From Gordonia pseudamarae (lineage in GTDB: Bacteria > Actinomycetota > Actinomycetes > Mycobacteriales > Mycobacteriaceae): 64,000 nucleotides of DNA. Positions within the stretch are counted from its first letter, which is position 1; each line of letters starts with the position of its first letter. The notes under the pieces are model-generated. The model saw only the letters and a list, made by a program, of their open reading frames with translations, had not been told where the DNA came from and made no database searches. This document shows positions 1-64,000 of this stretch, in pieces. The position numbers were made by a program, and so were the translations under genes. The stretch lies in NCBI RefSeq assembly GCF_025273675.1, contig NZ_CP045809.1, positions 930,001 through 994,000 of the forward strand. Reading direction: 5' to 3'.

Positions 1-872
1 GCATCCATACCGCCGAGCGAGTCCCCGCCGGAGGCCTCCGAATTGGCGGCGTGTGCGTAGTGATGCCAGCCGAACACCGAGTCCATCGAGTTGCGCAGGC
101 CCATGTTGTCCTCGCAGATGTTGACGGCCTTCTTGGACAGGAACAGCCCCTGCATCGGCATCGCCGTCATCTTCGCCGCGATCTCGTCCACCTTGTCTGC
201 CAGATCGTCGCGGGGCACTACGTGATTGACCATGCCCCAGTCGGCGGCCTGGGTGGCGGTGAACCGGTCGCCGGTCATCAGGATCTCCTTGGCACGGCGC
301 GGGCCGAGCACGAAGGCGTGCGCGAAGTATTCGACGCCGGGGATACCCATGCGGGCCACGGGATCGGAGAAGAACGCGTCGTCGGAGGCGACGATGAAGT
401 CGCAGATCCACGCCAGCATCAGGCCGCCGGCGATGCACGCACCGTGGACCTGCGCGATCATCGGTTTGGGGATGTCGCGCCAGCGTCGGCACATCCCCAT
501 GTACACCTCGATCTCGCGCGCGAGCCGCTGATCGGCGCCCGTCTTGTCGGTGTGGTCCCAGTGCAGGGTCGCCGTGTTGGGGTAGAAGGTGTCGAAATCG
601 CGTTCCGGTGTGCCGATGTCGTGGCCGGCCGAGAAGTGCTTGCCGTTTGCGCGCAGCACGATCACCTTCACCGCCGCGTCGTCGACGGCCTTGCGCAATG
701 CCGAGTCCAGTGAGTAGGTCATCACCGAGTTCTGGGCGTTGCGGTATTCGGGGCGGTTGAGCGTCACGTAGGCGACCGCATCGTCGGGGCCGCCCGTTTC
801 ATAGGCGACAGGTGTGGTGTCGGGGCCGAGATCGGCCGGACCCAGCGCTGGGGGAATGACGCTTGCACTCAT
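1..872 (-). CDS. Crotonase (enoyl-CoA hydratase/isomerase) family protein, 3' end cut off by window
   Basis: Reverse-strand frame open from the ATG at 872 to the window edge, so the C-terminus is missing after about 290 residues. Crotonase features visible: VTLNRPEYRNAQ near the N-terminus, oxyanion-hole segments KHFSAGHDIG and GACIAGGLMLAW, and a DPVARMGIPGVEY segment in the active-site region. These enzymes act on acyl-CoA thioesters in the cytoplasm. It is already longer than the usual 260-residue enoyl-CoA hydratase, resembling longer mycobacterial EchA proteins. A KstR2-type palindrome sits 18 bp upstream of the start, suggesting control with late steroid-ring degradation. The exact reaction cannot be assigned from sequence. 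Confidence 0.88.
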   Translation of the reverse strand, partial: MSASVIPPALGPADLGPDTTPVAYETGGPDDAVAYVTLNRPEYRNAQNSVMTYSLDSALRKAVDDAAVKVIVLRANGKHFSAGHDIGTPERDFDTFYPNTATLHWDHTDKTGADQRLAREIEVYMGMCRRWRDIPKPMIAQVHGACIAGGLMLAWICDFIVASDDAFFSDPVARMGIPGVEYFAHAFVLGPRRAKEILMTGDRFTATQAADWGMVNHVVPRDDLADKVDEIAAKMTAMPMQGLFLSKKAVNICEDNMGLRNSMDSVFGWHHYAHAANSEASGGDSLGGMD

Positions 873-889
873 GCCCCCGAGCGTAACCT

Positions 890-903
890 AGCAAGTGCTT
901 GGT
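890..903. promoter_or_regulatory. KstR2-type operator upstream of the crotonase gene
   Basis: The sequence AGCAAGTGCTTGGT fits the 14-bp KstR2 consensus AnCAAGnnCTTGnT at every fixed position. The CAAG/CTTG core is a perfect palindrome. It lies 18 bp before the start codon of the reverse-strand crotonase, a typical place for TetR-family repression. I saw no second match elsewhere in the window, and no kstR2 gene is present here. Confidence 0.6.
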
Positions 904-927
904 TGGTAGGCTGGGCCGGTGCATACG

Positions 928-3681
928 TCAGACGGCATGCACCGCCTCGGGTGTCGGGGACACCGGGAACCACCTGCGCACGATGGCCTTGCGGACTTCC
1001 TCGATCCATAGCACCGACGAGGCGACCGCGGCGGCGAACAGCCACTGGTTGCCCGACAGTGCGGTGGTATCGAAGATGTCCTGCAGAAATGCGACGTTGA
1101 CGACGGCGATCTGCAGAAGCAGCACACCCACGATCGAGACCCAGATCGCGGTGTTGCGCAGCGACCGCACCGCGAACACCGACCCGCGATCGGATCGCAC
1201 GTTCAGCAGATTGAACACCTGATACAGAACGAACGTGGTGAACGCGAGGGTGGTGGCGAACAGCGGATCACCGCCGTCGTCGGGCCAGATGTCGTCGGCG
1301 AACTCGAGGATCAGCAGCGTACCGACAGCCATGACCGCGCTGAACAGCAGGATTCGCAGAATCCGGTTACGGGACAGTAGGCGTTCACCCGGCGCACGGG
1401 GGGCTCGGCGCATCGCGTCGGGTTCGGTGGGATCGACACCCAGTGCCAGCGCGGGCGGCCCGTCCATGATGATGTTGACCAGCAGGATCTGCAGGGCGGT
1501 GAATGGGGCACCGCCGGCGATCGAGAACACGCCCGCGGCGAGGAAGATGATCACAAAGCCCCACGCCGTGGTGAGCTGGAACTTCACAAACTTGATGATG
1601 TTGTCGTAGATGCCGCGACCCTCACGAATCGCGGCGACGATGGTGGCGAAATTATCGTCGGTGAGGATCATCTTGGCCGCGCCCTTGGACACGTCGGTGC
1701 CGGTGATGCCCATCGCGATGCCGATGTCGGCCTGCTTGAGCGCGGGAGCGTCGTTGACCCCGTCGCCGGTCATCGCGACCACCTGGCCGTCGGCCTGCAA
1801 TGCCTTCACATACCTGATCTTGTGTTCGGGGGCCACCCGGGCCAGGACGCCGAAGTGTGCCGCGCGGGACGGCAGCTGTTCCTCGGGGATGCCGTCGAGA
1901 TCGGAACCGGACACAGCCTCGCCGACGATGCCGAGGTCGTCCGCGATCGCCGACGCGGTGGCCAGGTGATCGCCGGTGATCATGTGCACCTCGATGCCCG
2001 CCTGATGGGCGACCTTGATCGCTTCCCGGGCCTCGGGCCGGGGTGGGTCGAGAATCCCGACGACCGCGTACACGGTCAGCTCTTTGACGGCGGCGTGCAA
2101 CGCGGCCGGGTCGCCCGGTATCGCGCCGAGGGTTGTGCCCGCGATCAGCAGTGTGCGCAAACCCTGGCGGGCGAGGTCGTCGATCGAGGCGCGCAGTGCG
2201 TCCTTGTCCGCGCCGGTCAGCGGCCGGTCGCCGCCGACGTCCCTGATCGATCCTGCGCGGTCGAGCAGCACACCCGGCGCGCCCTTCGCGTAGCAGCGGA
2301 ACTCACTGCCCGGCTCGGAGGTCGAACTGGCGTGAAAGGTGGCCATGAACTTGTAGTCCGAGTCGAACGGCACCTCCGCCAGCCGCGGATACTTGCCGCG
2401 GGCACCGGTCGCGTCGATGCCGCCCTTCTCGGCGACCACCACGAGTGCGCCCTCGGTGGGATCGCCCACCACGATCGATGACTCATCGACGGTCGAATCG
2501 TTGCACAACACCATCGCCAGAAATGCCCGGCGCAGATCCGGCAGGTCTTCCTCGTTGTCGGACAACAGTTTTCCGGTAGTCGAATAGCCTTCCCCGGTCA
2601 CCCGGATGGTCCGATCGCCCACGATGATGCGGCGTACGGTCATCTCGTTGAGAGTGAGCGTGCCGGTCTTGTCTGTGGCGATCTGCGTGGTACTGCCCAG
2701 GGTTTCGACCGCGGCGAGTTGCTTGATGATCGCCCCCTGCTGCGCGAGCCGGGACGCGCCGAGCGCGAGCGTGAACGCGACGACGGCGGTGAGTCCCTCG
2801 GGAATGGTGGCCACCGCCAGCGATACCGACGTCAGCAACAGGTCCGACCATGAGTCGCCGCGGATCAGCCCGAGCACGAACACGATCACCACTACCACGA
2901 ACGCGATCGCCGTGAGCATGGTGGCGAGTTGATCGATGCGCCGCTGCAACGGGGTCTTCGCCGTGCCGGCGCCGTGCAGCAACGTGGCGATGGTGCCGAT
3001 CTGGGTGTTCATACCGGTGCCGGTGACGACGGCGCTCGCCCGGCCGCGGGTGACCTCGGTGTTCATGAACGCCATGTTCGAGCGGTCACCGACCGGCAGG
3101 TCCGGGTCATCGAGGGTGGTCGCGGACTTGTCCACCGGCTGCGATTCGCCGGTCAGCGCCGACTCGGCGATCTGTAGCCTGACCGCCTCGATGATGCGAG
3201 CATCGGCGGGCACCGCGTCACCGGCCTCGAGTAGGACGATGTCACCGGGCACCAGCTCCGTACGCGAAATGTCTTGTTGCTTGCCGTCACGTAGCACCCT
3301 GGACCGGGCCACCGACATAGTCTGCAACGCTCGCAGGCTTTCCTCGGCGCGCGCTTCCTGTACGTAGTTGAGGGCGGTGTTGAGGCTGATCACCAGCAGG
3401 ATCACCACCGGCGTCTCCCACTCGCGGGACACCACGGCACTGACGACCGCCGCCAGGATCAGCACGATCGTCATCTTGTCGGTGAGCAGCCGCAGAACCT
3501 TGCGCCAGCCCGGTTCGGAACCCGCCTCGTCGAGTCTGTTCTCCCCGTACTCCCGGCGCAACCGGGCGACGTCGTCGCCGGACAGTCCGGTACCGGCGTC
3601 GACCCTGAAGCCGCCGAGCACATCCCGGCCGTCGCGGGTGTGTGGCGGCGTGGGTTCCGGGATCATGGGTGGTGAGGTCAT
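928..3681 (-). CDS. Cation-transporting P-type ATPase, PMR1/SPCA-like (Ca2+/Mn2+), CtpF type
   Basis: 917-residue membrane pump. Phosphorylation motif DKTGTLT, actuator TGES, hinge TGDGVNDAPALK and nucleotide-domain MITGDH are all present, with an N-terminal cation-ATPase domain and about ten membrane helices. Helix M4 carries IPEGL as in calcium pumps. Helix M6 reads NIIMDGPPALALG and helix M5 reads VKFQLTTAW: the M5 glutamine and the Met in place of SERCA Thr match yeast PMR1/SPCA pumps, which move Ca2+ or Mn2+. Start ATG at 3681 has GGAG 7 bp upstream; the frame runs open further upstream to 4080 but that part overlaps cysC and lacks family similarity. M. tuberculosis CtpF is the nearest named relative by length and motifs. 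Monocistronic, convergent to nothing nearby. Confidence 0.93.
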   Translation of the reverse strand: MTSPPMIPEPTPPHTRDGRDVLGGFRVDAGTGLSGDDVARLRREYGENRLDEAGSEPGWRKVLRLLTDKMTIVLILAAVVSAVVSREWETPVVILLVISLNTALNYVQEARAEESLRALQTMSVARSRVLRDGKQQDISRTELVPGDIVLLEAGDAVPADARIIEAVRLQIAESALTGESQPVDKSATTLDDPDLPVGDRSNMAFMNTEVTRGRASAVVTGTGMNTQIGTIATLLHGAGTAKTPLQRRIDQLATMLTAIAFVVVVIVFVLGLIRGDSWSDLLLTSVSLAVATIPEGLTAVVAFTLALGASRLAQQGAIIKQLAAVETLGSTTQIATDKTGTLTLNEMTVRRIIVGDRTIRVTGEGYSTTGKLLSDNEEDLPDLRRAFLAMVLCNDSTVDESSIVVGDPTEGALVVVAEKGGIDATGARGKYPRLAEVPFDSDYKFMATFHASSTSEPGSEFRCYAKGAPGVLLDRAGSIRDVGGDRPLTGADKDALRASIDDLARQGLRTLLIAGTTLGAIPGDPAALHAAVKELTVYAVVGILDPPRPEAREAIKVAHQAGIEVHMITGDHLATASAIADDLGIVGEAVSGSDLDGIPEEQLPSRAAHFGVLARVAPEHKIRYVKALQADGQVVAMTGDGVNDAPALKQADIGIAMGITGTDVSKGAAKMILTDDNFATIVAAIREGRGIYDNIIKFVKFQLTTAWGFVIIFLAAGVFSIAGGAPFTALQILLVNIIMDGPPALALGVDPTEPDAMRRAPRAPGERLLSRNRILRILLFSAVMAVGTLLILEFADDIWPDDGGDPLFATTLAFTTFVLYQVFNLLNVRSDRGSVFAVRSLRNTAIWVSIVGVLLLQIAVVNVAFLQDIFDTTALSGNQWLFAAAVASSVLWIEEVRKAIVRRWFPVSPTPEAVHAV

Positions 3682-3885
3682 CGGGTCGCTCCGTCCGTGT
3701 CGTTCGGTGGTGTTCGTGTCGACGTGCCGCTCCCGTGCGCCGGGTGTTATGTCCGACTTTATCGGCGTTGCCGGTGCTCGGCCCGACGTTGTGGCCAGAG
3801 GTGGCGGGCGGTGCTGTCGCTCCCGCGCAGCCGCTGTGTCACAGTCATGTGGGATGGACCGACGGCAGACCGGAAGGACGCTTGG

Positions 3886-4500
3886 ATGACGGGTGGGGTC
3901 GGCAACATCGTCTGGCAGTCGAGTAAGGTCCTGCGTTCGCAGCGCCCGCATCAGGGCGCGACGTTGTGGCTGACCGGACTGTCGGGTTCGGGGAAATCGT
4001 CGCTGGCGATCGAACTGGAACGCTCTCTGGTCGCCGGCGGGCATCCGGCGTACCTGATGGACGGAGATAACCTCCGGCATGGGCTGAACTCGGATCTGGG
4101 ATTCTCCGACGACGACCGCCGGGAGAACATTCGCCGCACCAGTGAGGTCGCGGCGTTGTTCGCCGACTCGGGAGCCATCGCCATCGTGGGTCTGATCAGC
4201 CCGTTCTCATCCGAACGGCAGCGTGCGCGTGAGATTCACGCCGAACGGGGCCTGTCCTTTCATGAGATCTTTCTCGACACCCCGCTGACCGAATGCGAGC
4301 GCCGCGATCCCAAGGGCCTGTACGCGCGGGCGCGGCGAGGCGAGATTCCGCATTTCACCGGCATAGACTCGCCGTACGAACGGCCGCAGCACGCCGACAT
4401 CGTCGTCACCCCCGCGGACGGAACACCCACGGAGGTCGCCGAGGCGATACTGCGCCGATTGGGGCTGGGACCACATCCCCGACCCGGACCGGAGCGGTAG
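3886..4500 (+). CDS. cysC: Adenylylsulfate kinase (APS kinase)
   Basis: 204 residues, full length for a stand-alone CysC. It phosphorylates adenosine 5'-phosphosulfate to PAPS with ATP in sulfate assimilation or sulfation. P-loop GLSGSGKSS near residue 28, the DGDNLRHGL motif, RRENIRR and the ISPF segment are all visible. The ATG at 3886 has GGAAGGA 7 bp upstream. It is followed 13 bp later by cysQ, which removes the PAP by-product, so the two form a PAPS synthesis and PAP disposal operon. Many relatives carry CysC fused to CysN; here it is separate. Confidence 0.93.
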   Translation: MTGGVGNIVWQSSKVLRSQRPHQGATLWLTGLSGSGKSSLAIELERSLVAGGHPAYLMDGDNLRHGLNSDLGFSDDDRRENIRRTSEVAALFADSGAIAIVGLISPFSSERQRAREIHAERGLSFHEIFLDTPLTECERRDPKGLYARARRGEIPHFTGIDSPYERPQHADIVVTPADGTPTEVAEAILRRLGLGPHPRPGPER

Positions 4501-4513
4501 TAGAGGAGAATCT

Positions 4514-5284
4514 GTGTCACCGGAGGTTGTCGACGACAGGGCGCTGGCGGGCGAACTCGCCGCCGCCGCGGGCCGGTTGCTGCTGGAGGTGCGTTCGGGC
4601 AGCGGGCTGGCGGGAAAGGAACTCGGTGACGCGGGCGACCTGCGGTCCAACGACTTCCTGCTCGCCCGACTGGCCGCCGACCGCCCCGGCGATCTCGTCC
4701 TGTCGGAGGAATCCGCGGACGACAAGCGCAGGTTGGCGGCGTCGCGGGTGTGGATCGTCGACCCGCTCGACGGAACCCGCGAGTATCGCGCGCCCGGGCA
4801 CTCGGACTGGGCGGTGCATGTGGCGTTGTGGTCGGCGGGTGAACTGATCGCCGGCGCGGTGGCGTTGCCGGCGCTGGAGGTCACCTACGTCGACGACGGC
4901 ATCCCGATACCGGTGACAGCAGGTCTGCTGCCATCACCGGACGACGACCGTCCTCGTGTGGTGGTCAGCGGCTCCCGTCCGCCGGTGTTCTCCGACGCCG
5001 TGGCCGAGGCCGTCGGCGGTGTGCTCACCCCGCTCGGTTCGGCCGGGGCCAAGGCGATGGCGGTGGTGCGCGGTGAGGCCGCCGCCTATGTGCACGCCGG
5101 TGGCCAGTACGAGTGGGATTCGGCGGCGCCGGTGGCGGTCGCGCGGGCGCACGGGTTGTGGTGCGGCCGCATCGACGGTTCGCCGCTGGTCTACAACAAC
5201 GACGACACCTATCTGCCGGACCTGATCATCTGCCGCCCCGAACTCGTCGACACGATAGTCGGGGTCACCCGCGCGCACGCCTGA
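4514..5284 (+). CDS. cysQ: 3'(2'),5'-bisphosphate nucleotidase CysQ (inositol monophosphatase family)
   Basis: 256 residues. Metal-binding motifs of the lithium-sensitive phosphatase superfamily are present: LSEES, WIVDPLDGTREY (the DPxDGT signature) and the C-terminal WDSAAPVAVARAHG. CysQ hydrolyses PAP to AMP and phosphate, relieving inhibition of PAPS-using enzymes; some actinobacterial homologues also act on inositol phosphate or fructose bisphosphate. GTG start at 4514, with AGGAG 5 bp upstream. Placed directly behind cysC, which supports the PAP role over a pure inositol phosphatase role. Confidence 0.9.
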   Translation: MSPEVVDDRALAGELAAAAGRLLLEVRSGSGLAGKELGDAGDLRSNDFLLARLAADRPGDLVLSEESADDKRRLAASRVWIVDPLDGTREYRAPGHSDWAVHVALWSAGELIAGAVALPALEVTYVDDGIPIPVTAGLLPSPDDDRPRVVVSGSRPPVFSDAVAEAVGGVLTPLGSAGAKAMAVVRGEAAAYVHAGGQYEWDSAAPVAVARAHGLWCGRIDGSPLVYNNDDTYLPDLIICRPELVDTIVGVTRAHA

Positions 5285-5368
5285 TCCGGGGCGGCGGTGA
5301 CGGCAGGCCACCGAACAGGGCGGTCACGGCCGCTGGTCGAACACAAGCCCCGGCCCGATCCGGACGAT

Positions 5369-5399
5369 GGCCTGACCCACCACGCCGGACGGTCAGGCC
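5369..5399. terminator. Hairpin between convergent cysQ and the EccA-like gene
   Basis: GGCCTGACC (5369-5377) pairs perfectly with GGTCAGGCC (5391-5399) around a 13-nt loop. It overlaps the stop codon of the reverse-strand gene and lies in the convergent gap. No T run follows on either side, so it is at best a weak, hairpin-only terminator. Confidence 0.35.
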
Positions 5400-7150
5400 C
5401 TTCCGGTGAGCTGCGTCAGCGCGGCGCGGATGTCGGCGGCGTCGATGCGCATGAGGTCGTCGTGGGTGAGGGTACCCAGGTCGTCCCGACCGGACAGCCG
5501 GAATTCGCGCTCCTCCTCGGCGGATTCGATCACGTTGCGGATGAACCGGCCGTTGCCGGCGATATCGATGCCCCGGCGCATCCCCGATGAGGTCGGCCGG
5601 AAAGCAGAACACAGTGCGGCGCAGCTTCGTTCGAGTTCGACCAGGGCGTCGGGGGTGAGGGTGGAATCGCGCCCGGCGGCGATATGCGAGCCGATATCGG
5701 TCAGTTCGGTCGGGGAGTACGAGGAGAATCGGATGCGCCGGGAGAACCGGGATGCGAGACCGTCGTTGGCGGCGAGGAAGCGGTCGATCTCGTCGTCGTA
5801 ACCGGCGATGATCACCACCAGCCGGTCGCGGTCGTTCTCCATCCGTGCCAGCAATGTGTCCACGGCCTCCTTGCCGAAGGCGTCACCCCCGGAGAGTCCT
5901 TCCTGGATCAGCGTGTACGCCTCGTCGATGAACAGGACACCGTCGAGGGCGGAGTCGATGACCTCCGAGGTCTTGATCGCGGTACTGCCCAGATGCTGGC
6001 CGACGAGATCGCCACGCGATACTTCGACGACCTTGTCGGACTTGATGAATCCGAGCCCGCGGTACATGGCGGCGACGATGCGGGCAACGGTGGTCTTGCC
6101 GGTTCCGGGTGGGCCGGTGAACGCCAGATGCAGGCTGCGCGCGGCTGTGGACAGGCCCTTGTCGGACCGTAGCCGTGCCATCGTGGCCGCCGAACGTAGC
6201 TTGGCCACCTGCAGTTTCACTTCGTCCAGGCCGATCTGCGCATCAAGTTGCCGCTGGGCGTGCTCGACCAGACCGTCGTCGGTGCCGGCCTCGGGGGTGC
6301 CGGTGGCGTCGGCGGGCGGATCGGGCGTCCACGGGTCCGCCCGGGCGTCGATGGCGGCGGCGGTGGTGATCACCAGCCGGTAGGCGGCCGAGGTCATGGC
6401 GTCGGCGGCCGGGCCGAAACCGGGGTCGCGGGCATAGGCCTGCTGAAGGTGGCTCAGTGCTTCGGCTTCATTGCCCTGCTCCCGTAGCGCCATGCCGGTG
6501 GCGAACAGTGCCTGGGTGGCCAGCGCAGGGACCGGGCCGCCGATCACATCGGCCAGCTGCCGCATCCCCTCGTCGAACATGCCGAGCTGGACGCAGGCCG
6601 TGCCCGTCATGAACCGGGCCGCGCAGCCCAGCACCGGGTCGGGTCCGCCGGTGACCGGAGTCAGCGCGGTCAGTACGTGATTCCACCGGCCGGTGGCGAA
6701 CTGCAGCACCCCCCGGATCAGGTCGACGACCGGAGAATCGTCGGCGATCCGGGCCAGCACGTCGGCGGCGCCCGCGGGGTCGGCGCCCCGGATGAGCGTC
6801 GCCGCGTACGCGGCGCCCGCCTCGACGGCATCGGCGAGCGGATAGTCGATGCCGACGGTGGTGTCCCAGCGTCCGGTCAGGATCCGCTGCGGCAGCCGCA
6901 GCCTGCGCTGCTCGCGGCCGAGGGCGTCCCGGTGCCGGTAGAGGGCGGCGATCACTTCGTCGGTGTTCTCGCCGCAGGCCATTCGGCCGAGCCACGCGTC
7001 GGCCATCGTGGGATCCCATTGGCTGGCGCGGGTGAACGCGCGGGCCGCCTGTGCGCGGTCCTGTGCCGGCTCCTGGCCGTCGACGGGAATACCGAGCGAG
7101 AGAATGCCCAGGTCGAAGAGTTGCCGAGCCCTGTGCGCGGCCTGCGTCAT
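5393..7150 (-). CDS. EccA-like AAA+ ATPase (CbxX/CfqX family), orphan of type VII secretion
   Basis: 585 residues. The N-terminal ~290 residues are TPR-like helical repeats, followed by an acidic linker and one AAA+ domain with Walker [10 protein letters not shown], Walker [10 protein letters not shown], and sensor/arginine segments ending in [10 protein letters not shown]. This two-part build and size match EccA, the cytosolic chaperone-like ATPase of ESX secretion systems. Start ATG at 7150 has GGGGGA 4 bp upstream; a longer start at 7186 has no clear ribosome site. No EccB-E, Esx, PE/PPE or mycosin genes are nearby, so its partner system is not known from this window. Confidence 0.85.
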
Positions 7151-7293
7151 ATGTCCCCCAGTCTGCTCCCCGGATGCGCCGCGCACCCCTTCGCGGCCCC
7201 GTCACACCCTACGGGCGAACCGCCGGTCCTCACCAGAGGTCTGTCCACAGGGGGTGAGCGCACCGTCGAATCGGGTTCCGGGCCCGCAACCAC

Positions 7294-7309
7294 TAGACTG
7301 GCGCGGGTG
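7294..7309 (+). promoter_or_regulatory. Leaderless promoter of purL (-10 box and GTG start)
   Basis: TAGACT at 7294-7299 fits the TANNNT actinobacterial -10 box. Seven bases later comes the GTG at 7307, so transcription should begin at or next to the start codon. No Shine-Dalgarno sequence precedes the GTG, which agrees with leaderless translation. Confidence 0.6.
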
Positions 7310-9592
7310 AGTGCACAGGTGGATACCGTCTCAGCCGCTGCCCAGTCCCCCGATCATCCGCAGCCGTTCCGCGAGCTCGGACTCAAGGACGACGAGTACG
7401 ACCGGATCAAAGAGATCCTCGGTCGCCGCCCCACCGACGCCGAACTCGCGATGTACTCGGTGATGTGGTCCGAACATTGCAGCTACAAATCGTCGAAGGT
7501 GCACCTGCGCTACTTCGGGGAGACCACCACCGACGAGATGCGGGCGTCGATGCTCGCCGGAATCGGCGAGAACGCCGGCGTCGTCGATGTCGGTGACGGC
7601 TGGGCTGTCACCTTCAAGGTCGAGTCGCACAATCACCCGAGCTACGTCGAGCCCTACCAGGGTGCGGCCACCGGTGTGGGTGGCATCGTCCGCGACATCA
7701 TGGCGATGGGCGCTCGGCCGATCGCGGTGATGGATCAGTTGCGCTTCGGTGCCGCCGATGCCCCCGACACCCGGCGCGTCGTCGACGGTGTGGTGCGCGG
7801 CGTGGGTGGTTACGGCAACTCCCTGGGTCTGCCCAACGTGGGCGGTGAGACGGTGTTCGACGCCTCCTACGCCGGTAATCCACTGGTCAACGCATTGTGT
7901 GCGGGGGTGCTGCGGACCGAGGATCTGCACCTGGCGTTCGCCTCGGGTGCGGGCAACAAGATCATCCTGTTCGGTGCGCGTACCGGCCTCGACGGCATCG
8001 GCGGTGTGTCGGTGCTGGCCTCGGAGACCTTCGACGACACCGAGGAGGGCGGCCCCAACCGCAAGAAGCTGCCGAGCGTCCAGGTGGGTGACCCGTTCAC
8101 CGAGAAAGTGCTCATCGAATGTTGCCTCGAGCTCTACCACGACGGCCTCGTGGTGGGCATCCAGGATCTCGGTGGAGCCGGATTGTCTTGCGCCACATCG
8201 GAGCTGGCGGCCGCCGGTGACGGCGGCATGCATATCGACCTGGAGAAGGTGCCGATGCGCGCCATCGGGATGACCCCGGCCGAGGTGCTCTCCAGCGAGT
8301 CGCAGGAGCGCATGTGTGCGGTTGTCACCCCCGACAACGTCGACGCTTTCCTGGCCGTGTGCAAGAAGTGGGATGTGCTGGCCACCGTGATCGGTGAGGT
8401 CACCGACGGCGACCATCTGGTGATCACCTGGCACGGCGAGACCGTCGTCGACGTCCCGCCGCGCACCGTCGCCCACGACGGCCCCGTCTACGAGCGTCCC
8501 GTCGCCAGGCCCGATTGGCAGGATGAGGTGATCGCGGCGACATCGGCCGGGCTGGCCCGGCCGTCGACCGCCGACGACCTGCGCCGAACGCTGCTGACGA
8601 TGCTGGCCTCGCCCGCGCTGTGCAGCCGCAAGTTCATCACCGAGCAGTACGACCGGTACGTGCGCGGCAACACCGTGTTGGCCGAGCACGCCGATTCGGG
8701 TGTGATCCGCATCGACGAGGAGACCGGGCTCGGTATCGCGCTGGCCACCGACGCGTCGGGCCGTTACACCTACCTCGACCCGTATAGGGGTGCGCAGCTC
8801 GCGCTCGCCGAGGCCTACCGGAACGTATCGGTCACCGGCGCCACGCCGAAGGCCGTCACCAACTGCCTCAACTTCGGCTCACCCGAGGACCCGGCCGTGA
8901 TGTGGCAGTTCCAGCAGGCCGTGCGCGGTCTGGCCGACGGCTGTGCCCAACTCGGTATCCCGGTGACCGGCGGCAATGTCAGCTTCTACAACCAGACCGG
9001 GTCCACCGCGATCCTGCCGACGCCGGTGGTGGGCGTGCTCGGCGTGATCGACGACGTGCGTCGGCGCGTCCCCACCGGATTCGGCACCGAACCGGGCGAG
9101 ACGCTGATCCTGCTCGGTGACACCCGCGACGAGTTCGACGGCTCGATCTGGGCGCAGGTCGACCACGATCATCTCGGTGGCGTGCCGCCGCAGGTCGACT
9201 TCGAACGGGAGCGGCTGCTGTCGCAGATCCTGGTCGCCGGTTCGCGAGACGGTCTGATCTCGGCCGCTCACGACCTGTCCGAGGGCGGTCTCATCCAGGC
9301 TGTGGTGGAGTCGGCGCTCGCCGGAGAGACCGGGGCCCGGATCCTGCTGCCGGAGGGTGCCGATCCGTTCGTCTGGTTGTTCTCCGAATCCGCCGGCCGT
9401 GTCCTGGTCGCCGTTCCGCGTACCGAGGAGTCGCGCTTCTGCGGCATGCTCGACGCCCGGCAGATGCCGTGGACGCGCATCGGCGTCGTCGATCAGGGCA
9501 GCGACTCGGTCGAGGTTCAGGACCAGTTCTCGGTCACCCTCGCCGAACTCCGTGAGGTTCACGAGGGCACCCTGCCCAGACTCTTCGGCTGA
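7307..9592 (+). CDS. purL: Phosphoribosylformylglycinamidine synthase subunit PurL (small-type)
   Basis: 761 residues, close to the mycobacterial PurL length and lacking the glutaminase domain of the large enterobacterial form. It makes FGAM from FGAR and ATP in purine synthesis, with PurQ and PurS supplying ammonia. Visible motifs: [28 protein letters not shown], glycine-rich GVGGIVRDI, and the second AIRS-like half with LNFGSPEDP and [10 protein letters not shown]. The start is placed at GTG 7307 because of the leaderless promoter; upstream codons in frame belong to unrelated sequence. purQ and purS are not adjacent, as also in mycobacteria. Confidence 0.96.
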
Positions 9593-9605
9593 CCCCAGGA
9601 GCTTT

Positions 9606-9655
9606 CACGAGCCCGGTGAGACGACACCGTCGTCTCACCGGGCTCGTGCGTTTTT
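9606..9655 (+). terminator. Strong intrinsic terminator after purL
   Basis: Perfect 20-bp stem, 9606-9625 with 9629-9648, three-base loop, followed by CGTTTTT. The stem contains GGTGAGAC/GTCTCACC, also found in the hairpin at 50260-50312. It is the only hairpin in the window with a clean T run. Confidence 0.9.
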
Positions 9656-9821
9656 GGGTGACCGATCGGTGTTGCCGGTCGGCTCTTTCTGTCAGAATGC
9701 TGCCGGTCTTCTGTGAATGCGTTGCCGTGGGCTCGATGTGGGCAATTGCGGCGATAGCATCATCGCAGTATCGGCGACGCGGCGACGGGGCAACTGCGCG
9801 CTCATCGTGAATCAGGTGAGT

Positions 9822-10904
9822 ATGAAAAAGATTCTGGTCATGACGCTGGAACAAGGAACCAACTACGGAGGGATTCTCCAGGCATACGCATTGCAGAAGG
9901 TGCTCGTCGATCTGGGCCATGAGCCCGAGACCAGCTGTAGCGCAGGCGTATTACATCGCCGGTTGATCAAGGCGATACCGGCTTCGAAATGGTTGTACGC
10001 CAAGATGACCGGCAATGTCCGAATCAACAATCGGGCCGCCGCAACATATACCGGGAAATTTGTTTCGGAGAAGATGACCACGGTGACGTTCGCCGAGGCC
10101 AAGAGGCGGGTCCGCGCAGGCCATTACGACGCGTGCGTGGTCGGCAGTGATCAGGTGTGGCGCAGCGCCTATGCTCATGTGCCGCACTATCTGCTGAGTT
10201 TCGTTCCGCCCGAGGTGCCACGGATCTCGTATGCGGCGTCGTTCGGGCGAGAAGGCCTCGACGAGTACCGGAGCGGTCTCGTCGTGAGATCGAGGACGCT
10301 GGCCCGCCGCTTCTCCGCGATCTCGGTTCGCGAGGACAGCGGGGTGCAGGTGGTGCGCTCGTACTGGGGTCTGCCCGCCGAACATCATGTCGACCCGACG
10401 ATGCTTCTCGACGCGCGGCACTACGCGGCACTGGTGGCCGCCGACGACTCGGTCCCCGAAGGCTCTGCCGGCGAACTGTTCTCCTATATTCTCGATGCCA
10501 ACCCGGACACACGCCGGATCATCGAGGCCGTCGCGGCGCGCACCGGTCTCACACCGTTCACCGTCATCGACGCGGACGGGAACAACGGCCGTCCGATGCC
10601 CTCGGTGACGCGGTGGATCAAGGGTTTCATCGACGCCCGGTTCGTGGTGACCGACTCCTTCCACGGCACTGTCTTCGCCATCATCTTCAACAGGCCGTTC
10701 ATCGCCGTGGGCAACCGGGAGCGCGGCGTGGCCAGGTTCGGGTCGCTGCTGCGCACAGTCGGACTCGGTGACCGGCTGGTCGCGACCATCGACGATGTGA
10801 CCGATGGCCTCATCGTCGGGCACATCGACTGGGCCGCGGTCAACCGGACGATCGCCGACGAACGGGAGTCCGCGCGCGAATACCTGCGCAGGAACCTGAA
10901 CTGA
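9822..10904 (+). CDS. Polysaccharide pyruvyl transferase family protein
   Basis: 360 residues. N-terminal MTLEQGTNYGGILQAYALQ is the typical opening of the PF04230 family (family of CsaB/WcaK-type enzymes that put pyruvate ketals on cell-surface glycans). CVVGSDQVWR, VREDSG, DPTMLLD and TDSFHGTVFAIIFNRPF are further family hallmarks. Start ATG 9822 has AGGTGAG just upstream. Its first 300 bases are visibly richer in A and T than the neighbours, which may indicate acquisition. No glycosyltransferase or other cell-wall gene is adjacent, so the acceptor is unknown. Some family members do not transfer pyruvate, so the activity is not certain. Confidence 0.85.
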   Translation: MKKILVMTLEQGTNYGGILQAYALQKVLVDLGHEPETSCSAGVLHRRLIKAIPASKWLYAKMTGNVRINNRAAATYTGKFVSEKMTTVTFAEAKRRVRAGHYDACVVGSDQVWRSAYAHVPHYLLSFVPPEVPRISYAASFGREGLDEYRSGLVVRSRTLARRFSAISVREDSGVQVVRSYWGLPAEHHVDPTMLLDARHYAALVAADDSVPEGSAGELFSYILDANPDTRRIIEAVAARTGLTPFTVIDADGNNGRPMPSVTRWIKGFIDARFVVTDSFHGTVFAIIFNRPFIAVGNRERGVARFGSLLRTVGLGDRLVATIDDVTDGLIVGHIDWAAVNRTIADERESAREYLRRNLN

Positions 10905-10976
10905 TCGGGTCTGTGGTGCTTGAGCACCCCTGGGCTCCCGAGCACCTCCGGCGTTGCGGATACCGATGCGCGGCGG

Positions 10977-11834
10977 TCAGTCCGGGCGGGAGAATCGGGC
11001 GACGAGGCGTTCGGGGTCGTCAGTGGTGATCTGATCGGCCCGGAGCGCGAGCAGCCGGTTGATGGTGCGCCGGGAGAACAGGTTGACCCGGCGCACGGTG
11101 TAGGCGTCGACGGTGCGACCGGCGCCGTGGAAGGCGCCGATGATGTCGTAGCCCCGGTCATCGGCGCGCAGCACCAGTTTCTTGTCGAGATAGATCATCT
11201 CCGCATTGGGGGACGCGGCGGCGGCGTCGTCGACGAATCGGCCGAAGTCGCCTGAGTCGAGTACCCGCGAGACGGCACCGCCGTGGCAGGGGTCGTAGCC
11301 GATGCGGATTCCCGGTGCGGCGGCGGTGAGTTCGCGCACCGCCACTGCGTCCCCGCACGAGAGGATCAGGTGCCCGGCGATGGGGGCGACAGCATCGGCG
11401 AAGGTCCGTAGCGCTCTGTCGTCGAGGGCGTCGGCGGATTCCTTGAAGTCCAGTTGCAGCAGCGCGTCGGCGTGAACGGTGCCCCCGCGCAGGGTGTCGG
11501 CGAGATCCTCCAGCAGCAGCACGGGTTCGTCGATGCGCCGACGCCGGTTGTCCACCAGCGACATGGCGCGCAACTGGTCGGCGCCCAGCGACCGGACGTG
11601 CCCGGACCCGGTGGTGGCACGGGTCACGTCCAGGTCGTGCAACACCGCGAAACCACGGTCGGCGTGTACGACGAGGTCGATCTCCACACTTGCCCCGACC
11701 GCCATACCCTCCCGGATCCGGGTGCTGGTGAAGACCGGGTCGGCGGCCCGGCGACGAGCGCGGTGCCACTTGATCCGGGTAGTGTGGCCGTCCCGGACCA
11801 CGGCTGTCGGAGCAGTGGTGATCGGCGCGTTCAC
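10977..11834 (-). CDS. Glycerophosphodiester phosphodiesterase family protein
   Basis: 285 residues if read from GTG 11834. GDPD signature residues are present: KWHRARR (HR pair), EIDLVVHADRGFAVLHD (glutamate, aspartate and HD), and QLDFKES with the active-site lysine. The family hydrolyses glycerophosphodiesters to glycerol-3-phosphate and an alcohol. The start is chosen because TACGCT, a -10 box, ends exactly seven bases before this GTG; an in-frame ATG at 11891 would add 19 residues. No signal peptide is seen, so it is probably cytoplasmic. Overall the match is divergent and the substrate is open. Confidence 0.8.
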   Translation of the reverse strand: MNAPITTAPTAVVRDGHTTRIKWHRARRRAADPVFTSTRIREGMAVGASVEIDLVVHADRGFAVLHDLDVTRATTGSGHVRSLGADQLRAMSLVDNRRRRIDEPVLLLEDLADTLRGGTVHADALLQLDFKESADALDDRALRTFADAVAPIAGHLILSCGDAVAVRELTAAAPGIRIGYDPCHGGAVSRVLDSGDFGRFVDDAAAASPNAEMIYLDKKLVLRADDRGYDIIGAFHGAGRTVDAYTVRRVNLFSRRTINRLLALRADQITTDDPERLVARFSRPD

Positions 11835-11841
11835 CTGTGCC

Positions 11842-11847
11842 AGCGTA
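11842..11847 (-). promoter_or_regulatory. Leaderless -10 box of the GDPD gene
   Basis: Reverse strand TACGCT (TANNNT), then seven bases, then GTG at 11834. Same geometry as for purL and the FadR gene at 18895. No ribosome-binding site is present. Confidence 0.5.
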
Positions 11848-11915
11848 GCCGTGCGCGCTCGGGTCCGGAGTGCGCACGGCCCGGTGTTCACCGCGACGTG
11901 TTCACCGCGTCGGGT

Positions 11916-12713
11916 TCACCGTGATGGCAGACCGCGTTCGGTGAGCTGATCGCGCAGCTTGTCCCGGCCGTGTAGTGATTCGACCGTGCCCAGACGGGTC
12001 AGTACGCGGCCGCTCCAGGTGCCGTCGAGGCCGTATCGCCTGTTGTAGTCGGCCAGCAACTCGTCGTAACCGGCGATGCGGGCGTCGGCGGCGTCGGCGT
12101 CGTACCGTTCGTGGTGCAGCACCGCCTCCTGCGGCAGCCGCGGCTTGATACCGGCGTTCTCCGTCGGATCCGGAACTCCGACGGCCAGGCCGAAGGTGGC
12201 GATGGTATGGGGTGGCAGGCCCAGTTCGTCGGCCACTTCCAGCGGCTTGTTGCGGAGTGCTCCCACGAAAACCACACCCAGGCCCAGGGATTCGGCGGCG
12301 ACCACGGCGTTCTGGGCGGCCAGGGCGGTGTCGACGAAACCTATGATGGTGGTTTCCAGGTAGTCCGCACCGTCGAGGGGGGCGTTCTCGCGTTCGGCGA
12401 TGCGCCGGGCCCGGCCGAGGTCGGCCACCCACACCAGGAACAGTCCGGCCTCGTTGATGAACTGCTGGTTGTTGGCCAGCGCCGCCAGCCGGGCCTTCCG
12501 CTGCGGGTCGCGCACAGCGATGACGCTCCACGGCTGCAGATTCGACGATGTCGACGCGGACTGTGCGGCCGCGACGATCGCCCGCAGTCGGGCGTCGTCG
12601 ACGGGGGCGTCGAGGAACTTGCGCACCGAGCGGTGCGCAAGCTGAGCGGCGATGATGTCGCTGCTCGTGGTGAGAGTCAATGCGGCGTCGGCGTACCGGG
12701 CGGCGATGGTCAT
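11916..12713 (-). CDS. Nitroreductase family NAD(P)H-dependent flavin oxidoreductase
   Basis: 265 residues, FRP/NfsA-like. HRSVRKF near residue 29 and SASTSSNLQPWSVIAV are FMN-binding signatures; GLGVVFVGALRN and an FGLAVG-containing segment match the same family. Such enzymes reduce nitro groups, quinones or flavins. ATG 12713 has AGGAG seven bases upstream; the GTG at 12719 is too close to that site. It is the last gene of a minus-strand run behind two flavin monooxygenases and a TauD-type dioxygenase, so it may supply reduced FMN to the luciferase-like enzymes (inference). Confidence 0.9.
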   Translation of the reverse strand: MTIAARYADAALTLTTSSDIIAAQLAHRSVRKFLDAPVDDARLRAIVAAAQSASTSSNLQPWSVIAVRDPQRKARLAALANNQQFINEAGLFLVWVADLGRARRIAERENAPLDGADYLETTIIGFVDTALAAQNAVVAAESLGLGVVFVGALRNKPLEVADELGLPPHTIATFGLAVGVPDPTENAGIKPRLPQEAVLHHERYDADAADARIAGYDELLADYNRRYGLDGTWSGRVLTRLGTVESLHGRDKLRDQLTERGLPSR

Positions 12714-12765
12714 GATCACGCTCCTGGAATCATTGTGGTGATCGTCGGTCGAGGTGGCAGAAGCC

Positions 12766-12809
12766 GCCGGCGGACGGCCTTGCAGGGTTCCGCAGGGCCG
12801 TCCGCCGGC
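12766..12809. repeat. 14-bp perfect inverted repeat in the aldo/keto reductase remnant gap
   Basis: 12766-12779 pairs with 12796-12809 around a 16-nt loop (GCCGGCGGACGGCC and its complement). Could act as a hairpin terminator or be a scar of the deletion that removed the aldo/keto reductase gene body. Confidence 0.55.
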
Positions 12810-12879
12810 GCTCCAGCGGCGATCGGATGCACCGCATGCGCCCGGCGCGGGGTTCCGGTCCCGGCTCCGACAGGCCGAT

Positions 12880-12933
12880 GGCCGAGACCTCCGGTCCGTC
12901 GGTGCCGAGTCTGCGGCGTTGTGTGATCGTCAT
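12880..12933 (-). pseudogene. N-terminal stump of an aldo/keto reductase gene
   Basis: From ATG 12933 the reverse strand encodes about 18 residues, RRRLGTDGPEVSAIGLS, which is the normal N-terminus of a bacterial aldo/keto reductase, and then similarity stops. GAGGAG lies six bases before this ATG, so the translation start is intact. The frame then runs through unrelated sequence to about 12730. The body of the gene, normally about 320 codons, is missing. It sits between the TauD-type gene and the nitroreductase, in the same direction, as a decayed operon member. Confidence 0.65.
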
Positions 12934-12959
12934 CCGGCTCCTCTGGAGTGGGGTCGGTG

Positions 12960-13898
12960 TCAGGCGCCCAGAAACTGTTCGCCGGAGACGAGTTCGGATT
13001 CGCGGCCGTCGACGCCGCGCGGCACGTCGCCTTCGAGCGTGACACGGTAGAGCACCCGGTCGTGTCCGAGGTGGCCGGCGTCGGCGATGGCCAGGTGGGC
13101 GGTGGCGCGGTTATCCCAGAACGCGACACTGCCGGGGGCCCAACGGAACCGGACGGTGTACTCGGTACGGGTGGCCTCGCGCCACAACAGCTTCAGGATC
13201 TCCTCACTCTGCTCCGGGGAGAAGCCGCGGATCTCGCGCGGGCCGCGGGTGAATCCGGGACTGACGAACAGGGCCCGCTCGCCGGTTTCCGGGTGCACCC
13301 GGACCGCCGGGTGGTAGGCGACGAGGTTGGCTTCGGCGATCTTGCGGGCCCGTTGGCTGCCCTCGGCCGCGCGGGCCGCGAACTGGTGCCGGATGTCGAT
13401 CCGGTCGGCGAGCTCGCGCAGTTCCTTGGGCAGACCCTCGTATGCGGCGACGAGGTTGGTCCACGCGGTGTCACCGCCGTAGGGCGGCAGGATGTCGGAC
13501 CGCAGGATCGACGCGGCGGGCGGGTTGACCAGCGCGGTCACATCGGTGTGCCAGCTGTGGTCGTAGGAGGTCCGCGTGCGGCCCAGGTTCTGGGTGTAGC
13601 GGCGGCTGTCGATCGGCAGGATCTCCGGGAAGCCCTCCGGCGGGTTCTCCTCATGCGGGTGGGCGGGTGTGACCTTGCCGAACCGGCGTGCGAACGTGAC
13701 CTGTTCGGCGTGTCCGATCTGCTGATCGCGGAAGAAGATCACCTTGTAGCGGTGCAGGGCGTCGCGGATCTCCTTGACCGTGTTCTGGTCCAGGTCGTCG
13801 CGCAGGTCGACGCCGCCGATCTCGGCGCCGATGTACCCCGCCGACGGTGCGATCTCCAGTGTTCCGGTGCGGGCGGGTGCTTCGTGTACTGCGGTCAT
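12960..13898 (-). CDS. TauD/TfdA-family Fe(II)/2-oxoglutarate-dependent dioxygenase
   Basis: 312 residues, standard length. Iron ligands are in SWHTDVTALVNPP (HxD) and near the C-terminus in FWDNRATAHLAIADAG; the arginine that binds 2-oxoglutarate is in RVLYRVTLEGD. Relatives oxidise taurine, alkyl sulfates or 2,4-D. ATG 13898 has AAGGA upstream. Downstream of two LLM flavin monooxygenases, a combination often seen in sulfonate or sulfate-ester scavenging, so taurine or an alkyl sulfate is a reasonable guess only. Confidence 0.92.
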   Translation of the reverse strand: MTAVHEAPARTGTLEIAPSAGYIGAEIGGVDLRDDLDQNTVKEIRDALHRYKVIFFRDQQIGHAEQVTFARRFGKVTPAHPHEENPPEGFPEILPIDSRRYTQNLGRTRTSYDHSWHTDVTALVNPPAASILRSDILPPYGGDTAWTNLVAAYEGLPKELRELADRIDIRHQFAARAAEGSQRARKIAEANLVAYHPAVRVHPETGERALFVSPGFTRGPREIRGFSPEQSEEILKLLWREATRTEYTVRFRWAPGSVAFWDNRATAHLAIADAGHLGHDRVLYRVTLEGDVPRGVDGRESELVSGEQFLGA

Positions 13899-13966
13899 GG
13901 GCTGTGTCCTTATCTCTTGTTGTTCGGTTGAATCCCGTGCGGTCACATCGATTGTGGGAGTTCCGG

Positions 13967-15313
13967 TCACCCGGCCAGGGACGCCGCCGTGTCCGCCTCG
14001 GGCAGCGGTATGCCGAAACGTCCACGGAGCGTGGGGGCCTCGTATTCGTGGCGGAACAGGCCACGACGCCGCAAGATGGGCACCACCTCGTCGACGAAGA
14101 TCTCCAGGCCGTCGGGAAAGCGGTCGGGCATGAGGTTGAATCCATCCGCGGCGCCCGAGTTCCACCAGTGTCCGATGGTGTCGGCGACCTGCTCGGGCGA
14201 GCCGACGATCTTGCGGTGCCCGAACCCGCCGCCGAGCCGGCCCAGCAATCGCCGGACCGTCAGCTGCTCGTCGGCGGCGAGCCGGATGACCGATTCGCGG
14301 AACCCGAGGGAGCCGGTGAACAGGCTCGGGTCGACGGGGCCGTCGATCACGGACTTCGGCAGTGGCGCATCGAGGTCGATGGAGTTCAGGTCGATGCCGA
14401 GGGTGGCGGAGAAGCGTGCCGCCGCATGGCCGGACGGCGTCTGTGAGGCGGACTCCTCATCGCGTGCGCGGGCCTGTGCCTCGGTGCTGCCGATGACCGT
14501 GATCAGTCCCGGCAGGATCCGGACGTGTTCGGGGTTGCGCCCGGATCTGGTCGCCACCGACTTCACGTGCTGGTAGTGCGCGATGCCGGCCTGCAAGCTC
14601 AGTTCGGCGGAGAACACCGTGTGTGCCTGCCGCCCGGCGAGCTCGCGGCCCGCCGGCGATCCACCCGCCTGGACCAGCAGCGGCTGTCCCTGCGCCGACG
14701 GCGGAACGGGGAGTTGCCCTGCGATGGTGAAGAACTCGCCGTCGAACCGGGTGGCGGTCCCGGTGCGGGCCGAGGCCCACAGGTCGTTCACCGCGTCGAC
14801 GAACTCGGCGGCCCGGCGGTAGCGGGTGTTGCGGTCGGGGAGTTCGGTGAGACCGAAGTTTCCGGCGATGTCCTCGGCGTAGGTGGTCACCACATTCCAG
14901 GCCGCCCGCCCGCCCGACACGTAGTCGAGTGAGGCGATGCGGTACGCGAGTTCCCACGGGTCGTTGAACGTGGTCGACAGGGTGCCGATCAGTCCGATGT
15001 TGTCGGTGGCGGCGGCCACCGCACCCAGGATGGTGGTCGGTTCCAGCGCCCGCCCGGGTTTGTGGCGCGGATCCTCACGCAGGCCGGGGCCGTCGGCGAG
15101 GAAGAACGCGTCGAGCGTGCCGCGTTCGGCGATCCGTCCGACCTCGGCGAAGTACTCGGTGTCGACGAATGCCAGCGGGTGCAGGTCCGCCGAGCGCCAG
15201 GCGTCGTGGGTGATGCCCACGTCGAGGACGTTGACGTTGAGGATCACATGTCCGGGACGGCGGTCCGCGGAGCGGCTGCTGTCGGAACCGGTGGACGGGG
15301 AACGGTCAGGCAC
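13967..15313 (-). CDS. LLM-class flavin-dependent monooxygenase, NtaA/SnaA/DszA type
   Basis: 448 residues, usual length. LNVNVLDVGITHDAWR at the start, FFLADGPGLR, LEPTTILGAVAAATD, TLSTTFNDPWELAYR, SGGRAAWNVVTTY and PLLVQAGGSPAGRELAG are hallmarks of the nitrilotriacetate monooxygenase/DszA subgroup. These use FMNH2 from a separate reductase and O2. GTG start at 15313 overlaps the last 8 bases of the upstream gene, indicating translational coupling. Substrate unknown; an organosulfur compound fits the neighbourhood. Confidence 0.9.
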   Translation of the reverse strand: MPDRSPSTGSDSSRSADRRPGHVILNVNVLDVGITHDAWRSADLHPLAFVDTEYFAEVGRIAERGTLDAFFLADGPGLREDPRHKPGRALEPTTILGAVAAATDNIGLIGTLSTTFNDPWELAYRIASLDYVSGGRAAWNVVTTYAEDIAGNFGLTELPDRNTRYRRAAEFVDAVNDLWASARTGTATRFDGEFFTIAGQLPVPPSAQGQPLLVQAGGSPAGRELAGRQAHTVFSAELSLQAGIAHYQHVKSVATRSGRNPEHVRILPGLITVIGSTEAQARARDEESASQTPSGHAAARFSATLGIDLNSIDLDAPLPKSVIDGPVDPSLFTGSLGFRESVIRLAADEQLTVRRLLGRLGGGFGHRKIVGSPEQVADTIGHWWNSGAADGFNLMPDRFPDGLEIFVDEVVPILRRRGLFRHEYEAPTLRGRFGIPLPEADTAASLAG

Positions 15314-16193
15314 GGGACACCTCCGGGCTGGTTGCGGTGGGGAAGACGGACCGGCCGACCGGGCGCGGATCGGGGAGTGCCAGACCCAGGGCCGCCCGCA
15401 GGGATACCGGTTCGGTTGTGTGTTCGGCGATCGCGGGCAGGCCGGCGAGCAGTTCGTCGAGTTCGCTCGGCCGACCGGGCGGATGCACCACGATGCCGTC
15501 GCCGCCGGTGTTCACCGGTACCACGACGTCGGCGATTGCGGCCAGTTCTCGTGTAGTCGATTCGGTTGCCGCAGCGGCGGAGACGAACACCGGCGGCCAC
15601 ACCTGCGGGCTGGACGGCACCTGGAACGGGCCCGCGATGTCGTACGCGCCACGGTGATCGATCGCCACGATCCGGTCGGATTCGGCGAACACCCCGGTGT
15701 TCGGGTCGGCGATGATGGCGTCGGCGGGGTAGCTGCGCCACAGATCGCGGATCGCGGTCACCGCGTCGGCGGCCGCGACGCCCTGATCGGCCCGCGTCCA
15801 CGGGTTGCCGGCGGTGGCCGCATGGTCGGCGGCGGCGATCGCGAGCCCGGCGCGTCCCCCGGTGGCGTGATCGACCCCGGCCACCCGTCGGGCCAGGTTG
15901 TACGGATGATCGCGCCCGGCGGCGGCCGCGATCACCAGTCCGACCCGGTGGGTGTGGGCCGCGAGGGTGATGGCGGCGACGCTCGGGTCGAGGCCGGCCT
16001 CGACCCGGGAGCCGGCCGACGACTGCTCGAGCAGGTCGGAGCCCAGGATCACCGCGTGCGCCGCCGCATCCAGGCGGCGGCCCAGCAGGGCGACGCGGTC
16101 CCGAGGCCGGTCCGGGCCGAGGACCTGCGCCAACAGTGGCCGGGTGAGTGCGATCAGCACGATCGGTGGACCGGGGACAGGTGGTTCGGACAT
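15306..16193 (-). CDS. Luciferase-like (LLM) flavin oxidoreductase, second member
   Basis: 295 residues from ATG 16193. HAVILGSDLL, LDPSVAAITLAAHTHRVGLVIAAAAGRDHPYNLARR and VDHATGGRAGLAI are the core strands of LLM flavin proteins, but the protein is some 100-150 residues shorter than its neighbour. Ribosome site is weak (GGAC about 13 bases upstream), so the start could differ; the frame is open upstream to 16541. Overlaps the next gene by 8 bases and leads the operon. It could pair with the neighbour or act alone. Confidence 0.75.
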   Translation of the reverse strand: MSEPPVPGPPIVLIALTRPLLAQVLGPDRPRDRVALLGRRLDAAAHAVILGSDLLEQSSAGSRVEAGLDPSVAAITLAAHTHRVGLVIAAAAGRDHPYNLARRVAGVDHATGGRAGLAIAAADHAATAGNPWTRADQGVAAADAVTAIRDLWRSYPADAIIADPNTGVFAESDRIVAIDHRGAYDIAGPFQVPSSPQVWPPVFVSAAAATESTTRELAAIADVVVPVNTGGDGIVVHPPGRPSELDELLAGLPAIAEHTTEPVSLRAALGLALPDPRPVGRSVFPTATSPEVSRA

Positions 16194-16359
16194 GCGTTTG
16201 AGAATCGTCCGGACCACCGGGAAGAAACAGGTAAGCGCGCTACGTGATCGGAAAAGACGAGATGGCGGGTTCCCGGCCAGCGAGACATCGCCTCGACGTT
16301 CCGTTCGGCCGCTACATAGCGTGCGGCGCAACCAGGTGTGAAGGGCGAAAGGAAGATTC

Positions 16360-17814
16360 ATGACCGTGCAGGATGTGCTCGACGAGCTTCGCGACGTACC
16401 GGGGACGGGGGCGACCATTCCCGTGGTGAGCCCGGTGACCGAGGAACTCATCACCGAGTTCACCGATGCCGGACCGGATGCGGTGAACGCCGCGGTGGCC
16501 AGAGCCAAGGAGACCGCGGATTCGCGGGTGTGGGCGGGCAAGGCAGATTACGAGCGGGCCCGGGTGCTCTGGAAGGTCGCCGACCTGATCGAGGAGAACG
16601 CACCGCTGCTGGCCGAGTTGGAGTCGCTCAACACCGGTATCCCGTCGTTCCAGGCCGAGACCATCACCAAGGTCGGCGCCGAGTGGTTCCGCTACTACGC
16701 CGGCTGGTGCACCAAGGTGTCGGGTATCGCCCGCGACGTGAACACCGGCGGTCTGATGGGCATCGAGTCCCACATGCACGCCTACACGATGAAGGAGCCG
16801 TACGGTGTTGTGGGCCTGATCTTCCCGTGGAACGGACCGGTCTTCAACTACTGCGCCAAGCTCGCGCCCGCGCTGGCCGCCGGCTCCAGCACCGTGGTCA
16901 AGCCGGCCGAGGAGACGCCGCTGTCCGCGCTCGTGTTCGACCGCATCCTGCGCGAGGCCGGTATCCCCGACGGCGTGGTCAACATGGTCAACGGCTACGG
17001 CCATACCGTAGGTGCCCAGATCACCGCACACCCCGATGTGGAGAAGGTCGCGTTCACCGGTTCCACCGAGGTGGGCCGGGAGATCGTCAAAGCCTCCGCG
17101 GCGAGCAATCTCAACAAGGTCACCCTCGAACTCGGCGGCAAGTCGCCGGTGCTCATCTTCGATGACGCCGATCTGGAGAAGGCCATCATGATGGCCGGAA
17201 TCAGCTGCTTCCTGCATTCGGGTCAGGTGTGCATGCTCGGTTCCCGCATCTTCGCCCAGCGTGGCGTGTACGAGCAGGTCGTGGAGGGCGTCGCCAACAT
17301 CGCCAACACCGTCAAGCTCGGCGGACCCGACGAGGAGGGCGCGATGATCGCGCCGATCATCAGCCAGCGCCAGCTCGACCGGGTGATGGGTTACATCGAT
17401 CAGGGCCGTGCCGACGGCGTTGAATACGTCACCGGCGGACATCGGGTGGACCGCACCGGGTACTTCGTGCATCCCACCGTCGCCACCAACCTGGACTCCA
17501 CCAACCGCCTCTACCGCGAGGAGATCTTCGGCCCGGTGGTCACCATCCTCCCGTTCGACGACGAGGACGAGGCCGCGGCGCTGGCCAACGACAGCGACTA
17601 CGGTCTCGCCGGCACCATCTGGACCAAGGATGTCGGCCGTGCGCACCGGATGGCCAAGCGGCTGCAGGCCGGCACCGTCGGCATCAACTGCCAGCTGCAG
17701 TTCGATCATTCGATGCCGTTCGGCGGTTACAAGCAGTCCGGTTGGGGCCATGAGGCCGGCCAGGAAGGCATCGAGATCTACCTCAAGCAGAAGACCATCT
17801 GGGCGCAGATGTAG
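16360..17814 (+). CDS. Aldehyde dehydrogenase (NAD(P)+-dependent, ALDH superfamily)
   Basis: 484 residues, full length. Cofactor segment [32 protein letters not shown], catalytic glutamate in LELGGKSP, and nucleophile Cys291 in HSGQVCMLG are present. Oxidises an aldehyde to the acid. AAAGGAAG is six bases upstream of ATG 16360. First gene of the plus-strand block; only 2 bp separate it from the next gene. TACATAG near 16313 may be its -10 box, divergent from the LLM operon. Confidence 0.95.
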
Positions 17815-17816
17815 CG

Positions 17817-18872
17817 ATGGACTTCGCACTCAGCACAGAGCAACTCGATCTCGCCGACGCCGAGCGGGCGTGGCTGGCCAAACACGATCCGATCCTGCAC
17901 CGGCGGGCGAGTATCGACGACGGCCCGGCCCGGATTCCCGCCGACGCCCGTAAACATGTCGTGGAGTCGGGACTGGCGGGTCTGCTCACCGAGGCCGCCG
18001 GCGGAACCAATGTCGACCTGCTCGTGCTCGCCGAAGAGCACGGGCGGGCGGGCAGCGCGGTTCCGCTCGCGGAGATAGCCATCGCCGCAGCGGTTCTGGA
18101 ACGGATCGGGCATCCGGCGGCCGCCGAGGCGGGCGCCGGCGAAGTGATCGTCATCCCCGTCGCGTCCGCGGGCTCCCTCGACGTGCGGGTGGCCGGAGAT
18201 ACCTTGCAGATCTCCGGAACAACAACGCCGGCAACAGGTCTGGTCGACGCCGACCATGTCCTGCTGCTGGCCGAGACCGATGACGGCCGCGAGGTCGCGG
18301 CCGTCATCGGTGCCGGGGACGTGTCGGTCTCGGTGGCCGACACACTCGATCTGCTGCGGTCCTGGGCCAAGGTCGATGTCGACCTGACGCTCGGGATATG
18401 GCAGTGGTCGTTCGTCCCGGCCGGCACCACCCGTGCGGTGAACGACCAGATCGCGACCTTCCGGGCGGTCGACGCACTCGGCTGCGCCGACCGATTGTTG
18501 CGTATGACCGTCGAATACGCTGGGCAGCGCACCCAATTCGGTTCTGCCATCGGTTCTTTCCAGGCGGTAAAACATCACCTGGCGAATATGGCCGTGGCGG
18601 TGGAGGCCTCGCGGGCGACACTGTGGGCCGCGGCGCTGGCCCTGGATGAGCCGGCCGGGCCGGCGCGGACGCGGGCGGTGTCCTCGGCGGTGGCGTTCGC
18701 CTGCCGCAGCGCGGCCGACGTGGGGCAGCTCGCACTGCAGGTGCACGGTGGGATCGGATTCACCTGGGAACACGACGTGCACCTGCTGATCCGGCGTATC
18801 AAGGTCGATGAACTGCTCGACGGTTCGGTCGGTGAGCATCGCCGGCGCGTCGTGCGGGCGGCCACCGGGTAG
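17817..18872 (+). CDS. Short acyl-CoA dehydrogenase-like protein (possible beta subunit of a heteromeric ACAD)
   Basis: 351 residues. The C-terminal four-helix domain is clear: RTQFGSAIGSFQAVKHHLANM and LQVHGGIGFTWEHDVHLLIRR. The N-terminal and middle regions are short and poorly conserved, and the usual FAD-site motif with SEPGAGSD is missing. This profile fits the non-canonical partner of alpha2beta2 steroid acyl-CoA dehydrogenases such as FadE26-FadE27 and FadE28-FadE29. Likely needs a partner, perhaps the enzyme encoded at 21503. Start 2 bp after the aldehyde dehydrogenase stop. Confidence 0.85.
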   Translation: MDFALSTEQLDLADAERAWLAKHDPILHRRASIDDGPARIPADARKHVVESGLAGLLTEAAGGTNVDLLVLAEEHGRAGSAVPLAEIAIAAAVLERIGHPAAAEAGAGEVIVIPVASAGSLDVRVAGDTLQISGTTTPATGLVDADHVLLLAETDDGREVAAVIGAGDVSVSVADTLDLLRSWAKVDVDLTLGIWQWSFVPAGTTRAVNDQIATFRAVDALGCADRLLRMTVEYAGQRTQFGSAIGSFQAVKHHLANMAVAVEASRATLWAAALALDEPAGPARTRAVSSAVAFACRSAADVGQLALQVHGGIGFTWEHDVHLLIRRIKVDELLDGSVGEHRRRVVRAATG

Positions 18873-18881
18873 CGCGGCCGC

Positions 18882-18887
18882 TATCAT
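18882..18887 (+). promoter_or_regulatory. Leaderless -10 box of the first FadR-type gene
   Basis: TATCAT, seven bases, then GTG at 18895; no Shine-Dalgarno sequence. It lies just behind the stop of the acyl-CoA dehydrogenase-like gene at 18872, giving the regulator its own promoter. Confidence 0.6.
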
Positions 18888-18894
18888 CGCCCGT

Positions 18895-19701
18895 GTGTCA
18901 TCTGATGCGGACCGCGTACGTAAGAGCCTGTCGGCGGGGGTGTCCGTGCGCACCCCCAAGGCCGCCGAACAGATCGCCCGGCACCTACGCGGTCTGATCG
19001 TCCGGGGCGAGACCGCACCCGGCACGATGCTCAGCTCCGAGAAAGCGTTGCTCGACGAGTTCGGTGTTTCCCGACCGACCTTGCGCGAAGCATTCCGCAT
19101 CCTGGAGAACGAGGGGCTGATCGTCGTGCTCACCGGGGCGCGCGGCGGTGCCCGGGTGCAATTGCCCGATCTGGGTGTGGTGTCCCGGCAGATCGGCTAC
19201 TACCTGCAGGCGCAGCAGACCACGTTGCGCGACCTGCTTGAGGCCCGGGCCGAGTTCGAGCCGATCTGCGCGCGGCTGTTGGCCGAACGTCGATCGGATG
19301 ACACCCTCCGCGAGTTGGACGAACTCGTCGCGTCTCTGATCGCCGACGCGGAGAAGGGTTTCGCCACCGGGGCCGAGTATGCCGCCTGGGTGCATTCGAC
19401 GCGTGCGCTCCACGAACTGATCGCCGAAGGCTGCGGCAACAACACCCTCGCCGCGCAGGCGCGGTCGTTGAGCGAGATGCTGGGGGCGCATCGCCGGGTC
19501 AGTCTGCGGTCGGTGGACTACCGGCCGGGGTCTCCCGAAACCATCGCGGAGATCGTGGCCGACTACGCCCGCCTGGCCGAGAACGTGCGGTCCGGCGACG
19601 GTGGCGCCGCCGAGTCGCTGTGGCGCGAGCATCTGCGGCGCTCGACGGAGATCGTCTTCCGTGCCCAGGATCCCGACACGGTGGTCAATCTCCTGGATTG
19701 A
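18895..19701 (+). CDS. FadR/GntR-family transcriptional regulator (FCD domain)
   Basis: 268 residues. Winged helix with PGTMLSSEKALLDEFGVSRPTLREAFRILENEG, followed by an all-helical FCD ligand domain with DLLEARAEFEP and a His/Asp/Arg pattern typical of metal-bound FCD pockets (WVHSTRALHELIAEG). FadR-type proteins of this kind usually sense an acyl-CoA or organic acid and repress catabolic genes. GTG start at 18895 by the leaderless box. It lies in tandem with a paralogue at 19770, inside the degradation block. Confidence 0.92.
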   Translation: MSSDADRVRKSLSAGVSVRTPKAAEQIARHLRGLIVRGETAPGTMLSSEKALLDEFGVSRPTLREAFRILENEGLIVVLTGARGGARVQLPDLGVVSRQIGYYLQAQQTTLRDLLEARAEFEPICARLLAERRSDDTLRELDELVASLIADAEKGFATGAEYAAWVHSTRALHELIAEGCGNNTLAAQARSLSEMLGAHRRVSLRSVDYRPGSPETIAEIVADYARLAENVRSGDGGAAESLWREHLRRSTEIVFRAQDPDTVVNLLD

Positions 19702-19728
19702 GACACCGTCTCGACCCGGGCGCACAGG

Positions 19729-19748
19729 TAGGGTAATAAGTGACCCTA
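19729..19748. promoter_or_regulatory. Inverted repeat overlapping promoter and start of the second FadR gene
   Basis: TAGGGT-N8-ACCCTA, a perfect 6-bp inverted repeat. The left arm doubles as a TANNNT -10 box and the spacer contains the possible GTG start at 19740. A regulator bound here would block transcription, so this is a candidate operator for one of the two FadR proteins. Confidence 0.5.
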
Positions 19749-19769
19749 TTGCAGAAAGAGGCGCCCGCG

Positions 19770-20555
19770 ATGGAACAGGCAGTGGCCCCGGCGTTCGCGA
19801 TCCGGAGCGATCCCGAACGTAGGATCCGCACGCCCAAGACCGCCGAGCTGGTGGCGCTCAAGCTGCGTTCGATGATCGTCTCCGGCGAGCTCAAGGACGG
19901 CGACCGCCTCCCCAACGAGGCCGAGCTGATGGAGTTGTTCTCCGTGAGCAGGCAGACGCTGCGTGAGGCGATCCGGGTGCTCGAAGCCGAACGGCTCGTC
20001 GAGGTCCGGCGCGGCTCACGGTCGGGTGCCAAGGTGTGTGTGCCCGGCCCCGAGGTGGTCGCCCGTCCGGCGGCGCTCGTGCTGCAGTTGTCCGAGGCGA
20101 CGGTCGCCGACGTGTACCGGGCGCTGGAGGCCATCGAACCGCCGGCCGCGCGGCTGCTCGCAGAAGAAGGCACGGACGCCGCCTTCGACCAGCTCGAACA
20201 GTTCCTCGACGAGATCCTGCCCGAGGCGTATGCGTCGGGTAGGCTCGGGTCCGCGGCGGCGCAGTTCCACCTGCGGATGGTGCAGTTGTCCGGCAGTGCC
20301 ACGCTCGCCTTGATCGCCGGGATGGTCAACGAGATCCTGGAGCGCAACTACGCCGCGCTCGAACAGGAATACGGCAGCGCGGGCGCCGACAAGAACTATC
20401 GGCTGTTCGTCCGATCGCAGCGCCGGTTCATCAAGCTGCTGCGCGCCCGTGACGGCGCCGGGGCGTTCCACCACTGGCACAAGCACATGGGGGTGGCGCG
20501 CCAGTTCGTGATGCGCGGACGCGAAGACCTGCTCGTGCAGGACCTGCTCGACTGA
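19770..20555 (+). CDS. FadR/GntR-family transcriptional regulator (FCD domain), second copy
   Basis: 261 residues from ATG 19770, which has AAAGAGG eight bases upstream; a leaderless start at GTG 19740 would add ten residues. Winged helix: RLPNEAELMELFSVSRQTLREAIRVLE; FCD domain with VYRALEAIEPPAARLLAEE, FHLRMVQLSGS and HWHKHMGVAR. It shares the RTPKTAE entry segment with the gene at 18895, so the pair looks duplicated. Directly upstream of the crotonase, acyl-CoA dehydrogenase and ligase genes, which are its likely targets. Confidence 0.92.
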   Translation: MEQAVAPAFAIRSDPERRIRTPKTAELVALKLRSMIVSGELKDGDRLPNEAELMELFSVSRQTLREAIRVLEAERLVEVRRGSRSGAKVCVPGPEVVARPAALVLQLSEATVADVYRALEAIEPPAARLLAEEGTDAAFDQLEQFLDEILPEAYASGRLGSAAAQFHLRMVQLSGSATLALIAGMVNEILERNYAALEQEYGSAGADKNYRLFVRSQRRFIKLLRARDGAGAFHHWHKHMGVARQFVMRGREDLLVQDLLD

Positions 20556-20637
20556 GTGGGACCGGGGCTTTCCCGGTATCCGATTGCGGTGTACTCGTGG
20601 TCGATTGACGTGTGTCACGCAATCGTAAGGAGCCCCA

Positions 20638-21435
20638 ATGGATCTCACCTCACCGGATCTCACCGCCCTGACCACGGTGTTGGCCGAACTCGACGAGCAC
20701 GTGCTCACCATCACCCTCAACCGCCCCGAGCGGATGAACTCCTTCACCAACACGATGCGGGCCGAGTTCCGGCAGATCTGGGAGTACGCGCGTGAGACCG
20801 ACGACGTGCACGTGATCGTCCTGCGCGGCGCCGGCGACCGGGCGTTCTCCACCGGCATGGACACCCGTGAGGGCACCTTCATCTCCGAGAATGTCTTCAG
20901 CCGCAGGGATCCCGGAATCGACCTGCAACCCAAGCACAACGGTTGCTGGAAGCCGCTGATCTGCGCCGTACACGGGATGGCCGCCGGCGGCGCGCTGTAC
21001 TGGCTCAACGAGGCCGACATCATCGTCGCCGGCGACGACGCACAGTTCTTCGACCCGCATGTTTCCTACGGCCTGGTCGCCGCCCTCGAACCGATCGGGC
21101 TGGCCCACCGGATCCCGATCGGTGAGGTCCTGCGCATGGTCCTGCTGGGTCTGGATGAGCGGATGTCGGCGCAGCGCGCCTACGAGATCGGGTTCGTCAG
21201 CGAGATCGTCGCCCGCGAAGAGCTGTGGAAACGGGCCGACGTGCTCGCCCGCCGCATCGCCGCCAAACCCGCCGCCGCCATCCAGGGCAGTGTCCGGGCC
21301 ATCTGGGAATCCAAGGACACCGGCCGCACGCAGGCACTGGCCACGGGAATGTCGTACACCTCGCTCGGCAACCCGATCGGGAAGGCGCAGGTGGTGCGTT
21401 CGCAGGTGCCCACCCGCGACTTCGAGGTCCGCTGA
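20638..21435 (+). CDS. Crotonase (enoyl-CoA hydratase/isomerase) family protein
   Basis: 265 residues. ITLNRPERMNSFTN, oxyanion-hole parts RAFSTGMDTREG and GMAAGGALYWLNEADIIV are present. The usual first catalytic glutamate (LPE...) is replaced by DPHVSYGLVAALEP, so it may be an isomerase or hydrolase rather than a hydratase. AAGGAG is five bases before ATG 20638. Begins a plus-strand run with acyl-CoA dehydrogenase, ligase and thiolase. Confidence 0.9.
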   Translation: MDLTSPDLTALTTVLAELDEHVLTITLNRPERMNSFTNTMRAEFRQIWEYARETDDVHVIVLRGAGDRAFSTGMDTREGTFISENVFSRRDPGIDLQPKHNGCWKPLICAVHGMAAGGALYWLNEADIIVAGDDAQFFDPHVSYGLVAALEPIGLAHRIPIGEVLRMVLLGLDERMSAQRAYEIGFVSEIVAREELWKRADVLARRIAAKPAAAIQGSVRAIWESKDTGRTQALATGMSYTSLGNPIGKAQVVRSQVPTRDFEVR

Positions 21436-21502
21436 TCTTCCGGGCCCAGTGACCGGGACACCGCGGTGCGCGGCCGGGCCCGTCCCGGCAATGTGATTCG
21501 GT

Positions 21503-22690
21503 GTGAAGTATGGAATGACCGGTGAGCTCGAGGAATTCCGGGCGCAGGTCCGCGACTTCGTGGAGCGTCAGGCGCCGCCCATCGCTCCGAAGGCGGGGGT
21601 CCGCAGCGCCGAGAACGCCGAAGAACTCGGCCTCCTGAAGGCTTGGACGCGGGACCTGTTCGCCGCGGGCTACTACGGCGGTTCGTGGCCGACCGAGTAC
21701 GGCGGGAACGGGCCCGGACACCAGTTCGAACGCGACGTGATCCTCGGCGAGGAGATCGCTCGCCGACGGGCACCCGCTCCGGTGCAGGGTGCGGCCAATC
21801 TGGTGGCGCACGCCCTCATCGACTTCGGCACCGACGCGCAGAAGGCGGCATACCTGCCGGGGATCCGTTCCGGCGATCTCATCTTCTGCCAGCTGTTCAG
21901 CGAGCCCGGCGCGGGCAGCGACCTGGCGTCGTTGCGCACCAAGGCGATCGCGCAGGACGGCGGCGGTTTCCGGATCTCCGGGCAGAAGGTGTGGACCACC
22001 AACGGGCATTGGTCCGACTACGGCTACCTGCTGGCCCGTACCGATCCGGATGCGCCGAAGCACAAGGGCATCAGCGCGTTCATCATCGACATGAAGACGC
22101 CCGGGGTGGATGTGCGGCCGCTGCGGGAGATGACCGGCACCGCCGATTTCAACGAGGTGTTTCTCGACGACGTCGTGGTGCCGGCCGATGCGTTGATCGG
22201 CACCACGGGCGACGGATGGCGCATCGCCAACTCCAGCCTCGGCCACGAGCGGGCCGGTGTGGCGTCCAATGCCGTTCGCCTGCAACGCAACATCGACGCA
22301 CTCCACGAACTCGCCGGTTCCGTGCGGCGCGGCGACGGATGTGCCATCGACGACGCCGCGGTGCGCGATCGGCTCGGGGAGCTCGCCGCATCGGTGGATG
22401 CGCTCTCGGCGTTGGTTTATGCGTCGCTGACCAGGGCATCGCGGGGCGATCAACGACCCCACGACGCACCGATGACCAAACTGATGTTCAGTGAGCTCGG
22501 CGTCGAGATCGCCGCTTTCGGGCTGGAGCTGTGCGGTGAGGCGGGGGTGGTCACCGGCGGTACGTGTGCCGTCGACAACGGTCGCTGGCAGGACGAATTC
22601 CTGTACGCCCGTGCCTACACCATCGCCGGCGGCAGCTCAGAGATCATGCGCAACATCATTGCCGAACGTGGACTCGGCCTGCCCCGCTAG
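21503..22690 (+). CDS. Acyl-CoA dehydrogenase
   Basis: 395 residues. FSEPGAGSDLASL and GQKVWTTNGHWSDYG form the FAD and substrate pocket, and the C-terminus ends in YTIAGGSSEIMRNIIAERGLGLPR. The MCAD-type catalytic glutamate position in the last helix is Ala/Gly here, as in FadE17-like and steroid side-chain enzymes. GTG 21503 is used; ATG 21515 is an alternative, and neither has a strong ribosome site. It could be the alpha partner of the short ACAD-like protein at 17817. Confidence 0.92.
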   Translation: MKYGMTGELEEFRAQVRDFVERQAPPIAPKAGVRSAENAEELGLLKAWTRDLFAAGYYGGSWPTEYGGNGPGHQFERDVILGEEIARRRAPAPVQGAANLVAHALIDFGTDAQKAAYLPGIRSGDLIFCQLFSEPGAGSDLASLRTKAIAQDGGGFRISGQKVWTTNGHWSDYGYLLARTDPDAPKHKGISAFIIDMKTPGVDVRPLREMTGTADFNEVFLDDVVVPADALIGTTGDGWRIANSSLGHERAGVASNAVRLQRNIDALHELAGSVRRGDGCAIDDAAVRDRLGELAASVDALSALVYASLTRASRGDQRPHDAPMTKLMFSELGVEIAAFGLELCGEAGVVTGGTCAVDNGRWQDEFLYARAYTIAGGSSEIMRNIIAERGLGLPR

Positions 22691-22718
22691 CCGAGGATTC
22701 ACCGAGAACGGAGAGCCC

Positions 22719-24290
22719 GTGACAGTAACACCCGACGTGACAGAGCAGGACGCGCCGGCCGGAATCAGGTCGGCGCTGCGTGAACTCTGGTCCGCACCCG
22801 ACGATGCCCGCATGATCCAGCAGTCCGGCAGCTGGCACACCTGGGGCGAGGTGCGCGCCCTGGCCGAAGCCATCACCGGTGAACTCGACCGGATCGGGGC
22901 CGGGCAGGGTGCCCGGGTCGGCGTGGTGCTGAGCAACAGTATGCCCTCGGTTGCCGCGCTGGCCGCAATCCTGAGCACCGGCCGCACCATCGTCACCCTC
23001 AACCCGATGCAGCCCGCCGCCCGCGTGGCCCGCGACCTGGCCAACAGTGCACCCGACGTGGTCCTGGCCCCCCGCGAATCCTGGTCGGCCGCCGAGTTCC
23101 GGGATGCGGTGACCCGCCTCGCGATCTCCGGCTATTCTTTCGCCGACGCCGCGTTGATCTCCGAGACCGAGGCTCCCGTGAAGCAGGGGGCCGCGAAACC
23201 CGAAGCCGCCACCGCCGCCCGCGGCACAGTCGCGATCGAGATGTTCACCTCCGGGACCACCGGTGCGCCCAAACGTATCCCGCTGAGCTGGCGGCAACTC
23301 GATTCCACCCTCGCGGCCGTCCACGCCCGTGTGGCGCAGCCCGAACAGCGCCCGGCGCCGCTGACCGGCCGGGTCGCGCTGGTGACCCTGTCGATGGTGC
23401 ATATCGGCGGCATGTGGGGTGTGCTGCAGGCGCTGTCGGAGGCGCGGCCCTTCGTGCTGCTCGAACGCTTCACCGTCGAGGGCTGGACGGCGGCGATCGA
23501 GGAACATCAGCCGCGCATCGCGAGTCTGCCTCCGGCGGCCATGCGCTCGGTGCTGAGCGCGCGGGTTCCGGCGACCCGGCTGAGCAGCCTGCGCGCGGTC
23601 ACCGCGGGCACCACCTTCGTCAGCCCCGATCTGGCCGACGAGTTCATCGGCCGCTACGGCATTCCCGTGCTCATCGTGTACGGCGCCACCGAGTTCTCCG
23701 GTGCGGTGGCCGGCTGGACCAAGCCGATGCACAACGAGTGGTGGGCGCGTAAACGCGGCAGCGTGGGCCGGCCTTTCCCCGGTGTGTCGATGCGGACCGT
23801 CGACGACTCCGGCGCAGTGCTGCCCGCCGGTGAGGCCGGGCGACTCGAAGTCCGTTCGGGCCAGACGGTTTCCGGTGCCGACGGCTGGGTCCGCACCAGC
23901 GACCTCGCCCATCTCGACGACGACGGCTTCCTGTTCATCGACGGCCGCGCCGACGATGCCATCGTGCGCGGCGGATTCAAGGTGCAGCCCGAGGTGGTGG
24001 CCGACGCGCTGCGCGCCCACGAGGCGATCCTGGACGCCACCGTCTACGGTCGTGCCGACGAGCGACTCGGCCAGGTGCCGGTGGCCGTCGTCGAATGGGT
24101 ACCGGGGGCGACCTCCGTCGCGGAGGCCGAGCTGAAGGAGTTTCTGCGCGGCCACCTCACCGCGTACGAGATTCCGGTGACCATTCACGGTGTCGACGCG
24201 CTGCCGCGCAGTGCCTCGCTGAAGGTGGACCGGCGCAGGCTTCTTGAGATGGTCGCCGATATCGAAGCAGCACAAGGAAATCAGGAGTAG
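22719..24290 (+). CDS. AMP-forming acyl-CoA synthetase (ANL superfamily)
   Basis: 523 residues. ATP loop EMFTSGTTGAPKRIPL, YGATEFSG, motor domain GWVRTSDLAHLDDDGFLFIDGR and the C-terminal lysine in RSASLKVDRR are present. Activates a carboxylic acid to its CoA thioester through an acyl-AMP. GTG 22719 with GGAGAG four bases upstream. Last residues overlap nothing; thiolase follows after 4 bp, so the three genes form one transcript. It is the only acid-CoA ligase in the window, hence the likely gateway from the oxidised substrate to beta-oxidation. Confidence 0.94.
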   Translation: MTVTPDVTEQDAPAGIRSALRELWSAPDDARMIQQSGSWHTWGEVRALAEAITGELDRIGAGQGARVGVVLSNSMPSVAALAAILSTGRTIVTLNPMQPAARVARDLANSAPDVVLAPRESWSAAEFRDAVTRLAISGYSFADAALISETEAPVKQGAAKPEAATAARGTVAIEMFTSGTTGAPKRIPLSWRQLDSTLAAVHARVAQPEQRPAPLTGRVALVTLSMVHIGGMWGVLQALSEARPFVLLERFTVEGWTAAIEEHQPRIASLPPAAMRSVLSARVPATRLSSLRAVTAGTTFVSPDLADEFIGRYGIPVLIVYGATEFSGAVAGWTKPMHNEWWARKRGSVGRPFPGVSMRTVDDSGAVLPAGEAGRLEVRSGQTVSGADGWVRTSDLAHLDDDGFLFIDGRADDAIVRGGFKVQPEVVADALRAHEAILDATVYGRADERLGQVPVAVVEWVPGATSVAEAELKEFLRGHLTAYEIPVTIHGVDALPRSASLKVDRRRLLEMVADIEAAQGNQE

Positions 24291-24294
24291 CGAC

Positions 24295-25473
24295 ATGAAT
24301 GCCGTTATCGTCGAGGCCGTCCGCACCCCGGTCGGCCGCAAAAAGGGCGTGCTCTCGGGAGTACACCCGGCCGACCTGTCCGCGACCGTGCTGCGCGGTC
24401 TTGTCGAACGCACCGGGATCGACCCCGGAGCCGTCGACGACGTGATCTGGGGATGTGTGCAGCAGGTGTCGGAGCAGGCCATCGACATCGCCCGCACCGC
24501 GGTGCTCACCGCGGGCTGGCCGGAGACCATTCCCGGTGTCACCGTGGACAGGCAGTGCGGCTCATCGCAGCAGGCGGTCAATTTCGCCGTCGCGGGCGTG
24601 ATCGCCGGCCACTACGACGTGGTGGTCGCCGGTGGTGTCGAGTCGATGTCGCGGGTGCCGATGGGTTCGTCGACGACTGTCGGGCAGAGCCCGTTCTCGC
24701 AGACCTACCGCGATCGCTACGACAACGTGGTCCCCAACCAGGGGGTCGGCGCCGAGATGATCGCCGCCAAATGGGGTCTGACCCGCACCGACGTCGACGC
24801 CTACGCCGCGCGATCGCACGAGCGTGCCGCGGCCGCACAGGACGCGGGTCTGCTGGCCGAGCAGATCGTGCCGGTCACCACCCCCGGCGGCGTCGGGGCG
24901 AGCGTGGCGACGGGGGATATGACCGTCGACACCGACCAGGGCATCCGGCGCGGCACCACCGTCGACACCCTCGCCGAACTCAAGCCGGTGTTCCGCGAGG
25001 ACGGGGTGATCCACGCCGGCAACGCCTCCCAGATCTCCGACGGCTCGGCGGCACTCCTGATCATGAGCGAGGAGGCGGCGGGCAGGCACGGTCTCACCCC
25101 GATCGCCCGGGTGCACACCGCGGTCGTCACCGGGGACGACCCGGTGATCATGCTGACCGGACCCATCCCCGCCACCGAGAAGGCTCTGCAACGCTCGGGC
25201 CTGTCGCTGTCGGACATCGGTGTCTTCGAGGTCAACGAGGCCTTTGCCACGGTGCCGTTGGCGTGGCAACGCGAGATCGGCGCCGACGACGCTTTGCTCA
25301 ACCCGAACGGCGGCGCCATCGCGTTCGGCCATCCGCTCGGCGGATCGGGCGCCCGCATCATGACCGACATGATCACGCACATGCGGCGCAACAAGATCCG
25401 CTACGGCCTGCAGACGATGTGTGAGGGCGGCGGCCAGGCCAACGCCACCATCATCGAACTGCTCGACACCTGA
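24295..25473 (+). CDS. Thiolase (acetyl-CoA acyltransferase), FadA6-like
   Basis: 392 residues. Nucleophile cysteine in VDRQCGSSQQA, FEVNEAFA, GGAIAFGHPLGGSGAR with the catalytic histidine, and the second cysteine in TMCEGGGQANA. Cleaves a 3-ketoacyl-CoA, releasing acetyl- or propionyl-CoA. VDRQCGSSQQA and MLTGPIPAT are shared with mycobacterial FadA6 of steroid-ring degradation (from memory). ATG 24295 has AGGAG seven bases upstream. A diverged paralogue sits at 27071 but is frameshifted, so this copy is the probable working one. Confidence 0.95.
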   Translation: MNAVIVEAVRTPVGRKKGVLSGVHPADLSATVLRGLVERTGIDPGAVDDVIWGCVQQVSEQAIDIARTAVLTAGWPETIPGVTVDRQCGSSQQAVNFAVAGVIAGHYDVVVAGGVESMSRVPMGSSTTVGQSPFSQTYRDRYDNVVPNQGVGAEMIAAKWGLTRTDVDAYAARSHERAAAAQDAGLLAEQIVPVTTPGGVGASVATGDMTVDTDQGIRRGTTVDTLAELKPVFREDGVIHAGNASQISDGSAALLIMSEEAAGRHGLTPIARVHTAVVTGDDPVIMLTGPIPATEKALQRSGLSLSDIGVFEVNEAFATVPLAWQREIGADDALLNPNGGAIAFGHPLGGSGARIMTDMITHMRRNKIRYGLQTMCEGGGQANATIIELLDT

Positions 25474-25482
25474 ACCGAGGCA

Positions 25483-25497
25483 TCCCGCTCGGCGGGA
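25483..25497. terminator. Small hairpin after the thiolase gene
   Basis: TCCCGC-TCG-GCGGGA, six-base stem, followed by AGTTTCG. Weak; it may attenuate rather than stop transcription into the CoA-transferase gene 73 bp on. Confidence 0.3.
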
Positions 25498-25569
25498 AGT
25501 TTCGACACACCGAGCACGCGGACGAGTAATCGTCAGTGATGAACAGATGACTGTGAGGAGCCGAGATTC

Positions 25570-26799
25570 ATGCATCAGCCGATGAAAGGTGTTCGCGTCC
25601 TTGAGGTTGCGCAGTTCACTTTCGTTCCGTCCGCGGGTGCGGTACTCGCCGACTGGGGTGCCGACGTGATCAAGATCGAACACGCCGAGAAAGGCGACGC
25701 GCAGCGAGGTCTGGTGCGGGTGCTCGGCTACGACACGGCGGGCTCGACGTTCTCCCCGATCATGGAGGGGCCCAACCGCGGCAAACGCAGCGTCGGGCTG
25801 GCCCTGGAGAAGCCCGAATCGCGGGAGGTGTTCACCGAACTCGTCGCACGCAGCGACGTGTTCCTCACCAACTTTCTGCCGGCCGCCCGCCGGAGCCTCG
25901 GTGTCACCCTTGAGGATGTGCGGGCCATCAATCCGGACATCATCTACGTGGTGGGCAGCGGGTTCGGTGCGCAGGGACCGGACGCGGAGAAGGGTGGATA
26001 CGATTCGACCGCGTTCTGGGCGCGCGGCGGCAGTGCCTACGGCACGATGCCGGCGGGCTCGGACAAGGTCAGTTTCATGCCGGCCGGTGCCTACGGCGAC
26101 AACATCGGCGGTCTCACGATCGCCGGGGGTATCGCGGCCGCGCTGTACGGGCGGCAGGTCACCGGCGAACCGTCGGAGATCGACGTCTCGCTGCTGTCGG
26201 TGGGGGCGTGGGCCACCCAGTTCACCGTCAACATGGCGCTGACCCGCGGCGAGGCGATGCCGCCGCCCGCCGCCGACAAACGTTCGGCGAGCGCGGCCAA
26301 CCCGCTCTCCGGTGCCTACCGTACCGCCGACGGCCGCTGGATCCAGTTATCGATGCTGCAGGCGGGCCGCTATTGGCCCGAGTTCTGTTCTGCGGTCGGT
26401 CACCCGGAACTGATCGATGACGAGCGGTTCTCCACCGACGCCACCCTCACCGCCAATCATGCCGCGGCGATGGACATCATCGCCGGCATTATCGGGGCCG
26501 AGCCGCTGGACCATTGGCGTGCGTCGTTCAAGGACATTCGGGGCCAGTGGGCCGCGGTGCAGGACTCGTGGGAGATCGGCAACGACGCCGACCTCATCGC
26601 CAACGGGCGTATCGCCGACGTCATCGATGCCGAGGGTGCCGCACAGAAGTTGGTGGCCAATCCCGTCAACTTCGACAACACGCCGGTGTCGCTCACCCGC
26701 GCGCCGGGGTTCGCCGAACACACCGACGACGTGCTGCGCGACCTCGGATACGACGACGAGCGGTTGATCGAACTGAAGATCGCCGGCGCGATCACCTGA
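25570..26799 (+). CDS. Class III CoA-transferase / alpha-methylacyl-CoA racemase family (CaiB/BaiF)
   Basis: 409 residues. Starts with GVRVLEVAQFTFVPSAGAVLADWGADVIKIE, the CaiB signature, and has PNRGKRSVGLAL, the catalytic aspartate region GAYGDNIGGLTIAGG and GAYRTADGRWIQLSM. These enzymes either move CoA between acids or racemise 2-methylacyl-CoA; the two roles cannot be separated here. TGAGGAG is eight bases upstream. Fourteen bp before the ferredoxin gene and in the same operon. A racemase role would fit a methyl-branched terpenoid or steroid side chain (inference). Confidence 0.92.
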   Translation: MHQPMKGVRVLEVAQFTFVPSAGAVLADWGADVIKIEHAEKGDAQRGLVRVLGYDTAGSTFSPIMEGPNRGKRSVGLALEKPESREVFTELVARSDVFLTNFLPAARRSLGVTLEDVRAINPDIIYVVGSGFGAQGPDAEKGGYDSTAFWARGGSAYGTMPAGSDKVSFMPAGAYGDNIGGLTIAGGIAAALYGRQVTGEPSEIDVSLLSVGAWATQFTVNMALTRGEAMPPPAADKRSASAANPLSGAYRTADGRWIQLSMLQAGRYWPEFCSAVGHPELIDDERFSTDATLTANHAAAMDIIAGIIGAEPLDHWRASFKDIRGQWAAVQDSWEIGNDADLIANGRIADVIDAEGAAQKLVANPVNFDNTPVSLTRAPGFAEHTDDVLRDLGYDDERLIELKIAGAIT

Positions 26800-26812
26800 A
26801 CGGAGCTCCACC

Positions 26813-27031
26813 ATGCATGTCACCATTGATCTGGACAAGTGCGCCGGGCACGCCCGCTGCTACGCCGTGTCGCCGGAGTATTTCGACATCGACGACGACG
26901 GTTACGCGGCGAGCGCGCACGTAGAGGTGCCCGAGGGTGCCGAACAACTGGCGATAGACGCTGTGGCGGCGTGCCCCGAACGGGCGATCCAGATCTGCGA
27001 AGCCACGGCACAAGAATCGAAGAGCGCCTGA
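26813..27031 (+). CDS. Small ferredoxin, 3Fe-4S type, P450 redox partner class
   Basis: 72 residues. Cluster cysteines in DKCAGHARCYAVSP (CxxHxxC) and AACPERAI. The short length and the histidine in place of the middle cysteine are typical of ferredoxins that deliver electrons to actinobacterial cytochromes P450. The P450 of this window lies 14 kb away at 40950, so they are physically separated. GGAG eight bases upstream of ATG 26813. Confidence 0.9.
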   Translation: MHVTIDLDKCAGHARCYAVSPEYFDIDDDGYAASAHVEVPEGAEQLAIDAVAACPERAIQICEATAQESKSA

Positions 27032-27070
27032 GCGCGTACCGGCCCCCAACCCCTGTCAAGGAAGTGAAAC

Positions 27071-28221
27071 ATGTCGCCTCGTGATGCGGTGATCGTCGAA
27101 GCCGTCCGTACCCCTATCGGGAAACGGAACGGTTCACTCGCCGGGGTGCACCCGGTGGACTTGTCCGCGCTGGTGCTGACCGAACTGGTACGGCGTACCG
27201 GTATTGATCCGGTGCTCGTCGACGATGTGGTGTGGGGGTGTGTCACCCAGCTCGGCGACCAGTCCAGCAACATTGCCCGGTTCGGTGTGCTGGCCGCGGG
27301 CTGGCCGCAGTCGGTGCCCGGTGTGACCATCAACCGCGCCTGCGGTTCGGGGCAGCAGGCCATCGAGTCGGCCGCGCACGCGGTGATCGCCGGCGCCTAC
27401 GACATCGCCGTCGCCGGTGGTGTGGAGACAATGTCGCGGGTACCTCTCGGGGCCACCCGCGCCTCCGGCTTCCCGTACGGGCAGACGGTTCTGGACCGGT
27501 ACGGTGTCGAGAAGCTCGACCAGGGCATCGGGGCCGAGCTGATCGCCGAGAAGTGGGGTCTGTCCCGCCATGCGCTCGACGAGTACGCCTCCCGGTCGCA
27601 CGAGTTGGCTGCGGCCGCCATCGATGGGGTGCGTTCGAGTCGCAGATCGTGCCGGTGGAGACCGAGGACGGCCTGTTCGCCGTCGACGAGGGTGTGCGCC
27701 GGGGCACCACACCGGACAAGCTGGCCAAGCTCAAGCCGTCGTTCCGTGAGGACGGGGTGATCCACGCGGGCAACGCGTCCCAGATCTCCGACGGTGCTTC
27801 CGCGGTGCTGATCACGACCTCGGAGAAGGCCGCAGAGCTGGGCCTGACCCCGATCGCCCGGATCGTGGCGGGTTCGGTGGTCGGCGACGACCCGGTCATG
27901 ATGCTCACCGGACCCATCCCCGCCACCCAGAAGTTGTTGGCCCGCACCGGACTGTCCATCGATGATATCGGTGCCGTCGAGGTGAACGAGGCGTTCGCGC
28001 CGGTGCCGCTGGCGTGGCAGATCGAGCTCGGTGCCAAGCCCGACCGGCTCAACCCGCTGGGCGGGGCGATCGCGCTCGGGCACCCACTGGGTGCCACCGG
28101 TGGCTTCCTGGCCATCAAGTTGATCAACCATATGCGCGACAAGGGAATCCGCTACGGACTCCAGGCCATCTGTGAGGGCGGCGGTACCGCCAACGCCACC
28201 CTCTACGAACTCATCGAATGA
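27071..28221 (+). pseudogene. Thiolase gene with a -1 frameshift
   Basis: From ATG 27071 the first frame encodes the N-terminal half, with cysteine nucleophile in INRACGSGQQAIES, up to HELAAAAID. The rest, from GAFESQIVPVETEDG through VEVNEAFAPVPLAW, GGAIALGHPLGATGG and AICEGGGTANA to the stop at 28221, is in another frame. At 27623-27633 the bases read GAT GG GGT GCG: one base is missing beside a GGGG run. Restoring it gives an intact thiolase of about 383 residues, closely like the one at 24295. Either a real inactivating mutation or a homopolymer sequencing error. AAGGAAG precedes the start. Confidence 0.88.
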
Positions 28222-28240
28222 CCGCCGATCCCGGCGGTCA
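28219..28240. terminator. Hairpin at the end of the frameshifted thiolase
   Basis: TGACCGCC-GATCCC-GGCGGTCA, a perfect 8-bp stem that includes the thiolase stop codon, 22 bp before the next start. No T run; it may attenuate or just separate the cistrons. Confidence 0.35.
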
Positions 28241-28261
28241 CTGATCAGAAGGGGAATCACT

Positions 28262-29425
28262 GTGTCACAGGGGTTTTACGAAGCCGACCACGAGGCGTTC
28301 CGGGAGGTGGTGCGGGACTTCATCGCCCGTGATGTGACCCCCAATCTGGATGTGTGGGAGGAAAACCGGGAGACCGGCCGAGCAGTCTGGAAGTCGGCCG
28401 GTGCCCTGGGGATACTCGGGCTGCGCTTCCCTTCCGAGTACGACGGCGGCGGTGCGACCGACTACCGATTCCGCTGTGTGGTCCAGGAGGAACTGGCGTG
28501 CGTGGGGGCGGCGTCGCTGGCGTCGGGTTTCTCCATCAACGAGGACATCGTCGGCTCGTATCTGATGGAGCTGGGCACTGATGCCCAGAAGCGGGCGTGG
28601 CTGCCCGGTATGGCGTCCGGCGACATCGTGACGTCGATAGCGATGTCCGAACCCGCGGCCGGCAGCGACCTGCGCGGGATGAAGACCACCGCCGTCCGCG
28701 ACGGTGACGAGTGGGTCATCAACGGCGCCAAAACCTTCATCACCAGCGGATTCTCGTCGGATGTCGTGCTCACCGCGGCCCGCACCGGCGAGCAGGACGG
28801 TCGGCCGCGGCTGTCGCTGATCCTGGTACCCACCACCACCCCCGGCTTCACCCGGGGCCGCAAGCTCCGCAAGCTCGGCCTGCACGCACAGGACACCGCG
28901 GAGATCGCGTTCAGCGATGTGCGGGTACCCGCCGACAACCTCGTGGGCGACATCGGGCGTGGTTTTCATCATCTGACCGCACAGCTTCCGCTGGAACGAC
29001 TGTCGATCGCCTGGCGGGCCCTGTGCGCCGCGGAGGCGGCGCTGGAGTGGACCATCCGGTACACGAGTGAGCGAAAAGCCTTCGGCACCCGCGTCATCGA
29101 CTTCCAGAACACCCGCTTCCGGCTCGCCGAGCTGACCACCGAGGTGGATATCACCCGCACCTTCCTGGAGCAGAGCATCCACGCCCTCAACGAGGGCCGC
29201 TTTGATGCGACTCTCGGTGCCAAGGCCAAATGGTGGACCACCGAACTGCAGAACCGTGTCGTCGACGCCTGCCTGCAGATGCACGGCGGCTACGGCTACA
29301 TGGACGAATACCCCATCTCCCGCGCCTACGCCGACGCCCGAGTTCAGACCATCGTCGGCGGCACCACCGAGATCATGAAGGAGATCATCGGCCGCGAGCT
29401 CGCCGCACGCTACCCCACATCCTGA
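28262..29425 (+). CDS. Acyl-CoA dehydrogenase, isovaleryl/long-chain type
   Basis: 387 residues. MSEPAAGSDLRGMKTTA and GAKTFITSGFSSDVVL bind FAD, and the C-terminus has QMHGGYGYMDEYPISRAYADAR and IVGGTTEIMKEIIGREL. The catalytic glutamate is in PLERLSIAW (helix G), with Gly at the MCAD position, as in isovaleryl-CoA and long-chain acyl-CoA dehydrogenases. Suits a 3-branched or bulky acyl-CoA. GTG 28262 has AAGGGGA upstream. Confidence 0.94.
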   Translation: MSQGFYEADHEAFREVVRDFIARDVTPNLDVWEENRETGRAVWKSAGALGILGLRFPSEYDGGGATDYRFRCVVQEELACVGAASLASGFSINEDIVGSYLMELGTDAQKRAWLPGMASGDIVTSIAMSEPAAGSDLRGMKTTAVRDGDEWVINGAKTFITSGFSSDVVLTAARTGEQDGRPRLSLILVPTTTPGFTRGRKLRKLGLHAQDTAEIAFSDVRVPADNLVGDIGRGFHHLTAQLPLERLSIAWRALCAAEAALEWTIRYTSERKAFGTRVIDFQNTRFRLAELTTEVDITRTFLEQSIHALNEGRFDATLGAKAKWWTTELQNRVVDACLQMHGGYGYMDEYPISRAYADARVQTIVGGTTEIMKEIIGRELAARYPTS

Positions 29426-29432
29426 CGCCTGT

Positions 29433-29720
29433 TCAGCTCCGAGGACGGCGAGTATAGGGCTGGAAGTCTGATGCGGGTCGGGAGGCGATCTCGTCGAGCT
29501 TGTGCGCGAGTCCAGGTGTTACTCGGATACGGTCTTCGATTTCCGAGCGCACGACGGCCGGAGCCAACGTGATCACTCCATCATCGTTCACCGTTGCCAG
29601 GTATCGCTGATGGCGGGCAACGGTGGCAAGGCCGGCACGCTTTCGCGAGTCGAGTTCGATCAGTGTGTCTGATACGAGCGTCCCGACGTGTGGAGACGCG
29701 GCCAACAAGAACCGCCACAT
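29433..29720 (-). CDS. Small hypothetical protein
   Basis: 95 residues, convergent to the acyl-CoA dehydrogenase with only 7 bp between stops. IELDSRKRAGL...RHQRYLATVNDDGVITLAPAVV resembles small AbrB-like antitoxin or regulator proteins of actinobacteria (memory-based, weak), followed by a charged helix with DRIRVTPGLAHKLDEI. No toxin partner is adjacent. No good ribosome site before ATG 29720, so start and even coding status are not firm. Confidence 0.45.
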   Translation of the reverse strand: MWRFLLAASPHVGTLVSDTLIELDSRKRAGLATVARHQRYLATVNDDGVITLAPAVVRSEIEDRIRVTPGLAHKLDEIASRPASDFQPYTRRPRS

Positions 29721-29732
29721 TCCGCGTTCAGA

Positions 29733-29782
29733 AATTCGTCCCGCGAACTGGATGTCGTAACAACCGGTTCGCGGGACGAATT
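29733..29782. repeat. 16-bp perfect inverted repeat between small gene and binding-protein gene
   Basis: AATTCGTCCCGCGAAC (29733-29748) and its exact complement (29767-29782) flank 18 bases. On the minus strand it lies just past the stop of the binding-protein gene at 29801, so it may end that operon; only AATTT follows. Its spacer is long for a terminator, and it could be an operator for the small gene at 29720. Confidence 0.6.
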
Positions 29783-29800
29783 CAATGTCGCGGGAGTGGG

Positions 29801-31048
29801 TCAGGAACCGAGGAGACCGATCTTCTCGGCGCCGGTGAGCTTGCCGTCCTTCACGGTGGACAGGATGAGCTGGTTGCTGCAGACGCCCTTCATGCCGGTG
29901 ACGGCGGTGCCGTCGCAGGTGAAGGTGATACCCAGACCGGCCGGCAGCACAACATCGGTGGCGCCGCGGACGGCGGTGATGATGGTGTCGGGGGTGACAT
30001 CACCGGTCAGGCCCGCGGTGGCGCGGATGAGCGCCAGCATGCCCTGGTATCCGGTGACCGCATAGCCGCTGGTGTCGGTCTCGGGGGAGTACTTGGCCAT
30101 GATGTCGCGGTACAGCTTGCTTTCCGCATCGTCGGATTCGGTGTCGGCATTGCTGAACACCTTCACGCCCTCGATGCCGGAGTCGCCGACGGCCTTGGCG
30201 ACGTCGGGGGCCACACACGGCTGCGGTGTCATGATCTGGGCGTCGGAGCCGAGCGTGCCCAGCGCTTTGAGGACCGAGGTGCACACGGTGGACTCGCCTA
30301 GGATGATCGCACCCTGCGGCTTGTGCTTGAGACCGGCGCTGACCTGCGGGGTGGCGTCGGGTGAGCCGAACGGGATGGACACGACGTTGAAGTCGATCCC
30401 GGCCGCCTTGAACGCGGGCTTGGCGATCATCTCCAGTGCGCCGAGCGCGGCCGGGTTCTCCATCGAGTAGGCGACCACCGATGTCATCTTCTGCTGGGTG
30501 GCGTAGTTGGCCATTGCCAGGGTGGCGCTGGCACCGGAGGTCCACACGAACGCCTTGTCGCCGGTCGCGTCCTCCATGCCGCCGGCCACCGAGGTGACAT
30601 ACGGGATCCCGGCGCGGGTGACGATCGGTGCGATCACACTGGTCATACCGGTATTGGTGACGACGACGGCGTTGACCTTCTGCTCCACCATCTGGTTGGC
30701 GCAGTTACGTGCCGACGCGGGCTCCTCCTGCTGCTTGCAGGAGACGAGTTCGATCGGCCGTCCGGCAATGCCGCCGAGGTTCTCGTTCGCGTACGTGGTG
30801 GCGGCCTCGGCGGCCTCGCGGGTTTCGGGCAGTGACACCGCCTGCCCGTCCTCGGCGCTGATCAGACCGATCTTGACGGCCGCACCGGAGGCGGCCTTGC
30901 CCGGGAACGAGCTGGAGTCGACGGACACGCTGCTGCTCGCGGCATCGTCGTCGTTGTCGTCACCACAGGCGGCGACCGTGGTGACCAGGAGCGCGGCCGC
31001 GGTGGCGGCAACAATCCGCGACATACGTCGGCGGCGGACTGCATTCAT
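29801..31048 (-). CDS. Branched-chain amino acid-type ABC transporter substrate-binding lipoprotein (LivK-like)
   Basis: 415 residues. Signal peptide with RRRRMSR, a hydrophobic stretch and lipobox VAAC at about residue 27, then an acidic linker (GDDNDDDAA). Periplasmic-binding fold with KIGLISAEDGQAVSLPETREAAEAA, later FPGKAASG-like and GYAVTGYQGMLALIRA segments. Paralogous to the proteins at 34907 and 61388. Last gene of the minus-strand transporter operon, with AAAGGA eight bases before ATG 31048. Binds an unknown, probably amphipathic catabolic substrate rather than leucine. Confidence 0.93.
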   Translation of the reverse strand: MNAVRRRRMSRIVAATAAALLVTTVAACGDDNDDDAASSSVSVDSSSFPGKAASGAAVKIGLISAEDGQAVSLPETREAAEAATTYANENLGGIAGRPIELVSCKQQEEPASARNCANQMVEQKVNAVVVTNTGMTSVIAPIVTRAGIPYVTSVAGGMEDATGDKAFVWTSGASATLAMANYATQQKMTSVVAYSMENPAALGALEMIAKPAFKAAGIDFNVVSIPFGSPDATPQVSAGLKHKPQGAIILGESTVCTSVLKALGTLGSDAQIMTPQPCVAPDVAKAVGDSGIEGVKVFSNADTESDDAESKLYRDIMAKYSPETDTSGYAVTGYQGMLALIRATAGLTGDVTPDTIITAVRGATDVVLPAGLGITFTCDGTAVTGMKGVCSNQLILSTVKDGKLTGAEKIGLLGS

Positions 31049-31223
31049 GGGGATGGTCCTTTCGGATGATGCGGGATCTGTCAATTTCCCAGGGGGACAG
31101 CATTGATACGGAAATGACGAGAAGTTACTGCTAGGAAGGTGGATTGATAGGAAGGTGATGGACAGCCGACCGGACGCGGGATCGCCGAGCCGGCACGGCC
31201 CGCCCATCAGGGCCGGACCACGA

Positions 31224-31976
31224 TCAGAGTGCTTCGGCGATCTGGACGGGGTCGTGATCGTACGAGCCGCCGAGGTAGGCCTGCTCGATGAGTTCGGGTG
31301 CGCCGCGAAGCTTTTCGGCCGCGTCGTGCAGGACGTTGTCGCCGTGCCGCAGTACCAGCGCGGTGTCGGCGATCTCGAGCACCAATGCCACATGCTGCTC
31401 GACGATGATCACCGCGGCCTCGGAGTCGTCGGCGACCTGACGCATCACCGGCAGCAGGCGTTCAACGATCACCGGTGCCAAACCCATACTCAGCTCATCC
31501 ACGACCAGCACTTTCGGGTGCTGGGCCAGTGCCCGGCCGATGGCGAGCATCTGCTGCTCGCCGCCGGACAGATCGCCGGCGTTGACGCGTAGCCGCTCAC
31601 CGAGGCGTGGGAAGTAGTCGAGGACCCGGTCGCGTTCGGCGGGCCAATCCCGCCGTGACGGAACGGCCAGGCGCAGATTTTCCTCCACGGTCAGCGTGGT
31701 GAACAGTTCCCGGTTGTCGGGTACCAGTGCCAGCCCCGCTTTCGCGGTGGTGCGGGCTTGGCCCGACTTGACGGCGGTCCCGGCAACCTCCACCGAACCG
31801 CCGAGCCTCGGCAGCAACCCGGCGAGGGTGAGCAGGGCGGTGGTCTTTCCCGCGCCGTTCGGTCCGAGCAGGGCGAGGATCTCGCCCTGCGCCAGATCGA
31901 AGCTCAGATCGCGAACCACCGGGCGGCCATTGGAGTAGCCTGCCGCGAGTTCGCGGCAGGACAATACGTTGCTCAT
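31224..31976 (-). CDS. ABC transporter ATP-binding protein, LivF type
   Basis: 250 residues. Walker A LLGPNGAGKTT, signature LSGGEQQMLAIGRAL, Walker B KVLVVDELSMGLAP and the H-loop EQH. Pairs with the LivG-like domain fused to the permeases; the ATG at 31976 overlaps the fusion gene stop by 4 bp (ATGA), so the proteins are made in step. Confidence 0.95.
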   Translation of the reverse strand: MSNVLSCRELAAGYSNGRPVVRDLSFDLAQGEILALLGPNGAGKTTALLTLAGLLPRLGGSVEVAGTAVKSGQARTTAKAGLALVPDNRELFTTLTVEENLRLAVPSRRDWPAERDRVLDYFPRLGERLRVNAGDLSGGEQQMLAIGRALAQHPKVLVVDELSMGLAPVIVERLLPVMRQVADDSEAAVIIVEQHVALVLEIADTALVLRHGDNVLHDAAEKLRGAPELIEQAYLGGSYDHDPVQIAEAL

Positions 31977-34768
31977 GCGGGCACTTCCTGTCCACTGTGC
32001 GCCGAACCCAGGTAGGCGCGGGTGACATCGGGATTGTTACGGACCTCGGCGGGAGTTCCGATCGCGATGCGTTTGCCGAGGTCGAGCACGACGATCCGGT
32101 CACAGACATCGAGGACCAGGTCCATGTCGTGGTCGACCATGATGATCGTGGTGCCCGCGTCCCGAATCGCCTTGAGCCGCAGACCGAGCCACGCGCTCTC
32201 GGTACTGTCGAGGCCGGCGGCGGGCTCGTCGAGCAGGACCACCCGGGGGCGTCCGGCCAGTGCCCGGGCCACCGACACGAGCTGCCGTTGTCCCTGCGAC
32301 AGTTCCCGCACCGGCCGGTCGGTCACCGTGTCCAGGTGCAGCACCTCGAACAATCGCGCCATCTGCTCGTCGTCGAGCGGAGGGTTGTCGGCGCCGCGGC
32401 CGAGTGACGCGGTGGTACCGACCATGACGTTCTCGCGCACCGACAGATCCTCGTACAGGTCGATGCCCTGGAAGGTGCGGCCGAGGCCGGCGCGACTGCG
32501 CTGATGTGGATGCTTGCCGTCGAGCGATTCGCCGGCGAGGGCGACGCTGCCCTCCGCGTTGGCGAAACCGCTGATGGCGTCGATGAAGGTGGTTTTGCCG
32601 GCGCCGTTCGGGCCGATGAGGCCGATGATCTCGCCCTCGGCCACCTCGAAGCTCACATCCTCCAGTGCGGTGACACCGCCGTAGCGGACGCCGATGCCCT
32701 CGGCCGCGAGCACGACCTTTCCGGCGGACCGGTCGATCGTGGTGTCGGCGAGCAGTTCCGGGGCGCCCGTGATGTCGTCGGGTGTCAGCGATGCATGCAG
32801 GCCGTCGTCGACGGTCTCGTCGGCGTTCCTGGAGCCCAGACGTTCTCGCAGCTGATCGATCCGGTGCAGGATGTCGGCCATGATGCCCTCGGGCTGGGCG
32901 ACGATGGTGACCACCAGCAGGATGCCCAGGGCCACCGAGTAGTACTCGCCGACGTTGGCGACACGGTCGAGGACGACGAACATGATGCCGCCCGCACCCA
33001 TCACACCGGCCAGCATCGCGCCGGATACGCAGGTGACACCGGCCAGGTAGCAGATCGCGAACACCCCGATACCGCCGACGGCGGTGAATGCCTCGGGTAC
33101 CGCCATCGTCTGCTGGTAGGCCATCATCGAACCGCCCAGACCCGCGATGAACGCACCGATCGCGAACGCGGTCAACTTGATCCGGGACACATTGATACCG
33201 GAGGCGGCCGCCGAACGCTCATTGGCACGGACGGCGAGCATCGACGCGCCGAGTCGGCTGGTGCGCAGCTTGGCCACACCGACGGCCACGATGACCAGGA
33301 TTGCCAGGCAGGCGATTCCGAAGGCGATGCGCGGATAGTTCTCGCCCGCACCGATACCCAGGTCGATCCCGAACAGTGACGGGTCCTTGATGTGGGCGCC
33401 GTCGATACCGCCGTTGTACTCGTTGTTGCGGAACCAGAAGGCCTCCAGGAACACCGCCAGGCCGAGAGTGACCACGGCGACAGGCAATCCGCGGATCCGC
33501 AGGGCGGGCAGGCCGACCACCACGCCGACCACGGTGGCCACCAGGGCCGCGAGGATGGGCGCGATCGGGAACGGGATGCCAATGTCGACGGTGAACCGGC
33601 TCAGCATGAACGCGCCGACACCGCCGAGCGTCAACTGCGCCAGCGAGATCTGACCGGCGAAACCGGTGACCACCACCTGGGACAGAGCGATGATCGCAAG
33701 GGTGAAGGTCATGATGATGGCGCCGCGGTAGCTGCCCTCGGTCACGAGCATCGCGATCAGGGCGATCAGCGTCCACACGGTGCCGGTGATCAGCAGATTC
33801 TTGGGCCGCGGTGCCGCGCCGAGAGTGCTTTGGACGAGCGTTCCGCGGGTGGGCAGCGGCTTGCCGCGCAGCACGAGGAAGCCCAGGATCATCAGCAGCG
33901 GAATCAGTTCGGCCATTCCCGATTGCGGCAGCCAGTCGATCGTCGACTGCAGGTGGGTCATCTCCGACTGCAGCATGCCGATCGCCAGGCCCGCGGACAC
34001 TGCCGGACCGATCGCGCTGAAGTTGCCCACCAGCGCGGCGGCCAGCGCGGGCACGATGAACAGGGTGTACGACACGGGGATGAGTGGAACGATCGGGGCG
34101 ATCAGAATGCCCGACAGGCCGGCGATCATCGTCGACAACGCCCAGTTGGCATAGGCGATGCGTTCGGGTGACAGACCGGTGACCAGTGCACCGGTCTCGG
34201 TTTCGGCGGCGGCCCGGGTGGCCAGACCGAACCGGGTGAGTCGGAAGGCGGCGATCAGCGCGAGCGTGAGAACGATGATGATGCCGGCGAACCACAGGCG
34301 GTCCTGCGGAATCCTGAGGTCGCCGAACTCCACCACGCCGGTCGGCAGAATCGCTTCCACCGACACGGGGTTGGTGCCGACGCGGGCGGCGAGCAGCGAT
34401 TGGACGGCCAGCATCAGCGCGATCGACGCCACGGCTTTGGCCGTGGCCGGGGCATTGCGCAGGAGCCGGAACAGCGCGAAGTAGAGGAACGCGCCGAGTG
34501 CGGCGGCGATCACCAGCGCAAGCAGCATGGCCGGAACCAGCGCGATCTCGCCGCCGAGGTCGATTGTCTTGGGAAGTCCGGGAATCGGAATGAGTAGTTC
34601 ACCCTGGCGCAGGAACGCGAACGTGTAGGCGATGTACAGGGCAATCGCTCCGGTCGCGAAATTCACCACCCCGGAACTGCGGTAGGTCATGACCAGCGCA
34701 AGGGCCAGTGCCGCATACACGGCGCCGTTGCCCAAGCCCAGCAACAAGAACTGAACGTCTTGTGTCAT
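31973..34768 (-). CDS. Fused LivH-LivM-LivG ABC transporter: two permeases and one ATPase in a single protein
   Basis: 931 residues. Residues about 1-310 are LivH-like (start FLLLGLGNGAVYAALALAL, eight or so helices), about 325-640 LivM-like (GFAGQISLAQLTLGGVGAF, later LRIRGLPVAVVTLGLA), a linker of ~40 polar residues, then a LivG-like ATPase from about 683. In the ATPase: GPNGAGKTT near residue 720, signature LSQGQRQLVSVARAL (Q for the second G), VVLLDEPAAGLD, and the H-loop VDHD. The frame is open throughout with no internal stop, so the triple fusion is in the DNA. In most bacteria these are three genes. Imports an unknown substrate across the inner membrane with LivF. Confidence 0.93.
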   Translation of the reverse strand: MTQDVQFLLLGLGNGAVYAALALALVMTYRSSGVVNFATGAIALYIAYTFAFLRQGELLIPIPGLPKTIDLGGEIALVPAMLLALVIAAALGAFLYFALFRLLRNAPATAKAVASIALMLAVQSLLAARVGTNPVSVEAILPTGVVEFGDLRIPQDRLWFAGIIIVLTLALIAAFRLTRFGLATRAAAETETGALVTGLSPERIAYANWALSTMIAGLSGILIAPIVPLIPVSYTLFIVPALAAALVGNFSAIGPAVSAGLAIGMLQSEMTHLQSTIDWLPQSGMAELIPLLMILGFLVLRGKPLPTRGTLVQSTLGAAPRPKNLLITGTVWTLIALIAMLVTEGSYRGAIIMTFTLAIIALSQVVVTGFAGQISLAQLTLGGVGAFMLSRFTVDIGIPFPIAPILAALVATVVGVVVGLPALRIRGLPVAVVTLGLAVFLEAFWFRNNEYNGGIDGAHIKDPSLFGIDLGIGAGENYPRIAFGIACLAILVIVAVGVAKLRTSRLGASMLAVRANERSAAASGINVSRIKLTAFAIGAFIAGLGGSMMAYQQTMAVPEAFTAVGGIGVFAICYLAGVTCVSGAMLAGVMGAGGIMFVVLDRVANVGEYYSVALGILLVVTIVAQPEGIMADILHRIDQLRERLGSRNADETVDDGLHASLTPDDITGAPELLADTTIDRSAGKVVLAAEGIGVRYGGVTALEDVSFEVAEGEIIGLIGPNGAGKTTFIDAISGFANAEGSVALAGESLDGKHPHQRSRAGLGRTFQGIDLYEDLSVRENVMVGTTASLGRGADNPPLDDEQMARLFEVLHLDTVTDRPVRELSQGQRQLVSVARALAGRPRVVLLDEPAAGLDSTESAWLGLRLKAIRDAGTTIIMVDHDMDLVLDVCDRIVVLDLGKRIAIGTPAEVRNNPDVTRAYLGSAHSGQEVPA

Positions 34769-34815
34769 CGTGAAAGCCTTTGATCTCGTTCGTTGATCCT
34801 GGTCAGGATGCGGGA

Positions 34816-34844
34816 GGCGGCGGCCCGGGAGCCGGGCCGCCGCC
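34816..34844. terminator. GC-rich hairpin between binding-protein and permease genes
   Basis: GGCGGCGGCCCGG, a 3-nt loop, and the exact complement: 13-bp perfect stem in the 138-bp gap downstream of the binding-protein gene (minus strand). No T run. It likely stabilises or partly stops the binding-protein mRNA, giving more binding protein than transporter. Confidence 0.55.
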
Positions 34845-34906
34845 CGTCGCTGTTACGTGGGGGCCACTGCCGCGGCCACGGGTCGTGGCGGTGACACCCC
34901 GGTCGA

Positions 34907-36160
34907 CTACTTGGGTGCCACCTGGCCACCGGTGAGCTTGCCGTCCTCGATGACCGCGAGGATGGAACCACTGCTGCACACCGACTTCAGCATCGGGTTG
35001 GCGGTGCCGTCGCAGGTGAAGGTGAGTCCGCCACCGGCCGGCAGGACGACGTCCTTGGCGGACCTGATGGCCGTGGCCACGGCTTCCGGAGAGGTGTCCT
35101 CGCCCAGGTCGGTGGTGGCGCGGACAAGCCCGAGCACACCCTGGTAACCGACGTAGGCGTAGCCGCTGGTGTCGGTGCCGGGACGGTACTTGTCGACGAC
35201 GGCGTGGTACAGCCGCGCCTCGTCGTCGTCGCCGGTGGTCTGTGCGGCGGTGAAGATCTTGGTGCCGTTGATGCTGTCACCCACCGCCGAGACGACGTTC
35301 GGGGTGGCGCAGGCCTGGATGCCGAGCTTCTGGCCCTGGTATCCAACGGTGCCCAGCGCCTTGAGTGTGGATGTGCACGAGGTGGTTTCGCCGACGATCA
35401 CGACCGCCTCGGGATCGCCGGAGATCCCGGCGCTCACCTGCGGGGTGGCGTCCGGGGTGCCCGGCGGGATGGCCACGATGTTCAGTGTGACGCCCGCGGC
35501 CTGGAAGTAGGGGGTGCCCATCATCTTCAGGCCGTTGACCGCGGCCGGGACGTCGATGGTGAAGGCGGTGACGTTCTTGAAGCCGTTGGTCTTGGCGTAG
35601 GCGGCCATCGACTCGAGAGCCGACGGGAAGCCGCCGCTCCACATGAACGAGTAGGGGTTGGTCAGTTCCTGCGTGCTCTGTCCTGCGGTCGCCACGTAGG
35701 GGATCTTGGCGCCGGCGATGATCGGCACCATCACATCGCCCAGGCCGGTGGTGGTGATGACCACGGCCGAGACCTTCTGCTCCACCATGCGGTTGGCGCA
35801 GTCGCGGGCCGAGGTCGGCTCCTCGGCCTGCTTGCAGATCACCAGCTCGATCTTGTGTCCGCCCATGCCGTTCAGGTGCTCGTTGGCGTACTGCGCCGCG
35901 GCCTCCGCGGCCTGGCGGTTCTCCGGCGCCGAGATGGCCTGGCCGCCCTCGTTGTTGATCAGCCCGATCTTGATGGTGCTGCCCGCGGCGGCGTTGCCGG
36001 GGAAGGCGCCGTCGGGTGCGGAGACCGACGTGCCGGCGTCATCGCTGCCGTTGTCGTCGTCGCCGCACGCGGCGAGCGCGGGAACGGCGAGCAGTGCCGA
36101 CGCCGCCAGCAGGGTCGCGGCCCGGAGGGTGGTACGGCGGGGACGCCGGAGGGTCTTCAT
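34907..36160 (-). CDS. Branched-chain amino acid-type ABC substrate-binding lipoprotein, first gene of operon
   Basis: 417 residues. RRPRRTTLRAATLL followed by a hydrophobic segment and lipobox LAAC at about residue 32, then an acidic linker. KIGLINNEGGQAISAPENRQAAEAA and GYAYVGYQGVLGLVRATTD align with the paralogues at 29801 and 61388. AAGGAG is seven bases upstream of ATG 36160. Leads the operon with the fused permease/ATPase and LivF, so it is the primary receptor of that importer. The ligand cannot be read from sequence. Confidence 0.93.
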   Translation of the reverse strand: MKTLRRPRRTTLRAATLLAASALLAVPALAACGDDDNGSDDAGTSVSAPDGAFPGNAAAGSTIKIGLINNEGGQAISAPENRQAAEAAAQYANEHLNGMGGHKIELVICKQAEEPTSARDCANRMVEQKVSAVVITTTGLGDVMVPIIAGAKIPYVATAGQSTQELTNPYSFMWSGGFPSALESMAAYAKTNGFKNVTAFTIDVPAAVNGLKMMGTPYFQAAGVTLNIVAIPPGTPDATPQVSAGISGDPEAVVIVGETTSCTSTLKALGTVGYQGQKLGIQACATPNVVSAVGDSINGTKIFTAAQTTGDDDEARLYHAVVDKYRPGTDTSGYAYVGYQGVLGLVRATTDLGEDTSPEAVATAIRSAKDVVLPAGGGLTFTCDGTANPMLKSVCSSGSILAVIEDGKLTGGQVAPK

Positions 36161-36329
36161 AGTGGCTCCTTGTGTTTCGGCGTGGGATCGGTGTGCGGAG
36201 TGGGATCGCTGTGAGCGGTGAGATCGCATACTAGGTGCGTGATGATCACGGAGTTTCGTGATGCGGCACCTTGGCATGGGATACGCCCGCCCCTAGGCGA
36301 ATTGTGCAAGTTGTACCCGGTGACCGACG

Positions 36330-36341
36330 CCACAATTGTGG
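36330..36341. promoter_or_regulatory. 12-bp perfect palindrome in divergent promoter region
   Basis: CCACAATTGTGG is self-complementary. It lies in the 294-bp gap (36161-36454) between the divergent binding-protein operon and the flavoprotein operon, a good place for a shared operator. No regulator is known for it. The rest of this gap shows no gene. Confidence 0.35.
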
Positions 36342-36397
36342 TCTGTCCCACTGATTCGGACAACGGGGCGGTCGTCCGAGAACGCGCACTATGTTAG

Positions 36398-37470
<1,073 letters not shown>

Positions 37471-37471
<1 letters not shown>

Positions 37472-38247
37472 TGACCGCGCCCACCGCCACGGACGACGCG
37501 CCCGTGCTGCTCGCCGAGCTCTACGATCACGTTCTGGTGCTCACCCTCAACCGGCCCGACCGGCGCAACGCGATCAACCGGGCGATGCGCAAGGAGCTCA
37601 AACGGCAACTGTGGCGCGCGGACTCCGACGACGGCATCCACGCCGTCGTCATCACCGGGGCCGGCTCGTCGTTCTCGTCCGGGGTGGACCTGCCCGAGGC
37701 GCTGTCCGGACCGTCACCGCGCACCGAGGGGCCGACGCCGACACAGGTGCTGCGTGCGATCTCCAAACCGGTGATCGCGGCCGTGAACGGACCCTGCTAC
37801 ACCGGCGGGTTCGAGCTGGCGGTCAACTGCTCGTTCATCATCGCCTCCGACCAGGCGGTGTTCGCCGATACCCACGCCCAGATCGGGTTGCTCAACGGAT
37901 GGGGCGGCAGCGCGCTGCTGCCCCGGACGGTCGGTTCGGCGGCCGCCATCCAGATCATCCTCAGCGGTGAACCGATCGACGCGGCGACCGCCGAACGCAT
38001 CGGACTGGCCAACGAGGTGGTGCCGCACGAGGGGCATATGGAGCGGACGATGGCCGTCGCGCATACGATCGCCGGCGGACACCCGGGCGCGGTGCAGCGG
38101 ATGCTGCGCCTGCTCAAGGACGGTGCCGGCACCTCGGTCACCCACGCGCTCGCCCTCGAGGAGGAAGCGCGCGTGACGTTCCGCACCAGCGACGCAGACG
38201 TCGGCGCACGCTACGGCAAACGGCGCGCCGCGCCCGCCGGGTCCTAG
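37471..38247 (+). CDS. Crotonase (enoyl-CoA hydratase/isomerase) family protein
   Basis: 258 residues. LTLNRPDRRNAINR, SSFSSGVDLPEAL, and NGPCYTGGFELAVNCSF make the oxyanion hole. FADTHAQIGLLNGWGGSALLPR has histidine where many hydratases have the first catalytic glutamate. ATG 37471 shares one base with the previous stop (TGATG). Its own stop codon, TAG at 38245-38247, is part of the first unit of a 19-bp tandem repeat. Confidence 0.92.
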
Positions 38248-38319
38248 CGCCGCACGAATGTCCTAGCGCCGCACAAACGTTCTAGTGCCGCACAAACGTT
38301 CTAGCGCCGCACAAACAGG
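38244..38319. repeat. Four 19-bp tandem repeats between crotonase and fused acyl-CoA dehydrogenase genes
   Basis: Units start at 38244, 38263, 38282 and 38301; consensus CTAGCGCCGCACAAACGTT. Units 2 and 3 differ by one base and the first and last are more divergent. Each unit has a TAG; since 19 is not a multiple of three, TAG falls in all three reading frames. The array fills the intergenic gap up to the ribosome-binding site at 38317. Not CRISPR: there are no spacers. Confidence 0.95.
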
Positions 38320-38331
38320 GGAGAAACTGCT

Positions 38332-40599
38332 GTGACCATCGAAAGTCCCGCCGCCACCGCATTGCCCACCCAGGGCGGCAGTGACTGGCGTGAGCGGCTC
38401 ACCGCCCTGCTGGCCGACTACCGGGCCCGGCCGCGGCCAGGCACCTCGAAAGAGCGCCGGCAGGCGGCCCTGGATTGGCAATCCGAGCTCGTCGACGCCG
38501 CTCTGGCGGCACCGGCGTGGCCGCGGTCGGTCGGCGGAATGGAACTACCGCTGGCCGAGCAACTCGACTACTACCGGATGATGACCGCGGCAGGTGCGCC
38601 GCGGCACCCTTTCACGATGTCGTTCATCGTGGCGCCCACCCTGATCGTGCACGGCACCGACGCCCAGCGGCAACGCTTCCTCGAGCCGTTGCTTCGTGGC
38701 AAAGAGGGCTGGTGCCAGGGCTTCTCGGAGCCGGGGGCGGGCAGCGACATCGCCTCGCTGAACACTCGCGCCGTCCGGGACGGCGACGTGTACCGGGTCA
38801 CCGGCCAGAAGATCTGGACCACGCTGGCGCACCGTGCGGACTGGATCTTCGCGCTCGTGCGCACCGGACCGGCAGGCCGGTCCACGTCGGGCATCACCTA
38901 CCTGCTGATCGACATGCGCACCCCGGGCATCGAGGTGCGGCCGCTGCGCGACATCGCCGGCGGCCATCACTTCGCCGAGGTCTTCTTCGATGACGTCGAG
39001 GTGCCGGTGGCCAACCGGGTCGGCGCCGAAGGCGAGGGCTGGGCCATCATGCGCACCTCGCTCGGCCACGAGCGGGCCACCGCAGCGCTTGCCGACGAGT
39101 TCAAGTACCGCAAGACCGTCGACCAGGTGTTTCGCCTGGCCGACGACCTGGGCTACCGCGAGGACCCGCACGTCCGGCAGGAACTGGCACGGCTGGAAGC
39201 AGACGTGCGCACCATCGTGTCCAACAGCGCACGGGCGCTGGACGCGGCACTGCGACAAGAAGACCCGATGGGGGTCTCCTCGATCAACCGACTGGTCAAG
39301 TCGGAGTTCGAGCAGCGCCTGCAGCGCCTGGCGCTGCGGCTCGGCGGCTCCGGCGCGATGTTGGGCAGCCGATCGGACGGTGCCGTCGACGGCGGTCGCT
39401 GGACCTACGGGTACCTGATGTCGCGGGCGGCCACCATCGGGGCGGGCACCGCGGAGATTCAACGCAACACCATCGCCGAATCGGTATTGGGATTGCCCTC
39501 GCATCGTGGTGAAGGCCGTCGCGGGCCCCTGGTACCGCCGGGCACCCCGCTGACCGCTCCCTCGCCCGACGAGGCGGTGGTACGTGCGGCGATCGCGGAC
39601 ATCGTCACCGCGCATGTTGATCACAACCGGGTGCTGGCGGGCGAAGCGGTACCACCGGGACTGTGGGAGGCGCTGGTGGACTTCGGGCTTCCCGGGCTGT
39701 GTGCCGGCGAATCGGTCGGCGGGGCGGGCGCGCGGCTGCGGCTCCTGTGCGCCGCGATCGAACAGGCCGCGTTCGGGCTTGCCCCGGGCACGGCGATCGA
39801 CGCGGTCACCGCACTGGCGCTGCTCACCGCGGCAGGCGCGACCGAGCAGGCGCGACGCGTCGTCGACGGCGCGAAGGTGGCGGTGGTTGTCGGCCTCGAC
39901 GACTCCGGGTGGATCGTCGACGAGCGGACACCGATGTTGTCCGGTGGCGTGCTCAGCGGGACCGTCGAACGAGTGCGAGGTACGGGCGATGCCGAACTCC
40001 TCGTGGTGATAGCCCAGGACAACACCGTAGTCGTCGTCGACGCGGACCGCGCGGGAATCGCCGCGCAGGATGCCGTCGACCTGACCGCCACGGTGGGCGC
40101 CGTCACCTTCGACGGTGTCCCCGCGACAGGTACTCCCGTGTCGGACGCGGACATCGCGTCGGCACAACGACTGTGGCGACTTCTGATCGCGGCCGACGCC
40201 GTCGGTGTGGCGAGCAGGGCACTGGCCATGGCCGTCGACTGGGCCGGGCAGCGCGAACAGTTCGGTCGCGCGATCGGTTCGTTCCAAGCGGTCTCGCACC
40301 GCTGCGCCGACATGCTGGTGGACGCCGAAAGCGCCCGCAATCAGGTCTTGTCGGCCGCCGACGCCTGCGACGACGACGAGTCTCCCGATCTTGCGGTGGA
40401 TCTGGCAGCCGCACAAGCGGTCTCGGCCGCCGTACGCAACGCCGAGGCCTGCATCCAGGTGCACGGTGGTATCGGTTTCACCTGGGAACACCCCGCGCAT
40501 CTGCTGCTGCGTCGTGCCATCGCCGACGAAGCCGCCTGCGCCCGAACCGAACACCTGCGCGACACCGCCGCCGCCCGCATCTTCGAGTTGTCGCGCTGA
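38332..40599 (+). CDS. Fused two-domain acyl-CoA dehydrogenase, FadE34-like
   Basis: 755 residues: N-terminal half (to about 390) is a full dehydrogenase with FSEPGAGSDIASLNTRA, GQKIWTTLAHRADW and AATIGAGTAEIQRNTIAESVLGLP; C-terminal half (from about 400) has the four-helix domain with REQFGRAIGSFQAVSHRCADM and VHGGIGFTWEHPAHLLLRR, but lacks the FAD-binding serine motif. This matches mycobacterial FadE34 (ChsE3), an alpha-beta pair fused in one chain that desaturates a short steroid side-chain CoA ester. GTG 38332 has AGGGGAG eight bases upstream. Third gene of the operon beginning at 36455. Confidence 0.93.
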   Translation: MTIESPAATALPTQGGSDWRERLTALLADYRARPRPGTSKERRQAALDWQSELVDAALAAPAWPRSVGGMELPLAEQLDYYRMMTAAGAPRHPFTMSFIVAPTLIVHGTDAQRQRFLEPLLRGKEGWCQGFSEPGAGSDIASLNTRAVRDGDVYRVTGQKIWTTLAHRADWIFALVRTGPAGRSTSGITYLLIDMRTPGIEVRPLRDIAGGHHFAEVFFDDVEVPVANRVGAEGEGWAIMRTSLGHERATAALADEFKYRKTVDQVFRLADDLGYREDPHVRQELARLEADVRTIVSNSARALDAALRQEDPMGVSSINRLVKSEFEQRLQRLALRLGGSGAMLGSRSDGAVDGGRWTYGYLMSRAATIGAGTAEIQRNTIAESVLGLPSHRGEGRRGPLVPPGTPLTAPSPDEAVVRAAIADIVTAHVDHNRVLAGEAVPPGLWEALVDFGLPGLCAGESVGGAGARLRLLCAAIEQAAFGLAPGTAIDAVTALALLTAAGATEQARRVVDGAKVAVVVGLDDSGWIVDERTPMLSGGVLSGTVERVRGTGDAELLVVIAQDNTVVVVDADRAGIAAQDAVDLTATVGAVTFDGVPATGTPVSDADIASAQRLWRLLIAADAVGVASRALAMAVDWAGQREQFGRAIGSFQAVSHRCADMLVDAESARNQVLSAADACDDDESPDLAVDLAAAQAVSAAVRNAEACIQVHGGIGFTWEHPAHLLLRRAIADEAACARTEHLRDTAAARIFELSR

Positions 40600-40604
40600 G
40601 CGTT

Positions 40605-40862
40605 CGTCTCACGGGGTTTCGGGGCTCCTCGCCTTGCGGCTCGTCACACCTCAACCGGCTGGAGGGTGCGATCTCTCGCGTTGAGCGTCAGCTATCGTGA
40701 CCCGCGATGACGGCGGTACCCGGATCCGGGCTGGAGGGTGCGATCTCTCGCGCTGAGCGTCAGCTCCGGTTAGGTGTGGGTTGTGGTCGGCCTCGCACGT
40801 CAAGCAGCATTTGTTGCCGGTTGAGGTTCGAGGAGCGTGAGCGACGAGCCCCGAAAACCCGT
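40605..40862. repeat. Large imperfect inverted repeat flanking a direct repeat, REP-like
   Basis: Arm 40611-40659 resembles the complement of 40816-40862 over about 47 bases with a few mismatches. 40605-40659 also matches 50290-50344 in 47 of 55 positions, so this is a dispersed repeat family located behind operons. No gene is supported between 40600 and 40949. Confidence 0.7.
40657..40765. repeat. 37-bp direct repeat, two copies
   Basis: 40657-40693 and 40729-40765 are identical but for one T/C change and start 72 bp apart. Each contains GAGGGTGCGATCTCTCGCG. They lie inside the large inverted repeat. Confidence 0.85.
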
Positions 40863-40871
40863 ACGACAACA

Positions 40872-40913
40872 ATGTCCGCAACCACTCCCGGACCGGGAAG
40901 TCGTTGCGGACAT
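40872..40913. terminator. Nested hairpin between converging operons
   Basis: Outer stem ATGTCCGCAAC (40872-40882) with GTTGCGGACAT (40903-40913), inner CCCGG-A-CCGGG at 40887-40897. Sits 37 bp past the P450 stop on the minus strand and behind the repeat cluster on the plus strand. No T run; likely a two-way hairpin terminator. Confidence 0.5.
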
Positions 40914-40949
40914 CGTCATCTCACGAGGATTGTCGCCGGGTGACGGGGA

Positions 40950-42167
40950 TCAGACGTCCCATTCGAGGTAGATCGAACCGACCGGCCCGAGCTGTCCACC
41001 CTTTTCGGTGGGGTGGGATTCGGGGGAGAGCCGGTAGTTGGGGATGTACTTGTGCCATTCCTCCAGAGCGATCCGCAGTTCACGGCGGGCCAGGTGCGAG
41101 CCGAGGCAACGGTGCGGTCCGGCACCGAACGCGATGTGGTTGTTGGGGCTGCGGTCCAGATGGACCTCCTTGGCGTGGTCGTACTGCCGTTCGTCGCGGG
41201 TGGCCGCGTTGAGGGGCAGACACACCATTGACCCCTTGGGGATGGGGCAGCCGGCGATCTCCGTGTCTTCCAGAGTCTTTCGGGAGGGGATCACGATCGC
41301 GAACACCCGCAGGATCTCCTCGATGGCCGAGGGGATCAGGTCGGGATCGTCGACGATGGCCTGCCGGTCGTCCTGGTTGGTCGCCAGATACAGGAATGTG
41401 TTGGCCAGGGTTGCGGTGACGGTGTCTAGTCCGGCCATGAACATCAGGATGCAGAACGATTCGAGGTCGCCCTGGGTGGTCGGTTCGCCGTTGATCTCGA
41501 ACGAAATGGCCTTGCTGATCAGATCATCCCGCGGATCGGCGCGGCGTTCCTCGATGAGTCCCCGGAAGTACTCGGTGAGTTCGGCGGTGGCCGCGGCCCG
41601 GCGCCGGGCCGCTTCCTCGGGGCTGGCCGAGATGTGGAGGATCTCGTCCTCCCAGTACAGGAACTTGTCGAGGTCCTCGAAGGGCATCCCCATCAGCTCG
41701 AGGAAGATGAACGAGGGAAACTGCAGTGCGAAGTCCTGCAGGAAGTCGCATTTGCCCTTGGCGGCGATCGACTGGACCAGTTCGACGGCGCGGTGGCGCA
41801 CCTTCTCCTCGAGTCGTTCGACGTTCTTGGGGGAGAACAGCGGGTTGAGGTTCTTGCGCCACTGCTTGTGCTCGTCGCCGTCGAGCATCTGCGGGATCCA
41901 CCGGAACGTGGGGTTCGGGTTGAACACCGTGACCGCGGAATTGGAGAACACCTTGGCGTTCTGGTACGACGCCAGGATTTCCTCGTAGCGGGTGACGATG
42001 AAGTGGTCGGCGAACGAGTTCTTGACGATCGGGGCCTCGTCACGGATGGCGTCGTAGAACGCCATCTTCTCGCCGTACGGCTTTTCCAGATAGTGGTTGA
42101 ATTCGTGGACGGGGCACGTGCCTGCCGGTGCGGCCTCGGAATCGGTGATCGGCTCGGTGGTGCTCAT
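40950..42167 (-). CDS. Cytochrome P450
   Basis: 405 residues, soluble bacterial class. I-helix MAGLDTVTATL (acid-alcohol pair for O2 activation), EEILRVF (ExxR), heme-binding FGAGPHRCLGSHLARREL with the ligand Cys354. Inserts oxygen into an unactivated C-H bond using ferredoxin electrons. AGGAGGT is seven bases upstream of ATG 42167. Last gene of a minus-strand operon with an SDR, an aldehyde dehydrogenase and a hydroxyacid dehydrogenase-like enzyme, so it probably makes an alcohol that those oxidise to an acid. CYP family not assigned. Confidence 0.96.
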   Translation of the reverse strand: MSTTEPITDSEAAPAGTCPVHEFNHYLEKPYGEKMAFYDAIRDEAPIVKNSFADHFIVTRYEEILASYQNAKVFSNSAVTVFNPNPTFRWIPQMLDGDEHKQWRKNLNPLFSPKNVERLEEKVRHRAVELVQSIAAKGKCDFLQDFALQFPSFIFLELMGMPFEDLDKFLYWEDEILHISASPEEAARRRAAATAELTEYFRGLIEERRADPRDDLISKAISFEINGEPTTQGDLESFCILMFMAGLDTVTATLANTFLYLATNQDDRQAIVDDPDLIPSAIEEILRVFAIVIPSRKTLEDTEIAGCPIPKGSMVCLPLNAATRDERQYDHAKEVHLDRSPNNHIAFGAGPHRCLGSHLARRELRIALEEWHKYIPNYRLSPESHPTEKGGQLGPVGSIYLEWDV

Positions 42168-42224
42168 CTGCCTACCTCCTGGGATGGTGGGTGGTCTGGT
42201 CTGGGCTGGGTGTGAGGCGGTGGG

Positions 42225-43073
42225 TCAGCCGGTCGGTGCCCGGTCGGATACCAGCTGAGCGTCGATGTCGAGGTTCATCGGCCCGAGCCGGGCGGCGGCG
42301 AGCAGCGCGCTCACGTCGACGCCGAGATCCTGTGCGGCGCTGCGGGCGGCGTCGAGATCCTTGGTCAGATACCGCGCGATGCGGTTGCTGTACACGGACG
42401 GTTCCTCGCCGGAGGCGGCGATGTAGCCGGCCGCCGCGCTGCCGCCGCTCGAATCGGCGAGTACGTCGAGCAGCACCCGATCGTCGATGCCGAGCCGGCG
42501 TGCGGAATCGAGCGCGGACAGGGTGATCTGGGTGCACGCCGCGAACAACGCGTTGTTGAGCAGTTTGGCCGACAGCGCCGTCCCGAGTCCGCCGGTGCGA
42601 TGGATGGTGGACGCGTACGCGGTGACGGTGCGCGCCACCACGTCGGTGGGTGTCTCGTCGCCGCCGAGGAGGACCGTGAGCCTGCCGGCCCGGATCGCGG
42701 CCGGAGTGCCGCTGAACGGGGCTTCGACGATGCTGACACCGCGCGCGGTGCCGAGTTGTTCGAGTTGGGCGATGGTGTGTGGGCTGCCGGTGGTGTGTGA
42801 GGCGAAAACCGCCCCCGGAGACATGTTCTCGATGATTGTGGGTGCCACGTCGAGCAACTGGGTGTCGTCGAAGAGGCAGACGAGCACCAGGGGAGCCGCT
42901 GCGATGTCGGCGATCTGCGGCGGGGTGGTGGCACCGAGCAGACCGAGTCTCTCGCGGACCTCCGGTCTGCGCGCGTAGACCGACACCGGGTGTCCGGCGG
43001 CGAGCAGCCGTTCGATCATCGGCTCGCCGATCTTGCCCGCACCGACAAATCCGATGCGCTGGCTGATAACCAC
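42225..43073 (-). CDS. NAD(P)-dependent oxidoreductase, 3-hydroxyisobutyrate dehydrogenase/6-PGDH-like
   Basis: 282 residues from GTG 43073. N-terminal Rossmann motif GFVGAGKIGEPMIERLLAAG, middle EAPFSGTPAAIRAGRLTVLLGG, and catalytic-lysine region SAKLLNNALFAAC. Beta-hydroxyacid dehydrogenases oxidise 3-hydroxyacids to semialdehydes. AAGGAAGG lies upstream. Between the aldehyde dehydrogenase and P450 genes, so it likely acts on a P450-derived hydroxyl or on the acid formed (inference). Confidence 0.9.
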   Translation of the reverse strand: MVISQRIGFVGAGKIGEPMIERLLAAGHPVSVYARRPEVRERLGLLGATTPPQIADIAAAPLVLVCLFDDTQLLDVAPTIIENMSPGAVFASHTTGSPHTIAQLEQLGTARGVSIVEAPFSGTPAAIRAGRLTVLLGGDETPTDVVARTVTAYASTIHRTGGLGTALSAKLLNNALFAACTQITLSALDSARRLGIDDRVLLDVLADSSGGSAAAGYIAASGEEPSVYSNRIARYLTKDLDAARSAAQDLGVDVSALLAAARLGPMNLDIDAQLVSDRAPTG

Positions 43074-43098
43074 TTCTTGTGTCGCCTTCCTTTGTGGT

Positions 43099-43146
43099 CT
43101 GGGGCACTGCTGGGCTGGGGCACTGCTGGTCTGGGGCGCTGCCGGG
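43099..43146. repeat. Three 16-bp tandem repeats
   Basis: Units at 43099, 43115 and 43131 of CTGGGGCACTGCTGGG with two to three changes in the last. They fill the gap between the aldehyde dehydrogenase stop and the ribosome site of the next gene (minus strand). Purpose unknown. Confidence 0.8.
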
Positions 43147-43158
43147 CTGTCGCGCCGG

Positions 43159-44685
43159 TCAGCCGGCGGCCACACCCCAGATGATGGATTTGGTTTCCAG
43201 GTATTCCTCCATGCCGATGGCACCGCGTTCGCGGCCCAGGCCGCTCTGCTTGTAGCCGCCGAACGGTCCGTGTGGGCTCAGGCCACCACCGCCGCCGTTG
43301 ACGGTGATGTAGCCGGTGCGGATGCGCTGGGCGATCTGGTAGGCGCGGACCGGATCTTTGGCCCACACCCCTCCGGCGAGGCCGTACTCGTTGTCGTTGG
43401 CGACGGCCACCGCCTCGTCGTCGGTGTCGAACGCCATGATGATCATCACCGGGCCGAAGAACTCCTTGCGGGCGATGGTCATCGAATTGTCCACGTCGAC
43501 GAACAGGGTCGGTTCGATGAAGAACCCCTTGTCCAGATGGGCGGGTCGGCCACCGCCGAGGGCCAGCGTCGCGCCTTCGGCGACGCCGGAGGCGATGAGG
43601 GCTTCGACGCGGGCGCGTTGCTCGGCGGTCTGCAGCGGCCCCAGCACGGTCGCCGGGTCGGCCGGGTCACCGACGACGATCTGGGCCAGCGCGCCCTTGA
43701 CCATGTCGACGAGCTCGTCGTAGCGGGATCGGTGCACGAGTGTGCGGGTCAGGTACCCGCAGCCCTGACCGGCGTGCAAAACGGTGTCGCGGACGATGCC
43801 GGGCAGCACCTTGGTGAGGTCGGCGTCCTCGCAGATGATGTTGGCGGACTTGCCGCCGAGTTCGAGCACCACCTTCTTGAGTGTCGGGGAGGCCTGCTCG
43901 GCCACCTTGCGGCCCACCGCGTCCGAGCCGGTGAAGCTGACGATGTCGACCAGCGGGCTGGTGGACAGTTCGGTGCCCACGTCGATGTCGCCGGTGACGA
44001 TGTTGAGCACTCCGTCGGGCAGACCGGCCTCCTCGGCGATCTCGCCGAGGATCAGCGCCTCCAGCGGCGTGGTGGGTGCCGGTTTGAGTACCACGGTGCA
44101 CCCGGCGGCCAGCGCCGGGGCCAGCTTCATCAGGTTGAGGTAGAGCGGAAAGTTGTACGCCGACACCACCGCGGCCACACCGAACGGTTCGCGGCGGATC
44201 ACGCCCTGCCCGATGCCCATGCCCACGTGCGGCGCCAGCGGTTCCTCCCACCGGTACGACGGCAGGACCCGCTGTGCCATGTCGCGGAAGTGTGCGATAG
44301 GAATCGTGGTGTGGAACGATTCGGCGCCCACCCGGGTGCTGCCGGTCTCGGCCATGTTGAGCGCGACCAGCTCGGACTTACGCCGGTCCATGATGTCGGC
44401 CATCCGCACCAGTACCGCCGATCGCTCGGCCGGTGTCATCGACGGCCAGGGCCCGTCGTCGAATGCCCGCCGGGCTGCTTCGATGGCCTTGCGGGCGTCG
44501 GCGGCCGTGGCGATCGGGGCGATGCCGATGGCTTCTTCGGTGGCCGGGTTGATCACGGGAGCGCTCGCGCCGGTCGCGGTGTCCACCCACCGGCCGTCGA
44601 CGAAGATCTGCCGGTACTCGATCGACCGGGTTGCCGGGGCGGGCGACGCGGCGGGGGACGTCGACGGAGTTGCTGTCGCGGTCAT
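43159..44685 (-). CDS. Aldehyde dehydrogenase
   Basis: 508 residues. [31 protein letters not shown], glutamate in LELGGKSANIICE, catalytic cysteine in HAGQGCGYLTR, and [16 protein letters not shown]. Oxidises an aldehyde to a carboxylate with NAD(P)+. Only 10 bp behind the mycofactocin-coupled SDR, which likely delivers its aldehyde. Differs from the aldehyde dehydrogenase at 16360, so the island has two. Confidence 0.95.
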   Translation of the reverse strand: MTATATPSTSPAASPAPATRSIEYRQIFVDGRWVDTATGASAPVINPATEEAIGIAPIATAADARKAIEAARRAFDDGPWPSMTPAERSAVLVRMADIMDRRKSELVALNMAETGSTRVGAESFHTTIPIAHFRDMAQRVLPSYRWEEPLAPHVGMGIGQGVIRREPFGVAAVVSAYNFPLYLNLMKLAPALAAGCTVVLKPAPTTPLEALILGEIAEEAGLPDGVLNIVTGDIDVGTELSTSPLVDIVSFTGSDAVGRKVAEQASPTLKKVVLELGGKSANIICEDADLTKVLPGIVRDTVLHAGQGCGYLTRTLVHRSRYDELVDMVKGALAQIVVGDPADPATVLGPLQTAEQRARVEALIASGVAEGATLALGGGRPAHLDKGFFIEPTLFVDVDNSMTIARKEFFGPVMIIMAFDTDDEAVAVANDNEYGLAGGVWAKDPVRAYQIAQRIRTGYITVNGGGGGLSPHGPFGGYKQSGLGRERGAIGMEEYLETKSIIWGVAAG

Positions 44686-44695
44686 CGGGAGTGTC

Positions 44696-45553
44696 CTATC
44701 GGAGCGAGTAGGCGTTGGTGTTCTTGAGGGCGGCGCCCGCGTCGACCTTCATCTGCATGCCGGTGACGTAACGGGAATCCTCGGAGGCGAGGAAGAGCAC
44801 CATCGCGCTGATGTCGGACGGCTCCACCCACGGCACCGGCATCTCCTGGCCGGTCTTGAACGCCTCGTAGGTGTCCTCGCGGCCCGGCGTTTCGAGGTCG
44901 GGCCGGAACACCCGGTACATCGGGGCGCTGTGCAGCATGTCCGTGTTGCAGTTGGTGGGGTGAATACAGTTGGCGCGGATGGATTCTCGACCGGCCACGA
45001 TGGCGAGGTCGTGGATGTAGTTGGCCAGTGCGCGCTTGGAATGGCTGTAACCGAATCCGCCGGGCCCGAGGATGTCGGTGCCGCTGCCCTTCATCAGCCC
45101 GGCCACCGATCCGGTTGCGATGATGGACGCGCCCTCGGTCAGATGCCGGTAGGAGGCGCTGACGGTATTGAGGACACCCGCGAGGTCGACATCGACGGCG
45201 TCGATGAATCCCTGTGCACCCACCTCGCCGAGCGGGCAGATACCGGCGTTGGCGACCACGATGTGCAGTCCGCCGAGCTGCTGGACACCCCGGTCGATGG
45301 CGGCCCGCAGCGCGTCGGCGCTACGGACGTCGGCGACCTCGGCCACGCACCGGCGGCCCTCCTTCTCGACCAGCAGCCGGGTTTCCTCCAGGTCTGCCTC
45401 GGTGGCCAGCGGGTACTCGTTGGTGGCGATGTCGGCACACAGATCGAGCGCGATGATGTCGGCGCCCTCCGCGGCCAGGGTGACCGCATGACTGCGGCCC
45501 TGCCCGCGTGCCGCGCCGGTGATCACCGCAACTTTGCCGTCCAGCTTTCCCAT
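44696..45553 (-). CDS. Mycofactocin-coupled SDR family oxidoreductase
   Basis: 285 residues. GAARGQGRSHAVTLAAEGADIIALDLC is the distinctive nucleotide-binding segment of the TIGR03971 subgroup, in which NAD stays bound and mycofactocin takes the electrons. Catalytic YSHSKRALANY and serine in TGSVAGLM; C-terminus RYVTGMQMKVDAGAALKN. Oxidises an alcohol, probably the P450 product, to an aldehyde or ketone. Leads the minus-strand operon. No mft biosynthesis gene is in the window, so mycofactocin would have to be made elsewhere. Confidence 0.9.
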   Translation of the reverse strand: MGKLDGKVAVITGAARGQGRSHAVTLAAEGADIIALDLCADIATNEYPLATEADLEETRLLVEKEGRRCVAEVADVRSADALRAAIDRGVQQLGGLHIVVANAGICPLGEVGAQGFIDAVDVDLAGVLNTVSASYRHLTEGASIIATGSVAGLMKGSGTDILGPGGFGYSHSKRALANYIHDLAIVAGRESIRANCIHPTNCNTDMLHSAPMYRVFRPDLETPGREDTYEAFKTGQEMPVPWVEPSDISAMVLFLASEDSRYVTGMQMKVDAGAALKNTNAYSLR

Positions 45554-45898
45554 CGTCCACCACTCCTGAAGGTTGTTTGTGCGTCGGGATATGACCTGAC
45601 CGATATGGGAAGAGTCGCAGTCGACGGTGACGTGTGGAGTGGGGTGTCCCGGTGATTGAGACCCGAACTCGATGCGGTCGGCGACCGCGTCGACGGCCGA
45701 AATTCAACGAAATAGGCACTGCGGGAACATCTTCAGAAACTCATGTGCGAGGCTGACGGTTTCGGCGCACGGTCCGACATAGTGCAACTAGTGGACTGGT
45801 TCGATAACGTTCTTCCAGGCGCTCGGCCGCGACTGCCCTCATCATTGCGCGGTGGTGCCGGCGATGTGGCGGTGTTACCGACCAGTAAGGAGTCACCC
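45554..45898. other. Divergent promoter region, 345 bp without a gene
   Basis: Lies between the start of the SDR operon (minus) and the start of the amidohydrolase operon (plus), so it holds promoters for both. CATAGTGCAACTAGTGGACT near 45777 includes a short palindrome ACTAGT, and CGATAACGTTCTTCC follows. Candidate regulatory sites only; no RNA structure or gene was recognised. Confidence 0.4.
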
Positions 45899-47089
45899 AT
45901 GCCACTGCAGGACTACATGCAGCTGATCTCGACCGACGACCACCTGATCGAGCATCCGATGCTCTGGCAGGACCGGCTGCCCGCCAGGTACCGGGATCTC
46001 GGCCCCCGGATCATCGAGAAGGAGATGCCGCGCGCGATCCACGCCGGTGACGGCGGCCGCGGCGGCGGTGGTACCAAGATCGCCGAGGTGTGGCAGTACG
46101 AGGAGCGGATCTACCCCTACATCGGCCTCAACGCCGTCGCGGGCAAGAAGCCCGAGGAATACGGCGCCGAGCCGACCCGCTACGAGGAGATGATTCCCGG
46201 CTGCTACGAGCCGAACGCGCGCCTGCGTGACATGGACATCGACGGCGTGCACGCCACCCTGTCGTTCCCGTCGTTCCCGCGGTTCGCCGGCACGGTCTTC
46301 CTCGAGGGCCAGGACAAAGAACTGGCGCTGCTGTGCGTGCAGGCATGGAACGACTATGTCCTCGACGAATGGTGCCCGACCGACCCCGAACGGCTGATCC
46401 CGCTGATCATCCTGCCGCTGTGGGACGTCGAGGCATCGGTCGCCGAGGTGTACCGCACCGCCGCCAAGGGGGCGCGCACAGTCTCCTTCGTGGAGAACCC
46501 GCATCCCTTGGGGCTGCCCTCGTTCCACACCGACCACTGGGATCCGGTGTTCCGCGCGGTCGTCGAGACCCAGATGCCCCTGTGCGTGCATTTCGGCACG
46601 TCCGGCAAGCCGCCGATCACCGCACCCGAGGCGCCGATGGCGGTGATGACCGCACTGTTCGGCTGCAACTCGATGTATGCCACCGCAGACCTGCTGTTCT
46701 CCCCGACCTTCCACAAGCATCCCGAACTCAAGTTCATGCTGTCCGAGGGCGGTATCGGCTGGGTGCCGTACATGCTCGAACGGATGGACGGGGTATGGGC
46801 CAAGCACCGCTACTACCAGAACATCAACCCCACCGCGAAGCCATCGGAACTGTTCGCCAAGCACATCTTCGGCTGCTTCATCGACGACGAGTTCGGCGTC
46901 GCCAACCGGCACCTGGTCGGTATCGACAACATCACCTGGGAGGGTGACTACCCGCATTCGGATTCGAACTGGCCCAACAGCCGCAAGATCGTCCACGACA
47001 CCATGCTGAATGTGCCCGACGAGGATGTGCACAAGATGGTGGAACTCAACGCCCGTCGGCTGCTGAACTTCCCTCGCACGGGCGCCTGA
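45899..47089 (+). CDS. Amidohydrolase family metal-dependent hydrolase/decarboxylase (PF04909)
   Basis: 396 residues. ISTDDHLIEHP (D-x-H in place of H-x-H), RDMDIDGVHATLSFPSFPRFAG, LCVHFGTSGKP (zinc histidine), LSEGGIGWVPYMLERMD and ITWEGDYPHSDS complete a TIM-barrel metal site. Relatives include ACMSD-type decarboxylases and ring hydrolases. AAGGAG is six bases before ATG 45899. First gene of the plus-strand block, so it may decarboxylate or hydrolyse a ring-derived acid; the substrate is unknown. Confidence 0.88.
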   Translation: MPLQDYMQLISTDDHLIEHPMLWQDRLPARYRDLGPRIIEKEMPRAIHAGDGGRGGGGTKIAEVWQYEERIYPYIGLNAVAGKKPEEYGAEPTRYEEMIPGCYEPNARLRDMDIDGVHATLSFPSFPRFAGTVFLEGQDKELALLCVQAWNDYVLDEWCPTDPERLIPLIILPLWDVEASVAEVYRTAAKGARTVSFVENPHPLGLPSFHTDHWDPVFRAVVETQMPLCVHFGTSGKPPITAPEAPMAVMTALFGCNSMYATADLLFSPTFHKHPELKFMLSEGGIGWVPYMLERMDGVWAKHRYYQNINPTAKPSELFAKHIFGCFIDDEFGVANRHLVGIDNITWEGDYPHSDSNWPNSRKIVHDTMLNVPDEDVHKMVELNARRLLNFPRTGA

Positions 47090-47108
47090 GGTCAGGAGCA
47101 CACCCGCG

Positions 47109-47384
47109 ATGGAAGAACCGATCGAACAACTGCCACAGGCGGACTGGGTCGACCAGGACCTGCTGACCCGGGAGCTGGCCGGAAGCCTGCTCGACGATGA
47201 GATCGCCGCCGAACATGACCGGATCGCACGGCACGACAGCGGCGCCGGAGGTGAGGACATCGTGATGAGCCGCGCCGACATGGTGCGTCGCGTGACCGCG
47301 ATGGAGGCGATCCGGGACGACTACGAGCAGACACGACAGCATGACCACAGACCAGATGGAAAGGGCGACAACGGTGAGCACTGA
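47109..47384 (+). CDS. Small conserved-context hypothetical protein
   Basis: 91 residues, acidic, no cysteine, signal or membrane segment. Sequence PIEQLPQADWVDQDLLTRELAGSLLDDEIAAEHDRIARHD suggests helices. Not recognised. AGGAG lies 11 bases upstream of ATG 47109, and its last 11 bases overlap the preferred start of the next gene, pointing to translational coupling with the hot-dog protein. Codon use is like that of the neighbours, so I take it as real. Confidence 0.6.
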   Translation: MEEPIEQLPQADWVDQDLLTRELAGSLLDDEIAAEHDRIARHDSGAGGEDIVMSRADMVRRVTAMEAIRDDYEQTRQHDHRPDGKGDNGEH

Positions 47385-48651
47385 CACCGCGCAGGCACAG
47401 GACGAGAAGATCTACACCTTCCTCGACGAGGACATCCAGCGGGCGAAGGATCTCGTGGGCATTTACCACGCGGTCCGCAAGCGTGAACAGTTCTCGAAGG
47501 CGAGTCCTGACATCATGCGGGCCTTCGCACGCAGCTACGGCGACGACAATCCGCTGTTCACCGACGAGGACTACGGTCTGGACACCAGGTGGGCCGGGCA
47601 GATCGCACCTCCGATGATCAACATCGCGCTCACCAAGGACCTGCTGGCCGACTCGATTCCGAAGGAGCAGCGCCGTCCGCCGTTCCGGGGGATCCACGTG
47701 TTCGTGTCCGGCTCCACCACCGAGTGGTACCGGCCGGTCTACGACGGCGACATCATCTACTCGTTCGAGGGTTTCGACAACGTCGAACTCAAGGAATCGG
47801 AGTTCGCCGGCCGGTCGCTGGTGGTCACCAGGATCTTCGTGCAGTTCAATCAGCGCGCCGAGATCGTGCAGATCCAGCGGGTGATCACCATCCACACCGA
47901 GCGGCACGAATCGAAGAAGCGCAAGAAGTACGACACCATCGAGGCCGCCTCGTACACGCCCGAGGAAATCGCGGCGATCGATGAGATCTATGCGGCCGAG
48001 CGCCGCCGCGGCGCCGAAACCCGGTACTGGGAGGACGTCAGCGTCGGAGATCAGATCCCGACCATGGTCAAGGGTCCGCTGACCGTCACCGACATGGTGG
48101 TGTTCCATTCCGGCGGTTACGGATTCGCGCCGTACACCCCGTGTACCGGCAAACTGTGGCACGAGAACCGCCAGCGTATCGGTGCCTTCTACATCCCCAA
48201 CGAGCAGGGGATTCCCGATGTGGCGCAACGCATTCACTGGGATGCCGAATACGCCCGGTCGATCGGTCTGCCGGCGTCCTACGACTACGGAATGATGCGC
48301 GATTGCTGGCTGACCCACTTCCTCACCAACTGGATCGGGGACGACGGCTGGGTCGAGTCGATGTCCAGCCAGATGCGCAAGTTCAACTACCTGGGCGACA
48401 CGCACACCTTCACCGGCGAGGTCGTGGGCAAACGGGTGGACGGCGACCGGTACCTGGTGGACGTCGAGTTCCGCGGCACCAGCCAGCGCGGGGAGGTCAC
48501 CTGCCCGGCGACGGCCACCGTCTCGTTGCCGAGCCGGGAATCCGGTCTTGCAGGACTGCGGACACCGCCGCGCGAGCTGGAAACCATCGCCGCGAAAATG
48601 CTCAAGCGACACGGTGAACTGCGGGCCGCCCGCAGGCGCGCCCAGGCATAA
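47374..48651 (+). CDS. MaoC/FAS1-like double hot-dog acyl dehydratase
   Basis: 425 residues from GTG 47374 (AAAGGG eight bases upstream); ATG 47341 or 47356 would add a few residues. N-terminal hot-dog with FARSYGDDNPLFTDEDYGLDTRWAGQIAPPM, then a second domain with WEDVSVGDQIPTMVKGPLTVTDMVVFHSG and a C-terminal hot-dog sequence AEYARSIGLPASYDYGMMRDCWLTHFL. These hydrate enoyl-CoA or dehydrate 3-hydroxyacyl-CoA, like two-domain MaoC-type hydratases of steroid catabolism (for example ChsH1-ChsH2). Catalytic Asp/His are most likely in FARSYGDDNP; I cannot confirm both active-site pairs. Confidence 0.88.
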   Translation: MSTDTAQAQDEKIYTFLDEDIQRAKDLVGIYHAVRKREQFSKASPDIMRAFARSYGDDNPLFTDEDYGLDTRWAGQIAPPMINIALTKDLLADSIPKEQRRPPFRGIHVFVSGSTTEWYRPVYDGDIIYSFEGFDNVELKESEFAGRSLVVTRIFVQFNQRAEIVQIQRVITIHTERHESKKRKKYDTIEAASYTPEEIAAIDEIYAAERRRGAETRYWEDVSVGDQIPTMVKGPLTVTDMVVFHSGGYGFAPYTPCTGKLWHENRQRIGAFYIPNEQGIPDVAQRIHWDAEYARSIGLPASYDYGMMRDCWLTHFLTNWIGDDGWVESMSSQMRKFNYLGDTHTFTGEVVGKRVDGDRYLVDVEFRGTSQRGEVTCPATATVSLPSRESGLAGLRTPPRELETIAAKMLKRHGELRAARRRAQA

Positions 48652-48681
48652 GACCCACAGAACTGAGGATGGGAACACTCA

Positions 48682-49449
48682 ATGCAGTTGGAGAACAATA
48701 CTTTTCTGGTCACCGGTGGCGCGTCGGGCCTCGGTGAGGCCACAGCGAGCGCGATCGTCGCCGCCGGCGGCAAGGTGGTCATCGCCGACTTGCCGTCGTC
48801 CGATGGCAAAGTGGTGGCCGAACAACTAGGTGCGGCAGCGGTTTTCGCACCCGTCGACATCACCGACGAGCAAAGCCTGGCCGACGCGCTCGATGCCACC
48901 GTTGATCACGGACCGCTGCGCGGTGCGGTGCACTGCGCGGGGCGCGGCGGCGACCGGTTGCGCATCCTCGACAAGCAGGGCAATCCCGCCCCGTTGCAGA
49001 GCTTCCGGGATGTGTTGGAGATCAACCTGATCGGCACCTACAATGTGCTGCGGCTGGCCGCCGCCCGCATCGCCGCCTCCGAACCGGTGGACACCGAACG
49101 CGGCGCGATCGTTCTGACCGCATCGGTGGCGGCATTCGACGGTCAGATCGGTCAGACCTCCTACACCGCGTCCAAGGCCGCGATCCACGGCATCACGCTG
49201 GTCGCGGCCCGCGACCTGGCGAGTGTCGGGATCCGGGTCAACACGATCGCCCCCGGAACGTTCGACACCCCGATGTTGGCGCGGTTGCGTGATGACATCC
49301 GGGACGGCCTGGCGGCATCGGTGCCGTTCCCGAAACGTCTCGGCCGACCAGCCGACTACGCGGATATGGCGCTGTCGTTGCTGCGCAACCCGTACGTCAA
49401 CGGTGAGACGGTGCGGCTGGACGGTTCGATTCGGATGGCTCCGCGATGA
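48682..49449 (+). CDS. SDR-family 3-hydroxyacyl-CoA/steroid dehydrogenase
   Basis: 255 residues. VTGGASGLGEATASAIVAAG (NAD), catalytic YTASKAAIHG and PKRLGRPADYADMALSLL; C-terminal VNGETVRLDGSIRMAPR fits 17beta-hydroxysteroid dehydrogenase type 10 (3-hydroxyacyl-CoA dehydrogenase type 2). Oxidises a 3-hydroxyacyl-CoA to the ketoacyl-CoA. Placed right after the dehydratase and before a crotonase that overlaps it by 4 bp. Together with the thiolase at 24295 it completes a beta-oxidation set. Confidence 0.92.
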   Translation: MQLENNTFLVTGGASGLGEATASAIVAAGGKVVIADLPSSDGKVVAEQLGAAAVFAPVDITDEQSLADALDATVDHGPLRGAVHCAGRGGDRLRILDKQGNPAPLQSFRDVLEINLIGTYNVLRLAAARIAASEPVDTERGAIVLTASVAAFDGQIGQTSYTASKAAIHGITLVAARDLASVGIRVNTIAPGTFDTPMLARLRDDIRDGLAASVPFPKRLGRPADYADMALSLLRNPYVNGETVRLDGSIRMAPR

Positions 49450-50225
49450 CTACCGGAGTATCGGAGATCTTCACCGAGGTCACCGCCGACGGGGTGCTGG
49501 TCATGGCGATCAATCGCCCCGAGCAGCGCAACGCGATGACCAAGGAAGCCGCGGTGGAACTGGCTGCGGCCCTGGACCGGCTCGACGCCGACCCGGAGAT
49601 CTCCGTCGGCATCCTCACCGGTGTGGGACCGACGTTCTGTGCGGGAATGGATTTGAAGCGGTTCGCCGCGACCGGGGAACGTCCGGTTGTGGAGGGCCGC
49701 GGGTTCGGTGGCCTGGTGCAGACGCCGCCGGCGAAACCGCTGATCGCGGCCGTTGAGGGGTGGGCGCTGGGCGGCGGTTTCGAACTGGTTCTGGCGGCCG
49801 ATCTGGTGGTGGCCGCAGAGGGCGCCAAGTTCGGTCTGCCCGAGGTGAAGCGGGGTCTCATCGCCCGTGCCGGCGGCATCTTCCGGGTGCCGCAATTGCT
49901 GCCCCGGCCGATCGCGCTGGAACTGTTGATGACCGGCGACCCGATCACCGCGGCCCGCGCCGAACGGTACGGCCTGATCAACCGGGTCGTGCCCGACGGC
50001 ACCGCCTTGGCGGCGGCCAAGGAACTGGCCTCGGCGATCGCCTGCAACGCGCCGTTGTCGGTCCGTAACAGCAAGGCGGTCGCCGGACTGTCCCGGGTGT
50101 GGTCCGACGACGACGCGTTCGAATTGCAGAAGCCCTATACCGACGAGGTTTTCGCGTCCGAGGATGCCGCTGAGGGTCCGGCGGCGTTCGCCGAACGCCG
50201 CTCCCCGGTGTGGAAGGCTCGCTGA
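49446..50225 (+). CDS. Enoyl-CoA hydratase/isomerase family protein
   Basis: 259 residues. MAINRPEQRNAMTK, oxyanion segments TFCAGMDLKRFA and EGWALGGGFELVLAADLVV, and glutamate-bearing GLPEVKRGLIARAGGIFRVP. Unlike the crotonases at 20638 and 37471 the first catalytic glutamate is kept, so a true hydratase or isomerase is likely. ATG overlaps the SDR stop (ATGA). Last gene of this operon; a repeat and hairpin region follows. Confidence 0.93.
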   Translation: MTTGVSEIFTEVTADGVLVMAINRPEQRNAMTKEAAVELAAALDRLDADPEISVGILTGVGPTFCAGMDLKRFAATGERPVVEGRGFGGLVQTPPAKPLIAAVEGWALGGGFELVLAADLVVAAEGAKFGLPEVKRGLIARAGGIFRVPQLLPRPIALELLMTGDPITAARAERYGLINRVVPDGTALAAAKELASAIACNAPLSVRNSKAVAGLSRVWSDDDAFELQKPYTDEVFASEDAAEGPAAFAERRSPVWKAR

Positions 50226-50259
50226 GCATCTGCTGGTTGGTGTGAGGAGCGCTGGCGAA

Positions 50260-50344
50260 GAGCCTCGAAACCCGGTGAGACGACATTGCTGTCTCACCGG
50301 GTTTCGAGGCTCATCGCCTGGCGGCTCTTCGCGCCTCAACCGGC
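50260..50344. repeat. 22-bp perfect inverted repeat and dispersed repeat copy
   Basis: 50260-50281 pairs exactly with 50291-50312 around nine bases, a stable hairpin behind the crotonase, without T run. 50290-50344 matches 40605-40659 at 47 of 55 positions. Probably both a terminator and a member of a dispersed repeat family. Confidence 0.8.
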
Positions 50345-50347
50345 GAT

Positions 50348-50390
50348 AGGTGTGTTCTCCGAGGGCGCCGCAGAAGAACAGCAGCGGCGA
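50348..50390 (-). repeat. Partial duplication of the 3' end of the flavin reductase gene
   Basis: 43 bases resemble 50414-50456, the last coding bases of the reductase, with about seven mismatches. On the minus strand it would read SPLLFF.GALGEHT, like the reductase tail SPLLFFRGAFGEHT. It lies just past the real stop codon, so it is an extra gene tail left by duplication or recombination. Confidence 0.7.
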
Positions 50391-50399
50391 TAGGTTGAG

Positions 50400-50909
50400 T
50401 TATCTTGTGACGGAGGTGTGTTCCCCGAACGCGCCTCGGAAGAACAACAGCGGCGACTTCGGTGAGGCCACGGTGAGTTCGTGGACCGCGCCGACGACGA
50501 GATGGTGATCACCGAGTTCGACGGTTTTGTCGATGACGCAGTCGACCCAGGCGACCACGCCGTCCAGGATCGGGTTACCGGTGACCGAGCGCTGCCAGTC
50601 CAGGCCGGCGAAGCGGTCGACGCCCTTCTTCGACATCTGCCTGCACACCGACTCCTGATCTCCGGCAAGTGCGTTGGCGCAGAAGCGGCCGGTTTCGAGG
50701 ATCTTGGGAAGGGTCGATGAGCCCTTGTCCACCAGGAACGACACCAGCGGTGGTTCCAGCGATACCGAGGTGAACGACCCCACCACCATGCCGACAGGAA
50801 TATCCTGATCGTCGATGGTGGTGACGGCGACCACACTGGTGGGGAAGTGCCCGAACACATCCCGCAGATAGCGTCCCTCGAACTCCGGTGCCACAGTTGA
50901 TTCGCTCAT
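50400..50909 (-). CDS. Flavin reductase, HsaB/HpaC-like (small component of a two-component hydroxylase)
   Basis: 169 residues. FGHFPTSVVAVTTIDDQDIPVGMVVGSFTSVSLEPPLVSF is the FMN-binding core of the flavin reductase domain, with DKGSSTLPKIL and LFFRGAFGEHT at the end. Supplies reduced flavin to the acyl-CoA dehydrogenase-like hydroxylase encoded just upstream (46 bp apart). AAGGAAGG lies before ATG 50909. Together they form an HsaA-HsaB pair. Confidence 0.93.
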   Translation of the reverse strand: MSESTVAPEFEGRYLRDVFGHFPTSVVAVTTIDDQDIPVGMVVGSFTSVSLEPPLVSFLVDKGSSTLPKILETGRFCANALAGDQESVCRQMSKKGVDRFAGLDWQRSVTGNPILDGVVAWVDCVIDKTVELGDHHLVVGAVHELTVASPKSPLLFFRGAFGEHTSVTR

Positions 50910-50955
50910 CGATCCCTTCCTTGATTTCTGCGTACTCGGTGTACTGGAGTGTCGA

Positions 50956-52146
50956 TCAGACGACGACGATCATCCCCTGCGGTGTCTCCAGGCCCAGGTT
51001 GTGCAGCGAGTTTGCATGGAACACGGCACCTTCGGTGTGGATCATGTGTTGTAGGCCGACGTGGGCGTCGCGCCAGTGACGCTGCATCGGGCTGGACTTG
51101 CGGATCGCGCCGCCACCGGAGCGCGCGAAGATCTCGTCGAGTGCCGAGACCGCGCGCCATGCGCAGCGAACCTGGTTGCGGCGCTGGTTGGAACGTTCCT
51201 GCAGCGTCGGCTCGCCGCCGGCGGCGATCTTGTCGTGGATCCGGCTGATGCCCTCGATGAGCTGGATGCGTGCCGACTCGATCTCGGACGCGGCCTCGGC
51301 GGCGGCCCGCAGGATGTACGGGTCGTCCTTGGCCAGCACGCCCGTGGCCGACACCCGGTTCTTCTGGATCTCGTAGTGGTGGGCGAGGGCTCCCTCGCAG
51401 ATGCCGATGGTGGCCGCGGTGATACCGAGCGGGAACATCACGCCGAACGAGAGCTTGTACAGCGCCTCGGGCCGACCGGACCGCTCGGCCGCCACACCGT
51501 TGGAGATGTCCTCCTGGGTGACGGTGCGGTAGGCGGGAACCACCGCCTTGTCGACGACGACATCCTTGCTGCCGGTGCCCGACAGACCCACCACGTCCCA
51601 CGAATCGTCGATCAGCTGGTAGTCCTTGCGCGGGATCACCACGTGCATCACCTCCGGCGGCAGCACCGGCATATTGGTGCCCGAACCGTCGCCCTTGAGC
51701 GAACCGAGGAAGTCCCACTTGCAGTGATCGGACCCGGAGGAGAACGGCCAGCGGCCGCTGAGTACGAAGTTGTCGCCGTCGATCGGGTCGGCGACGCCGT
51801 TGGGCATGTAGGGGGAGGCCACCCAGGTGTCCGGGTCCTCGCCCCAGATCTCTTCCTGAAGCCTGCGATCCATCTGCGCGAGCTCCCACGGGTGCACGCC
51901 CACCACACCGGCGACCCAGCCCGCCGCGGGGTCGGCCGCGGCGATCGCCATCACGGCCTCGGCGAATTCCCGGGGCTCGGCGGCGTAACCACCGAAGTCG
52001 GTGGGCTGAAGCATCCGGATCACACCGGTCTGCCGGAGCAGTTCGGCTGTCCGATCGCTCAACTTGCCAAGGCGCTCGTTCGTCTCGGCGAGGGAAGCGA
52101 ACTCGGCGCTCGCCTCCTCGATGCGCTTGTGTACTTCGTGTGCCAT
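50956..52146 (-). CDS. Flavin-dependent phenol-type hydroxylase, HsaA-like (acyl-CoA dehydrogenase fold)
   Basis: 396 residues. SGRWPFSSGSDHCKWDFLG, DDSWDVVGLSGTGSKDVVV and a C-terminal QRHWRDAHVGLQHMIHT are shared with HsaA, the oxygenase that hydroxylates the phenolic ring of secosteroids, and with p-hydroxyphenylacetate hydroxylases. Uses FMNH2 or FADH2 from its partner reductase. GGAGGT nine bases before ATG 52146. In an operon with a C-C hydrolase upstream and the reductase downstream. The product should be a catechol for the dioxygenase at 56937 (inference). Confidence 0.92.
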   Translation of the reverse strand: MAHEVHKRIEEASAEFASLAETNERLGKLSDRTAELLRQTGVIRMLQPTDFGGYAAEPREFAEAVMAIAAADPAAGWVAGVVGVHPWELAQMDRRLQEEIWGEDPDTWVASPYMPNGVADPIDGDNFVLSGRWPFSSGSDHCKWDFLGSLKGDGSGTNMPVLPPEVMHVVIPRKDYQLIDDSWDVVGLSGTGSKDVVVDKAVVPAYRTVTQEDISNGVAAERSGRPEALYKLSFGVMFPLGITAATIGICEGALAHHYEIQKNRVSATGVLAKDDPYILRAAAEAASEIESARIQLIEGISRIHDKIAAGGEPTLQERSNQRRNQVRCAWRAVSALDEIFARSGGGAIRKSSPMQRHWRDAHVGLQHMIHTEGAVFHANSLHNLGLETPQGMIVVV

Positions 52147-52271
52147 GTCGCGGCTACCTCCGACTTGTGGGTTCTTCGATGCTGATGATTTCGGGGATCG
52201 GCTGTGACCGATCTTGGGTGTTGCGATCTGCGGGGAGCTTTTCGCTCCCAGTGAGCGGGAAACCCCGGCGG

Positions 52272-53135
52272 TCACTCCGGCTCGCGGGTGAGGAATTCGA
52301 GCGCGATGCGTTCGAAGTCCTTCTTGCGTTCGACCTGAATCCAGTGCCCGCACTGGGAGAACGTGTGCAGTTCGACGTTGGGCAGCCAGCGATTGGCGAA
52401 ATGCGCCTGATCGTAGGGCAGCATCCGATCCTCGCGGCCCCACATCATCAGCGTGGGGGTGGTGACGCTGTCCGGCCTGGTCCACAGCGGGGTGTAGGTG
52501 GCCTGGAGGGCGGGATTGAACATCGCGCCGAAGATCGCGGCGGTCCTGGCGAGTACGCCGTCGGCGGTCGCGTTCGCCATCCGCTCGTCGATCAGCTCGT
52601 CGGTGACCAGCGCCTGGTCATACACCATGGTCTTGACCCACTCGGTCATCCGCTCGCGGGTCGGGTCCTGCAGGAACGCGAACAGCCGCTGGAAGCCTTC
52701 GCTGGGTTCGGTCTGGAACAGACTGCGCGAGAGGCCGCCCGAGCCCATGATCGCCATCCGCTCGACCCGACCGGGCAGGTTCGCGGCCATTTCCGCGGCC
52801 ACCGCACCGCCCATCGAGTTGCCGATGAACAGCGCCGATTCGATGTCGAGGTGATCCATCAGGCCGGCGATGCGACGGGCGGCATCGAGCGAATATACCT
52901 CCTTGACCTCGGGCAGAGAGCTGGCGCCGAAACCGGGCAGGTCGGGCATGATCACCCGGAAGTGCTCGGCGAACACCGGAAGGTTGTGCCGGAAATTCGA
53001 CCATGCGCTCACCCCCGGTCCAGAGCCGTGCAGCATGATCAAGGGACGGCCCGAACCTGCTTCGTGATAGAGGAATTCGACGCCGTCGATGGTGGCGACC
53101 TTCTTGGTCGATTCATAGGTGAGTTCGTCGGTCAC
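52272..53135 (-). CDS. Meta-cleavage product hydrolase, HsaD/BphD-like alpha/beta hydrolase
   Basis: 287 residues from GTG 53135 (AAGGG eight bases upstream). HEAGSGRPLIMLHGSGPGVSAWSNF (oxyanion region), nucleophile serine in IGNSMGGAVAAEM, aspartate in MMWGREDRMLP and histidine in FSQCGHWIQVERKKDF. Members split the C-C bond of 2-hydroxy-6-oxo-dienoate ring-fission products. Leads the minus-strand operon with the hydroxylase and reductase, and faces a divergent operon at 53294. Confidence 0.94.
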   Translation of the reverse strand: MTDELTYESTKKVATIDGVEFLYHEAGSGRPLIMLHGSGPGVSAWSNFRHNLPVFAEHFRVIMPDLPGFGASSLPEVKEVYSLDAARRIAGLMDHLDIESALFIGNSMGGAVAAEMAANLPGRVERMAIMGSGGLSRSLFQTEPSEGFQRLFAFLQDPTRERMTEWVKTMVYDQALVTDELIDERMANATADGVLARTAAIFGAMFNPALQATYTPLWTRPDSVTTPTLMMWGREDRMLPYDQAHFANRWLPNVELHTFSQCGHWIQVERKKDFERIALEFLTREPE

Positions 53136-53293
53136 GCGTTCGCCCTTCGCTGTATTCGGGGTTGTCCGCACGCGGGTTTCATCATCACGCGGGTGAGGCC
53201 GAACCTAATCCGGCGCGGCGGGCCGGGCCGGTGGGGGTCTCGCTCAGCGGAAGAATCACCCGCCGCCGGCAGCGTGGTCGGCACACTGTGCCG

Positions 53294-53905
53294 ATGGTCA
53301 GCAATACCGCGACGGAGCAGGGCGACCGGACCCCCGGGCAATCCGAAACACCCCACACGCCGGGCGAGACCGGTCTGTGGGTGTTCCTGCTCGGCGACAT
53401 GGTGGTGTTCGTCGTCATGTTCGTCGCCTTCCTCGCCGAGCGCGCGGTCGAGCCAGATCTGTTCACCACTTCCCGCGAGTCGGTGAGCCTGGTCATCGCG
53501 CTGACCAACACGATGATCCTGCTGGTCAGTTCGCTGGCGGTGGTCATCGCCCTCAACCATGTACGAGCGGACCGGTTCACGCCGGCGGTACGGGCGTTCG
53601 CGGTGGCGTTGCTGTGTGCGGTGGCGTTCATCGGGTTCAAGGCCACCGAGTACACCCATCTGGTGTCCGGCGGCCACGGGCCCGACAGCAATGCCTACTT
53701 CATGTGGCTGTTCATCCTCACCGGAGTACATCTGGCGCATGTGGTGCTCGGCGTCGGCGTGCTGACCGCGCTGCTGCTGCGGGCACGTCGCGGGGTCCGG
53801 GCGACCGGCACCGGCCGAATCGTCTACGAGGGCGGTGCGTGCTATTGGCATCTGGTGGACCTGCTGTGGATGATGCTGTTCCCGCTCGTTTATCTGGTGG
53901 CCTGA
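53294..53905 (+). CDS. Cytochrome c oxidase subunit III/NorE-family membrane protein
   Basis: 203 residues, five membrane helices. ETGLWVFLLGDMVVFVVMFVAFL, LTGVHLAHVVLGV and YWHLVDLLWMMLFPLVYL match the subunit III fold, in the NorE subgroup tied to nitric oxide or alternative oxidases. ATG 53294 lacks a ribosome site; CACACT lies six bases before it and might be a degenerate -10 box. First gene of a plus-strand operon with a NorF-like protein and a KstD-like dehydrogenase. Catalytic oxidase subunits are not in this window, so its partner is unknown. Confidence 0.88.
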   Translation: MVSNTATEQGDRTPGQSETPHTPGETGLWVFLLGDMVVFVVMFVAFLAERAVEPDLFTTSRESVSLVIALTNTMILLVSSLAVVIALNHVRADRFTPAVRAFAVALLCAVAFIGFKATEYTHLVSGGHGPDSNAYFMWLFILTGVHLAHVVLGVGVLTALLLRARRGVRATGTGRIVYEGGACYWHLVDLLWMMLFPLVYLVA

Positions 53906-53917
53906 CGGGAGACTTCG

Positions 53918-54211
53918 GTGGCACAAAACACTCTTTCCGGCAACGGGATTCGCGAGGCGCTGCGGCAACGTCACGTGCGGACATGGCTGATTCTGGTGGT
54001 TCTGGCGGTGGTGATCCCCGTGCTCAGCGGGCAGGGACACGGCGGGACCGTCGCGACGATCGCGGTGCTCGGCCTGTCCGCCTACAAGGCCCGGCTCGTG
54101 GGGCTGGACTTCATGGAACTGCGCTCGGCGCCCCGCGAGCTGCGGCTCATCTTCGAAATCTATTGCCTGGCCACATGGATCGCGCTGTCCGGGGCTTTCG
54201 TGCTGCTGTGA
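53918..54211 (+). CDS. Small membrane protein, cytochrome oxidase subunit IV/NorF-like
   Basis: 97 residues, three membrane helices (WLILVVLAVVIPVLSG, ATIAVLGLSAYKARLVGLDF, LIFEIYCLATWIALSGAFVLL). LSAYKARLVGLDFMELR fits the prokaryotic subunit IV family. GTG 53918 has GGGAG eight bases upstream. NorE-NorF pairs are known as accessory proteins of heme-copper oxidases; here they are tied to a dehydrogenase gene 44 bp downstream. Confidence 0.85.
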   Translation: MAQNTLSGNGIREALRQRHVRTWLILVVLAVVIPVLSGQGHGGTVATIAVLGLSAYKARLVGLDFMELRSAPRELRLIFEIYCLATWIALSGAFVLL

Positions 54212-54255
54212 ACCCGTACTGCTCTGAACAACTATCAACAACGAGAGGGAAGTGA

Positions 54256-55857
54256 ATGTCAGTGAGCGAAGAGAATTTTGACGTCATCGTCGTGGGATCG
54301 GGAGGTGGCGGCCTGATCGGCGCGTACACCGCCGCGTCCCGCGGACTGCGCACCCTGCTCATCGAGAAGACCGACAAGGTGGGCGGCACCACCTCGTACT
54401 CGGGCGGTGGCTCCTGGTATCCGGGCAGCGCGCCGCTCAAGCGGTCAGGTATCGAGGATTCCGACGTCGAGGCCGCTCGCGGATATCTGCGCGCGGTGGT
54501 CAACGACGCCGCCCGTGAGGACCTGCAGGATGCCTACCTGGCCGCCGGAGCGAAACTGATCGATGAGTTGGAGGGCAACCCGGTGTTCGGTCAGTTCGAC
54601 ACCGCGCCGGTTCCCGATTACTACGGCGCCGTCGAAGGGGCAACCCTGCACGGCCGCACCGTGTTTCCCGCACCGGTGCCCGTCGCCGAACTGGGCGAGC
54701 ACGCGAACGTCGTGCGTCGGTCCATCTACACCGAACGATACGGGCACACCGAGGACGAAATCCTCATCGGTGGCCGCGCACTCATCGGCCGGGCGCTCAA
54801 GGCCTTCCTGAAAACGGGCAACGGCACCCTGAAGCTGAACACGGCACTGACCGATCTGGTGGTCGAGGGCGGCCGCATCGTCGGTGTCGACGCGGTCGTC
54901 GACGGTCAGTCCGTGCGTGTGCGCGCCGGACGCGGAGTCCTGCTGGCCACCGGCGGATTTGAGCACAATACCGAACTGCGTGCCAAGTACGACAACTACC
55001 CGCTCAAGGGCGACTGGTCCGACGCGGTCGAATCCAACGTCGGCGATGGCCATGTGGCCGGTATCGCGGTCGGCGCCGACACCGACCTGATGGACGAGGC
55101 CTGGTACATCTCCGGAGTGGTCCAGCGCGACGGGTTGCCGCTGTTCAACGTGACCCGCGGCGGCATCTGGGTCAACGCGGCGGGCAAGCGGTTCACCAAC
55201 GAGGCCGCGCCGTACGACCAGGTGGGCCGGGCGATCCGCGACGGTGACCGCACCACCGGCATCTCGCACGCGCCCACACACTGGATCTTCGACCACAAGC
55301 AGCTCGCCCGTGACGGCTTCGGCGGCAACTCCCCGGAAACCCCGGTCGACGAGGACTGGTTCACCTCCGGCACCATCAAGCGCGCCGACACCCTGGAGGA
55401 ACTGGCCGAGATCATCGGTGTGCCCGCCGCGGCGCTCACCGAATCGGTGGAAACCTTCAACGGGTATGTGCCCGGTGGTGTGGACGAGCAGTTCCACCGC
55501 GGGGAGAGCGCCTGGGACCAGATGGTGTCGTTCATCGTCGGTTACCCGGCCCTGCCCGAACAGGCCTTTATCAAGCCGATCGAGGCCGAGGGTCCCAACC
55601 CGTTGCTGGTGAAGATCGACACCGCACCGTACTACGCGGCCACCATTCTGCCGTCGGACATCGGCACCAAGGGCGGACTCAAGACCGACACCCGCGCACG
55701 GGTTCTGCGTGCCGACGGCACGCCGATCGAAGGTCTGTACGCCACCGGCAACACGATGGCCGCAATGTCGGGCACCGTGTACCCGGGCGCCGGCACCCCG
55801 ATCGGTTCGACCCTGGCTTTCGCCTACATCGCGGCCCTCGACATCGTCGGCGGCTGA
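54256..55857 (+). CDS. FAD-dependent 3-ketosteroid delta1-dehydrogenase-like oxidoreductase (KstD family)
   Basis: 533 residues. FAD motif VIVVGSGGGGLIGAYTAASRG, second segment EKTDKVGGTTSYSGGGSWYPGS, RGVLLATGGFEHN, and near the end TVYPGAGTPIGSTLAFAYIAALD, where the Tyr and Gly match catalytic residues of KstD. KstD-family enzymes remove hydrogens next to a ring keto group, ending in quinone or phenol formation; relatives aromatise 4-oxocyclohexane carboxylate. AGGGAA precedes ATG 54256. Downstream of the NorE/NorF-like genes, opposite the phenol-type hydroxylase operon. The substrate need not be a steroid. Confidence 0.9.
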   Translation: MSVSEENFDVIVVGSGGGGLIGAYTAASRGLRTLLIEKTDKVGGTTSYSGGGSWYPGSAPLKRSGIEDSDVEAARGYLRAVVNDAAREDLQDAYLAAGAKLIDELEGNPVFGQFDTAPVPDYYGAVEGATLHGRTVFPAPVPVAELGEHANVVRRSIYTERYGHTEDEILIGGRALIGRALKAFLKTGNGTLKLNTALTDLVVEGGRIVGVDAVVDGQSVRVRAGRGVLLATGGFEHNTELRAKYDNYPLKGDWSDAVESNVGDGHVAGIAVGADTDLMDEAWYISGVVQRDGLPLFNVTRGGIWVNAAGKRFTNEAAPYDQVGRAIRDGDRTTGISHAPTHWIFDHKQLARDGFGGNSPETPVDEDWFTSGTIKRADTLEELAEIIGVPAAALTESVETFNGYVPGGVDEQFHRGESAWDQMVSFIVGYPALPEQAFIKPIEAEGPNPLLVKIDTAPYYAATILPSDIGTKGGLKTDTRARVLRADGTPIEGLYATGNTMAAMSGTVYPGAGTPIGSTLAFAYIAALDIVGG

Positions 55858-55881
55858 CCGACAGGCATCGTCGGCGGCTGA
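55842..55881 (+). repeat. 16-bp direct repeat duplicating the KstD-like gene end
   Basis: CATCGTCGGCGGCTGA occurs at 55842-55857 (the coding end and stop) and again at 55866-55881, 24 bp later. A short 3'-end duplication, as seen behind the flavin reductase gene. Confidence 0.85.
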
Positions 55882-55907
55882 TTGACGCGCCACGAGGTGT
55901 ATGACAC

Positions 55908-55940
55908 GAGGGGCGGCTCCCGGATCGGGAGCCGCCCCTC
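55908..55940. terminator. 15-bp perfect hairpin between converging genes
   Basis: GAGGGGCGGCTCCCG (55908-55922), loop GAT, complement 55926-55940. Between the KstD-like gene and the membrane protein gene, which converge. No T run; a hairpin-type two-way terminator. Confidence 0.75.
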
Positions 55941-55956
55941 ATCATGTCGAACCGAC

Positions 55957-56730
55957 TCAGACCAGCACGGGCAGCTGGTTCTCGGCGGCTTCCTTCTCTT
56001 CGGAGTCGACGGCCTTGAGCAGCAGCAGAGGCGTCGAGATCTTCCACACCGCGTACGCCAGGCAGGGCAGCCAGAAGGCGAACAGGCCGTTCCAGGCGAG
56101 CGGGCCGTCCTTGAACAGGTAGATGAACGCACCGGGCGCGAGGACTATCGCCAGCATGAAGTTGACGTAGGCGAACCAGCGCGGGAACACCGGCTCGGTG
56201 CGCTTGTCGATGAGCGTGGCCCAGCCCAGGCACACGCATTGCAGGCAGAAGATGAACGCGAAGCCCACGTACGAGAAGTAGAAGATGTCGGTCATCAACT
56301 GCAGGATCTCCGGCGAGCGTTCTTCGACCCGGTATGCCGCGGCCGACAGTATGAACATCGGATAGAAGAATCCGATCGGCGCGACCACACCCATCAGGAC
56401 CTGGTTCATCGTCAGCACGCCCCAGCCGCGCTCGATGCGGCGCATCTGCCAGCTCGTGGTCACGACGAAGAAGTATTCGAGCGGGATCACGAACGAGCAG
56501 ATCACCGTCGTCCACAGGATGCCGGCCCGGTTGTCGATCATCCATTCTTTGACCTGGTCCGCGGTCGACTGAGGATCCAGCGGCGGCTGAACCTTGGACA
56601 GCATGAAGAAGCAGCCGCCCTGGACGGCCATCACCAGGAAGCCCGACCATGCTGAGAATCGCTGGAACTTGTACAGATATGACTTGTCGACCGCGAATTC
56701 GGCCGGTGGTGGTGCCTCTTGAATGCTCAC
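55957..56730 (-). CDS. Multi-pass membrane protein of unknown function
   Basis: 257 residues from GTG 56730 with AAAGGAG nine bases upstream; the frame is open further upstream to 56853 without supporting signals. About six hydrophobic helices (for example FSAWSGFLVMAVQGGCFFML, ILWTTVICSFVIPLEYFFVV, IGFFYPMFILSAAAY, YVGFAFIFCLQCVCLGWATL). Not recognised as a transporter family. Convergent to the KstD-like gene and divergent from the extradiol dioxygenase, so it may help uptake or exclusion of the hydrophobic substrate, as a guess. Confidence 0.75.
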   Translation of the reverse strand: MSIQEAPPPAEFAVDKSYLYKFQRFSAWSGFLVMAVQGGCFFMLSKVQPPLDPQSTADQVKEWMIDNRAGILWTTVICSFVIPLEYFFVVTTSWQMRRIERGWGVLTMNQVLMGVVAPIGFFYPMFILSAAAYRVEERSPEILQLMTDIFYFSYVGFAFIFCLQCVCLGWATLIDKRTEPVFPRWFAYVNFMLAIVLAPGAFIYLFKDGPLAWNGLFAFWLPCLAYAVWKISTPLLLLKAVDSEEKEAAENQLPVLV

Positions 56731-56936
56731 GGCACGGATCTCCTTTGCTCGCTGGGAACCCAGGTCGCCGCGCCTGTCCGCGATGACCTTGTGTCCCACA
56801 GTGTGGTGGCGAAGGTCCGTACCTGCGGTTGCCTTCCCGGTGAGCGAGATCACTGCTTATGCAACATATTCGACCAAATCTAGGGTCATCGGCATACATC
56901 GGACACCTGTTGTCGAAAGTGTGAGGAGATCTGACC

Positions 56937-57968
56937 ATGGCAATTGAATTGCCCCCGTACCGCCCCCAACTCGCCCAATGCGGTGCGGTCGCGCTGGGTA
57001 CCCCGCAGCTCGAGGTCTCGCTGAGCTTCTTCCGTGACACCCTGGGCATGGAGGAGGTGGAGCGCGTCGGCGACACCGTCTATCTGCGGGGGTACCAGGA
57101 GCTCAAGCACCATTCGCTGGTGCTGTTCCAGAGCGACACCGCCACGGTCGACTCCTACAGTTTCCGGGTTTCCCGGCCCGAGGACGTCGAACTGTTCTAC
57201 AACCAGCTCCTCGCCGAAGAGGTAGAGGTGGTGGAACTGCCGTCCGGACATCAGGCCGGCCGCGGCACCGCGATCCGCTTCGTCGTTCCGCACGCCGGGC
57301 ACACGTTCGAGCTGTACTACGACATCGATGCCCCGGAGGCTCCCGAGGAAATCCGGTCGAGGCTGCTGAGCAACTCCTCACGCCGTCGCGGGCTCGGCGT
57401 GCGCCGGCTCGATCACTACAACATCCAGGCCGGCTTCGACAACATCGGCAAGGCTGAGCAGTGGCTGCAGGATTCGCTGGGCTTCAAGCGGCGTGAGTTC
57501 GTGCACGTGCCCGATCACCCCGAGATGCTGGTCGCATCGTGGTCGGCCGTCACCTCGCAGGTGCACGACCTGGCGATCGCGATGAGCTTGAACAACAAGG
57601 ACAATCAGCTGCACCACATCGCGTTCAACCTGGAGAACCACAGCGACCTGCTGGTCGCCGCCGACACCCTTCGCGACCTGGATGTGCATTTCAACTGCGG
57701 CCCGGGCAAGCACGGTGTCGGCCAGGCGATGTACCTGTACCTACGTGAGCCGGGCTCGGGACACCGCATCGAGCTGTACTCGGGCGGCTACCACATCTTC
57801 GATCCGGACTGGAAGGCGCTGGGCTGGGATATGACCAATGGCGACGGCTCGACCTGGTTCGGCCAGGAACTCGACGTCACCATGGGCGGCGAGATGGCCA
57901 CCTCCACCGATTCGGTGTCTTCGCTGACATCGCTGATCGGGCAGAAGGACGCGGCTCCCGTGGCCTGA
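56937..57968 (+). CDS. Extradiol ring-cleavage dioxygenase, catechol 2,3-dioxygenase type (VOC fold)
   Basis: 343 residues, two VOC modules. Fe(II) ligands: His160 in RRLDHYNIQ, His226/227 in LHHIAF, and Glu279 in HRIELYSGGY. Cleaves a catechol next to the hydroxyl pair (meta cleavage). It looks like catechol 2,3-dioxygenases more than HsaC, judged by the N-terminal sequence. GAGGAG precedes ATG 56937. The hydrolase for its product is at 52272. Followed by two flavin monooxygenase genes in one operon. Confidence 0.93.
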   Translation: MAIELPPYRPQLAQCGAVALGTPQLEVSLSFFRDTLGMEEVERVGDTVYLRGYQELKHHSLVLFQSDTATVDSYSFRVSRPEDVELFYNQLLAEEVEVVELPSGHQAGRGTAIRFVVPHAGHTFELYYDIDAPEAPEEIRSRLLSNSSRRRGLGVRRLDHYNIQAGFDNIGKAEQWLQDSLGFKRREFVHVPDHPEMLVASWSAVTSQVHDLAIAMSLNNKDNQLHHIAFNLENHSDLLVAADTLRDLDVHFNCGPGKHGVGQAMYLYLREPGSGHRIELYSGGYHIFDPDWKALGWDMTNGDGSTWFGQELDVTMGGEMATSTDSVSSLTSLIGQKDAAPVA

Positions 57969-58020
57969 CGTCCCACCAGTTCACACACCAATCACCACCG
58001 ATACGCAAGCAGGGAATCAG

Positions 58021-59334
58021 ATGGCAGGACAACGGTATTTGCATTTGAATCTCGTGGGCAACGAGATCAACAACCACCAGGGCGCGCTCGCCTACGAACG
58101 CGACCACGGCGGTGGGCCGGACCGGCAGAACGCCTATCTGCCGATCTCGGAGATGGGCAAGGCCGCCGAGGAGGGTTACTTCACGGCGATGTTCCTGGGC
58201 GACATCGCCGGTACCGCCGGCTCGCCCGCCCCCGATGGCGGCCCGCCCGAACCCATCACCGCGTTCGCGGCGCTGGCCCGTGAAACCTCGTACCTGGGAC
58301 TGATCGCCACGGCGTCATGCTCGTTCTACGACCCGTACAACCTGGCCCGGCTGCTGGCCTCGATCGACCAGATCTCGGACGGCAGAGCGGGATTCAACGC
58401 CGTCACCAGCGTGAGTGACGAGTGGGCGCAGAACTACAGCATGGAGGCGCACCTGGACCGGATCACCCGGTACAAGCGCGCCGACGAGTTTCTCGACATT
58501 GTGACCGCCCTGTGGGAGAAGCGTGAGGTCCGGATCGACGCCGACCAGATCAAGCGCTTCTACTCCGAACAGATCAACCATCGCGGCGACTTCTTCCAGG
58601 TGCTCGGACCGCTGAATGTGGCACCCAGCCCCCAGGGTCGGCCGCTCATCGCGCAGGCCGGCGGATCGGGTCCGGGCATCGCGGTCGCCGCCAAGCACGC
58701 CGAGATGGTGTTCACCAACGCCACCACCCGGCAACAGGCGGCCGACTACCGCGCCGAACTCGACGCGGCCCTGGTGGCCCGCGGCCGTGCCGCGGGCAGT
58801 GTGCCGGCGATCCCAGGCCTGGTTCCCTACCTGGGCAAGACCCGGGCCGAGGCCGAGGAACTGATGCGTGCCCTCGACGAGAACGTGCCGTACGAGTTGT
58901 ACGCCCCGTTCGCGCTGGTGCAGTTTGGGCTGGACTTCACCTTCGACAGTATCGACGATCCGTTCCCGCTCGATCAGATCCCGCACCCGGAGACGGTCAA
59001 GGACACCATCAAGAGCACCTACGGCAACTACCTGGGTCTCTACAACTGGATCGCCGAGAACCCCGGTGCCACGGTCCGCGACGTCACCGCGCAGTCGCTG
59101 GCGCGCGGTGGTGCCCAGCATCGCAAGTTCGTCGGCAGCTACGACGAGTTCGTCGACGACCTCGCGCTGTGGCACGCGGACGGACAGATCGGCGGCTTCA
59201 ACCTGATGTTCCCCACCAACGTGATCGGTGTGCGGGACTTCGTGGCCGAGGTGGTTCCTCGTCTGATCGATCGCGGCATCTACCGCGGCAAGCCGGACAC
59301 CCGGCCGCTGCGTGAGCGTTTCGCGGGAGAGTGA
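58021..59334 (+). CDS. LLM-class flavin-dependent monooxygenase, NtaA/DszA-type
   Basis: 437 residues. RYLHLNLVGNEINN, FTAMFLGDIAG, EPITAFAALARETSYLGLIATASCSFYDPYNLAR, DGRAGFNAVTS and RPLIAQAGGSGPGIAVAA place it in the NTA monooxygenase subgroup. Needs reduced flavin from a reductase; the HsaB-like protein could serve. AGGGAA upstream of ATG 58021. Between the extradiol dioxygenase and the Baeyer-Villiger monooxygenase genes; family members can oxygenate cyclic ketones or sulfur rings. Substrate unknown. Confidence 0.92.
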   Translation: MAGQRYLHLNLVGNEINNHQGALAYERDHGGGPDRQNAYLPISEMGKAAEEGYFTAMFLGDIAGTAGSPAPDGGPPEPITAFAALARETSYLGLIATASCSFYDPYNLARLLASIDQISDGRAGFNAVTSVSDEWAQNYSMEAHLDRITRYKRADEFLDIVTALWEKREVRIDADQIKRFYSEQINHRGDFFQVLGPLNVAPSPQGRPLIAQAGGSGPGIAVAAKHAEMVFTNATTRQQAADYRAELDAALVARGRAAGSVPAIPGLVPYLGKTRAEAEELMRALDENVPYELYAPFALVQFGLDFTFDSIDDPFPLDQIPHPETVKDTIKSTYGNYLGLYNWIAENPGATVRDVTAQSLARGGAQHRKFVGSYDEFVDDLALWHADGQIGGFNLMFPTNVIGVRDFVAEVVPRLIDRGIYRGKPDTRPLRERFAGE

Positions 59335-59339
59335 GCGCC

Positions 59340-61208
59340 GTGACAGCAGCCGAACTCACCGACCCCGGGCCGCAGCCGGACGGCTATGACCGGGACTGGG
59401 TGCGAGCCAAGTACGCCTTCGAGCGGGCCAAGCGTCTGCGCCGTGACGGCCTCGACCAGTTCGTCGAGGTCACCGCGGAGTTCTCGCACTACGCCGACGA
59501 CCCGTACACCGAACGCGTCGAACGCGAACCCGTCGACGACCAGGTGCAGGTTCTGGTGATCGGTGCCGGACTCGGCAGCCTGATCGCCGCGGTCCGGCTG
59601 CGCGAGGCCGGCTTCGACGACATCCGGATGGTCGACAAGGCCGGCGACGTGGGCGGAACCTGGTACTGGAACCGGTATCCCGGTGCCCAGTGTGACGTCG
59701 AGGCATACGTGTATATGCCGTTGCTGGAGGAACTCGATTACATTCCCGAACGCAAGTACGCGTTCGGGCCCGAGATCCGCAAGCACTGTGTGCGCATCGC
59801 CGAAAAGTATGACCTGTACCGCAATTCGCTGTTCCAGACCGCCGTCACCGGGATGGAGTGGAACGAGGGGGCGGCCGGAGACGGCAGTGCGGTAGACAGC
59901 AAGGCGGCCGGAAGCTGGACGGTCACCACTGACCGCGGCGACACCATCACGGCGTCCATCGTCGTGGTATCGCCGGGGCCGCTGAGCCGTCCGAAACTCC
60001 CCGGTATCCCCGGAATCAACGAGTTCGCCGGACATACCTTCCACACCAGCCGGTGGGACTACGGCTACACCGGCGGCGGCGAAGAGGACTGGGAGCTGAC
60101 CAAGCTGGCCGACAAGACGGTCGGCATCGTCGGCACCGGTGCGACCGCGTTGCAGTGTGTGCCGCACACCGGGCGTTTCGCCAAACAGTTGTACGTGTTC
60201 CAACGTACCCCGGCCGCCGTCGACGTGCGTGGCGATCACCCCACCCCTCCCGAATTCGCGGCGGGTCTCAAGCCCGGTTGGCAGAAGGAGCGGATCGAGA
60301 ACTTCACCCACTGGACCTCCGGGACCGGTGCAGAGGTGGATCTGGTCTCGGACGGCTGGACCAAGGTGTCCAACGACCTGACCACACCGGCGGTGCTGCG
60401 GGAGATGGCGCGGCGCACCGAACCGATGACGATGGAGGACATCGGCGAATTCCTCTACGAAGAGGACTTCAAGTCGATGCAGAATGTGCGCGCGCACATC
60501 GCCGACATCATCGATGATCCGGAGACCGCCAAGGCCCTGACACCCTGGTACAAGCGGATGTGCAAGCGGCTCAGCTTCCACGACAGCTACCTGCAGACGT
60601 TCAACAGAGACAATGTGGCACTCGTGGACACCGACGGTCAGGGCATCGAACGCCTCACCACCGACGGTGTGGTGGTGAACGGAACCGAGTACAAGGTCGA
60701 CGCGCTGATCTTCGCGACAGGCTTCGAGGTAGGCACGAACTACACCAAACGCGCGGGCTTCGACATCGTGGGCCGCAACGGGATCAAGCTCAGCGACAAG
60801 TGGGCCAAGGGGCCGCGGACATTGCACGGCCTGCAGAGCCACGACTTTCCCAACTGCTTCTTCCTCGGATACACGCAGTCCGGTATCGCACCGAACTACG
60901 TGCACACCGCGGAGGAACGGGCCGGTCATCTGGCCTACATCCTGGGACGGTGGCGTGAACTCGGCGGTGGCGTGATCGAGGCCGAGCAGGACGCGGAGGA
61001 CCAGTGGTGCACCGCGATGGCCGACAGCACCGTGGTGGGCAAGCAGTTCTTCCTCGATTGCACCCCCAGCTACCTGGATTCCGAAGGTGACAACGAGAAC
61101 CCGGACAGCCTGTTGGTCGCCGGATACGGTGGCGGGCCGATCGCGTTCTTCGACATTCTCAAGCAGTGGCGTGAGGCGGGGGATATGGCCGGGGTGTCGG
61201 TGCGCTGA
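59340..61208 (+). CDS. Baeyer-Villiger monooxygenase (class B flavoprotein)
   Basis: 622 residues from GTG 59340 (GGGAG ten bases upstream); GTG 59331 is the alternative. First FAD motif VIGAGLGSLIAAVRLREAG, fingerprint FAGHTFHTSRW at residues 229-239 (FxGxxxHxxxW), second nucleotide motif VGIVGTGATALQCV. Converts a ketone to an ester or lactone with NADPH and O2. The ~65-residue N-terminal extension is typical of cyclopentadecanone/4-hydroxyacetophenone-type enzymes. Five bp behind the LLM gene, in the operon starting at 56937. It could open an alicyclic ring. Confidence 0.94.
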   Translation: MTAAELTDPGPQPDGYDRDWVRAKYAFERAKRLRRDGLDQFVEVTAEFSHYADDPYTERVEREPVDDQVQVLVIGAGLGSLIAAVRLREAGFDDIRMVDKAGDVGGTWYWNRYPGAQCDVEAYVYMPLLEELDYIPERKYAFGPEIRKHCVRIAEKYDLYRNSLFQTAVTGMEWNEGAAGDGSAVDSKAAGSWTVTTDRGDTITASIVVVSPGPLSRPKLPGIPGINEFAGHTFHTSRWDYGYTGGGEEDWELTKLADKTVGIVGTGATALQCVPHTGRFAKQLYVFQRTPAAVDVRGDHPTPPEFAAGLKPGWQKERIENFTHWTSGTGAEVDLVSDGWTKVSNDLTTPAVLREMARRTEPMTMEDIGEFLYEEDFKSMQNVRAHIADIIDDPETAKALTPWYKRMCKRLSFHDSYLQTFNRDNVALVDTDGQGIERLTTDGVVVNGTEYKVDALIFATGFEVGTNYTKRAGFDIVGRNGIKLSDKWAKGPRTLHGLQSHDFPNCFFLGYTQSGIAPNYVHTAEERAGHLAYILGRWRELGGGVIEAEQDAEDQWCTAMADSTVVGKQFFLDCTPSYLDSEGDNENPDSLLVAGYGGGPIAFFDILKQWREAGDMAGVSVR

Positions 61209-61343
61209 GCACCGGCGGGGTCGGGGATACCTCGTTCCGGGGGTTCGACAGGGTATGTCTCCCGTACCCGCTCGCGGTAACCGCACGGCTACCGAGACCG
61301 GGTGCGGGGGACATTCCTGAAAGAGGGGGGATCAATAACGGGT

Positions 61344-61363
61344 AAGTCCGGAACACCGGACTT
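61344..61363. repeat. 8-bp inverted repeat upstream of the binding-protein gene
   Basis: AAGTCCGG-AACA-CCGGACTT, followed by TTCA. It is 24 bp upstream of ATG 61388, so it could be an operator or a 5'-leader hairpin. The 179-bp gap 61209-61387 holds no gene. Confidence 0.5.
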
Positions 61364-61387
61364 TTCAAGATAGGACGCGGGCAGCAG

Positions 61388-62620
61388 ATGAGAACTAAGA
61401 GGATGCGTGCGGTGGTGGCCTCGGCCGCCGTTGCGGTGGTTGCGACCGCCGGTCTGGCCGCCTGCGGTAGCGACGACGACGATTCGACCGGATCGTCGTC
61501 GGCATCGGTGACCGCGCCGGAGGGATCCTTCCCCGGCAAGGCGGCCTCCGGCGCACCGGTGAAGATCGGTCTGATCAACCCCGAAGGCGGTCCGGCGATC
61601 TCGATGCCGGAGAACCGTGCGGCGGCCGAGGCGGCGACCACGTACGCCAACGAGAACCTCGGCGGTATCGGCGGCCGGCCCATCGAGCTGGTGGTCTGCA
61701 AGAACAAGGAAGACACCGCCTCGGCCCGCGAATGCGCCAACCAGATGGTCGAGGCCAAGGTGAGCGCCGTGGTGGTGACCGCCACGTCGATGAGCACGGT
61801 GATGGCACCGATCATCACCAAGGCCGGGATCCCCTACACCGCGGTGGCGGGCGCCGGTTCGGAGATCATGTCGGACAACGCCTTCATCTGGTCGGGTGCC
61901 TCGGGTGCCTACCAGTACATGGCCAAGTTCTCGGCCCAGGAGAATCTCAAGAGCGTGACGGCCTACGCCATCGACGTTCCGGCGAGCCTGACCGGACTGC
62001 AGATGGTGGCGACCCCCGCGTTCAAGGCCGCCGGCATCGACTTCAAGATCGTGCGGATCCCGGCCGGCACCCCCGAGGTGACACCGCAGGTGAGTGCGGG
62101 TCTGACGGACAAGACCGACGGCGTCATCGTCATCGGCAACACCGCGATGTGTACGGCCGTGTTCAAGTCCCTGGGCACGCTGGGGGCGGACGTCAAGAAG
62201 ATGACGCCGCAGTCCTGCGCCGACGCCCAGGTGTACAAGTCGGTGGGTGACTCGCTCAACGGCACGCAGGTCTTCACCACCGCCGACACCCGTTCCGACG
62301 ATCCGGAAAGCCAGTTGTACCGGGCCGTGATGGACAAGTACACGCCCGAGACCGACGCACACGGATACGCCGTTTCCGGCTATCAGGGCGTCCTCGGACT
62401 GGTGCGGGCCACCGAATCGCTGGACGGTTCGGACACCTCGCCCGCAGCCGTGATCACGGCGATCACAACCGCCAAGGACGTGAAATTGCCCGCTGCACAC
62501 GGTCTTACCTTCACCTGTGACGGAACCGCACAGCCGCAGTTCAAGGCGGTCTGCGGTAAGGGCATGATCGTGGTCAACCTGGAGCAGGGCATCGCCACCG
62601 ATCTGCAGGTCGTTCAGTAG
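61388..62620 (+). CDS. Branched-chain amino acid-type ABC substrate-binding lipoprotein, third copy
   Basis: 410 residues. RTKRMRAVVASAAVAVVA then lipobox LAAC at about residue 26 and an acidic linker GSDDDDS. KIGLINPEGGPAISMPENRAAAEAA, VVVTATSMSTVMAPIITKAGIPY and GYAVSGYQGVLGLVRATES match the proteins at 29801 and 34907. No permease or ATPase gene is nearby, so it would have to use the fused transporter at 31973 or one outside the window. Ribosome site is weak (AGGA 12 bases upstream of ATG 61388). Confidence 0.93.
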   Translation: MRTKRMRAVVASAAVAVVATAGLAACGSDDDDSTGSSSASVTAPEGSFPGKAASGAPVKIGLINPEGGPAISMPENRAAAEAATTYANENLGGIGGRPIELVVCKNKEDTASARECANQMVEAKVSAVVVTATSMSTVMAPIITKAGIPYTAVAGAGSEIMSDNAFIWSGASGAYQYMAKFSAQENLKSVTAYAIDVPASLTGLQMVATPAFKAAGIDFKIVRIPAGTPEVTPQVSAGLTDKTDGVIVIGNTAMCTAVFKSLGTLGADVKKMTPQSCADAQVYKSVGDSLNGTQVFTTADTRSDDPESQLYRAVMDKYTPETDAHGYAVSGYQGVLGLVRATESLDGSDTSPAAVITAITTAKDVKLPAAHGLTFTCDGTAQPQFKAVCGKGMIVVNLEQGIATDLQVVQ

Positions 62621-62677
62621 CCGCACACCGATGAACGCGGCTGAGGAGAATTCCTCAGCCGCGTTCGTGTGTGCGGC
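62620..62677. terminator. Two-level hairpin terminator after the third binding-protein gene
   Basis: Inner perfect 15-bp stem 62633-62647 with 62652-62666, outer 9-bp stem GCCGCACAC (62620-62628) with 62669-62677. Next gene converges, so it can stop both strands. No long T run. Confidence 0.75.
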
Positions 62678-62779
62678 TATTCGGTTGTGTACGTCGATAT
62701 CAGTGAATTCTCATTCGCAGGAGAGGAATTCGCAGGAGTAGAGGTGGGGATTCGCGGTGATGATCGAGCTTCTATGCGG

Positions 62780-63574
62780 TCACCAGGTCGCGGTACCGGC
62801 GGCGAGTGCGTCGGAGATGGTGCGCGCGGCATGAAGAACCAGCGGCGCGATCGGCTCCAGCGGGGCATCGGCGCGCGCGGCAACGGAGATGGCGCCCACC
62901 GGACCGTCATTGCTGCGCACCGCCGCGCCCACGCAGGCCAGTCCGGGAATCAGCTCGCCACGTTCGACCGCGAGGCCGTTGCGCGAGCGGATACGGGCCA
63001 GTTCGCGGTGGAGCGCGTCGACATCATCGATGGTCTGGACAGCACCGGTGCCGCGTGCGGCGTTCATGATCTGGTTGTCGACGTACTCGGGAGCCATGCC
63101 GGCCATGATCGCCTTGCCGGCGGCGGTGCGGTGGGCCGGTGCCCGGCCGCCCACCCGGGAGCTGAGCCGGTGTTCGGGACGGCCGCCGAACATGTCGAGG
63201 TAATAGATCTCGGTGCCGGCGAGCGTGACCAGGTGGGTACACGCGCCGGTGCGATAGGCGAGTGCCTGTAGGACACCCGAGGCGGCCGAACGCAGTTCGT
63301 GCTGAGCGAGTTCCCGTCCACCCAGGGTCAGCGCCCGGCTGCCGAGGCTGTAATGGGTCTTGGCGTGGATCAGCCAGCGGCACTGCACCAACTGGTCGAG
63401 GATGCGATGCGCCGTCGACCTCGGCAGACCGGTGTGGCGGGTGACCTCGTCGAGCGTGAGTCGCGCCAGGGGCTTGTCGAAGGCCTCCATGATCAGCGTC
63501 ATCCGCTCCACCATCGACAGCGGGAGGTTGGACTGGGGGGCGATGTCGGTGTCGTTCTCCAGCAGAGCGGTCAT
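62780..63574 (-). CDS. IclR-family transcriptional regulator
   Basis: 264 residues. N-terminal winged helix with MVERMTLIMEAFDKPLARLTLDEVTRHTGLPRSTAHRIL, ligand domain with GSRALTLGGRELAQHE, HRTAAGKAIMAGM and AVRSNDGPVGAISVAARAD. IclR proteins usually activate or repress aromatic and organic-acid catabolism. GGAGGGAA six bases before ATG 63574; the ATG overlaps the stop of the upstream ribB-like gene (ATGA). Candidate regulator of the adjacent catabolic island. Confidence 0.94.
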   Translation of the reverse strand: MTALLENDTDIAPQSNLPLSMVERMTLIMEAFDKPLARLTLDEVTRHTGLPRSTAHRILDQLVQCRWLIHAKTHYSLGSRALTLGGRELAQHELRSAASGVLQALAYRTGACTHLVTLAGTEIYYLDMFGGRPEHRLSSRVGGRAPAHRTAAGKAIMAGMAPEYVDNQIMNAARGTGAVQTIDDVDALHRELARIRSRNGLAVERGELIPGLACVGAAVRSNDGPVGAISVAARADAPLEPIAPLVLHAARTISDALAAGTATW

Positions 63575-64000
63575 AGCGTTCCCTCCGAAACGGTCAGGCC
63601 CGGGTTGGGCAGCAATGAATGTCGATGCAGCACCGGGATGTCATGCTGCGCGGCGAATACCGCTGCGTCGGTGAGGTCGGGCAGTCCGGTGCCGGTGGCG
63701 GTGACCAGCGTGGCGTACACCGCGGCCACCGATCCGGCGCGTTCGGCGAGATTCAGGGCGGCCGCGGCGGCATCGTCGGCATGCTTGCCGGCGGCCACCC
63801 GGATCGGCATGACGTGCCCGGGTCTGGTGAAATCGTCTGGAGTGGAATCGATCGCACCGAGCAACCGGATGGTTCGGGCCCGGTCGGCGGCCGAAATCCC
63901 GGTGCCGATCCCTACCGCGGCATCGACCCCGACACACTGTTGTGATGCCATTCGGTCGGTGGTCGGGGCGATCGGCGGAATACGGAGCCGGTCGCCGCGG
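63571..64000 (-). CDS. 3,4-dihydroxy-2-butanone-4-phosphate synthase-like protein (RibB), 5' end outside window
   Basis: Frame open to the window edge on the reverse strand, about 142 residues seen. AVGIGTGISAADRARTIRLLGA followed by PDDFTRPGHVMPIRV is the RibB signature with the catalytic region, and RIPPIAPTTDR precedes it. RibB makes the four-carbon precursor of riboflavin. Only the C-terminal part is visible, and no GTP cyclohydrolase II follows, so it is a stand-alone or paralogous form. Overlapping an IclR gene is unusual for riboflavin synthesis and suggests a special flavin supply or a different substrate. Confidence 0.85.
   Translation of the reverse strand, partial: RGDRLRIPPIAPTTDRMASQQCVGVDAAVGIGTGISAADRARTIRLLGAIDSTPDDFTRPGHVMPIRVAAGKHADDAAAAALNLAERAGSVAAVYATLVTATGTGLPDLTDAAVFAAQHDIPVLHRHSLLPNPGLTVSEGTL

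Follow-up and report, generated by a model that had tools for sequence, protein, structure and literature searches.

A conserved steroid-like catabolic island of Gordonia with a predicted alicyclic substrate

Among the described systems closest to the locus reported here is the cholesterol 9,10-seco pathway (KstD, KshAB, HsaABCD and Mce4), with which it shares KstD-type desaturation, HsaAB-type hydroxylation, extradiol cleavage, HsaD-type hydrolysis, P450 and beta-oxidation genes and Mce-type import, and whose canonical cluster lies physically near it. In contrast to that pathway, the island has no KshA or HsaC match, its HsaA, HsaB and HsaD relatives score under steroid cut-offs, its extradiol enzyme is C23O-like, and a Baeyer-Villiger monooxygenase (BVMO) and an NTA-type monooxygenase are added. 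Steroid-like clusters without assigned function occur in Rhodococcus as well, where an excerpt of PMC4810484 describes, as in the island, paralogous steroid-ring genes without an assigned substrate in R. jostii cluster 2 and on pRHL1. The latter also holds KstD-like and BVMO-like genes close together, but comparing a 49.5-kb stretch of it with the genes of the window neighborhood returned best matches of just 25–38% and a different gene set. In Rhodococcus sp. B50, estrogens are degraded by the 4,5-seco pathway (aed), which uses a P450 as phenol hydroxylase, unlike the HsaAB-like enzyme of the island; the excerpted part of its description mentions no KstD-like, HsaAB-like or HsaD-like member (PMC12507874). 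Cyclohexanecarboxylate aromatization (chc) follows a similar SDR and KstD-type desaturase logic from cyclohexanone to phenol, whereas island proteins fall far under the cut-offs of all four of its models (NF053676, NF053677, NF053701, NF053702; ChcC1/ChcC2, ChcB). Finally, the ipp cluster for 2-isopropylphenol in Rhodococcus sp. D-6 resembles the island in that an extradiol enzyme acts after a two-component phenol hydroxylase related to HsaAB; it differs in comprising eight genes and in para-hydroxylation to a hydroquinone, IppA1 is just 32% identical to HsaA, and the gene table in the excerpted source lists no KstD-like gene (PMC12442392).

We analyzed a 64,000-nucleotide stretch (the window) of Gordonia pseudamarae, a bacterium of soil or sludge. 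Gene calling placed 41 ORFs (g12–g52) at 16360–63574, corresponding to 40 genes, because g22 and g23 are halves of a single thiolase that forms one ORF of 377–393 aa in six of seven relatives. By our count these are 28 enzymes or electron carriers, five transport genes, three regulators and four small or membrane proteins, so that the 'about 35 catabolic genes' of the original prediction is a fair figure only with transport and regulation included. Family scans agreed with all enzyme types it had named, that is CoA activation, beta-oxidation, P450, KstD-like, hydroxylase, extradiol, hydrolase, BVMO, NTA-type and import functions. The features are as follows.

16360..17814, +, g12, aldehyde dehydrogenase (PF00171, 529 bits)
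17817..18872, +, g13, acyl-CoA dehydrogenase-like (PF00441)
18940..19701, +, g14, GntR/FCD regulator (PF00392, PF07729)
19770..20555, +, g15, GntR/FCD regulator (PF00392, PF07729)
20638..21435, +, g16, enoyl-CoA hydratase family (PF00378)
21515..22690, +, g17, acyl-CoA dehydrogenase (PF00441, PF02770, PF02771)
22737..24290, +, g18, acyl-CoA ligase (PF00501)
24295..25473, +, g19, thiolase (PF00108, PF02803)
25570..26799, +, g20, type III CoA transferase (PF02515)
26813..27031, +, g21, small ferredoxin (PF13459)
27089..28221, +, g22/g23, thiolase, two overlapping ORFs here (family scan, comparison with relatives)
28262..29425, +, g24, acyl-CoA dehydrogenase (family scan)
29801..31024, -, g25, ABC substrate-binding lipoprotein, branched-chain amino acid type (PF13458)
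31224..31976, -, g26, ABC ATPase (PF00005)
31973..34768, -, g27, fused ABC permeases and ATPase (PF02653 twice, PF00005)
34907..36160, -, g28, ABC substrate-binding lipoprotein (PF13458)
36449..37471, +, g29, nitronate-monooxygenase-family flavoprotein (PF03060)
37471..38247, +, g30, enoyl-CoA hydratase family (family scan)
38332..40599, +, g31, fused double acyl-CoA dehydrogenase (family scan)
40950..42167, -, g32, cytochrome P450, P450cam/P450cin/CYP143-like (PDB match)
42225..43073, -, g33, 3-hydroxyisobutyrate-dehydrogenase-like (TIGR01692, 88 bits, below cut-off; PF03446, PF14833)
43159..44685, -, g34, aldehyde dehydrogenase (family scan)
44696..45553, -, g35, mycofactocin-coupled SDR (TIGR03971, 332.4 bits, cut-off 300)
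45899..47089, +, g36, Amidohydro_2 hydrolase (PF04909)
47109..47384, +, g37, small protein conserved beside g36 (no family match)
47341..48651, +, g38, MaoC/FAS1-type dehydratase (PF13452 above, PF01575 below cut-off)
48682..49449, +, g39, SDR, probable 3-hydroxyacyl-CoA dehydrogenase (family scan)
49446..50225, +, g40, enoyl-CoA hydratase family (NF006100, 347.6 bits, cut-off 282)
50400..50894, -, g41, HsaB-like flavin reductase (NF045630, 162.5 bits, below cut-off 230)
50956..52146, -, g42, HsaA-like phenol hydroxylase oxygenase (NF045629, 348 bits, below cut-off 450; PDB 2or0, 475 bits)
52272..53171, -, g43, HsaD-like C-C hydrolase (NF045632, 296.5 bits, below cut-off 400)
53294..53905, +, g44, COX3-like membrane protein (PF00510)
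53975..54211, +, g45, COX4-like membrane protein (PF03626)
54256..55857, +, g46, KstD-like FAD dehydrogenase (profile matches, alignment to solved delta-1-KSTD)
55957..56853, -, g47, membrane protein, no family assigned (beside the KstD-like gene in Kineosporia as well)
56937..57968, +, g48, two-domain extradiol dioxygenase, C23O-like (TIGR03211, 238.8 bits, below cut-off 320.2)
58054..59334, +, g49, NtaA/DmoA-family FMN monooxygenase (TIGR03860, 322 bits, cut-off 279.7)
59331..61208, +, g50, BVMO (closest solved structure 5mq6, 431.8 bits; next best structure 257.6)
61403..62620, +, g51, ABC substrate-binding lipoprotein (family scan)
62780..63574, -, g52, IclR regulator (PF01614, PF09339)

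The right boundary of the original prediction proved too narrow, as the conserved unit continues past the window to about window-coordinate 86,765. The adjoining segment comprises a second KstD-like dehydrogenase (R08), two further P450s and an Mce operon. This operon starts 12 kb beyond the right end of the window and is not the only Mce group of the genome, which has several. On the other side, g12 marks the left edge in G. amarae too, while in four other relatives it lies behind the Mce operon. A canonical steroid cluster (KshA, HsaA/B/C) was found 14–19 kb left of the window start, with the KshA gene at 911 kb of the genome and outside the island, and a third steroid-like cluster lies at 4.90–4.94 Mb; the second canonical cluster that the original prediction had suggested looking for is thus present. 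Its claim that kshAB, hsaC, mce4 and kstR are absent held for KshA and HsaC in the interval itself, where the respective queries (KshA: Lf18; PF19298, 278 bits) gave no match over 40% of query length at E ≤ 1e-6, but these two genes and an Mce operon are present in the surroundings. The g29 flavoprotein matches a copy at 890 kb of the same genome at 41%, beside which lie genes that we take to be IpdAB/EchA20-like.

The ring enzymes differ from their canonical counterparts. In the same genome, canonical HsaA (683.8 bits), HsaB (270.9 bits) and HsaC (547 bits) served as controls and passed the cut-offs, whereas g42 and g41 remained below the HsaA and HsaB equivalog cut-offs, as did g43 for HsaD, its best model. 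In a tree, g42 and the island copies from other genera formed a clade (100/100) apart from canonical HsaA. Alignment of g46 with a solved delta-1-KSTD revealed that three tyrosines and one glycine are kept, presumably the four catalytic positions. Lastly, g48 is a relative of TIGR03211 rather than a scored catechol 2,3-dioxygenase member, and no HsaC model was listed for it at E ≤ 1e-8; it probably catalyzes an HsaC-like reaction nonetheless, because the extradiol enzymes of related clusters in genome G170 and on a Streptomyces plasmid are HsaC-like (44% and 40%, respectively).

The island is a real unit. Counting an ORF as kept at 50% identity or more over half its length, seven other Gordonia genomes each retain 38–39 of the 41 ORFs in collinear order. 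The same criterion applied within the own genome gave 0/41 for both the canonical steroid stretch (38 kb) and a 58-kb stretch rightward, and 3/41 for the 4.9-Mb cluster. Orthologs of g48 at 77–100% are present in eight of 59 Gordonia genomes (own genome counted), all remaining matches being 34% or lower; the same eight carry R08 at 72% or more and the g32 P450 at 75% or more, the latter with one further genome at 59%. Across 381 family genomes, only 11 (own genome counted) hold close g46 orthologs, and ten of these have g32 at 66% or more and ten have g42 at 73% or more, the eleventh, G041, having a split g42 copy. A g42 search including paralogs finds some match in 183 of the 381. As all 11 carriers of the KstD-like gene also have the hydroxylase (split in G041, on a separate contig in G311), the association is not chance. 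The island may be common to Gordonia species by descent.

Beyond Gordonia, rearranged clusters retain 34/41 (G170) and 31/41 (G314) ORFs; G170 lacks g48, G314 lacks the g25–g28 importer, and in both the g52-like regulator matches at just 37–39% and g14 at slightly below 50%. In Kineosporia mesophila, relatives of g48, g52, g43, g42, g41, g46 and g47 lie in one cluster that also encodes an aldolase, an acylating aldehyde dehydrogenase and a hydratase-family protein. The Streptomyces plasmid groups KstD-like, hydrolase, extradiol, lower-pathway, P450, ferredoxin and mycofactocin SDR genes; a g41/g42 match was looked for there and not found, so the gene set is not constant in Streptomyces. The stretches examined on related Rhodococcus plasmids lack the KstD/HsaAB module but carry beta-oxidation, P450, g29–g31 and ABC parts; these parts are therefore separable and could serve other substrates. 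Gene-order comparison, as the original prediction had proposed, thus found the blocks unscattered in the seven Gordonia genomes, G170 and G314, supporting its view of a single conserved gene set whose ring chemistry is organized like that of steroid degradation without being the canonical steroid pathway. Among the genomes examined, g49 and g50 have orthologs in Gordonia only, with no match in the examined stretches of G170, G314 and the Streptomyces plasmid and a BVMO match of only 30% in Kineosporia. The Streptomyces stretch has a different annotated LLM-class gene. The BVMO, the NTA-type monooxygenase and the Mce operon look like additions in Gordonia, which makes the two monooxygenases unfit for inferring the core substrate.

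We consider it likely (probability roughly 0.7) that most of a conserved catabolic superlocus, which extends right of the window, lies in the interval and that its substrate is hydrophobic and carries an alkyl group as well as an alicyclic six-membered ring. What is observed is the gene content, the linkage, the conservation and the g46 positions; the individual steps are read from enzyme families. Uptake would proceed through the ABC system g25–g28/g51 and, in Gordonia, also the adjoining Mce importer. The P450 g32 with ferredoxin g21, its probable partner, which in G170 and G314 is encoded next to the P450 module, would hydroxylate the alkyl group, and SDR g35 and aldehyde dehydrogenase g34 would yield an acid for CoA activation by g18/g20. 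Beta-oxidation would involve g13, g17, g24 and g31, then g16, g30, g38 and g40, then g33 and g39, and finally g19 and g22/g23. The KstD-like g46, perhaps also R08 in Gordonia, would desaturate the ring ketone (a cyclohexanone ring) to a phenol. Ortho-hydroxylation by g42/g41 would give a catechol, which g48 would open in extradiol fashion and g43 would hydrolyze to a 2-hydroxydienoate and an acyl fragment. The dienoate would pass to a hydratase, an aldolase and an acylating aldehyde dehydrogenase, whose genes lie at 763–766 kb here, away from the island, but adjoin the module in Kineosporia and Streptomyces, while the g29–g31 set would complete the breakdown of the remaining acid. So predicted, the pathway resembles the steroid A-ring route in its working, yet differs from that route, as the module is without KshA and its ring enzymes form separate lineages.

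One alternative, which we regard as doubtful, is that the island degrades a certain steroid in parallel to the canonical cluster, sharing KshAB or later steps with it; an estrogen, a bile acid, a 19-nor sterol or a sterol modified in another way would be examples. The proximity of the canonical KshA/HsaABC cluster, the KshA-bearing cluster resembling the 4.9-Mb one left of the island in G013, G049 and G041, the Mce operon and the kinship of the enzymes with HsaA/B/D and KstD are consistent with it; excerpts further describe an actinobacterial estrogen cluster in which beta-oxidation genes accompany a P450 and an extradiol enzyme (PMC12507874), and, among actinobacterial steroid-ring proteins, a third subclade without assigned function (PMC4810484). 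However, a KshA ortholog was found neither in the island nor in the examined stretches of G170, G314, Streptomyces and Kineosporia, the query giving a single Rieske match of 25% in G170. The Kineosporia ring module has its own lower pathway, and g41, g42 and g43 score under the steroid cut-offs, whereas canonical HsaA and HsaB exceed theirs. The substrate could also be narrower than proposed, a monocyclic naphthenic or alkyl-cyclohexane acid aromatized by the KstD-like enzyme as for cyclohexanecarboxylate, with meta- instead of ortho-cleavage. The minimal Kineosporia module would fit a monocyclic ketone, and weak matches to the cyclohexanecarboxylate models also speak for this case, with g46 at 250.7 and 205.4 bits for the desaturases and the two island SDRs at 108 and 117 bits for the dehydrogenases. 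We nonetheless judge it unlikely: all these scores lie far under the cut-offs (1000, 900, 400 and 350), the HsaD-like hydrolase points to a catechol substituted at position 3, the BVMO falls with 5mq6, which we take to be a polycyclic-ketone enzyme, and Mce importers are linked to lipids.

That independent modules merely sit side by side in a catabolic hot spot, with no common substrate, appears more improbable still. Sub-blocks do occur apart on Rhodococcus plasmids and there are three different regulators with no operator in common: a dyad scan of 21 upstream regions performed no better than shuffles, a footprint comparison of 24 gene heads revealed nothing shared between heads, and co-regulation of the blocks is accordingly unproven. 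Against this, two other genera have 31–34 of the same ORFs together in rearranged order, and three markers are found jointly in 10–11 of 381 genomes. For the superlocus reading, the substrate is most likely a hydrophobic alicyclic compound, probably terpenoid-like. Of the alicyclic, terpenoid or naphthenic pathway originally predicted, the coherent conserved set survives, with the two monooxygenases probably outside its core. Searches of open-access papers for a prior characterization found no equivalent. No substrate-specific homolog is known, which counts against our main explanation, as do the lack of a shared operator, the gene set that varies in Streptomyces, G170 and G314, the separable parts on Rhodococcus plasmids, the possible common descent of the island in Gordonia and the split thiolase. 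We only tentatively entertain a complete, undescribed mineralization pathway for a compound of the polycyclic terpenoid type, operating alongside steroid catabolism, with KstD-like aromatization without a 9-alpha-hydroxylase, meta-cleavage, a dedicated Mce importer and a Gordonia Baeyer-Villiger branch. In such a pathway, the COX3/COX4-like membrane pair g44/g45 beside the dehydrogenase g46 could accept its electrons.

Actinobacteria harbor several steroid-like clusters without assigned substrates, and the island adds one. HsaA- and KstD-type matches in Gordonia hence do not necessarily indicate cholesterol use. The minimal expressible core would be g41, g42, g43, g46 and g48 plus a lower pathway; together with the conserved extent, a closed genome of the host and independent counterparts in other genera, this makes a practical case for finding the substrates of such clusters, for example terpenoids or naphthenic sludge pollutants. 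Overall, the island has the appearance of a steroid-breakdown gene set built a second time to another plan, for an oily, ring-shaped compound.

The closed genome of Gordonia pseudamarae (5,147,008 bases, of which the window spans 930001-994000) holds, at 16360-63574 in window coordinates, an island of 41 open reading frames (ORFs g12-g52, called from codon usage). We counted 28 enzymes and electron carriers, five transport genes, three regulators and four small or membrane proteins, with one thiolase occupying two ORFs as two halves. Family matches confirmed the enzyme types listed in the original prediction, from CoA activation and beta-oxidation to extradiol cleavage and Baeyer-Villiger oxidation. 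The island homologs of the steroid enzymes HsaA, HsaB and HsaD (g42, g41 and g43) scored 348, 162.5 and 296.5 bits, respectively, below the corresponding steroid cut-offs. The thiolase at 27089-28221 appears as two overlapping ORFs in this genome, is a single ORF in six of the seven island relatives read and is also split in the Gordonia genome G041; the window copy may be a pseudogene or a sequence error. G041 carries further split genes, and its sequence may therefore be poor. Several near-identical direct repeats of about 19-20 bases lie at 38248-38331, immediately upstream of the fused acyl-CoA dehydrogenase gene g31. At 12960-16160, on the left side of the island and outside it, a TauD-like dioxygenase (g09) and two luciferase-like monooxygenases (g10, g11), read from sequence only, look like a sulfur-source utilisation group.

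Conserved linkage supports the island as a coherent unit with steroid-like ring logic. The extradiol dioxygenase g48 is 92% identical to the Gordonia amarae enzyme, and its other named matches of 76-81% are from Gordonia as well. With close-ortholog thresholds that we set at gaps in the match lists, g48 orthologs (77-100%) were found in eight of 59 Gordonia genomes, our own included, the remaining matches reaching at most 34%; the P450 g32 has orthologs (75-100%) in the same eight, plus one at 59% in G038. Instead of the scattered blocks that would have spoken against a single pathway, each of seven relatives carries 38-39 of the 41 ORFs (identity at least 50%), collinear and within 46-57 kb. 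The carriers include G. amarae and G. hankookensis. These counts are minima (the two-piece relative of the importer gene g28 in G041 was dropped by greedy assignment), and that of G004 joins two contigs. Family-wide searches of 381 genomes with g42, g32 and the KstD-like g46, scoring three to four candidates per genome, placed close g46 orthologs in 11: the eight Gordonia genomes and G170, G311 and G314 from three other genera. Ten of these 11 carry g32 at 66% or more, the exception being G311, a fragmented, 74%-complete genome read over 18 kb; no other genome searched does so, and three further ones hold relatives at 58-61%. Likewise, g42 is present at 73% or more in ten; in G041, the remaining one, the gene is split. 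Counterparts of 34 ORFs lie within 72 kb in G170 and of 31 within 62 kb in G314, in both cases in an order different from that of the window. Similar content in changed order argues for a shared function rather than a merely inherited neighbourhood. Control stretches matched none of the 41 ORFs (the 38-kb canonical steroid stretch of the same genome and the 58 kb to the right) or three (a steroid-like cluster at 4.9 Mb).

The unit extends past the originally proposed end at 63574. Beyond the right end of the window (994.7-1016.8 kb of the genome), it continues with genes for a fused type III CoA transferase, a hydratase-family protein, a TetR-like regulator, SDRs, two P450s and a further KstD-like protein (R08), as well as an Mce operon. 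By profile, this operon encodes two MlaE permeases and five Mce proteins, with a weak match for a sixth. Close R08 orthologs (72-100%) occur in eight of 59 Gordonia genomes, exactly the island carriers, and 39 further ones match at only 42-46%, at the limit used. All six relatives with this flank read largely preserve the gene order to the right of the island, apart from an inversion of R09-R10 in five. Five of the six continue into the Mce genes, which do not adjoin in G037. The first island ORF, g12, sits at the left edge in G. amarae, as in the window, and behind the Mce operon in G049, G013, G025 and G041. Given this conserved flank, we place the working unit at about 70 kb, from 16360 to approximately 86765 in window coordinates, through R08, the P450s and the Mce operon. 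The Mce4_CUP1 family has 45 matches in the genome, in several separate groups, indicating many parallel Mce importers.

The original prediction had described kshAB, hsaC, mce4 and kstR as absent. Within 16360-63574, KshA and HsaC queries indeed remained unmatched (limits, 40% of the query and E ≤ 1e-6); the surroundings alter what this means, as the second, canonical steroid cluster whose search had been proposed lies at 911-916 kb, 14-19 kb before the window begins. It carries KshA (PF19298, 278 bits), HsaA (683.8 bits, cut-off 450), HsaC (547, cut-off 450) and HsaB (270.9, cut-off 230). A KstD at 761-763 kb also exceeds its cut-off (969.9 versus 788); after it, at 763-766 kb, come an acylating aldehyde dehydrogenase and an aldolase above their cut-offs and a hydratase below its own. 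A third, steroid-like cluster at 4.90-4.94 Mb contains KshA-, HsaA-, HsaB-, HsaC-, HsaD-, KstD- and BVMO-like genes, names that rest on matches to the other two sets. The BVMO-like genes of this stretch, 4900001-4939000, number two, and it also encodes a P450, an IclR-like regulator and an ABC importer, the last 57-58% identical to g26/g27 of the island. In G013, G041 and G049, relatives of this cluster's KshA- and HsaC-like genes are found on the left side of the island.

When aligned to a solved delta-1-ketosteroid dehydrogenase, g46 keeps all three tyrosines and the glycine that we take to be catalytic. The two-component flavin hydroxylase g42 has its best solved relative in 2or0 (475 bits), far above the 3-HSA hydroxylase (261), and forms a clade apart from canonical HsaA with support of 100/100, the canonical HsaA itself having a very long branch. 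In g48, H160, H227 and E279, presumably the metal ligands, are kept in all 16 aligned sequences. Because an HsaC-like enzyme replaces g48 elsewhere and the hydrolase is HsaD-like, the substrate of ring cleavage is likely a 3-substituted catechol. The P450, a mycofactocin SDR and an aldehyde dehydrogenase are grouped in the window, in G170, in G314 and on the Rhodococcus plasmid BH4, which suggests that an alkyl group is oxidised to the acid. The best match of the BVMO g50 is 5mq6, a polycyclic-ketone monooxygenase (432 bits, against 258 for the runner-up). As far as the loci of G170, G314, Streptomyces and Kineosporia were read, they contain no KshA ortholog, which suggests that ring opening does not need a linked 9-alpha-hydroxylase, though an unlinked one might take part. 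COX3- and COX4-like membrane proteins are encoded at 53294-54211, directly before the KstD-like gene, and the island has no other oxidase subunits. The Gordonia islands have the pair in the same place, as do G170 and G314. The genome has six COX3 matches, the COX3-like member of the pair among them, and the pair is possibly an electron-acceptor module.

Comparison across genera separates core from accessory genes. The clusters of G170 and G314 contain no counterpart, at 50%, of the monooxygenases g49 and g50, the import gene g51 or g12; at this level the importer genes g25-g28 are also missing from G314, and g48 from G170. In both, the g52-like regulator is only 37-39% identical, and the 115 kb read per genome showed no Mce genes. 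Orthologs of g49 and g50 were confined to Gordonia among the compared loci, except for a 30% BVMO match in Kineosporia. A minimal ring module in Kineosporia mesophila comprises relatives of g48 (73%), g52, g43, g42, g41, g46 and g47, accompanied by aldolase, acylating aldehyde dehydrogenase and hydratase-family genes. The membrane protein at 55957-56853, without a Pfam family above cut-off, accompanies the KstD/extradiol module, Kineosporia included. A Streptomyces plasmid combines a KstD-like gene (63%), hydrolase, extradiol gene and lower pathway, adds an amidohydrolase, mycofactocin SDR, ferredoxin, P450 and beta-oxidation genes, and has no match to g41 or g42; its extradiol enzyme, like that of G170, is HsaC-like rather than g48-like. 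The Rhodococcus plasmids BH4 and GD02 carry parts of the set (the P450 on BH4, g29-g31, g36-g38, and g16-g19 on GD02), the ring module being missing from the stretches read. Alphaproteobacterial plasmids encode g48 relatives at 58-62% beside FAD monooxygenases and lower meta-pathway genes; with these other neighbours, and with HsaAB unmatched in both stretches read, they are of little help in judging the substrate. On two such plasmids, from Sinorhizobium and Aminobacter (L009, L010; typed conjugative), the relatives (59-62%), beside lower meta-pathway genes, are adjoined by a group II intron or an IS element.

A dyad scan of 21 upstream regions, two of which (g23, g38) are really coding sequence, revealed no shared operator (best count 3, matched by 53 of 200 shuffles), and footprinting over upstream stretches yielded no shared regulator site.

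As to known pathways, the estrogen-type aed cluster of Rhodococcus sp. B50 was considered, as it too combines a P450 and an extradiol enzyme, and is kept as a less probable alternative. Strain B50 is absent among the best 15 of 1274 plasmid matches to g32 and the best 15 of 335 to g46. Membership in the cyclohexanecarboxylate and C23O families was ruled out on scores, and that in the 2-isopropylphenol (ipp) family from the published gene table (PMC12442392), as far as that table goes. No prior description of the cluster was found in the open-access literature, to which the search was mostly confined. A comparative study describes Rhodococcus steroid-like clusters and a third subclade, both of unknown function (PMC4810484); the island cluster is a defined relative of the same kind.

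Overall, we consider it fairly probable (about 0.72) that this is a real, coherent and conserved catabolic superlocus, predicted to encode a variant of steroid-like ring catabolism for a probably hydrophobic alicyclic substrate.
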